Assembly (NCBI RefSeq): GCF_009996735.1
Contig: NZ_JAACYI010000032.1
Location: 1-34,018, forward strand
Length of the DNA: 34,018 bases
DNA from: Cellulomonas sp. APG4
GTDB taxonomy: Bacteria > Actinomycetota > Actinomycetes > Actinomycetales > Cellulomonadaceae
Reading direction: 5' to 3'
Below are positions 1 to 34,018 of this stretch, piece by piece (position 1 is the stretch's first letter; each line of letters starts with the position of its first letter). The notes beneath the pieces are model-generated. The model made no database searches. It saw only the letters and a program-made list of their open reading frames with translations, and was not told the DNA's origin. Made by a program: the position numbers and the translations under genes.

Positions 1-393
1 GACGCCGTCGTCGGCCGCCGCCCCGCGGCGGGCGCGGCCCTGCGGCTCGCGGTGAGCCGGTCGCGCGCGCCTCGGCTGGTCGAGGACGTCCGCTCCGCCC
101 TCGCCGCCGACGTCCGTCCGATGGGATCCGCCGGAGTCAAGGCGATGGCGGTCGTCACCGGGGCCGCGGACGCGTACGTGCACGCAGGTGGGCAGTACGA
201 GTGGGACAGTGCCGCACCGGTGGCCGTCGCCCGCGCGCACGGCCTGCACACCAGCCGGGTCGACGGCTCGCCCCTGGTCTACAACCGCCCCGACCCCTAC
301 CTGCCCGACCTGCTCGTCTGCCGCCCCGAGCACCGCGACCGTCTGCTCGACGTGATCGCGGCGGCCACCGTCACCACGAGGGAGCACCCGTGA
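1..393 (+). CDS. cysQ: 3'(2'),5'-bisphosphate nucleotidase (CysQ), 3' end only
   Basis: The reading frame is open from base 1, so the gene begins before the window; 130 C-terminal residues are visible. The segment GSAGVKAMAVVTGAADAYVH followed by WDSAAP (visible residues 68-73) is the second metal-binding signature of the inositol-monophosphatase superfamily, and the sequence around it fits the CysQ branch. CysQ hydrolyses 3'-phosphoadenosine 5'-phosphate (PAP), the inhibitory by-product of every PAPS-dependent sulfotransferase or PAPS reductase, to AMP in the cytoplasm. Its stop overlaps the cysD start by 4 nt (GTGA), so the genes are probably translationally coupled. The N-terminal metal-binding residues are outside the window. 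A generic inositol phosphatase is the alternative, but cysDN next door favours CysQ. Confidence 0.88.
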   Translation, partial: DAVVGRRPAAGAALRLAVSRSRAPRLVEDVRSALAADVRPMGSAGVKAMAVVTGAADAYVHAGGQYEWDSAAPVAVARAHGLHTSRVDGSPLVYNRPDPYLPDLLVCRPEHRDRLLDVIAAATVTTREHP

Positions 394-1301
394 CACGCAT
401 GCCCGAGTACTCGCTGAGCCAGATCGACCAGCTCGAGGCCGAGTCCGTCTTCGTCCTGCGCGAGGTCGCGGCCGAGTCCGAGAAGCCCGCCCTGCTGTTC
501 TCGGGCGGCAAGGACTCGATCGTGATGCTCGACCTCGCCGTGCGCGCGTTCTGGCCGGCTCCGGTCCCCTTCCCGGTGGTGCACATCGACACCGGGCACA
601 ACTTCCCCGAGGTCCTCGAGTTCCGCGACCGGGTGGTCCGCGAGCTCGGGCTCAACCTCGTCGTCGGCTCGGTCCAGGACGCGATCGACCGCGGCGTCGT
701 GCAGGAGGAGCCGAACGGGTCCCGGAACCGCATCCAGACGCCCGTGCTGCTCGAGACCGCCGAGAAGTACGGCTTCACCGCACTGCTCGGCGGGGCGCGC
801 CGCGACGAGGAGAAGGCGCGCGCCAAGGAACGGGTGTTCTCGTTCCGGGACGAGTTCGGGCAGTGGGACCCGAAGAACCAGCGGCCCGAGCTGTGGAACC
901 TGTACAACGCGCGTGTGCACGTGGGGGAGAGCATCCGCGTGTTCCCCCTGTCCAACTGGACCGAGCTCGACGTCTGGCACTACATCGCCGCCCGCGAGGT
1001 CGCGATCCCCTCGATCTACTACGCGCACGAGCGCGAGGTCTTCGAGCGCAACGGGATGGTCTTCGCGAACAACGAGTTCTGCCGTCCGCGCGCCGGTGAG
1101 GAGACGTTCGTCGAGACGGTGCGGTACCGCACCGTCGGTGACGCGACGCTGACGGCCGCGGTCCGCTCGGACGCGCGCGACGTCGAGGCGGTGATCGCGG
1201 AGGTCGCGGCCACCCGCATCACGGAGCGAGGTGCGACCCGCGGGGACGACAAGGTCAGCGAGGCCGCCATGGAGGACCGCAAGAAGGAGGGCTACTTCTG
1301 A
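390..1301 (+). CDS. cysD: sulfate adenylyltransferase subunit 2 (CysD)
   Basis: CysD is the small catalytic subunit of ATP sulfurylase. It transfers AMP from ATP to sulfate, giving adenosine 5'-phosphosulfate (APS), with the energy supplied by GTP hydrolysis on CysN. The 303-residue product has the expected family length. The PP-loop SGGKDS is at residues 38-43, and GGARRDEEKARAKER and the C-terminal NNEFCRPRAGEETFVETVRY block are characteristic. I chose GTG at 390 because it overlaps the cysQ stop by 4 nt; ATG at 399 is the alternative, three codons later. The stop shares one base with the cysN start. No cysH accompanies it here, so the APS may go to PAPS for sulfation rather than only to cysteine synthesis. 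Confidence 0.95.
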   Translation: MTRMPEYSLSQIDQLEAESVFVLREVAAESEKPALLFSGGKDSIVMLDLAVRAFWPAPVPFPVVHIDTGHNFPEVLEFRDRVVRELGLNLVVGSVQDAIDRGVVQEEPNGSRNRIQTPVLLETAEKYGFTALLGGARRDEEKARAKERVFSFRDEFGQWDPKNQRPELWNLYNARVHVGESIRVFPLSNWTELDVWHYIAAREVAIPSIYYAHEREVFERNGMVFANNEFCRPRAGEETFVETVRYRTVGDATLTAAVRSDARDVEAVIAEVAATRITERGATRGDDKVSEAAMEDRKKEGYF

Positions 1302-2551
1302 TGGAGCTGCTGCGATTCGCCACGGCGGGTTCGGTCGACGACGGCAAGAGCACGCTGATCGGACGTCTGCTCTACGACTCGAAGTCGATCTTCAACGACC
1401 AGCTCGACTCGATCGAGGAGACGAGCCGTTCGCGCGGGGACGCGTACACCGATCTCGCGCTCCTCACGGACGGCCTGCGGGCCGAGCGTGAGCAGGGAAT
1501 CACGATCGACGTCGCCTACCGGTACTTCGCGACACCGCGGCGCAAGTTCATCATCGCGGACACCCCTGGGCACATCCAGTACACGCGGAACATGGTGACG
1601 GGCGCGTCGACCGCAGACCTCGCGATCGTGCTCGTGGACGCACGCAAGGGGATCCAGGAGCAGAGCCGACGGCACGCGTTCCTCGTCTCGCTGCTGCGCG
1701 TGCCGCACCTCGTGCTCGCGATCAACAAGATGGACCTCGTCGACTGGTCACAGGAGGTCTACGAGCAGATCAAGGACGAGTTCACCAACTTCGCGGCCAA
1801 GCTCGACATCGCCGACCTCACCGTCCTGCCGATCTCGGCCCTCAAGGGCGACAACGTCGTGACCCGCTCGGCGAACATGCCCTGGTTCGAGGGGCCGTCG
1901 CTGCTGCACCACCTCGAGAACGTGCACATCGCGAGCGACCGCAACCTCGTCGACGCCCGGTTCCCCGTCCAGTACGTGATCCGCCCGCACCAGGACCGGC
2001 ACCACGACTTCCGGGGCTACGCGGGTCAGGTGGCCGGCGGGATCCTCAAGCCCGGCGACGAGGTCATGGTGCTGCCCTCGGGACTCACCACGCGCATCGC
2101 GTCGATCGAGACGAAGGACGGGCCCGTGGCAGAGGCGTTCGCGCCGATGTCGGTGGTCATCCGCCTCGAGGACGAGCTCGACGTGTCCCGCGGGGACATG
2201 ATCTGCCGAGTCCACAACCAGCCGCAGGTGACGCAGGACGTCGAGGCCATGGTCTGCTGGATGACCGAGCGGCCGCTCGTCCCCGGGCAGAAGCTCGCGG
2301 TCAAGCACACCACCAGGTCCGCACGTGCCTTGGTCAAACGTCTCAGCTACCGAGTCGACGTCAACACGCTCCACCGCGACGACGCGGCGGACTCGCTGGC
2401 CCTCAACCAGATCGGCAGGGTGCGGCTGCGCACGACCACCCCGCTGCTCGCCGACGAGTACCGCCGCAACCGGCTGACCGGGGGGTTCATCCTCGTCGAC
2501 GAGGCGACGAACGTCACCGTCGGTGCCGGGATGATCATCGACACCGACTGA
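1301..2551 (+). CDS. cysN: sulfate adenylyltransferase subunit 1, GTPase (CysN)
   Basis: CysN is the regulatory GTPase of ATP sulfurylase and drives the unfavourable CysD reaction. The 416-residue protein has the EF-Tu-like motifs in order: GSVDDGKST (G1, residues 10-18), the REQGITIDVAYRYF switch I region, DTPGH (G3, from residue 87) and NKMD (G4, residues 142-145), followed by the beta-barrel domains. The ATG overlaps the cysD stop by one base. The protein ends after domain III, without a fused APS kinase (CysC) domain such as is found in NodQ/CysNC proteins. A separate APS kinase is encoded in this window at 20986-22086, so PAPS production is split between two loci on opposite strands. Confidence 0.95.
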   Translation: MELLRFATAGSVDDGKSTLIGRLLYDSKSIFNDQLDSIEETSRSRGDAYTDLALLTDGLRAEREQGITIDVAYRYFATPRRKFIIADTPGHIQYTRNMVTGASTADLAIVLVDARKGIQEQSRRHAFLVSLLRVPHLVLAINKMDLVDWSQEVYEQIKDEFTNFAAKLDIADLTVLPISALKGDNVVTRSANMPWFEGPSLLHHLENVHIASDRNLVDARFPVQYVIRPHQDRHHDFRGYAGQVAGGILKPGDEVMVLPSGLTTRIASIETKDGPVAEAFAPMSVVIRLEDELDVSRGDMICRVHNQPQVTQDVEAMVCWMTERPLVPGQKLAVKHTTRSARALVKRLSYRVDVNTLHRDDAADSLALNQIGRVRLRTTTPLLADEYRRNRLTGGFILVDEATNVTVGAGMIIDTD

Positions 2552-2573
2552 GCGGTCGAAGATCATCCGTACC

Positions 2574-2590
2574 GTTCACCCGTTCGGCCC
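2574..2590 (+). promoter_or_regulatory. shared surface-gene motif, copy 1
   Basis: GTTCACCCGTTCGGCCC, preceded by TACC, so that TACCGTTCACCCG (2570-2582) recurs exactly at 2648-2660. The two copies are 78 bp apart and bracket a good promoter of the downstream secreted GH-like gene. It is one of six related sites in the window; no known regulator is recognised. Confidence 0.45.
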
Positions 2591-2594
2591 AACC

Positions 2595-2612
2595 GCCCGC
2601 ACGGGAGCGGGC
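2595..2612 (+). terminator. weak hairpin after cysN
   Basis: GCCCGC-ACGGGA-GCGGGC forms a 6-bp GC-only stem 43 bases after the cysN stop. There is no T-run, so this is only a possible terminator for the cysQDN operon. Confidence 0.25.
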
Positions 2613-2624
2613 CCCTCGCGACGC

Positions 2625-2653
2625 TTGGCGTTCCCCGGGGGGTCCGCTACCGT
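2625..2653 (+). promoter_or_regulatory. promoter of the secreted GH-like gene
   Basis: A -35-like TTGGCG (2625-2630), a 17-base spacer and a -10-like TACCGT (2648-2653) fit an actinobacterial housekeeping promoter. The expected transcript start is near 2660, which leaves a leader of about 75 bases. The second copy of the shared motif overlaps the -10 and the start point. Confidence 0.5.
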
Positions 2654-2668
2654 TCACCCGATTCAGGT
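2652..2668 (+). promoter_or_regulatory. shared surface-gene motif, copy 2
   Basis: GTTCACCCGATTCAGGT is the second copy in this intergenic region. It overlaps the -10 and the predicted transcript start, a position more typical of a repressor operator than of an activator site. The match to the group is good in TTCACCC and poorer in the second half. Confidence 0.4.
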
Positions 2669-2734
2669 CACGATTCGATATCGGCGTGACACAAAAGGGT
2701 GACGCGGAGCGAGCACCCGGACGATGTGAGGTAT

Positions 2735-4342
2735 ATGCGGGTGCACAGGTCTCATACCAGGTCAGGTCGTCGTCCTGCCGTGCGCGTCGGACTTGCGGTG
2801 GGCACGGCCCTCGCGCTGGTCGTCGGTCTCGGCCTGAGCCAGTGGAGCGTGGACCAGGCGGCGGCCGCGTCGCGCGAGCTGGTGGTCAACGGCACGTTCG
2901 ACAAGGGGCTCACGGGGTGGCACGCCACGGGAGCGCGGACGCAGAAGCTCACCGTCGTCAAGACCGGCGGGGGAACCGCCCCGCACGCGCGTCTGACGAC
3001 GTCGAAGACCGCGACCGTCACGCTCAACGACCGGGTCAACACGGTCGCCTCCGCTGCCAAGGGCGAGACCTACCGGGTCACGGCCCGCGTGCGTGCCTCG
3101 GCGCCCAAGGTCAACGGCCAGCTGCGGGTGCGCGAGGTCGCCGGCTCCAAGGTCGTCACGCACGGGACGTCGTTCAACCTGCGCTCGACGGCGTGGACCA
3201 CGGTGAGCCTGACGTTCACGACGCGCCACCCCAAGGCGACCCTCGACCTCAACGTGCTCGCGTGGAGCCTGCGCGCCGGGCAGCGCCTCGACGTCGACAG
3301 CCTGTCGATGCGTGCCGTCCCGCGTACGACGACGCCCCCGAGCACGCCTGCGCCCACCACGGCGCCCACCACGGCACCCCGGCCGACGACGACCCCGACG
3401 GCACCGCCGACGGCGACCCCGACCCCGTCGCCGACCGCGACCCCGCAGCCGACGACGCCCGCGCCCACGCCCACGCCCACGGCCCAGCCGACGAGCGCGC
3501 CGAAGCCGCCCACCGGTGACCGCTGCCAGGCGCCTGTGCCGAGCGGCACGGTCTACGGCGCGAGCATGTCCATGTCGGGCGGAGCCACCGCCGCGTCGGC
3601 ACTCGGATCCCTCGACCAGGCGTTCGGCACGGTGCCCGTGGTGCGGCTGTTCGACCCGGGTCTGCCGGCGTCGTGGTCCTCGCAGCGCGCCGCCGTGACG
3701 TCCGACCGCACCGTCGTCGTCTCGTTCCGGCCCGACCCGGCCGAGGTCAACGCGGGCAAGCACGACGCCGCGCTGCGCGCGTTCTTCACCGAGGCGCCCA
3801 GCGACCAGACGATCTACTGGTCCTACATCCACGAGCCCGAGCCGATGATCGACCAGGGCCAGTTCACGGCGGCCGAGTACCGCAAGGCGTGGCAGCGGAT
3901 CGCCGGCTTCGAGCGTGAGGCGTGCAAGGCCAACATGTACGCGACCCTCATCCTGACGGGCTGGACCGCGTCGCCGTCCTCGGGCCGCTCGGTCGACACC
4001 TACTACGCGGGTGACTCGATCATCGACGTCGTCGCGTGGGACCCGTACAACGGGGTCCACGACCCGGACCGTGACTACTACGCGAGCGCCGAGTCGATGT
4101 TCGGCTCCGTGGTCGCGGCGTCGAAGGAGCTCGGCAAGCCGTTCGCGATCGCCGAGACCGGCAGCCGTCGCGTCGCGGGTGACGACGGGACCGGCCGCGC
4201 CCGGTGGCTCACCGAGATCGGCACGTACCTCGACAAGCACGACGCGGTCTTCGTGACGTACTTCCAGTCGACGCGCGACGCCAACTGGGTGCTCGACGAC
4301 AAGCCGTCGCGTGACGCGTGGGCGAGGTTCACCGGACGCTGA
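2735..4342 (+). CDS. secreted GH26-like glycoside hydrolase with N-terminal binding module
   Basis: The 535-residue protein has a signal or anchor segment (about residues 14-47, hydrophobic core GLAVGTALALVVGLGL), a beta-sandwich module resembling CBM4/9-type carbohydrate-binding domains (about 48-197), a Pro/Thr linker (about 198-260) and a TIM-barrel-like catalytic region (261-535). The region carries YIHEPE (Glu367 as possible acid/base) and IAETGS (Glu474 as possible nucleophile), an arrangement like GH26 beta-mannanase and related families. ATG 2735 is preferred because the signal segment follows it directly; GTG 2699 would add 12 residues. It lies between the sulfate-activation and polysaccharide genes and is preceded by two shared-motif copies, so it may trim or remodel the surface polysaccharide. 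Substrate is unknown, and family assignment is by motif only. Confidence 0.72.
   Translation: MRVHRSHTRSGRRPAVRVGLAVGTALALVVGLGLSQWSVDQAAAASRELVVNGTFDKGLTGWHATGARTQKLTVVKTGGGTAPHARLTTSKTATVTLNDRVNTVASAAKGETYRVTARVRASAPKVNGQLRVREVAGSKVVTHGTSFNLRSTAWTTVSLTFTTRHPKATLDLNVLAWSLRAGQRLDVDSLSMRAVPRTTTPPSTPAPTTAPTTAPRPTTTPTAPPTATPTPSPTATPQPTTPAPTPTPTAQPTSAPKPPTGDRCQAPVPSGTVYGASMSMSGGATAASALGSLDQAFGTVPVVRLFDPGLPASWSSQRAAVTSDRTVVVSFRPDPAEVNAGKHDAALRAFFTEAPSDQTIYWSYIHEPEPMIDQGQFTAAEYRKAWQRIAGFEREACKANMYATLILTGWTASPSSGRSVDTYYAGDSIIDVVAWDPYNGVHDPDRDYYASAESMFGSVVAASKELGKPFAIAETGSRRVAGDDGTGRARWLTEIGTYLDKHDAVFVTYFQSTRDANWVLDDKPSRDAWARFTGR
3320..3515 (+). repeat. Pro/Thr-rich linker repeat
   Basis: Low-complexity coding sequence made of short units such as CCCACG and ACGCCCCCG encodes a (Pro/Thr/Ala)n linker between the binding module and the catalytic domain. 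Linkers of this kind are common in actinobacterial secreted polysaccharidases. Confidence 0.85.
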
Positions 4343-4351
4343 ACCCCGTCC

Positions 4352-4397
4352 GTGCTGAGGCCGTCGCACCCGGCGCAGGGTGCGACGGCCTCAGCAC
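4352..4397. terminator. bidirectional terminator, 20-bp perfect stem
   Basis: Arms 4352-4371 (GTGCTGAGGCCGTCGCACCC) and 4378-4397 are perfect reverse complements around the 6-base loop GGCGCA. The hairpin begins 9 bases after the stop of the secreted GH-like gene and overlaps the last codons of the convergent membrane-protein gene, so it can end both transcripts. No T-run follows. Confidence 0.8.
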
Positions 4398-5005
4398 GTC
4401 GGGTCGTCGGGGAACGTGCGGCGCTCGACGAGCCACCGTCCGTCGACCTCGACGAGGTGGAGGATCGTGGCGCTGCGGCGCGAGGCCGTCGGGTCCACGA
4501 CCGAGGTGCCGTCGGTGTCGACCACGTCGACCCCGCTGTAGTCCAGGCACGCGAGCACCGTGAGCGTGGGCGGGTCGGCGTCGGGTTCGGACGCCGTGAC
4601 CGTCGCGCTGACCACCTCGGGCTCGCCCGTCTGGACGAGGCCCTCCTCGGCCATCTCGCGCGCGCCCGCCTCGAGGTCGCCCAGCGCGGTCCCGGTCGCG
4701 ACGTCCTCGAGCAGCAGCGGCTGGTCGGGGTCCTGGCGCAGCCGGGCGTCCGCGGTGACGAACGGCAGCGTCAGCTCGGTGGCTTCGGCCTCGACCGCGA
4801 CCTCCTCCGGGGCTGCCGACGGGGCCGGCACGGGCACCGCGACGGGCTCCGGCTCGGGCTCAGGGGACTCGGTCGCCGCCGGCGTGCCCGACGGCGACGG
4901 CTCGGCCGCCGGGGAGCCGCCCCGGTTCGACGACCAGAGCAGCAACGCGATCCCCGCGACGACGACGAGCGCCAGGACCACCCACAGCCACCTGCGTCCG
5001 CGCAC
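4391..5005 (-). CDS. single-pass membrane protein of unknown function
   Basis: The 204-residue protein has a short basic N-terminus (VRGRRW), one transmembrane helix (about residues 8-28, LWVVLALVVVAGIALLLWSS), a Pro/Glu/Ala-rich spacer and an extracellular domain of about 130 residues ending in RRTFPDDPTC. I recognise no family; the terminal segment (ATILHLVEVDGRWLVERRT) resembles the last strand pair of cystatin- or SnoaL-like folds, which is weak evidence. The start is GTG at 5005 because GGAGGAGGT (5020-5012) lies six bases upstream. It sits between the GH-like gene and the flippase on the opposite strand, with its promoter facing the flippase start. Its place in the locus suggests, but does not show, a surface role. 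Confidence 0.75.
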   Translation of the reverse strand: MRGRRWLWVVLALVVVAGIALLLWSSNRGGSPAAEPSPSGTPAATESPEPEPEPVAVPVPAPSAAPEEVAVEAEATELTLPFVTADARLRQDPDQPLLLEDVATGTALGDLEAGAREMAEEGLVQTGEPEVVSATVTASEPDADPPTLTVLACLDYSGVDVVDTDGTSVVDPTASRRSATILHLVEVDGRWLVERRTFPDDPTC

Positions 5006-5120
5006 GTGCCCACCTCCTCCGACGACGTCCCGCGGCACGGCGCGGGGAGCACCCGACCTCTCGGCGTGATCCTCGCACGCCGAGCCGCGGACGCGCCCGC
5101 AGCCTGACCTGCAGGATCGG

Positions 5121-5135
5121 TAGGTTTGCGCGGTG
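5121..5135 (+). promoter_or_regulatory. possible -10 for leaderless flippase transcript
   Basis: TAGGTT (5121-5126) ends six bases before the GTG start at 5133, the spacing expected for a leaderless actinobacterial mRNA. No Shine-Dalgarno sequence or convincing -35 is visible. Confidence 0.3.
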
Positions 5136-6656
5136 AGCACGTCGACCCGCAGCCTCGCGGCCGCCTCCGGGGCCAGCTTCGTGGGCGCGATGGTCAGCGC
5201 GGGTGCGGGTTTCCTCCTGACCCTCGTCCTGGGCCGGACGCTCGGACCGGGCGGTGCTGGGGTCGTGCTCCAGACGATCGGCGTCCTGACGATCGCCGTC
5301 GGGGTGGGCAAGGTCGGGCTCGACACCACGGCGATCTGGTTGCTGCCGCGCACCCGGGCCGACGAGCCTGCGGCCGTGCGCGGCGTCGTCCGCGGGCTGC
5401 TCGTGGCCGGGTTCTGCGCCTCGCTCGTGGTGGCCGGGGTGCTGGCGCTGCTCGCGCCGTGGCTGTTCGCCGGTCCGGGATCGGCGCAGGTGCTCGAGGC
5501 CGTCCGTGCGACGGCGTGGTTCCTGCCCGCCGCCGTGGTCGCGACCGTGGGCCTGGCCGCCACCCGTGGGCTCGGCGGGATCGGCCCCTACACCCTGATC
5601 GGCAGCATCGCGGTGCCCGGGTCGCGGCCCCTGCTCGTGCTCGTGGTCGGTGCGCTCGGGGGCGGCGCGGTCGCGGCCGCGGTGTCGTGGGTCGCCGTGC
5701 TCGCCGTCGCGCTGGTGCCCGTGGCGCTCGTGCTGCGCTCGCGCGTCCGGCGGGTCGAGCGCGCCGCGGACGTGGGCGCGGCGCTGCCGCTCGAGCGCGC
5801 CGTGGTGGTGCGTGCGGCGCGCTTCACGCTCCCACGCTCGCTCTCGTCGGCGATCGAGCTCGCACAGCAGTGGCTCGACGTCATCCTCGTGGGTGCCCTG
5901 GCCGGGCCTGCGGCGGCGGGCGTCTACGGCGCCGCGACGAGGTTCGTCGCGGCGGGCATGGTGCCCAGCACCTCGCTCAGGGTGGTCGTCGCGCCGCAGT
6001 TCAGTGCTGCCCTGCACGCGGGGGACACCGGCACGGCCGAGGACGTCTACCGACGCACCACGTCGTGGATCGTCCTGCTCAGCCTGCCCGTGTACGCACT
6101 CCTCGCGCTGTTCGGCGGGACCGTGCTCTCGCTCCTGGGCCCCGAGTTCCGCGCCGGCGCCGCGCTGCTGCCCGTGCTCGGCGCAGGGGCGGCGATCTCG
6201 GTCATGACGGGCAACGTGCAGTCGCTGCTGCTCATGAGCGGTCGCAGCGGCTGGGTCGCGGTGAACAAGGCCGTCGTGCTGGCCGTGCTCGTGATCGGGC
6301 TGGTGGCCGCGATCCCGCTTCTCGGGCTGCCGGGCGCGGCCCTGGCGTGGGCGGTCGCGGCGACGACGGACGCGGCGCTCGCCTCGACCCAGGTGTCCCG
6401 GCTGCTGCGCATCCGCCTCGAGCTCGGGGTGCTCGCCACCGCGTTCGGCGCGTCCGCCGTTCCCTACCTGGTGGCGGGCGGCGTGGCGCGCTGGTGGCTC
6501 GGTGACTCGGTCGAGGGGCTCGTCGTCGGCGCAGCGGTAGGGTCCGTGCTGTTCGTCGCCGCGACCTGGGCCCTGCGTGGCCGGCTCGACGTCCAGGGGG
6601 CCTTCCGGCTCCTGCGCCGCCGCGGTGGCGGCACCCCACGAGAGGAGACCCGGTGA
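5133..6656 (+). CDS. Wzx-type polysaccharide flippase (MOP superfamily)
   Basis: The 507-residue integral membrane protein has some 12-14 hydrophobic segments, beginning with ASFVGAMVSAGAGFLLTLVL. The N-terminal pattern GRTLGPGGAGVVLQTIGV is typical of MOP-superfamily oligosaccharide flippases (Wzx/RfbX/MurJ relatives). Wzx proteins move the lipid-linked repeat unit across the cytoplasmic membrane before Wzy polymerisation, and a Wzy-type gene is present downstream (13730-15154). The GTG start is assigned from the homologous N-terminus; no good ribosome site precedes it. The stop overlaps the sulfotransferase start by 4 nt, coupling export to sulfation. MurJ itself is less likely in this context. 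Confidence 0.85.
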   Translation: MSTSTRSLAAASGASFVGAMVSAGAGFLLTLVLGRTLGPGGAGVVLQTIGVLTIAVGVGKVGLDTTAIWLLPRTRADEPAAVRGVVRGLLVAGFCASLVVAGVLALLAPWLFAGPGSAQVLEAVRATAWFLPAAVVATVGLAATRGLGGIGPYTLIGSIAVPGSRPLLVLVVGALGGGAVAAAVSWVAVLAVALVPVALVLRSRVRRVERAADVGAALPLERAVVVRAARFTLPRSLSSAIELAQQWLDVILVGALAGPAAAGVYGAATRFVAAGMVPSTSLRVVVAPQFSAALHAGDTGTAEDVYRRTTSWIVLLSLPVYALLALFGGTVLSLLGPEFRAGAALLPVLGAGAAISVMTGNVQSLLLMSGRSGWVAVNKAVVLAVLVIGLVAAIPLLGLPGAALAWAVAATTDAALASTQVSRLLRIRLELGVLATAFGASAVPYLVAGGVARWWLGDSVEGLVVGAAVGSVLFVAATWALRGRLDVQGAFRLLRRRGGGTPREETR

Positions 6657-7549
6657 AGCTGGTCAGCTCGACCCACAAGGCGGCCCCCCGGTGGCTCAAG
6701 GACGTCGCGAACGTCACCACGCGCCGGTACGGCATGCTCACGGCCGGCGACCGGCCGATGCCCGACTACCTGATCGTGGGCGCCAAGCGGGCGGGGACGA
6801 CGTCGCTGTTCAACTACCTCGTGCGGCACCCGGGTGTGCTCCAGATGTTCCCGCAGGTGCGCGGGACCAAGAGCACCGACTACTTCTTCCCCGGCAGCGG
6901 CCGGTCCGAGCGGTGGTACCGCTCGCACTTCGCGACGGAGCGTGACCGTCGCCGCCGCGCGCGGGACCTCGGCTACCGGCCGCTGAGCGGCGAGGCCTCG
7001 CCCTACTACGTGTGGGACCCGCGCATCGCGCCGGCCGTGCGCGCGGCCGCCCCGGACGTGCGGGCCATCCTCCTGCTGCGTGAGCCGGTGCGTCGCGCGT
7101 GGTCGCACTACCAGGAGCGGGTCCAGAACGGCGTCGAGCCGCTGAGCTTCCGCGACGCGCTCGACGCCGAGGAGGAGCGGCTGAGCGGCGAGCGGGAGCG
7201 CATGGCCGCGGACCCGGAGTACTACAGCGCGGCGTTCGACTTCCACAGCTACCGCTCGCGCGGCGACTACCTGCCCCAGATCCGCAACTGGCTCGAGCAC
7301 TTCCCGGCCGAGCAGCTGCTCGTCCTGCGCGCCGAGGACCTGTACGGCGACACCCAGGCCACGTTCGACGAGGTCTGCAAGTTCCTGCGGCTCCCGCGCA
7401 TCGAGATGCCGACGCGTTCGTCCTTCAACGCGACGTGGCGCACGCGCGACCTCCCGCCCGAGTCCGAGGCCGCCGAGCTCGCCGAGTGGTTCGGGCCTCG
7501 CAACGCGGCGCTCGAGGAGTTCCTCGGCCGCGACCTCGGCTGGGGCTGA
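6653..7549 (+). CDS. PAPS-dependent sulfotransferase
   Basis: The 298-residue cytoplasmic sulfotransferase belongs to the Sulfotransfer_1/heparan-sulfate type. The 5'-phosphosulfate-binding loop is YLIVGAKRAGTTSL (GAKRAGTTS, residues 43-51) and the 3'-phosphate-binding motif is LLLREPVRRAWSHYQ (Arg143 onward). GDYLPQIRNWLEHFPAEQLL and VLRAEDLYGD are further family landmarks. It would transfer sulfate from PAPS to a sugar hydroxyl or amine and release PAP. GTG at 6653 overlaps the flippase stop by 4 nt, so its substrate is probably the exported glycan or its lipid-linked precursor. It converges on the chain-length gene, leaving only 4 bases between stops. Acceptor position and sugar cannot be read from sequence. 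Confidence 0.88.
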   Translation: MKLVSSTHKAAPRWLKDVANVTTRRYGMLTAGDRPMPDYLIVGAKRAGTTSLFNYLVRHPGVLQMFPQVRGTKSTDYFFPGSGRSERWYRSHFATERDRRRRARDLGYRPLSGEASPYYVWDPRIAPAVRAAAPDVRAILLLREPVRRAWSHYQERVQNGVEPLSFRDALDAEEERLSGERERMAADPEYYSAAFDFHSYRSRGDYLPQIRNWLEHFPAEQLLVLRAEDLYGDTQATFDEVCKFLRLPRIEMPTRSSFNATWRTRDLPPESEAAELAEWFGPRNAALEEFLGRDLGWG

Positions 7550-7553
7550 GCCC

Positions 7554-9251
7554 TCAGGCCGTCCCGGCCGGGGCGTGCTCGCGCTCGTCGCTCGCGTCCT
7601 CGCGGCCCTGCTCGTCGTCCGGGTCGTGCCCGTCCGCGACTTCCTGCCCGTCCGGCGCGTCCCGGCGCTCCTGGCCGTCCGGCGCGTCCTCGGCGTCCTC
7701 GGGTGACGCCGGCTCCGGGTCGTCGGTCGCAGCCACGGCCGTCCCCCGCGTCTCGGCGGCCCCCCGCGTCTCGGCCGCCGGAGCGGCGTGGCGGTGCGTC
7801 GTCGAGCGGTTGTGTGGCTTGCGGTGGCCGCGGACGCTCGTGACCGAGCCGAGCACGGTGCAGTCCATCGCGGCCGCGACCGTGGTCAGCGCCGTGAGCC
7901 CGGCGCGCTGGCTCACACGCTCGGCCGCGAAGACGAGCGCCGAGCCGGCGAGCCGCGCGACCGCCATGCGGTCGGCGTCGCTCGCGGACGCGGGGCACAC
8001 GACCAGCACGAGCGCGTCGTGCACGTCGGCCAGGTGCCGACGGGTCGCACCCACCCACGACGTCGAGGGCGGCACCCACACGGACAGGGGGCGGAGGCGT
8101 CCACGGATCACGCCGTGGTCGTCGGCGCTGTCGAAGTCGAGGCCGAGGCGCTGGACCAGCTCCTCGGTGTAGCCGTCGGCGGTCGGCACCACGACGACGC
8201 GTACCGGGTGCTCGGCCTCGGCGAGGGTGCGCGCGAGGTCGGCCACGACGTCCCACGCCCCCGCGGTCGAGGGGTCCTCCAGGAACGCGAGCGTCCCGTG
8301 CCCGTCGGGCAACGTCGGGCTGCTCAGCACCCACTCGCGCACGATGCGCAGCTGGTCCAGGTCGTGCGCCGAGCGCGGGTCGACCGGCCCCGTCAGTCGC
8401 GCGACCACCGGGCCGGCGCCCGCGGCGACGACGTCGACCCCCACGTGCACGCGCCGGTCGCGCGCCTGCCGCACGAATGCGCCCACGAGTCCCAGCGCGG
8501 CGCCCACGAGCACCGCACCGCCGCCCACCATGACGCGGTCGGGCGCGTACGCGAGCGAGTTGTCGGCCGCGCGCGTGAGCACCTGACCGCCCGAGGTGTC
8601 GACGCCCTCGAACGAGCTCGTGCGGTCGAGCACGGCGTTGACCTGCAGCGTGAGGAGCTGGCGGTCGGTCTCCGCCTGCACCGCGTCGAGGCTCCCGGCC
8701 TCGGCGGCGAGCAGCCGCTCGTTGGCCTCGCGGAGCTGCTCGCGCAGCGCCTCGAGCCGGGACTGGTCCTGCAGCAGCACGGACGTGATCCGCTCCGTGG
8801 CCTGCTCGGAGCGGAACTCGAGGAAGGCGTCGGCGACCGCGTCGGCCTGGGCCTGCGCGCGCGCCGCGGACAGGCTCGTCACGGAGATCCGCATGATGGT
8901 CGTCGAGTCGATCGCGGAGACGCTCAGCCGGCTGCGGATGTCCCGCGGCTCCGTGCCGTCCCCCAGGAGGCCCGCTGCCCGTTCGGCGACCGCCATCGAC
9001 TGCACCGACGCGGCCTCGGTCTGCATGTCGACGAGGCCGGAGGCGCTGCGGCTCGCGCTGTACGGGTCGGAGGTGATGGCTGCGATGTTGACGACGCTCG
9101 TGGCCGTCGCGGTGGTCGGGGCGAGCGCGAGGTAGCCGGCCGCGGCCGTCGCGCCGAGGAGGGCGCCGACGACGACGACGCGCCACCGGCGCACGACCAC
9201 GCCGAGGTAGTCGCTGAGGGCCACGGTGGGCAGGTCGTCGTCGGTCCTCAC
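7554..9251 (-). CDS. Wzz/CapA-like chain-length determinant with kinase-dead BY-kinase-like domain
   Basis: The 565-residue polysaccharide co-polymerase-like protein begins with LSDYLGVVVRRWRVVVVGALLG, giving a first membrane helix near residues 20-45. An extracytoplasmic coiled-coil-rich region follows (QDQSRLEALREQLREANERLL), with a second helix near 255-275 (VMVGGGAVLVGAALGLVGAFV). The cytoplasmic part resembles the BY-kinase (CpsD/Wzc) fold in VTSL...DALVLVVCPASASDADRM, but I find no Walker A GxxGxGK[ST] and no terminal tyrosine cluster. It ends in a charged low-complexity tail. Such proteins set polymer length with Wzy. The start is GTG at 9251. The gene is opposite in strand to the rest of the locus and shares the divergent region 9252-9441 with the phosphotransferase. 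Confidence 0.82.
   Translation of the reverse strand: MRTDDDLPTVALSDYLGVVVRRWRVVVVGALLGATAAAGYLALAPTTATATSVVNIAAITSDPYSASRSASGLVDMQTEAASVQSMAVAERAAGLLGDGTEPRDIRSRLSVSAIDSTTIMRISVTSLSAARAQAQADAVADAFLEFRSEQATERITSVLLQDQSRLEALREQLREANERLLAAEAGSLDAVQAETDRQLLTLQVNAVLDRTSSFEGVDTSGGQVLTRAADNSLAYAPDRVMVGGGAVLVGAALGLVGAFVRQARDRRVHVGVDVVAAGAGPVVARLTGPVDPRSAHDLDQLRIVREWVLSSPTLPDGHGTLAFLEDPSTAGAWDVVADLARTLAEAEHPVRVVVVPTADGYTEELVQRLGLDFDSADDHGVIRGRLRPLSVWVPPSTSWVGATRRHLADVHDALVLVVCPASASDADRMAVARLAGSALVFAAERVSQRAGLTALTTVAAAMDCTVLGSVTSVRGHRKPHNRSTTHRHAAPAAETRGAAETRGTAVAATDDPEPASPEDAEDAPDGQERRDAPDGQEVADGHDPDDEQGREDASDEREHAPAGTA
7648..7775 (-). repeat. short in-frame repeats in the tail of the chain-length protein
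   Basis: CCGTCCGGCGCGTCC occurs at 7648-7662 and 7675-7689 (27 bp apart). CCCCCGCGTCTCGGC occurs at 7743-7757 and 7761-7775 (18 bp apart). Both spacings keep the frame and produce repeated ETRG and DAPDGQE units in the charged C-terminal tail. Replication slippage could alter tail length without breaking the gene. Confidence 0.75.
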
Positions 9252-9293
9252 TGCACCGTCCGTCCGTTTTCGCGCGGTTTGCCGGGAAGCGCC

Positions 9294-9299
9294 ATGCTA
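9294..9299 (-). promoter_or_regulatory. -10 of the chain-length gene
   Basis: TAGCAT on the minus strand lies 22 bases after CACCC of the minus-strand shared motif. It would start a transcript near 9288 with a leader of about 36 bases. The -35 position falls inside the shared motif. Confidence 0.4.
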
Positions 9300-9313
9300 A
9301 CCCTGGGTCGCAC

Positions 9314-9329
9314 GGCCCAGCGGGTGAAC
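9314..9329 (-). promoter_or_regulatory. shared surface-gene motif, copy 3
   Basis: The minus-strand GTTCACCCGCTGGGCC faces the chain-length gene and covers its expected -35 region. Together with copy 4 at 9361-9376 on the plus strand it forms a divergent pair in one intergenic region. Confidence 0.45.
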
Positions 9330-9360
9330 ATCCACGCCCACCAGGGGATCTGCACCTCGT

Positions 9361-9376
9361 CTTCACCCGGTCGGCC
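9361..9376 (+). promoter_or_regulatory. shared surface-gene motif, copy 4
   Basis: CTTCACCCGGTCGGCC ends three bases before a -35-like TTGTGG (9380-9385). It faces the phosphotransferase–glycosyltransferase operon, in the position of an activator site. Confidence 0.45.
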
Positions 9377-9379
9377 GTG

Positions 9380-9409
9380 TTGTGGCGGCTCGAGCGGCGC
9401 CGCTAGCGT
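9380..9409 (+). promoter_or_regulatory. promoter of the phosphotransferase–glycosyltransferase operon
   Basis: TTGTGG (9380-9385), an 18-base spacer and TAGCGT (9404-9409) predict a start near 9416 and a 26-base leader containing the ribosome site GAGGGA (9432-9437) before ATG 9442. Confidence 0.4.
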
Positions 9410-9441
9410 CACCCGGACCACCGGCCGAGACGAGGGATCCG

Positions 9442-10767
9442 ATGCGACGGACGACGCAGGGACCGGTAGGTGTGCGCGTCGTCGACGGCACCGGGACCGG
9501 ACCGCTGGACGACGTCGTCCGGCAGCTGTGGGCCCCCGGGCTCGAGCGAGACCTGCGGGTGACGGTGCGGCCCCGCGGCTCGGCGCGGCCCGCCCCGACC
9601 GAGGGCCGTGCGGTGGTGGAGGAGTACTGGGCCGTGCCCGACGCGCGGCGTGCCCGCCTCCTGGTGCCGGCCGCGTCGCGGAGGACCGCGGCCGCGGCCC
9701 TCACCGCGTACCCGGGCCTGCGTCCCGCGCACGTGCGGCTCGCGCGCGGGCTTCTCGGCCTCGCGGTGCGCCTCGGCGTGCCGCCTGGCCGCGACCTCGT
9801 GCAGGTCAGCGCCCCTGCGGAGGAGCCCGGTCCCGTCGCGCGGGCCGCACGTGCGGCCGGCCACGCGCGGGCGCACGCCGCCGTCGGGGTGCGCCGTGGC
9901 GCGAACGCGAAGCCGACGCTCCAGCTCCTCGACGACGACGGTCGCCCCGTGGGCTTCGCGAAGCTCGGCTGGGACACCCAGTCGTCCGCGTTCGTCGCGG
10001 TCGAGGACGCGGCCCTCACCGCCGTCGAGGGCGCCTCCGGCCCCTTGCCGACCGGTGCGGGCGTGGCGCACGCGCAGGTGCACGCCCCGCGTGTGCTGGG
10101 TCGCGGTGAGCGCGGCGGGCACCCGTACGTGGTGACCGAACCTCTGCCGGTCTCGGCACGCCGACCCGGGCGTCGCGACGCACCCGGCCCGGCCGAGCTG
10201 CTCGCGCTCGCGCCCGTCGTGCGGTCGGGGCCTGTCGCGGCGACGGCCCACCTGCGGGGGATCGGCGACCGCCTGCGCGGTGCGTCCGCCTCGACGGACG
10301 AGGGTGCGGCCGCCCTCGTGGCGAGCGCGCGCGCCCTCCTCGTCGCGCTCGAGGACCTGGTCCACCCGGTGCTCGTGGCCGAACGTTGGCACGGCGACCT
10401 CGTCCCGTGGAACGCGGCGCGCGACGCCGACGGCGTGCTGTGGGTGTGGGACTGGGAGACGGCCGAGCCCGACGTGGTCGCGGGCCTCGACGGCGTGCAC
10501 TGGGTCATGAGCTCGCCGCGGCCGGCGCCGGCCCGCGTGCCTGACGCGCTGCGGCGGCGCGAGGCCGCGATCCGTGACCTGCTCGCCGGCGTGGGCCACG
10601 ACCGGCGGGGGCAGGACGTCGTGCTCGCCGTGTACGCGCTGACCCTCGCGGATCGCGGTCTCTCGCTCGCCCGCGCCCGTGGGTCGTGGGGTCAGGTGCT
10701 CGTGGGGCCGGAGCCGTTGCGCGTGCTCACGGATGCGGCCTACCGGGTGATTTGTCCGGTTGGGTGA
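9442..10767 (+). CDS. APH-fold phosphotransferase of the polysaccharide locus
   Basis: The 441-residue protein shows the catalytic signature of aminoglycoside-phosphotransferase-like kinases near its C-terminus: WHGDLVPWN (His317-Gly-Asp319, Asn324) and, 13 residues on, the metal-binding WDWE (Asp337). An N-lobe lysine candidate lies in VGFAKLGWD. It would phosphorylate a small molecule, sugar or lipid with ATP or GTP; the substrate is unknown. Antibiotic resistance is unlikely given the context. ATG 9442 is chosen for the GAGGGA site four bases upstream; an upstream in-frame GTG lies in the promoter. It is first in a same-strand series of biosynthetic genes and 59 bases precede the next start. 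Confidence 0.68.
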   Translation: MRRTTQGPVGVRVVDGTGTGPLDDVVRQLWAPGLERDLRVTVRPRGSARPAPTEGRAVVEEYWAVPDARRARLLVPAASRRTAAAALTAYPGLRPAHVRLARGLLGLAVRLGVPPGRDLVQVSAPAEEPGPVARAARAAGHARAHAAVGVRRGANAKPTLQLLDDDGRPVGFAKLGWDTQSSAFVAVEDAALTAVEGASGPLPTGAGVAHAQVHAPRVLGRGERGGHPYVVTEPLPVSARRPGRRDAPGPAELLALAPVVRSGPVAATAHLRGIGDRLRGASASTDEGAAALVASARALLVALEDLVHPVLVAERWHGDLVPWNAARDADGVLWVWDWETAEPDVVAGLDGVHWVMSSPRPAPARVPDALRRREAAIRDLLAGVGHDRRGQDVVLAVYALTLADRGLSLARARGSWGQVLVGPEPLRVLTDAAYRVICPVG

Positions 10768-10789
10768 CGACTTGGGAGGTTCGGCTCAC

Positions 10790-10795
10790 TACGCT
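10790..10795 (+). promoter_or_regulatory. possible internal -10
   Basis: TACGCT lies 32 bases before the PssD-like start, in the 59-base gap after the phosphotransferase. No good -35 is present, so this is only a possible internal promoter. Confidence 0.22.
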
Positions 10796-10826
10796 GGACG
10801 GACACCCAGCCGGACCGGAGCTCACC

Positions 10827-11312
10827 GTGAACCACCCCGACGTGCCCGCCCCACCGCCGCGACGAGTCCTGCTCGTCGGCTCCTCCGGCGGGCACCTGAC
10901 CCAGCTCATGAGCCTGCGCGGGTGGTGGTCCGGCGCCGAGCGCGCCTGGGTCACGTTCCGCACCGAGGACGCCATCGGTCACCTCGAGGGGGAGGAGCGT
11001 GTGGCCTGGGCGTACTCGCCCACCACGCGCCACGTCGGCAACCTGCTCCGGAACACCTGGCTCGCGTGGCGCGTGCTGCGCAGCTTCCGGCCCGACGTCG
11101 TGGTCAGCACCGGGGCGGGGGTCGCACTGCCGTTCTTCGTGCTCGCGCGCGCCGTCGGTGCTCGCACCGTCTACGTCGAGGTCTACGACCGTGTGGACTC
11201 GGCGACGCTCACGGGGCGCCTGTGCCGGCCGTTCACCGACCGGATGCTCGTGCAGTGGCCCGAGCAGGCGTCGCTCTACCGCGACGCCGTCGTCGTGGGA
11301 CCGCTGCTGTGA
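10827..11312 (+). CDS. Alg14/PssD-like glycosyltransferase membrane subunit
   Basis: The 161-residue protein begins RRVLLVGSSGGHLTQLMSL and contains RSFRPDVVVSTGAGVALPFFVLARAVGARTVYVE, the hallmarks of the Alg14/PssD/EpsE subunit. This subunit anchors a split GT-B glycosyltransferase to the membrane and helps bind the lipid-linked acceptor, while the partner Alg13/PssE subunit binds the UDP-sugar. GTG at 10827 is chosen because GGAG (10817-10820) lies six bases upstream and the homologous N-terminus begins there. The stop overlaps the next start by 4 nt (GTGA), and the next gene supplies the PssE-like half, so the two products should form one enzyme. Confidence 0.87.
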   Translation: MNHPDVPAPPPRRVLLVGSSGGHLTQLMSLRGWWSGAERAWVTFRTEDAIGHLEGEERVAWAYSPTTRHVGNLLRNTWLAWRVLRSFRPDVVVSTGAGVALPFFVLARAVGARTVYVEVYDRVDSATLTGRLCRPFTDRMLVQWPEQASLYRDAVVVGPLL

Positions 11313-12751
11313 ACCGGTCCCACGCCGGTCACGGCCGGCGCGTCGTCGTCCTGCTCGGCACGGACGTGCACCCGTTCGACCGTCTGGTCACCTGGGCGGA
11401 CGCGTGGGCCGGCGACCACCCGGACGACGAGGTGGTGGTGCAGCACGGCTACACCCTCGCGCCCCGCGTCGCGAAGGCCGTGCGCCTGCTGCCGCCACGC
11501 GAGCTCGCGGCCCTCGTCGCCGAGGCCGACGTCGTGGTCACCCACGGGGGGCCGGGGACGATGGCCGATGCGCGGGCCGCGGGGCACCTGCCGGTGCTGG
11601 TCCCGCGGGACCCGGCGCTCGGCGAGCACGTGGACGGCCACCAGCAGCGCTTCGCGACGTGGGCGGAGCGCAAGGGCCTGACGGTCGTCGCACGCGACGC
11701 GGACGCGTTCCGCCGGGCCCTCACCGCGGCGCCCGCGCGGGGTGCGGCGAGCGAGGACGGCCGTGTCGCGACGACGACGGCGCGTGTGGCCGCCGTCGTC
11801 GACGAGCTGCTCGGCGACGGCGCGGCCCCCACGACGGGTCCGGTGCTCTACGTCGCGGGATCTGGGCGCAGCGGGTCGACGCTCCTCGAGCGCGTGCTCG
11901 GGCAGGTGCCGGGCGTCGCGACCCTGGGTGAGGTGCACCACCTGTGGGAGCGCGGGGTGCGCAAGGACGAGCTGTGCGGGTGCGGTGAGGCCTTCTCGCG
12001 GTGCCCGTTCTGGTCCGAGGTCGGACGGCGTGCGTTCGGTGGCTGGGACCCGGCGGCGGCCGACGTCGTCGCGCGTGACGCCGACGCCGTCGACAGGCAC
12101 CGCCGTGTGCCCGCGAACCTCCTGGCGCGCAGGCGTCGGCGTGCTGCGGTGCTCCGGTACACCGAGCACTACCGCGCGATCTACGCCGCGGCCCGGGATG
12201 TCGCGGGTGCGCGCCTGGTCGTCGACTCGGGCAAGCACCCCACCCTCGCGCTGTGCCTCGCGCAGGACCCTCGGATCGACCTGCGGGTGCTGCACCTGGT
12301 CCGGGACCCGATCGGCGTCGCGTACAGCTGGTCCAAGCAGGTCGAGCGTCCCGAGGCCCGCGAGGCCGAGGATGCGCTGATGACGCGGTACTCACCCGCG
12401 CTGAGCAGCGCGCTGTGGGGGCTGACGACCCTCGAGGCCGAGCTGCTGCGCACCACGCGCGTGCCCGTGGTGCGCATGCGCTACGAGGACTTCGTGGCGC
12501 ACCCGCGCGAGCGGCTCGAGGAGGCGTGGGCCGGGCTCGGGCTCGACCCGCTGGGGCTCGAGCGGGTCGCGACCACGATGCACCTCGAGCCCAACCACAC
12601 CGTGGCCGGCAACCCGATGCGCTTCCGCACGGGTGAGGTCGCCCTGCGGCCGGACACCGAGTGGAAGCAGCGCATGCCGCGCGGCGACCGCTGGGCCGTG
12701 GCCGCCCTGACCCTTCCGCTGCGCACGTCCCTGGGGTATCGCGATGTCTGA
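11309..12751 (+). CDS. fusion of Alg13/PssE-like glycosyltransferase and sulfotransferase
   Basis: The 480-residue two-domain protein has residues 1 to about 160 as the nucleotide-sugar-binding half of a split GT-B enzyme (GT28 C-terminal type): VVVLLGTDVHPFDRLVTW, then VVVTHGGPGTMADARAAGHLP with HGGPGT at 79-84. After an Ala-rich hinge, residues 178-480 are a sulfotransferase, with 5'-phosphosulfate loop GSGRSGST (184-191), 3'-phosphate motif LVRDPIGVAYSW (Arg332 onward) and the Cys cluster CGCGEAFSRCPFW. There is no frame break, and the start is GTG overlapping the PssD-like stop. One polypeptide would therefore add a sugar (with the PssD-like partner) and sulfate it using PAPS. The next gene overlaps by 8 nt. 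I do not know this architecture as an established family. Confidence 0.85.
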   Translation: MNRSHAGHGRRVVVLLGTDVHPFDRLVTWADAWAGDHPDDEVVVQHGYTLAPRVAKAVRLLPPRELAALVAEADVVVTHGGPGTMADARAAGHLPVLVPRDPALGEHVDGHQQRFATWAERKGLTVVARDADAFRRALTAAPARGAASEDGRVATTTARVAAVVDELLGDGAAPTTGPVLYVAGSGRSGSTLLERVLGQVPGVATLGEVHHLWERGVRKDELCGCGEAFSRCPFWSEVGRRAFGGWDPAAADVVARDADAVDRHRRVPANLLARRRRRAAVLRYTEHYRAIYAAARDVAGARLVVDSGKHPTLALCLAQDPRIDLRVLHLVRDPIGVAYSWSKQVERPEAREAEDALMTRYSPALSSALWGLTTLEAELLRTTRVPVVRMRYEDFVAHPRERLEEAWAGLGLDPLGLERVATTMHLEPNHTVAGNPMRFRTGEVALRPDTEWKQRMPRGDRWAVAALTLPLRTSLGYRDV

Positions 12752-13730
12752 GCACACCCGGACCGACGAGGGCTCCGCGCCCCTCACCACGCACGCCACC
12801 GCGCCCGCGGGTGAGGCGGCGCGGCCGCTCGTCTCGGTGGTGATCGCCACGCGGGACCGCCTCGAGCTGCTGCGTGCCGCCGTCGCCGCGGTCCGGGCCC
12901 AGGACCTCGACGCGCAGGTCGAGACCGTGCTCGTGTTCGACCAGAGCGAGGTGCAGGAGTCCTTCGGGGACGACGACGACCTGCGGCCCGTGCGTACGGT
13001 CGCGAACACGCGCACACCGGGCCTCGCGGGTGCACGCAACAGCGGGATCGCTGCCGCCCAGGGCGAGTACGTCGCCTTCTGCGACGACGACGACCTGTGG
13101 CTGCCCGGGCGGCTCGGCGCCCAGATCTCGGCGCTCGCAGCCGCTCCCGAGGCGTCGATGGCGACGTGCGGGATCCTCGTCGAGTACGAGGGCACCCGGC
13201 ACGCGCGCTCCCTGCCGCGCGACCGTGTGGTCCTGGCCGAGCTGGTACGCGACCGGCACACCGAGCTGCACCCGTCGACGTTCCTCTTCCGCGCGTCCGA
13301 CCTGCGCACGCGCATCGGCCCCGTGAGCGAGGAGGTGCCGGGCGGGTTCGGCGAGGACTACGAGCTGCTGCTGCGCGCCGCGCGCTCGGGCCCGATCGTC
13401 AACGTCCGTGAGCCGCTCGTCGTGGTGCGCTGGCACGGGTCGTCCTTCTTCTTCCAGAGGTGGGCGACCATGGCGGCGGGGCTCGGCTGGATCCTCGAGC
13501 GGTTCGAGGAGTTCGACGCCGACGCGCGCGGGTTCGCCCGGATCCAGGGGCAGATCGCCTTCGCCCACGCCGCCATGGGCGAGCGTCGTCAGGCGCTGCG
13601 CGAGGTCCTGGCGGCCGCCCGGCGCAACCCGCTCGAGCCCCGGCTGCCGCTCGCAGCACTCGTCGCGCTACGGGTGCTGAGCCCTGCCCTCGTCATGCGG
13701 TCGCTGCACCGGTTCGGCAAGGGGATCTAG
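12744..13730 (+). CDS. family 2 glycosyltransferase
   Basis: The 328-residue cytoplasmic GT-A enzyme has the motifs LVSVVIATRDRLELLRAAV, TPGLAGARNSGIAAAQGEYVAF and the metal/nucleotide-binding acidic run DDDD (114-117, followed by LWLPGRL), as in inverting GT2 enzymes. GFGEDYELLLRAA supplies the ED catalytic-base region. It probably adds one sugar to the lipid-linked repeat unit. The first 28 residues are a variable Thr/Ala-rich extension; the ATG at 12744 overlaps the fusion gene's stop, and a later start is possible. The stop shares its last base with the polymerase start. Donor and acceptor cannot be read from sequence. Confidence 0.87.
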   Translation: MSEHTRTDEGSAPLTTHATAPAGEAARPLVSVVIATRDRLELLRAAVAAVRAQDLDAQVETVLVFDQSEVQESFGDDDDLRPVRTVANTRTPGLAGARNSGIAAAQGEYVAFCDDDDLWLPGRLGAQISALAAAPEASMATCGILVEYEGTRHARSLPRDRVVLAELVRDRHTELHPSTFLFRASDLRTRIGPVSEEVPGGFGEDYELLLRAARSGPIVNVREPLVVVRWHGSSFFFQRWATMAAGLGWILERFEEFDADARGFARIQGQIAFAHAAMGERRQALREVLAAARRNPLEPRLPLAALVALRVLSPALVMRSLHRFGKGI

Positions 13731-15154
13731 TGACGCCGGTGGCGCTGCCGAGTGCCGCCGAGCGCCGTCGGTCGGCCGAGCGGGGGAGCGGTCGGCCCGG
13801 CCCGAGGGGCACTGCGGGCCCGCCCCGGCGCCGGGCGACCCCGCGCACGGGGCTGCCGAGCTGGCCCGTCGCCGGGCTGCTCGCGGGCTTCCCGGTGTGG
13901 TGGCTCCTCGGGCTCGGCGAGCTCGTCTGGCCGCTCGCCGCCGTCGTGATGCTCGCCTACCTCGGCAGCCACCGGCACGTGCGCGTGCCGCGCGGTTTCG
14001 GGGTCTACCTGCTGCTCCTCGTGTGGATCGTCGCCTCGGGCACCCAGGTCGACACCGCCGGCCGCATGGTCGGCTTCGTCTACCGGCTCACGCTCTACGT
14101 CGCGGCGGCCGTGCTCTTCGTCTACGTCTACAACGCCCGCCGCCACCTCGGCCAGCGGTACCTGCTCGGTCTGTTCACGGTGTTCTTCGCGTGGGTGGTG
14201 CTCGGCGGGTACCTGGGGCTCGCGTTCCCGACGGCGACCATCCGCACCCCGCTCGCGATGGTGCTTCCCGACGGCGTGCTGAGCAACGAGCTCGCCCACC
14301 AGATGGCGGTGCGCCGGCTGACGCAGTACAACCCGGACGCCTGGAACGTCATCGACCCGCGGCCGAGCGCACCGTTCCTCTACACGAACAACTGGGGGAA
14401 CGCGTACTCGCTCCTCGTGCCGCTCGTGGGTCTCTACCTGCGCGAGGTGCGGGGGACCCGGAGGTTCTGGCCGGTCGCGGCCCTGCTGCCGGTCTCCCTC
14501 GTGCCGGCGTTCCTCACCCTCAACCGCGGCATGTTCGTGGGCCTGGGATTCGTGCTGGTGCTCGTCGCGGCGAGGTTCGCGCTCGGCGGCAGGGTGCGGG
14601 CGCTGGGCGGGATCGTGGCGCTCGCCGTCATGGCCGCCGTCGTGGTGCAGCTGCTACCGGTCACGGACCGCCTCGAGAACAGGCTCGAGTCGAGCGGGAC
14701 CAACGAGTCGCGCCTGACGGTGTACACCGAGACGATCCGGCAGACGCTCGGGTCCCCGCTGCTCGGGTTCGGGGCGCCCCGACCGGCGGAGGGCGTGTCG
14801 ATCGAGGTGCCCGCCCTCGGTACGCAGGGCCAGGTCTGGATGGTGCTGTTCTCGCACGGGTTCGTGGGCCTCGCACTGTTCCTCGGCTGGCTGGTCTGGC
14901 TCGTGGCGAGGTCGTGGCGCAGGCGCGACGTCGAGGGCGTCGTGATGAGTGCGGTGCTCGCGGCCGTGCTCGTCGAGGCCTTCTTCTACGGGCTGCTGGG
15001 GCCGGGCCTCGGCATCGCGATGCTCGTGGGCGGGCTCGCGTTGCGGCCTCCCGAGCGTCACCCCGACCTGACGAGCCCGCACGGCGCGGCACCACCCGTT
15101 CCCGACCCCGACGCGCGCCGTGCGCCGTCGATCTTCCTGAGGAGCCCGAGATGA
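13730..15154 (+). CDS. Wzy-type O-antigen/exopolysaccharide polymerase
   Basis: The 474-residue polytopic membrane protein has about ten hydrophobic helices after a 40-residue basic, Pro-rich cytoplasmic tail. The long extracytoplasmic loop with TNNWGNAYSLLVPL, then LTLNRGMFVGLGF and ESRLTVYTETIRQTLGSPLLGFGAP, has the look of O-antigen ligase/polymerase (Wzy_C, WaaL) proteins, where arginines in such loops are functional. Wzy joins flipped repeat units at the outer face of the membrane. GTG 13730 shares one base with the upstream stop; the ATGA stop overlaps the acetyltransferase start. A ligase role is possible, but the flippase and chain-length genes favour polymerase. Confidence 0.82.
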   Translation: MTPVALPSAAERRRSAERGSGRPGPRGTAGPPRRRATPRTGLPSWPVAGLLAGFPVWWLLGLGELVWPLAAVVMLAYLGSHRHVRVPRGFGVYLLLLVWIVASGTQVDTAGRMVGFVYRLTLYVAAAVLFVYVYNARRHLGQRYLLGLFTVFFAWVVLGGYLGLAFPTATIRTPLAMVLPDGVLSNELAHQMAVRRLTQYNPDAWNVIDPRPSAPFLYTNNWGNAYSLLVPLVGLYLREVRGTRRFWPVAALLPVSLVPAFLTLNRGMFVGLGFVLVLVAARFALGGRVRALGGIVALAVMAAVVVQLLPVTDRLENRLESSGTNESRLTVYTETIRQTLGSPLLGFGAPRPAEGVSIEVPALGTQGQVWMVLFSHGFVGLALFLGWLVWLVARSWRRRDVEGVVMSAVLAAVLVEAFFYGLLGPGLGIAMLVGGLALRPPERHPDLTSPHGAAPPVPDPDARRAPSIFLRSPR

Positions 15155-15651
15155 CCCTGCTCGCCCAGCTGCGCGAGGACGTGCGCGCGAACCGAGGCCA
15201 GACCAAGGGGCAGCTCGTCGTCGCGGCGTACCGTGTGGCGCACGCGGTGCGACGCCCGCTCGACCGCCGCCCGCAGCCGTGGGCCCTGCCCGTGGGGGTG
15301 CTCTACCGCGTGCTCGTCGAGTGGGTGCTCACCGTCGAGATCCCGTGGGGGACGGTCGTGGGCCGCAGGCTCCGCGTGTTCCACGGTGCCGGCATCGTGG
15401 TCAACGACCGCACGGTCCTGGGGGACGACGTCACCCTGCGCCAGAACGTGACCCTGGGCAACGTGCGTCCCGACGGCCCGTGCCCGGTGATCGGTGACCG
15501 GGTCGAGCTCGGCGCGGGCTGCATCGTGCTCGGCGGCATCCGCGTGGGCGACGACGCGCGCGTGGGTGCGGGTGCCGTGGTGACGAAGGACGTCCCGGCG
15601 GGCGCCACGGTCGTCGGCAACCCTGCGCGCATCCTCGAGCCGCGAGCATGA
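15151..15651 (+). CDS. hexapeptide-repeat O-acetyltransferase (serine-acetyltransferase-like)
   Basis: The 166-residue left-handed beta-helix acyltransferase has its helix in the second half, with GRRLRVFHGAGIVVNDRTVLGDDVTLRQ, VTLGN and GDRVELGAGCIVLGGIRVGDDARVGAGAVVTKDVPAG. The family uses acetyl-CoA. It resembles the C-terminal part of CysE but lacks CysE's long helical N-terminus and ends a polysaccharide operon, so O-acetylation of a sugar in the repeat unit is more likely than serine acetylation. Both would be annotated alike by similarity alone. A GAGGAG site (15139-15144) precedes ATG 15151, which overlaps the polymerase stop as ATGA. It is the last gene of the operon begun at 9442. 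Confidence 0.82.
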   Translation: MTLLAQLREDVRANRGQTKGQLVVAAYRVAHAVRRPLDRRPQPWALPVGVLYRVLVEWVLTVEIPWGTVVGRRLRVFHGAGIVVNDRTVLGDDVTLRQNVTLGNVRPDGPCPVIGDRVELGAGCIVLGGIRVGDDARVGAGAVVTKDVPAGATVVGNPARILEPRA

Positions 15652-15660
15652 TCGTCCGGG

Positions 15661-15677
15661 TTTCACCCACTCGGCCC
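15661..15677 (+). promoter_or_regulatory. shared surface-gene motif, copy 5
   Basis: TTTCACCCACTCGGCCC lies 10 bases after the acetyltransferase stop and immediately upstream of the -35 position of the large secreted-protein gene. Just outside it, ATCGTCC (15651-15657) and GGACGAT (15692-15698) form a 7-base inverted repeat spanning the site. Confidence 0.45.
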
Positions 15678-15678
15678 C

Positions 15679-15707
15679 TATGTCCGGTTTAGGACGATAA
15701 GTACCCT
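15679..15707 (+). promoter_or_regulatory. promoter of the large secreted-protein gene
   Basis: TATGTC (15679-15684), a 17-base spacer and TACCCT (15702-15707) predict a start near 15714 and a 58-base leader ending in GAGGAG (15761-15766), five bases before GTG 15772. The -35 is poor, which fits an activator-dependent promoter. Confidence 0.4.
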
Positions 15708-15771
15708 GGCAGGACGAACGGATCGTGCCTGCTCCCGGGCACGGCCCCTGGCATCGTCCTGAGGAGCCCTC

Positions 15772-18700
15772 GTGGCCGGTCACACCTGGCGCGCTCGTCG
15801 CGCCCGCGCTGCAGCAGTCGTCGTCGCGGTGCTCGCCTCGGGTGCCGTGGTGCTCCCCGGGACGGCCGCCACGGCCGCCGTCGAGGACCACCCCTACCTG
15901 GACGCGAGCCTCTACACGGGCCTCACGTCGGACACCGCGGCGGCCTCCTGCTGGGAGGTCAAGCAGCTGCACCCCGAGTCACCGAGCGGGGCCTACTGGC
16001 TGCTGACGCCCGAGATGACCGCACCGGCGCAGTTCTGGTGCGACCAGGAGACCGACGGCGGAGGCTGGGTCAAGGTGGCGCACGGGCGCAACGCGTGGGA
16101 GACGCTCGCGGTGGGGCGTGGCAACCCCTCCTCGCTGCTCACGGCCACGCCTGCGGCCAACGCGGTCACGACGCAGCTCCCGGCCCGCACGGTCGACGCA
16201 CTGCTCGACGACGCGCCGGTCGCGTCGCTCGCCGAGGGTGTCCGCATCCGGCGTGCGGCGAGCATCGACGGGAGCTCGTGGCAGGAGGTGCGGATGCGCT
16301 ACCTCCGGCTCGACGACTGGGGCTGGACCATGGGCGCGAGCCACCAGCTCGCGGGGTGGACCGTGGGTGGGCTCAACGGCTCGGGCGGCTCGAGCTCGAG
16401 CTTCGGCTCCGGCTCGTCGAGCTCCAGGGTCGACACGAGCATCGGGACCAACCACCAGTACACGTGGGGCTTCTCGTACGGCAACGGAGTCACGGGTTCG
16501 AGCGCGGCGACCAGCTACCTGTGGACCCCGACCGACGGCCAGGGCGGTGCCCGCCCGTTCGCCGAGGTCTACGTGCGTCCGCGCCTGCTGACGGCCGAGC
16601 TGACGTTCCCGGTCGTCCCGAACCAGGGCACCTCCGCCATCGAGCAGGAGCAGGTGCCCGACTCGCTCGCCCTGCCCAGCTCGTGGGGCGTGGCGGGGCT
16701 CGCGGGCTCCACCTCGGGTGAGGGCAACGTCGAGGTGCAGGCGCTCGCCCAGGTCGGCAACGTCATGTATGTGGGCGGCAACTTCCGCTACGTGCAGCAG
16801 AACGCGTCGGGCTCGGGCCGCGTCGAGCAGAGCTACCTCGCGGCCTTCAACGCCACCACCGGGGCGTACATCCCCGGCTTCACGCCCACCTTCGACGAGG
16901 CCGTGCAGGCGCTCACGGCCCTGCCGGACGGCCGTCTGGCCGTGGGCGGCAAGTTCTCGCAGGTCAACGGGAGCTCGGCGAACGGCCTCGTGGTGCTCAA
17001 CTCCAACGGGTCGCGAGCGTCGGGCTGGACGGCGAACCTGGTCAACAACGTCTCGCCCGGCGTGGCGAGCCTGCGCACGCTGCACGCCGAGGGCGACTGG
17101 CTCTACATCGGCGGCAACTTCACGCACGTGCAGGGCGCGACCGGCAACCAGGTGTACTCGCGCAACGCCGCCCGCGTGGCTGTCGCGAACGGGCAGCCCG
17201 ACGCGAGCTGGCGCCCCGAGTTCACCGGGTCGGTCCGTGACGTCGACGTGGCCGAGGACGGCAGCCGGGCGTACTTCGCGGGCTTCTTCGAGTCGATGGG
17301 TACCGAGACCGCCGAGAACGCGGCGGCCGTCTCGACCAGCTCACCCCCGCAGCTCGACGCGTGGACGCCCGTGTGGAGCGCCGACAAGAGCTACCAGCAG
17401 GGGATCGAGGAGGTGGCCGACCGCGTGTGGGTGGGCGGTTCCGAGCACTCCCTCTTCAGCTGGGACACCTCGACCTACGAGCGCCTGAGCACCCACATCG
17501 CCAACCCCAAGGGCGACTTCCAGGCGGTCGAGGAGGGCAACGGCTTCGTCTTCGCGGGGGCCCACGCCAACAACTTCCTGTACGACGGCGCGACTGCGTG
17601 GCCGAGCGTGGGCAACGGCTGGTCCGTGGTCGACACGATCGGCTGGATCGGCGCGTGGCGCACGGGCGACGCCAAGGTGGTCTCGACCTTCAGCCCGACC
17701 ATGCGCTCGCGCCTGGGCTCGGGCATCTGGGCGATCGAGGTCGCGAGCGACGGCACCGTGTGGGCCGGCGGCGACATCGAGTCCGGACGTGTGACCGGCA
17801 ACGGCAACGGCTGGCTGGGCGGCTTCGCACGCTTCCCGCAGGTCGACGCGACCGCACCGAACGCCCCGGGCAACCTCCGCGTGGGCTCGCAGACGGCGAC
17901 CACCGTGACGCTCGCCTGGAACGCGCCCAGCGGCGGTGTCGGCTCGGGCGGCAGCTACCAGGTGATCCGGGACGACCGCGTGATCGCGACCGCCTCGGGG
18001 ACCTCGCTGACCGTCCCGAAGGGCGGCGGCAACCGCTTCTTCGTGCGGGCGGCCGACGCCGCGGGCAACGTCTCCGCGAGCACCCCGGTGCTGGTGGTGC
18101 CGGGCGGGAACGCGCCCCCGGTCCCGGTGCTCGCCCACAGCGTGGACGGTCTCGACGTCACGTTCGACGCGACCGGATCGACCGACGACCAGGGCGTCGC
18201 GGCCTACTACTGGACCGTCGACGGCACGTCGTCCACCGACGCGACCTTCACGCACACGTTCGTCGCGGGCGGCACGTACCCCGTCACGCTGGTCGTCGTC
18301 GACACCCAGGGTGCGTGGCGGCGCGCCGAGCTGAGCCTCGAGCTCGTGCAGCCGCGACCCGCGGACGCGTACGGCGGCGCCGTCTTCGATGACACCCCGC
18401 TCGCCTACTGGCGCCTCGACGAGACGTCGGGCACCGTCGCGCAGGACGCGGCGACCGGGCAGGCCGTCGGCACCTACCAGGCCGGCGTCACGCAGGGTGA
18501 GGCGACGGCGCTCGTCGGGGTCACGGGTACCTCGGCACGCTTCGACGGGTCGAACGACCAGGTGGTCGCGACGTCCTCGATGCCCGGCCCGACGACGTAC
18601 GCGGCCGAGGCGTGGTTCCGCACCACGACGACGCGGGGCGGGAAGATCTTCGGCTTCGGCAACGCGTCGAGCGGACTGTCGAGCAGCTACGACCGGCACG

Positions 18701-20973
18701 TGTACATGACGAACGACGGGCGTCTCGTCTTCGGCGCCTACACGGGGGTCGAGAACCGCGTCACCTCACCCGCGGCCTACAACGACGGCCAGTGGCACCA
18801 CGTGGTGGCGCAGCAGGGGCCGGCCGGCATGGAGCTGTTCGTCGACGGCGCCCTCGTGGGCAGCGACCCGCAGACCGGGTCGCAGGCGTACACGGGCTAC
18901 TGGCGCGTGGGCGGCGACAGGGTGTGGGGCGGTGCCTCGAGCAGCCACCTCGCGGGCTGGATCGACGAGTTCGCGCTCTACGCGGGACCGCTCAGCGCGC
19001 AGCGCATCGCCCAGCACCACGCGGCGGGCACGGGCGTCGGCAACCAGCTCCCCACGCCGTCGTTCACGGCCGACGTCAGCGACCTCACGGTCGACCTCGA
19101 CGCCTCCGCGAGCGCCGACGTGGACGGCACGGTCGACTCCTACGCCTGGGACCTGGGCGACGGGGCCGCCGCGACGGGGGTCCAGGTCGAGCACGCCTAC
19201 GCGGCGGCGGGCACGTACAACGTGACCCTGACCGTCACTGACGACCAGGGCGCCACGGCACAGCTGTCGCAGCAGGTGACCGTGACCGAGCCGCCGAACC
19301 AGGCGCCGACGGCGTCCTTCACCGCCGACGTCACCGACCTGACGGTCGGCCTCGACGCCTCGGCGAGCAGTGACGCCGACGGCACGGTCGCGGCGTACAC
19401 GTGGGACCTCGGGGACGGCAGCACCGCGACAGGTGCGACCGCCGAGCACACGTACGCCGCGGCGGGTACGTACACCGTCTCCCTGACCGTCACGGACGAC
19501 GACGGCGCGACCGACGTGGCTTCCGAGCAGGTCACGGTGACCGAGCCCGAGGAGCCGGGCGAGCCGGTCGTCTCGACCCCCGTGGCCGAGGACGCGACCT
19601 GGTCCTGGCGCTTCGAGACCGAGGCGCCTCCGGCCGAGTGGAAGACGCTCGGGTTCGACGCGTCCTCGTGGGAGACCGGTGCCGCACCGCTCGGGTGGGG
19701 CTCGTCGGTGGTCACCACGGACATCGACATCGACGGCCCGACGACGGACCGCTCGCGCGCGGCCTACTTCGTGCACGAGCTCGAGATCGCCGATGCGTCC
19801 GACGTCGTGGAGCTCGAGCTCGACTCGATCGCGGACGACGGCGTGGTGATCTACGTCAACGGCACCGAGGTCGTGCGGCACAACATGCGCGACGGCGACG
19901 TCACCCACATGACCTTCGCGCCGAGCGCGCGCAGGTACGCGGTCGCGGCAGCCGACCCCGTGGTGGTCGACGTCCCGGTCGGGCTCCTGGTCGACGGCAC
20001 CAACGTCATCGCGGCCGAGACCCACGTCAACTACCGCGGTACGCCCGACCTCACCTTCCGCCTCGAGGCCACGCTGACGGAGCAGTCCGGCGGTGCGCCG
20101 ACCACCCCGCCGGATGGTGGCGGGGGCGACGGCGGCGGGGGCGACGACGGTGGCACGGGCGAGCCGCCGGCCAACGCGGCACCGACGGCAGCCTTCACGG
20201 CGGCGGCGAGCGACCTCGGTGTGACGCTCGACGCCTCGGGCTCGAGCGACACGGACGGCACCGTGGCCGGGTACGCCTGGGACCTCGGGGACGGGTCGAC
20301 GGCGACGGGGGCGAGCGTCGAGCACACCTACGCCGCGGCCGGCACCTACCCGGTGACGCTCACGGTCACCGACGACGACGGCGCCACGGCGAGCGTGACG
20401 CAGGACGTCGCGGTCACCGCACCGGCCGACCCGGGGGAGCCCGTCGAGGGCGTCGAGTCCACCCTCGTGGCGGCCGACGCGACGTGGGCGTGGCGCTACG
20501 AGGCCGACGCCCCGCCGGCCGAGTGGAACCAGCCGGGCTTCGACGCGTCGTCGTGGGAGACCGGAGGCGCGACGCTGGGCTTCGACGCCCCGGTGGTCGT
20601 CACCGACATCGACATCGACGGGCCCACGTCGGACCGACCGCGGGCCGCGTACTTCCGGCACGAGGTCGAGATCCCGGACGCCTCGGCCGTGCAGCGGCTC
20701 GTGCTCGACTCGGTCGCGGACGACGGCGTGGTGATCTACGTGAACGGCACCGAGGTGGTGCGGCACAACATGCGCGACGGCGAGGTCACGCACCTCACCT
20801 ACGCGCCGAGCGCACGCAACCACCTCGTCGCGGCCGACGACCCGGTGGTCGTCGAGGTGCCGCTCGAGCTGCTCGTCGACGGCGTCAACGTGATCGCGGC
20901 CGAGACCCACGTCAACTACCGGGCGACCCGGGACCTCACGTTCCGGCTCGAGGCGACGATGACGGCCGTCTGA
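15772..20973 (+). CDS. giant secreted multidomain protein (fibrinogen-like, propeller, Fn3, PKD, LamG, jelly-roll)
   Basis: The 1733-residue protein has a signal peptide (1-36). Domains in order, with rough limits: fibrinogen-like (59-275; Cys60, WCDQETDGGGW at 89-99); seven-blade-like propeller with recurring VGGNF/VGGKF strands (315-690); Fn3 (694-777); PKD (782-860); LamG/concanavalin-like (872-1085, AYWRLDETSG); two PKDs (1092-1258, YxWDLGDG); jelly-roll-like module (1267-1438, DDGVVIYVNGTEVVRHNM); Gly/Asp linker (1442-1465); PKD (1467-1551); second jelly-roll module (1563-1733). There is no sortase motif, C-terminal helix or SLH domain, so it is released or held by binding glycan. All modules are of binding type and no catalytic motif was seen. 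A role as surface adhesin or polysaccharide-bound scaffold is inferred from domains and neighbours. Confidence 0.85.
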   Translation: MAGHTWRARRARAAAVVVAVLASGAVVLPGTAATAAVEDHPYLDASLYTGLTSDTAAASCWEVKQLHPESPSGAYWLLTPEMTAPAQFWCDQETDGGGWVKVAHGRNAWETLAVGRGNPSSLLTATPAANAVTTQLPARTVDALLDDAPVASLAEGVRIRRAASIDGSSWQEVRMRYLRLDDWGWTMGASHQLAGWTVGGLNGSGGSSSSFGSGSSSSRVDTSIGTNHQYTWGFSYGNGVTGSSAATSYLWTPTDGQGGARPFAEVYVRPRLLTAELTFPVVPNQGTSAIEQEQVPDSLALPSSWGVAGLAGSTSGEGNVEVQALAQVGNVMYVGGNFRYVQQNASGSGRVEQSYLAAFNATTGAYIPGFTPTFDEAVQALTALPDGRLAVGGKFSQVNGSSANGLVVLNSNGSRASGWTANLVNNVSPGVASLRTLHAEGDWLYIGGNFTHVQGATGNQVYSRNAARVAVANGQPDASWRPEFTGSVRDVDVAEDGSRAYFAGFFESMGTETAENAAAVSTSSPPQLDAWTPVWSADKSYQQGIEEVADRVWVGGSEHSLFSWDTSTYERLSTHIANPKGDFQAVEEGNGFVFAGAHANNFLYDGATAWPSVGNGWSVVDTIGWIGAWRTGDAKVVSTFSPTMRSRLGSGIWAIEVASDGTVWAGGDIESGRVTGNGNGWLGGFARFPQVDATAPNAPGNLRVGSQTATTVTLAWNAPSGGVGSGGSYQVIRDDRVIATASGTSLTVPKGGGNRFFVRAADAAGNVSASTPVLVVPGGNAPPVPVLAHSVDGLDVTFDATGSTDDQGVAAYYWTVDGTSSTDATFTHTFVAGGTYPVTLVVVDTQGAWRRAELSLELVQPRPADAYGGAVFDDTPLAYWRLDETSGTVAQDAATGQAVGTYQAGVTQGEATALVGVTGTSARFDGSNDQVVATSSMPGPTTYAAEAWFRTTTTRGGKIFGFGNASSGLSSSYDRHVYMTNDGRLVFGAYTGVENRVTSPAAYNDGQWHHVVAQQGPAGMELFVDGALVGSDPQTGSQAYTGYWRVGGDRVWGGASSSHLAGWIDEFALYAGPLSAQRIAQHHAAGTGVGNQLPTPSFTADVSDLTVDLDASASADVDGTVDSYAWDLGDGAAATGVQVEHAYAAAGTYNVTLTVTDDQGATAQLSQQVTVTEPPNQAPTASFTADVTDLTVGLDASASSDADGTVAAYTWDLGDGSTATGATAEHTYAAAGTYTVSLTVTDDDGATDVASEQVTVTEPEEPGEPVVSTPVAEDATWSWRFETEAPPAEWKTLGFDASSWETGAAPLGWGSSVVTTDIDIDGPTTDRSRAAYFVHELEIADASDVVELELDSIADDGVVIYVNGTEVVRHNMRDGDVTHMTFAPSARRYAVAAADPVVVDVPVGLLVDGTNVIAAETHVNYRGTPDLTFRLEATLTEQSGGAPTTPPDGGGGDGGGGDDGGTGEPPANAAPTAAFTAAASDLGVTLDASGSSDTDGTVAGYAWDLGDGSTATGASVEHTYAAAGTYPVTLTVTDDDGATASVTQDVAVTAPADPGEPVEGVESTLVAADATWAWRYEADAPPAEWNQPGFDASSWETGGATLGFDAPVVVTDIDIDGPTSDRPRAAYFRHEVEIPDASAVQRLVLDSVADDGVVIYVNGTEVVRHNMRDGEVTHLTYAPSARNHLVAADDPVVVEVPLELLVDGVNVIAAETHVNYRATRDLTFRLEATMTAV
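19300..20970 (+). repeat. tandem duplication of a PKD + jelly-roll unit (about 0.88 kb)
   Basis: The PKD plus jelly-roll segment at about 19300-20085 recurs at about 20170-20970. Corresponding bases are 876 apart in the PKD part and 885 apart in the jelly-roll part; the difference and the Gly/Asp linker at about 20095-20165 mark the junction. Stretches such as ATCTACGT[C/G]AACGGCACCGAG are nearly identical at DNA level, so the duplication is recent or kept uniform by gene conversion. Confidence 0.88.
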
Positions 20974-20985
20974 CGCGGCGGCGCG

Positions 20986-22086
20986 TCAGCCCAGCAGGGC
21001 GGCGATCCGCCGCACGGCGTCCTCGACGCCGACCTCGGACGTGTCGAGCACGAGGTCGGCGTCGAGCGGCTCCTCGTACGGGTCGTCGATCCCGGTGAAG
21101 CCGGTGATCTCCCCGGCCCGGGCGCGCGCGTACAGGCCCTTGCGATCGCGCGCCTCGCACACCTCGATCGGCGTCGAGACGTGCACGAGCACGAGCCGGC
21201 CGTGCGGCTCGACGAGCTCGCGCATCTCGGCGCGCACCCGCGCGTACGGTGCGATGGGGGCGCACAGGGCGATGCCCCCGTGCCGGGCGACCAGGCCCGC
21301 GACCCAGGCGATGCGCAGGAGGTTGGTCCGCCGGTCCTCGGGCGAGAAACCCAGACCAGCGCTGAGGTGACGGCGCACCTCGTCGCCGTCGAGCAGCGTC
21401 ACCTCACGCGGGTCGTGGCGCAGCAGGTGGTCCGCGAGGGCGCGCGCGACCGTGGACTTGCCCGAGCCGGACAGCCCGGTGAGGAGCACGACGACACCGT
21501 CGCCACGACGGTGCCCGGCGACCCCCGTGCAACGGTCGACCACGCGGGCGCCCGCGGCCAGGCGCGTCAGCGCCTCTCGGCGCAGGGGGGTCGTGTCGGC
21601 CCGGGACGGCAGGACCAGCAGCTCGACCGGGGCGCTCCCGCCGAGAACGCGCTCGGCGCGGTCGAGCAGGGCGAGCGTCTCCCGCTCCGGCGCCCGGGCG
21701 GACGCGACGACCACGACGCGCGCCCCGGCGCCGAGGTCGGCGAGCTCGGTGCGGATCTGAGTCAGGTGGACCTCGTCGAGGCCGTCGAGGGCGAGCACGG
21801 GTGCGCGGCGGGGACGCGCGCGCCGCCCGCGCGCGACGCCGCCCTCGACCGGGCGGCCGGCGACCGGGCGACCGCGCACGACGATCACGCCGTCGCGCGC
21901 CTCGGTGTGCTCGGCGACGAGGCGGCCCACGGGCGTGCCCCCGCGGTCCTCGAGCACGAGCTCCACGGGCACGCCGTCGGCCGGGTGGGTGTGGGCGAGC
22001 CGCACGGCCAACGACGGCTCGGCCGTGAGGCCCGCGAGGTGCAGCTCGAGCTCGGCGAGCTCGTCGTCGTCCAGCACGTGGCTCAC
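20986..22086 (-). CDS. cysC: adenylyl-sulfate (APS) kinase with long N-terminal extension
   Basis: The 366-residue protein's C-terminal 170 residues are a full APS kinase: Walker A GLSGSGKST (204-212), LLDGDEVRRHLSAGLGFS, RRTNLLRIAWVAGLVARHGG and the lid DRKGLYARARAGEITGFTGI. It phosphorylates APS to PAPS, the donor for the two sulfotransferases here. The first 195 residues are not kinase. ELHLAGL...PVELVLEDRGGTPVGRL recalls the PUA-like part of ATP sulfurylase (Sat) and HLTQIRTELADLGAGARVVVV its catalytic-domain remnant, but the sulfurylase active-site QxRNP and HxxH motifs are not visible, so this half is probably inactive or regulatory. The start is GTG 22086, overlapping the permease stop by 4 nt. 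The stop lies 12 bases from the convergent giant gene. Confidence 0.9.
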   Translation of the reverse strand: MSHVLDDDELAELELHLAGLTAEPSLAVRLAHTHPADGVPVELVLEDRGGTPVGRLVAEHTEARDGVIVVRGRPVAGRPVEGGVARGRRARPRRAPVLALDGLDEVHLTQIRTELADLGAGARVVVVASARAPERETLALLDRAERVLGGSAPVELLVLPSRADTTPLRREALTRLAAGARVVDRCTGVAGHRRGDGVVVLLTGLSGSGKSTVARALADHLLRHDPREVTLLDGDEVRRHLSAGLGFSPEDRRTNLLRIAWVAGLVARHGGIALCAPIAPYARVRAEMRELVEPHGRLVLVHVSTPIEVCEARDRKGLYARARAGEITGFTGIDDPYEEPLDADLVLDTSEVGVEDAVRRIAALLG

Positions 22087-23036
22087 CGGCCGACCTCCTC
22101 GAGCGCGCGGCGCGCGCGACGCTCGCGCTCCTCCGTGAGCGCCAGCGCGGGGAAGCCGTGCCGACGACGCACGAGCATCCAGGCGGCCGGCGCGACCAGG
22201 AGGGCGCCCACCAGCAGCAGGGCGGCGTGCGCGTCACCCACGCCGAGAAGCTTGAGGGCGCTCGCGAGCAGGATGAACGCGAGGGCCCGCCGGACGAACC
22301 CGCCGCGCAGGCGCGCGGACAGCTGGGCGCCGATCCACACGCCGGGGATGCTCCCGATCAGCAGGGGTGCCGCGACCGTGAGGTCGAGCTCGCCGAACAG
22401 CGCGTGGCTCAGGGCGGCGGCCGCGACGAGCGGGACGGCCTGGACCAGGTCCGTGCCGACCAGCTGGCTCGCCTTGAGCCCGGGGTAGAGCAGCATGAGC
22501 CCGATGATGATGAGCGAGCCCGAGCCCACCGAGGTCATGCCCACCACGAGTCCGCCGACGACGCCCAGCAGCACGGTGGGGAGCCGGCGCACCTCGACGT
22601 CGGGCCGGTCGGACGGCAGCGGCTCGGCGCTGCCGTCGCGTCGGCGCGCGCGCTCGATCAGACGCATGTAGGCGCGGACGGTCAGGCCCAGCGCCGTGAC
22701 GAGGAGCGCGACGCCGAGCGCGGTCTTGATCGCCGCCTGGACGCCGTCACCCTCGCCGAGGGCGCGCAGCACGAGGACGCCGCAGAACGCGGAGGGCACG
22801 GCACCGACGGCGAGCCACAGCACGAGCCGCAGGTTGACGGTGCCGTGCCGCAGGTGGACCACCGAGCCGACGGGCTTCATGACCGCGCTCGCGAGCAGGT
22901 CGCTCGAGACGGCGGTGAGCGGCGGGACGTTGAAGAAGAGCACGAGCACGGGCGTCATCAGCGCACCGCCGCCCATGCCCGTGAGGCCCACGACGATGCC
23001 GATGCCGAAGGCGGCGGCGACGAGGGTGGCGTCCAT
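22083..23036 (-). CDS. TauE/SafE-family membrane permease
   Basis: The 317-residue membrane protein has about eight helices and the two family repeats: GIGIVVGLTGMGGGALMTPVLVL near the N-terminus and GVVGGLVVGMTSVGSGSLIIIGL after a charged central loop. LVGTDLVQAVPLVAAAALSHALFG and GSIPGVWIGAQLSARL are further landmarks. Family members move sulfite, sulfate, sulfoacetate or taurine-derived anions. Overlap with the APS kinase gene implies that the transported anion feeds, or relieves, sulfate activation; direction is not determinable. ATG 23036 is chosen by homology of the N-terminus (MDATLVAAAFG); the nearest purine-rich sequence directly abuts it, so the true start is somewhat uncertain. Confidence 0.85.
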   Translation of the reverse strand: MDATLVAAAFGIGIVVGLTGMGGGALMTPVLVLFFNVPPLTAVSSDLLASAVMKPVGSVVHLRHGTVNLRLVLWLAVGAVPSAFCGVLVLRALGEGDGVQAAIKTALGVALLVTALGLTVRAYMRLIERARRRDGSAEPLPSDRPDVEVRRLPTVLLGVVGGLVVGMTSVGSGSLIIIGLMLLYPGLKASQLVGTDLVQAVPLVAAAALSHALFGELDLTVAAPLLIGSIPGVWIGAQLSARLRGGFVRRALAFILLASALKLLGVGDAHAALLLVGALLVAPAAWMLVRRRHGFPALALTEERERRARRALEEVGR

Positions 23037-23086
23037 CCACCCAAGTCTGCCGCCCGGTCTGCCCGATTCCGACCGATCCGCTCGGA

Positions 23087-23103
23087 TTTCACCCATCAGG
23101 CCC
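23087..23103 (+). promoter_or_regulatory. shared surface-gene motif, copy 6
   Basis: TTTCACCCATCAGGCCC lies in the 205-base divergent region between the TauE-like permease and the LamG-like gene. It is about 125 bases upstream of the predicted LamG transcript start, farther than the other copies, and could serve either gene. Confidence 0.35.
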
Positions 23104-23178
23104 ACGGCGACCCGCGGTCCACGCGGCGACGATGGTGAGGTGGGACGAATCCGCACCAACACCGCAGACCCGCTCATG

Positions 23179-23207
23179 TTGCGGGTGCCACGGGGTGCAC
23201 CTACGGT
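23179..23207 (+). promoter_or_regulatory. promoter of the LamG-like gene
   Basis: TTGCGG (23179-23184), a 17-base spacer and TACGGT (23202-23207) predict a start near 23214 and a short leader that contains GAGGAG (23229-23234) before ATG 23242. Confidence 0.5.
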
Positions 23208-23241
23208 CGGCCTCACCCCCGACCTCGCGAGGAGCATCGCC

Positions 23242-24021
23242 ATGCGAAGCAGACGATGGACCCTGACCGTCGTGACCGTCCTGGCCCTCGGGCTCACCGT
23301 GACGGACTCGGGGACGCCCCCCGCGGCCGCCTCGTCCGACGACGTCCACGTGCGTGTCGACCTGCGCGCGGGCACGCAGCTCGGGCACGTCCCGGTCACC
23401 GGCACCGCGGGCGCGCGCGGCACGGTGGTCCAGCACCGCGGCGGGGTCGCCGTGGCCGTCGCGAGCCGGTCCGGACAGGGCACCGCGGCGGACTTCCCGC
23501 CCGCCCGCCGCGGGTCGCAGGCGCCCGCCGCCGTCATCGCCGTGCGGCCCCCCGCGGGGAGTGCCGCCCTGGCCCCCGGCACCCGTGCCTTCAGCTTCGG
23601 TGCCGACTTCCGCCTCGACGCCGGCAGCACGGGCATCGACGGCGGCGACAACCTGGTCCAGCGCGGCCTCGCCGACGACACGGGTCAGTACAAGCTCGAG
23701 CTCGACGGCCAGCGTGCCGCCTGCGTGATCAAGGGCAACCGGGGGAAGGTGACGGTGCGGTCGACGCTGACCGTCACGCGCGGCGCCTGGTACACGGCCG
23801 AGTGCCGGCGCTCGGGTGACACGGTGAGCCTCACGGTGCGGCGCATCGGCGGTACGTCGGTGACCACGACGGCGCGCGGCGCGACGGGCTCGGTCGTCAC
23901 CGCGCGCGCGGACACACCGCTCTCGATCGGCGGCAAGCTCACGCCCGCGGGCAAGGTCGCCACCTGGTCCAGTGACCAGTTCAACGGCCTGGTCGACAAC
24001 GCGTTCCTGCGCATCGACTGA
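23242..24021 (+). CDS. small secreted LamG-like (concanavalin-fold) protein
   Basis: The 259-residue protein has a clear signal peptide (MRSRRWTLTVVTVLALGLTV, cleavage near AAASSD at about residues 28-33). The remainder looks like one LamG/concanavalin-type beta-sandwich: FSFGADFRLDAG, GDNLVQRGLADDTGQYKLELDG, WYTAECRRSGDTVSLTV and the closing LSIGGKL...DQFNGLVDNAFLRID. Two cysteines (in AACVIKGN and AECRR) may form a disulfide. No catalytic residues are evident; binding of a polysaccharide is the natural inference. The start is supported by GAGGAG seven bases upstream. It stands alone between cysC–tauE and mfd and shares the upstream motif with the large secreted protein. Confidence 0.78.
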   Translation: MRSRRWTLTVVTVLALGLTVTDSGTPPAAASSDDVHVRVDLRAGTQLGHVPVTGTAGARGTVVQHRGGVAVAVASRSGQGTAADFPPARRGSQAPAAVIAVRPPAGSAALAPGTRAFSFGADFRLDAGSTGIDGGDNLVQRGLADDTGQYKLELDGQRAACVIKGNRGKVTVRSTLTVTRGAWYTAECRRSGDTVSLTVRRIGGTSVTTTARGATGSVVTARADTPLSIGGKLTPAGKVATWSSDQFNGLVDNAFLRID

Positions 24022-24029
24022 CGCGCTCC

Positions 24030-24035
24030 TAGAAT
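24030..24035 (+). promoter_or_regulatory. -10-like TAGAAT before mfd
   Basis: TAGAAT is close to the TANNNT consensus and would start mfd mRNA near 24042. No good -35 is visible. If it is used, the hairpin at 24045-24068 lies at the 5' end of the mfd leader rather than only after the LamG gene. Confidence 0.35.
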
Positions 24036-24044
24036 CGGCACGAA

Positions 24045-24068
24045 CCCCGGGTCCGCGCGGATCCGGGG
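24045..24068 (+). terminator. GC-rich hairpin between the LamG-like gene and mfd
   Basis: CCCCGGGTCC-GCGC-GGATCCGGGG forms a 10-bp stem (one G·U pair) 24 bases after the LamG-like stop. No T-run follows. It is probably the terminator of the LamG-like gene, though a role in the mfd leader is possible. Confidence 0.55.
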
Positions 24069-24140
24069 CTCTCGTGCTGTGCGGTCGACCGTACGGCCCG
24101 ACGGACCACCTTCCTGCCGACGTCGTGACGAACGGGACCC

Positions 24141-27100
24141 ATGAGCCTCCTCGGTGTGCTGCCCGCCCTCCTCGCCGACCCCGCGGTGGCACGCGCGGTC
24201 GAGCTCGCCCGGGCCACCCCGCCCGCGGCGCGCGAGCGGGCGGTCGACCTCGTCGGCCCGCCGGGGGTGCGGCCGCCGCTCCTCGCGGCCCTCGCGCGTG
24301 CGGCCGAGGCGACCGGGGAGGCGACGTCGGGCCCGCTCGTCGTGGTGACCGCGACCGGGCGCGACGCGGACGACCTCGCCTCGGCGCTGCGCTGCTACCT
24401 CGCGCCCGACGACGTCGCGGTGCTTCCGGCCTGGGAGACGTTGCCGCACGAGCGGCTCTCGCCGCGCAGCGACACCGTGGCGCGACGGCTCGCGGTGCTG
24501 CGGAGGCTCGCGCACCCCGAACGGGGCGAGCACAGCCAGGCGGGCCCCGTGCGCGTGCTGCTGGTGCCCGTGCGCGCGCTCCTGCAGCCGGTCGCCGAGG
24601 GGCTCGGCGAGCTCGAGCCCGTCGCGCTCGCCCCCGGGCAGACGGCCGACCTCCAGGACGTCGCCGAGCGTCTTGTCGCCGCGGCCTACACGCGCGTGGA
24701 CATGGTCGAGCGTCGCGGCGAGTTCGCGGTGCGCGGCGGGATCCTCGACGTGTTCCCACCCACCGACGACCACCCGCTGCGCATCGAGTTCTGGGGCGAC
24801 CACGTCGAGGAGATCCGCTGGTTCGCCGTCGCCGACCAGCGCAGCCTCGAGGTCGCCGAGGGCCTGTGGGCTCCGCCGTGCCGCGAGATCCTGCTGACGG
24901 AGCCGGTCCGGGCGCGCGCGGCCGCGCTCGTCGAGGCGCTCCCGGGTGCGGCCGAGATGCTCGAGAAGCTCGCGGCGGGGATCGCGGTCGAGGGCATGGA
25001 GTCGCTCGCGCCCGTGCTCGTGGAGCGCATGGTGCCGGTGCTCGACACGCTGCCCGACGGGAGCCTCGTCGTGGTCGCGGACCCCGAGCGCGTCCGGCGG
25101 CGTGCGCACGACCTGATGGCCACCACGCAGGAGTTCCTCGACGCGGCGTGGACCGCCGCGGCCGCCGGTGGCAGCACCCCGATCGACCTGCGTGCGGCGT
25201 CCTTCGCCTCGTACGCCGACACGCGTGAGCTCGCGCTGAGCCGTGACCTGGGCTGGTGGACGCTCAGCGCGTTCGGCCTCGACGCCGAGGGCTCCGCGGG
25301 ACCGGACGACGCCGCGGCCGAGGGGACGGGTGCGCCCGCGCAGGCCGACCAGGACGCGCTCACGCTCACGATCGGCGCGCGCGAGGTGCACGGCTACCAC
25401 GGCGAGGTCGAGCGCGCCGTGGCGGACCTGCGGGCCCTCCAGCGCAGCGACTGGCGGCTCGTCCTCACCACCGAGGGGCACGGGCCCGCACAGCGTATGG
25501 TCGAGCAGCTCAGCGCGCTCGAGGTGCCCGCGCGGCTCGTCCCGGGCCTCGAGGAGGAGCCCGAGCCGGGCGTGGTCCTCGTGACGCCCGCCGCCGCCGG
25601 GCGGGGCTTCGTGGCCGAGCCGCTGCGGCTCGCGGTCTTCGGCGAGTCCGACCTCACGGGCCGCGCGGGGACCTCGACACGCGACATGCGCAGCATGCCG
25701 TCACGGCGTCGCAACGTCGTGGACCCCCTCGCGCTGCGTCCCGGCGACTTCGTGGTGCACGAGCAGCACGGCGTCGGGCGATTCGTCGAGCTGGTCCAGC
25801 GCACCGTGGGGACCGGTGCCGCCAAGGGGACGCGCGAGTACCTCGTCATCGAGTACGCCTCGAGCAAGCGCGGCCAGCCGGGGGACCGGCTGTACGTGCC
25901 GACCGACCAGCTCGACCAGGTGACCAAGTACACGGGCGGTGAGTCGCCCACGCTCAACAAGATGGGCGGCTCGGACTGGGCGCGCACCAAGGGCCGGGCG
26001 CGCAAGGCCGTCAAGGAGATCGCGTCCGAGCTCATCCGGCTCTACTCGGCGCGCATGGCCACGCAGGGCCACGCCTTCGGGCCGGACACGCCTTGGCAGG
26101 CCGAGCTCGAGGACGCGTTCGCGCACGTCGAGACGCCGGACCAGCTCGCGACCATCGACGAGGTCAAGGCCGACATGGCCAAGCCGTACCCGATGGACCG
26201 CCTCGTGTGCGGCGACGTCGGCTACGGCAAGACCGAGATCGCCGTCCGCGCGGCCTTCAAGGCCGTCCAGGACGGCAAGCAGGTCGCGGTGCTCGTCCCG
26301 ACGACGCTCCTCGTGCAGCAGCACCTCGACACCTTCAGCGAGCGGTACGCGCAGTTCCCGGTGACCGTGCGGGCGCTCTCGCGCTTCCAGACGGACGCCG
26401 AGGCGAAGGAGGTCGTCGACGGGCTCGCCGACGGGAGCGTCGACGTCGTGATCGGCACGCACCGCCTGATCACCGGCTCGGTGCGGTTCAAGGACCTGGG
26501 CCTGGTGATCGTCGACGAGGAGCAGCGGTTCGGCGTCGAGCACAAGGAGACGCTCAAGCAGCTGCGCACCAACGTCGACGTGCTCGCGATGAGCGCGACG
26601 CCCATCCCGCGCACGCTCGAGATGGCCGTGACGGGCATCCGCGAGATGTCGACGCTCGCGACGCCGCCCGAGGAGCGCCACCCCGTGCTGACCTTCGTCG
26701 GGGCCTACGACGAGAAGCAGGTGACGGCCGCGATCCGCCGCGAGCTGCTGCGCGAGGGTCAGGTGTTCTACGTCCACAACAAGGTCGACACCATCGAGCG
26801 CACCGCAGCGCGCCTCGCCGAGCTGGTGCCCGAGGCCCGCATCGCGACCGCGCACGGGAAGATGGGCGAGCACCAGCTCGAGCGCGTGATCGTCGACTTC
26901 TGGGAGAAGCGGTTCGACGTGCTCGTGTGCACCACGATCGTCGAGACGGGCCTCGACATCTCGAACGCCAACACCCTCATCCTCGAGCGGGCGGACCTGC
27001 TCGGCCTGTCCCAGCTGCACCAGCTGCGCGGACGTGTGGGGCGTGGCCGTGAGCGCGCGTACGCGTACTTCATGTACCCGCCCGAGAAGCCGCTGACCGA

Positions 27101-27812
27101 GACGGCCCACGACAGGCTCGCGACCATGGCGGCGAACACCGACCTCGGCGCGGGCATGCAGATCGCGCTCAAGGACCTCGAGATCCGGGGCGCCGGCAAC
27201 CTGCTGGGGGGCGAGCAGTCGGGTCACATCGCGGGGGTCGGGTTCGACCTCTACGTGCGGATGGTCGGCGAGGCGGTCGCCGCGTTCCGTGGTGAGGCCG
27301 ACGAGCGCCCTGCCGACGTGACGCTCGAGCTGCCCGTCGACGCGCACGTGCCGCACGACTACATCGCGCACGAGCGCCTGCGGCTCGAGGCGTACCGCAA
27401 GATCGCCGACGCGACCGAGGCGGCCGCGCTCGACGAGGTACGGGCCGAGCTCGTCGACCGCTACGGCGCGTTGCCTGAGCCCGTCGAGAACCTCTTCGAG
27501 GTCGCCGCGTTCCGCAACCTCGCGCGGCGCGCCGGGCTCACCGACGTGACGGCGCAGGGCAAGTTCGTGCGGTTCGCCCCCGTCGAGCTCGCCGAGTCGG
27601 CGACCCTGCGGCTCAAGCGTCTCTACCCGGGCACGGTGCTCAAGCCGGCGGTGCGGACCGTGCTGGTCCCGTTCCCGACGACGGCGCGGATCGGGGGGCG
27701 CGCGCTCGCGGGCCGCGAGCTGCTCGCGTGGGCGACCGAGCTCGTGCGCGGTGTGCTCGGCGGTGACGTGGGCGCGGCCGCCGACGCCGCCGCGCGCACG
27801 ACGTCGTCCTGA
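24141..27812 (+). CDS. mfd: transcription-repair coupling factor Mfd
   Basis: The 1223-residue ATP-dependent translocase removes RNA polymerase stalled at DNA damage and recruits UvrA. The UvrB-like N-terminal module shows LPAWETLPHERLSPRSDTVA; the RNA-polymerase-interacting domain shows LRPGDFVVHEQHGVGRFVEL. The RecG-like motor carries Walker A GDVGYGKT (691-698), DEEQRFGVEH (from 792), SATPIPRTLEMA and QLHQLRGRVGRGRERAYAY. The C-terminal TRCF autoinhibitory domain follows (LPEPVENLFEVAAFRNLARRAG). Length is normal for actinobacteria. The start is ATG 24141. The central segment near residues 370-410 carries a lineage-specific Ala/Gly/Asp insertion (GSAGPDDAAAEGTGAPAQAD). It heads a co-directional mfd–lipoprotein–mazG group. 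Confidence 0.97.
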   Translation: MSLLGVLPALLADPAVARAVELARATPPAARERAVDLVGPPGVRPPLLAALARAAEATGEATSGPLVVVTATGRDADDLASALRCYLAPDDVAVLPAWETLPHERLSPRSDTVARRLAVLRRLAHPERGEHSQAGPVRVLLVPVRALLQPVAEGLGELEPVALAPGQTADLQDVAERLVAAAYTRVDMVERRGEFAVRGGILDVFPPTDDHPLRIEFWGDHVEEIRWFAVADQRSLEVAEGLWAPPCREILLTEPVRARAAALVEALPGAAEMLEKLAAGIAVEGMESLAPVLVERMVPVLDTLPDGSLVVVADPERVRRRAHDLMATTQEFLDAAWTAAAAGGSTPIDLRAASFASYADTRELALSRDLGWWTLSAFGLDAEGSAGPDDAAAEGTGAPAQADQDALTLTIGAREVHGYHGEVERAVADLRALQRSDWRLVLTTEGHGPAQRMVEQLSALEVPARLVPGLEEEPEPGVVLVTPAAAGRGFVAEPLRLAVFGESDLTGRAGTSTRDMRSMPSRRRNVVDPLALRPGDFVVHEQHGVGRFVELVQRTVGTGAAKGTREYLVIEYASSKRGQPGDRLYVPTDQLDQVTKYTGGESPTLNKMGGSDWARTKGRARKAVKEIASELIRLYSARMATQGHAFGPDTPWQAELEDAFAHVETPDQLATIDEVKADMAKPYPMDRLVCGDVGYGKTEIAVRAAFKAVQDGKQVAVLVPTTLLVQQHLDTFSERYAQFPVTVRALSRFQTDAEAKEVVDGLADGSVDVVIGTHRLITGSVRFKDLGLVIVDEEQRFGVEHKETLKQLRTNVDVLAMSATPIPRTLEMAVTGIREMSTLATPPEERHPVLTFVGAYDEKQVTAAIRRELLREGQVFYVHNKVDTIERTAARLAELVPEARIATAHGKMGEHQLERVIVDFWEKRFDVLVCTTIVETGLDISNANTLILERADLLGLSQLHQLRGRVGRGRERAYAYFMYPPEKPLTETAHDRLATMAANTDLGAGMQIALKDLEIRGAGNLLGGEQSGHIAGVGFDLYVRMVGEAVAAFRGEADERPADVTLELPVDAHVPHDYIAHERLRLEAYRKIADATEAAALDEVRAELVDRYGALPEPVENLFEVAAFRNLARRAGLTDVTAQGKFVRFAPVELAESATLRLKRLYPGTVLKPAVRTVLVPFPTTARIGGRALAGRELLAWATELVRGVLGGDVGAAADAAARTTSS

Positions 27813-27817
27813 GGCGA

Positions 27818-27831
27818 CCCGACCGGTCGGG
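27818..27831 (+). terminator. short palindrome after mfd
   Basis: CCCGACCGGTCGGG, five bases after the mfd stop, can form only a 5-bp stem with a 4-base loop. TACGAT (27844-27849), a possible -10 for the next gene, follows it. Both signals are weak. Confidence 0.25.
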
Positions 27832-27914
27832 CGGCGCAGCGCCTACGATGGGCGGCGCGTGGTGAGGTGCCCGCCCGCGCCGCAGGGGCGCGGAGTCCGG
27901 TGGAGGTGGAGCTG

Positions 27915-28481
27915 GTGAGTCACGTGCGAGCAGCGCTGGTCGCGTCGACGGTGGTCGTGGGTGCCCTGCTCGCGGGATGCTCCGCGCAGCCCGGGACGGC
28001 CGCGGTGGTCGACGGCCGCACGGTCAGCCAGGACAGCCTCGACCGGACGGTCGCCGAGCTCACACCTCTGCTGGGTGAGGCGGTGCCACGCGACGTGCTC
28101 GTGAGCCTCATAGCGGCGCCCCTCTACATCGAGGCGGCCGAGGAGAGCGGCGTGGGCGTCTCGACCGTGGAGATCCGCGATCAGCTCGACCAGGTGGCCG
28201 AGCAGGTGGGCGCCGAGACGGCCGACTGGAGCGAGTCGACCATCGAGCTCGTCCGGTCCTCGTTCGCGGCGCAGAACCTCCAGGGGGAGGACCCTGAGGC
28301 GTTCGCGGCGGTCACGGAGGAACTCCTCGCCGCTGACATCACGGTCAACCCGCGGTACGGCCGCTTCGACCACGAGGCGCGCGAGATCGTGCCGATCACG
28401 TGGCCCTGGATCGTCGCGGGCCCGGCTGCCGAGGACGCCGAGGGCACGGGCCCGGTCCAGGACAGCCCGACCACCGAGTGA
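27915..28481 (+). CDS. SurA_N-domain lipoprotein
   Basis: The 188-residue protein has an export signal ending in the lipobox LLAGC (VVVGALLAGCSAQPG), so it is predicted to be lipidated and held on the outer face of the membrane. The body matches the helical SurA N-terminal chaperone domain: GTAAVVDGRTVSQDSLDRTVAEL, then AAPLYIEAAEESGVGVSTVEIRDQLDQ. The C-terminus has NPRYGRFD, a phrase common at the end of this actinobacterial family. There is no parvulin PPIase domain, unlike PrsA/SurA. GTG 27915 is chosen because GGAGGT (27902-27907) lies seven bases upstream. The stop overlaps the mazG start by 4 nt. A periplasm-side folding or quality-control role is inferred. Confidence 0.85.
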   Translation: MSHVRAALVASTVVVGALLAGCSAQPGTAAVVDGRTVSQDSLDRTVAELTPLLGEAVPRDVLVSLIAAPLYIEAAEESGVGVSTVEIRDQLDQVAEQVGAETADWSESTIELVRSSFAAQNLQGEDPEAFAAVTEELLAADITVNPRYGRFDHEAREIVPITWPWIVAGPAAEDAEGTGPVQDSPTTE

Positions 28482-29188
28482 CCCCGGTGACGGGCCCCGA
28501 CGGCGCGACGCACGCGGCCGGACCCCACGGGGCGCCGTCGGGCATGGCCGACCTGGTCGCGGTGATGGACCGGCTGCGCTCCCCGGGCGGCTGCCCGTGG
28601 GACGCCGAGCAGACGCACGCGTCCTTGCTGCCGTACGCGATCGAGGAGGTCTTCGAGGTCGTCGAGGCGGTCGAGCACGGGGACCGCGCGGACCTTCGTG
28701 AGGAGCTCGGCGACCTGCTGCTCCAGGTGGTCTTCCACGCGCGCCTCGCCCAGGAGCACCCGGACGACCCGTTCGACCTCGACGACGTCGCGCGCGGCAC
28801 CGCGGCCAAGCTGCGCCGCCGCCACCCGCACGTGTTCGCGGCCGGTGCGACGCCCGACGCCGAGGGCCTGCACCGGCAGTGGGACGCGATCAAGCAGGAC
28901 GAGAAGCAGCGGGCCTCCGCGTTCGACGGGATCCCCGCCGCGCTGCCCGCCCTCGCCCGGGCGCACAAGGTGCTCGGCCGGGCGCAGCGCGCGGGCCTCG
29001 ACGACGTGGCCGGCGTCACGGACGTCGACGCGGGTGCGGGGCTGGGCGAACGTCTGCTCGCCCTGGTGGCCGAGGCGCAGGCCGACGGCGTCGACGCGGA
29101 GCACGAGCTCCGGGCCGCGGTGCGTGCGCTCGAGGGGCGGCTGCGGGCGGCGGAGGCCGCCCGCTCGGGCGTCCACGGGGTGGACTGA
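28478..29188 (+). CDS. mazG: MazG-family nucleoside triphosphate pyrophosphohydrolase
   Basis: The 236-residue protein has a single MazG core: GGCPWDAEQTHASLLPYAIEEVFEVVEAVEHGD followed by LREELGDLLLQVVFHARLAQE, providing the EExxE...ExxD metal-binding residues. The downstream block RRHPHVFA...WDAIKQDEK is typical of the long MazG form. It hydrolyses (d)NTPs, including aberrant ones, to NMP and pyrophosphate. The C-terminal third, normally a second MazG-like repeat, is shortened and Ala/Arg-rich. GTG 28478 overlaps the lipoprotein stop by 4 nt; GTG 28487 is an alternative three codons later. Confidence 0.93.
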   Translation: MTPVTGPDGATHAAGPHGAPSGMADLVAVMDRLRSPGGCPWDAEQTHASLLPYAIEEVFEVVEAVEHGDRADLREELGDLLLQVVFHARLAQEHPDDPFDLDDVARGTAAKLRRRHPHVFAAGATPDAEGLHRQWDAIKQDEKQRASAFDGIPAALPALARAHKVLGRAQRAGLDDVAGVTDVDAGAGLGERLLALVAEAQADGVDAEHELRAAVRALEGRLRAAEAARSGVHGVD

Positions 29189-29222
29189 GCCGAACGTCCC
29201 GCGGGCACGACGGCGCGCGCAC

Positions 29223-29228
29223 TACCGT
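29223..29228 (+). promoter_or_regulatory. possible -10 of pntAB
   Basis: TACCGT lies in the 99-base gap before pntA and would give a transcript start near 29235 and a leader of about 53 bases. No recognisable -35. Confidence 0.3.
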
Positions 29229-29287
29229 CAGGGACGAGGGTGGGCCGCGACCATGCCCACCTCGTCCTGGACTCGCGAGGAGTGCAC

Positions 29288-30844
29288 ATGCGGATCGGCG
29301 TCCCTGCGGAGACACGCCCCGGGGAGCGGCTCGTGGCCGCGACACCCGCGACCGTGGCCCAGCTGCGCAAGCTCGGCTACGAGGTCGTGGTGGAGGCCGG
29401 TGCGGGTGCGCGTGCGTCCTACCCTGACTCCGCCTACGCGGACGAGGGGGCGACGGTCGCCGATGCGGACGAGGCGTGGGCCTGCGAGGTCGTGACGACG
29501 GTGGGCGCCCCGCCCGCCGAGCGCGTCGACGGGCTCGCCGCGGGCACGCTCCTGGTCTCGATGCTCGCGCCCGCGCAGGACCACGACCTCGTGCAGCGCC
29601 TCGCCGGCCGGGGCGTCACGGCGCTCGCCCTCGACGCGGTCCCGCGCATCTCGCGGGCGCAGTCGATCGACGTGCTGAGCACGCTGTCGAACGTCGCGGG
29701 CTACCGCGCGGTGATCGAGGCCGCGCAGGAGTACGGCGGCATGTTCACCGGCCAGGTGACCGCCGCGGGCAAGACCGCCCCGGCGACCGTCTTCGTGATC
29801 GGGGCGGGCGTCGCGGGCCTGGCCGCGATCGGGGCGGCCGTGAGCCTCGGAGCCCAGGTGCGGGCCTTCGACGTGCGGCCCGAGGTCGGTGAGCAGATCG
29901 AGTCCATGGGTGCGACGTTCGTGCGGCTCGAGGCCGCGCAGCAGGAGGTCAGCGCCGACGGCTACGCAGCCGCCCTCACCGAGGACCAGGCGCGCCTCAC
30001 GGCCGAGCTCTACGCGCAGGAGACCGCGCGCGCCGACGTCGTCGTGACGACCGCCCTCGTGCGGGGCACCGCGCCCCGCACGATCACCGCGGCGATGGTC
30101 GCGGCGATGCGCCCGGGGTCGGTGGTCGTGGACCTGGCGGCGTCGGGCGGAGGGAACTGCGAGCTCACCGTGCCCGGCGAGCGCGTGCTCACCGACAACG
30201 GGGTCGCCGTCCTCGGCTGGACCGACCTGACCAGCCGGATGCCCCGGCACACCTCGCAGCTCTTCGGGACCAACGTGGTCCACCTCATGGCGCTGCTCAC
30301 CCCCGAGAAGGACGGCACGCCGCGGGTCGACCTCGAGGACCCGGTGCAGCGCGGCATGACCGTCGCGCACGCGGGCGAGGTGCTCTGGCCGCCGCCGCCG
30401 GTGGCCGTCTCGGCCGCAGCCGCCCCGGCGGCCCAGGCCGAACCCGCCGTCGACCCCGAGGAGCGCGCCCGGCGTGAGGAGGCCGCGGCCGTCGTGCGTC
30501 GTCGTCGGCGCACCGCCCTCTCGGGCCTCGGAGCGGTCGCGGCGCTGCTCGCGCTGACGTTCTCGCCCAGTGACACGGTCGCGCACCTCACGGTGCTCGC
30601 GCTCGCGGTCATCGTGGGCTTCTACGTGATCTCGAGCGTCGCGCACGCCCTGCACACGCCCCTGATGTCCCAGACCAACGCGATCTCGGGGATCATCCTC
30701 GTCGGCGCGCTGCTGCAGATCGGCTCGGCGGACCCGGTGGTCGCGACCGTCGCGTTCGTGGCCGCCGCCGTCGCGAGCATCAACATCTTCGGCGGGTTCC
30801 TGGTGACCTACCGGATGCTCGGCATGTTCCGGAAGGACGTCTGA
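29288..30844 (+). CDS. pntA: NAD(P) transhydrogenase subunit alpha
   Basis: The 518-residue subunit carries the NAD(H)-binding domain I and the first membrane helices (domain IIa). It starts [20 protein letters not shown], has the alanine-dehydrogenase/PNT signature region and the dinucleotide fold [15 protein letters not shown] (GAGVAG, 172-177), then [17 protein letters not shown]-like sequence. A linker of Ala/Glu/Arg (about 375-410) leads to about four helices ([56 protein letters not shown]). It couples hydride transfer between NADH and NADP+ to proton movement. ATG 29288 follows GAGGAG (29277-29282). The TGA stop shares one base with pntB. Confidence 0.95.
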
Positions 30845-32253
30845 TGCTCGTCTCGCTCGCCCAGGCCACCTACGTCGTCGCCGCGGTCCTGTTCGTGCTG
30901 AGCCTCGCGGGCCTGTCGCGGCAGGAGTCGGCGCGGCGCGGCAACGTCCTCGGGATGGTGGGCATGGCCCTCGCGCTGCTCGCGACCGTGGTGCTCGCCG
31001 TCGACGTCTCCGAGCGGTCACCGCTCGTGACGCTCGTGCTCATCGCCCTGGTGTTCGCGATCGGCGCCACGGTGGGGACGTGGCGCGCGCGCACCGTCGA
31101 GATGACGCAGATGCCCGAGCTCATCGCCCTGCTGCACAGCTTCGTCGGCCTCGCCGCGGTGCTCGTCGGCTTCAACTCCTACCTGACCTCCGAGCCCGAC
31201 GTCGTGCACCAGATCGAGGTGTTCCTCGGTGTGTTCATCGGCGCGATCACGTTCACCGGGTCGATCGTCGCGTTCCTCAAGCTCTCGGCCCGGATGGCCT
31301 CGGCGCCCCTCGTGCTGCCGCACCGCCACCTGCTCAACCTCGCCGCCGTCGTCGTCTCGCTCGCGCTCATGGTCGTGTTCGTGGTGACCGACGGGCTCGT
31401 GCCGCTCGCGGTCATGACGGTCGTCGCGCTCGCGCTCGGCTGGCACCTGGTCGCGGCGATCGGCGGTGGAGACATGCCCGTCGTGGTGTCGATGCTCAAC
31501 TCGTACTCCGGCTGGGCGGCGGCGGCAGCGGGCCTGATGCTCAGCAACGACCTGCTCATCATCACCGGGGCGCTCGTCGGGTCGTCGGGTGCGATCCTCA
31601 GCTGGATCATGTGCCGGGCGATGAACCGCTCGTTCGTCAGCGTGATCCTCGGGGGCTTCGGCGCCGAGGGCGGCACGGTCGCCTCGGCCGGGGGGCCGCA
31701 GGGTGAGCACCGCGAGACGCACGCGCCCGACGTCGCCGAGCTGCTCGCCGACGCGCGTTCGGTGGTCATCGTCCCCGGGTACGGCATGGCGGTCGCGAAG
31801 GCCCAGTACCCCGTGGCGGACCTGGTGCAGCGCCTGCGCGCACGTGGCGTCCAGGTGCGCTTCGGCGTCCACCCGGTCGCGGGCAGGCTCCCGGGGCACA
31901 TGAACGTGCTGCTCGCGGAGGCGCGCGTGCCCTACGACATCGTGCTCGAGATGGACGAGATCAACGACGACCTCGCAGAGACCGACGTCGTGCTCGTGAT
32001 CGGTGCGAACGACGTGGTGAACCCGTCCGCGCTCGAGGACCCGGGGTCGCCGATCGCCGGCATGCCCGTGCTCGAGGTATGGAAGGCCGCCCAGGTGGTG
32101 GTGTTCAAGCGCTCGATGGCGACCGGTTACGCGGGCGTCCAGAACCCCCTGTTCTTCCGCGAGAACACCGCGATGCTGTTCGGCGACGCGAAGGAGCGGG
32201 TCGAGCAGATCGTCGCGGCCCTGGCGGCGCGCAGCCCGAGCGGCGTGGGCTGA
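30844..32253 (+). CDS. pntB: NAD(P) transhydrogenase subunit beta
   Basis: The 469-residue subunit has about nine membrane helices (domain IIb) and a C-terminal NADP(H)-binding domain III. Landmarks are [38 protein letters not shown] and, in domain [49 protein letters not shown] and the closing [18 protein letters not shown] block. It forms the proton channel with PntA and binds NADP(H); the complex supplies NADPH at the expense of the proton gradient. ATG shares a base with the pntA stop. Length and motifs are complete. Confidence 0.96.
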
Positions 32254-33744
<1,491 letters not shown>

Positions 33745-33771
33745 GCTGAGCACGCCCCGCCCACCGGCGGA

Positions 33772-33809
33772 ACGTAGGGCCCGGTCCCCATGGGGACCGG
33801 GCCCTACGT
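33772..33809. terminator. terminator after eno, 18-base perfect arms
   Basis: Arms 33772-33789 (ACGTAGGGCCCGGTCCCC) and 33792-33809 are perfect reverse complements separated by AT, 27 bases after the eno stop. The whole unit is a 38-base palindrome. No T-run follows, as is common in very GC-rich actinobacteria. Confidence 0.8.
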
Positions 33810-33849
33810 CGTCCCGCCCCGTGCACCCCGCCCACCCCTCCCGCTCGGC

Positions 33850-33869
33850 GGGTGGGCCGCGGGTGGGGG
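33850..33869 (+). other. potential G-quadruplex before the last gene
   Basis: GGG-T-GGG-CCGC-GGG-T-GGGGG fits the four-tract G-quadruplex pattern on the plus strand, about 80 bases upstream of the final gene's start. In such GC-rich DNA the pattern can arise by chance. Confidence 0.4.
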
Positions 33870-33939
33870 AGTGGTGGAGCGGCGGGTGGGTGGCGCGGCG
33901 CGCCCGGGTGGGGTGCGCGGCCCCGGGGTCGGTTCGGGG

Positions 33940-33945
33940 CACAAT
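33940..33945 (+). promoter_or_regulatory. -10 of a leaderless transcript
   Basis: CACAAT ends six bases before ATG 33952 and no Shine-Dalgarno precedes that ATG. The spacing suggests a leaderless mRNA. Confidence 0.35.
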
Positions 33946-33951
33946 CGACCC

Positions 33952-34018
33952 ATGTCCCGTCGTCCGCCCGCGCCCGTCCGCGCCCGCACCGGGGTCGGCG
34001 CGCCCGCGGTCGTCGCGC
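33952..34018 (+). CDS. start of probable septum-formation protein (DivIC/FtsB family), truncated by window end
   Basis: Only 22 codons are visible (MSRRPPAPVRARTGVGAPAV and two more), a basic Pro/Ala-rich tail that by itself identifies nothing. The assignment rests on context: in many actinobacteria eno is followed by a DivIC/FtsB-family gene whose product begins with just such a disordered cytoplasmic tail. The reading frame is open to the last base. Confidence 0.5.
   Translation, partial: MSRRPPAPVRARTGVGAPAVVA

Follow-up and report, generated by a model that had tools for sequence, protein, structure and literature searches.

A Wzx/Wzy-type surface-polysaccharide locus with a putative dedicated PAPS supply in Cellulomonas sp. 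APG4

Do the sulfate-activation genes that flank a polysaccharide locus in the actinomycete Cellulomonas sp. APG4 serve that locus, or do they belong to the reductive assimilation of sulfate? We analyzed an entire contig (C25) of 34,018 bases, hereafter the window, from a genome that is 99.98% complete. Judged from sequence comparisons, the window probably holds a Wzx/Wzy-type surface-polysaccharide locus with its own supply of PAPS, a reading to which we assign a probability of about 0.84. The genes named in a preliminary description (cysQ, cysD, cysN, APS kinase, TauE, sulfotransferases, Wzx, Wzy, glycosyltransferases and an acetyltransferase) were all recovered at or near the positions given there, with Wzz below its Pfam cut-off and cysQ present as its C-terminal part; three further members of the locus, a kinase-like protein, PssD and a GH26-like enzyme, were missing from that parts list.

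The polysaccharide genes lie on the plus strand unless marked otherwise. Both the Wzx-type flippase (5133..6656; PF01943 E 7.1e-8, PF13440 E 3.7e-7) and the Wzy-type polymerase (13730..15154; PF04932 E 2.9e-8) exceed Pfam cut-offs, and they are accompanied by a GT2 glycosyltransferase (12744..13730; PF00535 E 8.7e-18) and a hexapeptide-repeat acetyltransferase (15151..15651; PF00132 E 1.6e-11). Below cut-off are a Wzz-like chain-length protein with no detected kinase domain (7554..9251, minus strand; PF02706 E 0.0021, 18.7 bits), a PssD/Alg14-type glycosyltransferase subunit of uncertain start (10686..11312; NF041549 PssD 107.4 bits against a cut-off of 110, PF08660 E 8.1e-12) and the PssE-type half of a fusion protein (11309..12751; PssE 58.4 bits at residues 12-141). 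A kinase-like (APH-fold-like) protein, also of uncertain start (9382..10767), has no Pfam match and carries HGDLVPWN and WDWE, which we take to be APH-like motifs. Three secreted proteins are encoded as well. One combines a CBM_4_9 domain with a GH26-like C-terminal domain (2699..4342; PF02018 E 1.5e-11); no glycoside hydrolase family was matched in it by Pfam profile search, and its residues 427-538 resemble PDB endoglucanase H (E 3e-5), presumably a GH26 enzyme. The others are a large PKD/LamG/beta-propeller protein (15772..20973; PF18911 E 3.1e-75, PF13385 E 1.2e-18, PF17164 E 7.5e-7) and a LamG protein at the locus edge (23242..24021; PF02210 E 2.6e-5). Among the window ORFs scanned, none encodes a priming sugar-phosphate transferase or a nucleotide-sugar enzyme. 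A 251-aa ORF without Pfam match (4352-5107, plus strand) was dropped from the locus, and spurious ORF calls were rejected on codon-position GC.

All four parts of a PAPS supply set are present. They are the C-terminal part of cysQ, encoding a PAP phosphatase truncated at the contig start (1..393, plus; PF00459 E 1.9e-11, TIGR01331 CysQ 51 bits, below the whole-protein cut-off of 228.8), cysD for the small ATP sulfurylase subunit (399..1301, plus; TIGR02039 422.7 bits, above cut-off), cysN for the GTPase subunit without a fused kinase (1301..2551, plus; TIGR02034 583.2 bits, above cut-off) and a separate APS kinase (20986..22086, minus; PF01583 E 1.1e-56, 191.5 bits, TIGR00455 180.1 bits, above cut-off). 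The kinase domain occupies residues 197-348 and follows an N-terminal extension of ~190 residues, a degenerate ATP-sulfurylase-like domain, that the preliminary description had missed. Adjacent lies a TauE/SafE permease, putatively for sulfate or sulfonate transport (22083..23036, minus; PF01925 E 3.2e-46, 158.4 bits).

Two sulfotransferase domains with intact 5'-phosphosulfate loops had been proposed. Both domains are there, but the second (ST2; PF13469 E 2.1e-11 at residues 178-413) is the C-terminal half of the PssE fusion. KRAGTTS and RSGSTLL can be read in the translations, as can REPVRRAWS and RDPIGVAYS; we regard the former pair as 5'-phosphosulfate-type loops, in agreement with the proposal, and the latter as second-motif stretches. 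The heparan-sulfate-sulfotransferase-like ST1 (6653..7549, plus; PF13469 E 2.9e-12) matches PDB sequences 3rnl (E 9e-20) and 3-OST-3 (E 2e-13), and its AF2 model (pLDDT 89.1) aligns in Foldseek with 3rnl, 3-OST and NDST at TM 0.6-0.7 on the query, which supports a sulfotransferase fold with a PAPS site. In sequence alignment alone, ST1 has no glutamate at the site of the aligned 3-OST glutamate, presumably the catalytic base of that enzyme. ST2 matched nothing in the PDB by sequence.

The activated sulfate has no evident reductive outlet in this genome. A whole-genome PF01507 search returned the window CysD as its sole match and no CysH, so the earlier statement that the window lacks cysH and sulfite reductase is correct and, for CysH, extends to the genome; the second, assimilatory cysDN set whose presence had been left to check was not found. 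NIR_SIR was matched once (E 2.9e-24), within a 937-aa open frame, as is also the case in congeners that lack CysH, and this match looks NirB-like rather than like an assimilatory sulfite reductase. Matches at E ~1e-40 occur among congeners only in G119 and G089, both CysH carriers. Across 17 genomes of the genus, PF01507 gave two adjacent matches (CysD and CysH) in 2/17, none in 14/17, and CysD alone in the window genome, which is also the only one of 19 genus genomes with an APS kinase above 100 bits. In Corynebacterium glutamicum, CysH works as an APS reductase, without CysC (PMC1266029, as far as the available text goes). Because the Cellulomonas genome has no CysH match, activated sulfate would have no known route to cysteine, and the cassette would thus be for sulfation only. 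One could instead assign cysQDN/C to assimilatory sulfate reduction, as part of that pathway or as what is left of it, lying next to the polysaccharide genes without serving them: cysDN is common to both pathways, and four genomes of the order carry cysC within a SiR-cysH-cysC-cysD-cysN array. Against this stand the lack of both CysH and a strong-type sulfite-reductase match, the N-extended form of the window kinase, for which the four assimilatory arrays leave no room, and the CysD phylogeny. In a tree of 40 rows (38 different; rows with fewer than 250 aligned residues or with stops left out), a 100/99 split, read from the tree itself, separates CysH-linked rows from rows of sulfation-type cassettes, and the window CysD falls among the latter, while the CysD of the congeners G089 and G119 is on the CysH-linked side. 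The 15 CysH-linked rows are 11 regions picked for two adjacent PF01507 matches plus the four assimilatory arrays, so the tree speaks to group difference and not to group frequency. Match length was the criterion for distinguishing CysD from CysH, and G317 was placed with CysD by hand; G290:C238:35-577, at a contig edge, was scored as CysH and may be a cut CysD. By these comparisons the PAPS module appears not to be shared with reductive assimilation, and the assimilatory explanation, to which we give very little weight, is largely refuted already. The preliminary description would have given way had the cysDN/cysC genes been the only set and always accompanied by cysH in relatives lacking the sulfotransferases; they are the only set, but the CysD copies that group with the window are not CysH-linked.

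A dedicated donor supply, as had been proposed, is further supported by co-occurrence in relatives. Among 347 genomes of the order, APS kinase was found in 35/35 genomes with ST1 and 27/312 without (Fisher 2e-31), which bears out the suggested check for co-occurrence; by genus, the only correction for kinship, the counts are 17/17 versus 9/87 (Fisher 2e-13). For genomes with and without Sulfotransfer_3 above cut-off, the figures are 42/42 versus 20/305. Only 4/63 APS-kinase copies lie within 5 kb of CysH, all in the SiR-cysH-cysC-cysD-cysN arrays, whose genomes lack ST1 and above-cut-off Sulfotransfer_3. These four account for part of the 20/62 APS-kinase genomes without above-cut-off Sulfotransfer_3; the other 16 are unexplained and count against the sulfation reading. 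So does the congener G050, outside the 347-genome sample, in which Sulfotransfer_3 reaches 48.1 bits, above cut-off, but PF01507 is missing and no real APS kinase was found (21 bits), so that a sulfotransferase occurs there without PAPS genes. A CysH-type match 6.6 kb from ST1 in G014 likewise counts against this reading. That cys and polysaccharide genes adjoin by chance is hardly credible: in 14/22 genomes ST1 and an APS kinase or CysD are at most 40 kb apart, where ~1.2 would be expected, and G401, from another family, holds homologues of the full set minus the acetyltransferase within ~26 kb, in addition to the co-occurrence across genomes. Linkage is nevertheless frequent rather than universal, since 8/22 genomes are unlinked and a window-like cysD is missing within 10 kb in 66/80 named ST1 relatives (some on short contigs), including all Micromonospora loci. 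PAPS could also be made for sulfation of an acceptor other than the Wzx/Wzy polymer. Candidates would be glycolipids, secondary metabolites, wall polymers and the large secreted PKD protein. Rhizobial and mycobacterial sulfotransferases act on lipo-oligosaccharides (PMC8205485, in the portion available), and six N-extended-kinase cassettes without ST1 in the stretch examined indicate that this cassette type can serve otherwise. We nonetheless consider another acceptor unlikely, given that a window-like Wzx lies ~10 kb or less from ST1 in 61/80 named loci and Wzy in 53/80 (hand-set thresholds, some short contigs; L084, L093 and L103 are probably the same contigs as G197:C59, G303:C270 and G290:C302), that the window joins ST2 and a PssE-like glycosyltransferase in one protein, although in G401 both halves match at separate places, and that ST1 is best modelled on 3rnl and 3-OST/NDST. 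Moreover, mutants of the sulfotransferase gene wpsH in Actinoplanes missouriensis form squashed sporangia like those of Wzx, Wzy and Wzz mutants (PMC13390465, accessible text).

For the favored reading, a polysaccharide locus with its own PAPS supply, we infer the following catalysis and order of steps. TauE would import sulfate or a related anion, CysDN would convert sulfate to APS, and the APS kinase would convert APS to PAPS. PssDE, GT2 and other enzymes would assemble a lipid-linked repeat unit, onto which ST1 and ST2 would transfer sulfate in the cytosol; Wzx would then flip the unit, Wzy/Wzz would polymerize it, CysQ would remove PAP, and the secreted GH26-like enzyme may trim or release the polymer.

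Rhizobial nodPQ/nodH likewise pairs a sulfotransferase for an exported glycan signal with dedicated sulfate activation, although its product is a small lipo-oligosaccharide signal and no polymer. The gene nodH also occurs in Frankia cluster II (PMC5059922, in part). The closest counterpart is wps-1 of A. missouriensis, for which Tezuka and Ohnishi (June 2026) proposed a sulfated exopolysaccharide (PMC13390465; statements on this source follow its accessible text). Matched by published description, with the kinase-like part identified by its APH-like motifs only and Wzz and GH26 by weak matches, wps-1 and the window share GT2, two sulfotransferases (one of heparan-sulfate type), GH26, Wzx, the kinase-like protein, Wzy and Wzz. 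A sulfate-adenylyltransferase/APS-kinase-family gene adjoins wps-1, as an APS kinase does here. GT26, a methyltransferase and a DUF4262 gene are found only in wps-1, whereas the window unites PssD, the PssE-ST2 fusion, the acetyltransferase, cysQ, cysD, cysN and tauE in one locus. Deletion of the APS-kinase-family neighbor unexpectedly damaged sporangia, which the accessible text does not link to PAPS supply (PMC13390465); we offer PAPS supply as an explanation. Mutants of wpsB, the other sulfotransferase gene, had normal-looking sporangia, though they released fewer spores (PMC13390465), which counts against the favored reading. In Gram-negatives, the capsule clusters of Cobetia marina KMM 1449 (cysN/C, cysD, cysQ, a permease and sulfotransferases; PMC11766843) and Vibrio sp. 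KMM 8419 (a second cysNDC and sulfotransferases; PMC11641403) resemble the window, but these are ABC-transporter capsules and the Cobetia CysC is fused to CysN; the available texts report determined sulfated structures for both. The Wzx/Wzy-type exopolysaccharide cluster xss, for synechan in the cyanobacterium Synechocystis 6803, also contains two sulfotransferases, and sulfate was measured in its product; PAPS, APS kinase and ATP sulfurylase go unmentioned in the accessible part of that paper (PMC8205485). The window probably adds a variant to a type already on record, loci for sulfated surface polysaccharides that carry a PAPS module of their own, and is not the first such report.

In the sources available to us in part, bacterial sulfated polysaccharides are treated as a cyanobacterial matter (PMC13390465, PMC8205485), are known in some marine Gram-negatives (PMC11641403, PMC11766843) and are also tied to Kiritimatiellae (PMC7356697), with one 2026 genetic hint in actinomycetes (PMC13390465). 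The earlier remark that such glycans are little described in actinomycetes must be qualified, as a sulfated polysaccharide had already been proposed for A. missouriensis. Loci of comparable content occur in several actinomycete families, with homologues of the kinase-like protein at 13/19 places of ST1 homologues, and the data indicate a recurrent sulfation system across these families, for which an N-extended APS kinase, paired with a CysD that does not group with the CysH-linked copies, may serve as genomic marker. A strain that activates sulfate and seems unable to reduce it would be a clean host in which sulfate label should mark sulfated products only.

More tentatively, and at somewhat less than even odds, cysQ-cysD-cysN, often tauE, and the pseudo-ATP-sulfurylase-fused APS kinase could form a horizontally moving, phylogenetically separate sulfation-only module of actinomycetes that plugs into polysaccharide loci and that, in this species and a few more, would be all that sulfate activation is used for. 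The polymer might then be glycosaminoglycan-like, as suggested by the weak resemblance of PssD/PssE to a glucuronosyltransferase together with the heparan-sulfate-type sulfotransferase. As to the kinase extension, profile evidence indicates that it is a degenerate ATP-sulfurylase-like domain: its four best PDB matches are sulfurylases, which we take to be one protein (yeast sulfurylase) and hence one finding. Foldseek superposes the whole kinase model only weakly on sulfurylases (TM 0.37-0.46 on the query, rmsd ~16), partly driven by the kinase domain. ATP-sulfurylase activity of the protein was rejected, as a counterpart (Q.RN, RNP) of the sulfurylase stretch QTRNPMHRAH, presumably important for function, is missing from the N-terminal parts of 13/13 aligned sequences. 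Under the tentative reading, this pseudo-sulfurylase domain could provide a docking site for CysDN or channel APS. Separately, L150, one of the 13 aligned N-extended kinases, carries HPSH close to its start.

The window spans all 34,018 bases of contig C25, one of the 48 that make up a 3.74 Mb genome with a completeness of 99.98%; the gene content of the window bears out the preliminary description of PAPS genes accompanying Wzx/Wzy-type genes. From the left end, the C-terminal part of cysQ is followed by cysD, cysN, a gene for a secreted protein with both a CBM_4_9 and a GH26-like domain, wzx and the sulfotransferase gene ST1 (6653..7549, + strand), and then by genes for a divergent, weak Wzz, a kinase-like protein, PssD, a PssE fusion (11309..12751, + strand) whose C-terminal half is a second sulfotransferase, ST2, GT2, Wzy, a hexapeptide acetyltransferase and a very large secreted PKD/LamG protein. 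Beyond the last of these, the opposite strand encodes the APS kinase (20986..22086, − strand) and a TauE permease, with a LamG protein next; mfd and other housekeeping genes occupy the contig from 24141. Between wzx and the GH26-like gene, a reading frame (4391–5128, − strand) without a match in Pfam looks like that of a membrane-anchored, proline-rich protein. By sequence and by fold (model pLDDT 89), the nearest PDB entries to ST1 are 3rnl, a bacterial sulfotransferase, and heparan sulfate 3-O- and N-sulfotransferases. In the ST2 protein a Sulfotransfer_3 domain is joined to a PssE-like glycosyltransferase; the two halves match at separate places in G401, a genome of another family. PssD and PssE resemble the glucuronosyltransferase WelK, with a score far below its cut-off.

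Activated sulfate could be destined for cysteine or for sulfation. A search of the genome for a second, assimilatory set found none: PF01507, the family of both CysD and CysH, was recovered in 14 of 14 control genomes and matched here only the CysD of the window, so that no CysH was found. The single NIR_SIR match, of a type also present in congeners without CysH, is in our reading NirB-like. PF01507 is absent from 14 of the 17 genus genomes tested, and the genus is therefore probably largely dependent on reduced or organic sulfur. Two of the 17, G119 and G089, each have a pair of adjacent PF01507 matches, and they alone among the genus genomes tested have NIR_SIR matches at about E 1e-40; the translated CysH of G089 (L014) contains CC and CxxC stretches, which we take to be a mark of APS reductases. 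A convincing APS kinase score was obtained in one of 19 genus genomes, that of the window, all others scoring below 24 bits. The CysH of C. glutamicum reduces APS and the species lacks CysC; the authors believe that at least 11 further actinomycetes have this pathway (PMC1266029). An APS kinase away from CysH therefore points in this group to PAPS for sulfation. The rule is not absolute, because four genomes carry cysC within an assimilatory array.

The preliminary description proposed looking in relatives for joint occurrence of sulfotransferase and PAPS genes, and this was found across 347 genomes of the order. With a threshold of E ≤ 1e-15, 62 of these encode an APS kinase; 35 have an ST1 homologue at E ≤ 1e-3. 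The kinase is present in 35/35 genomes with ST1 vs 27/312 without (Fisher 2e-31); counted by genus, which is as far as kinship was corrected, the figures are 17/17 vs 9/87. Sulfotransfer_3 scores above its cut-off in 42 genomes, all 42 with APS kinase, vs 20/305 of the others. A counter-example from outside this sample is the congener G050, which has a Sulfotransfer_3 match over cut-off (L010, G050:C2:244078-244455) without PF01507, and hence CysD, or a real APS kinase. APS kinase or CysD lies within 40 kb of ST1 in 14 of 22 genomes with ST1 above 100 bits, where about 1.2 would be expected. Five of the 62 APS-kinase genomes have no CysH-length match (that of the window, G401, G184, G165 and G218), and G218 also has no ST1.

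The surroundings of the kinase fall into distinct kinds. CysH lies within 5 kb of 4 of the 63 APS-kinase copies, all in SiR-cysH-cysC-cysD-cysN arrays in which the kinase directly follows CysH, leaving no room for an N-terminal domain; these four genomes have neither ST1 nor Sulfotransfer_3 over cut-off. For 41 copies CysD is within 10 kb and no CysH within 5 kb, and the remaining 18 are further from CysD or on other contigs. At six APS-kinase places without ST1 in the stretch (L174–L179, from G121, G216, G024, G004, G239 and G395), cysD, cysN and an N-extended kinase are present in all six, cysQ in five and tauE in four, with a CysH-type match above threshold in none; ST1 is missing from five of these genomes in the order sample, of which G121 was not part. 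A CysD tree of 40 rows shows a 100/99 split between 15 CysH-linked rows, including those of congeners G089 and G119, and 25 others, including the window. G121, G433 and G468 each have one CysD adjoining CysH and a second elsewhere, and both copies of G121 and G468 are in the tree, on opposite sides of the split. Arthrobacter, G401 and Frigoribacterium supply the rows nearest to the window, a pattern suggestive of horizontal movement of the cassette.

Related loci resemble the window in their polysaccharide genes. Nineteen places with ST1 homologues were compared, in stretches 7.6–38 kb long: window-like wzx is present at 16, wzz at 15, wzy at 14, GT2 and the kinase-like gene at 13 each, the GH26-like protein at 10 and one or more of cysD, cysN and cysC at 9; G401 has all genes of the locus except the acetyltransferase within about 26 kb. 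In about 10 kb around each of the best 80 of at least 552 ST1 relatives, from Micromonospora, Nocardioides, Arthrobacter, Ornithinimicrobium, Actinomadura, Kineosporia and others, window-like wzx occurs in 61, wzy, GT2 and the kinase-like gene in 53 each, cysD in 14, cysN in 13 and APS kinase in 7; neither cysH nor SiR occurs in any. ST1 relatives of about 40% identity also occur in Oscillatoriaceae cyanobacteria (L134, L135); no Wzx or cys genes like those of the window lie within 10 kb of them.

The lack of a CysH match, the co-occurrence of ST1 with APS kinase and the CysD split support and strengthen the interpretation of the locus as one for a sulfated surface polysaccharide, in which we infer the sulfation of the polymer, its acceptor and the substrate of the transporter. 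The locus is not a new category. In Actinoplanes missouriensis, Tezuka and Ohnishi (June 2026, PMC13390465) deleted the wps-1 cluster, whose product they predict to be a sulfated exopolysaccharide, and its individual genes: the wpsH sulfotransferase mutant was defective, the wpsB mutant looked normal and released fewer spores, and deletion of the adjoining AMIS_7390, of the sulfate-adenylyltransferase/APS-kinase family, caused severe sporangium defects that the authors had not expected. Loss of PAPS supply to the sulfotransferases would be a simple explanation, one that the authors do not appear to offer. In Vibrio and Cobetia, the clusters for sulfated capsules whose structures have been determined include PAPS genes (PMC11641403, PMC11766843), and Synechocystis makes a Wzx/Wzy polymer that is sulfated (PMC8205485). 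Among the matches listed from mostly open-access literature, preprints excluded, there was neither a further locus for a sulfated polysaccharide in an actinomycete nor a description of the CysD split.

Within the genus, stretches of 2 to 16 kb upstream of mfd in 11 congeners (L159–L169) contain no ST1 or cys matches; six have matches to a large PKD-type protein, and in L162 and L165 Pfam finds GT2, acyltransferases, Wzz and a UDP-sugar dehydrogenase. The site therefore looks like a variable surface-glycan locus, with a putative sulfated version in this species.

The APS kinase match covers residues 197–348 of its protein. Pfam gives only marginal PUA_2 matches to the N-terminal domain, in 3 of 15 sequences. 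A profile of these 15 matches ATP sulfurylases in its first four PDB entries (E 0.002–0.0045), presumably one single protein, and a sulfurylase-kinase in the fifth (E 0.03). The AF2 model (mean pLDDT 75, lower in the N-terminal domain) aligns first, with poor superposition, with fungal ATP sulfurylase and bifunctional sulfurylase-kinases. In the alignment the sulfurylase active-site stretch is not conserved in this domain, and we predict with moderate confidence that the protein joins a pseudo-sulfurylase domain to a functional kinase.
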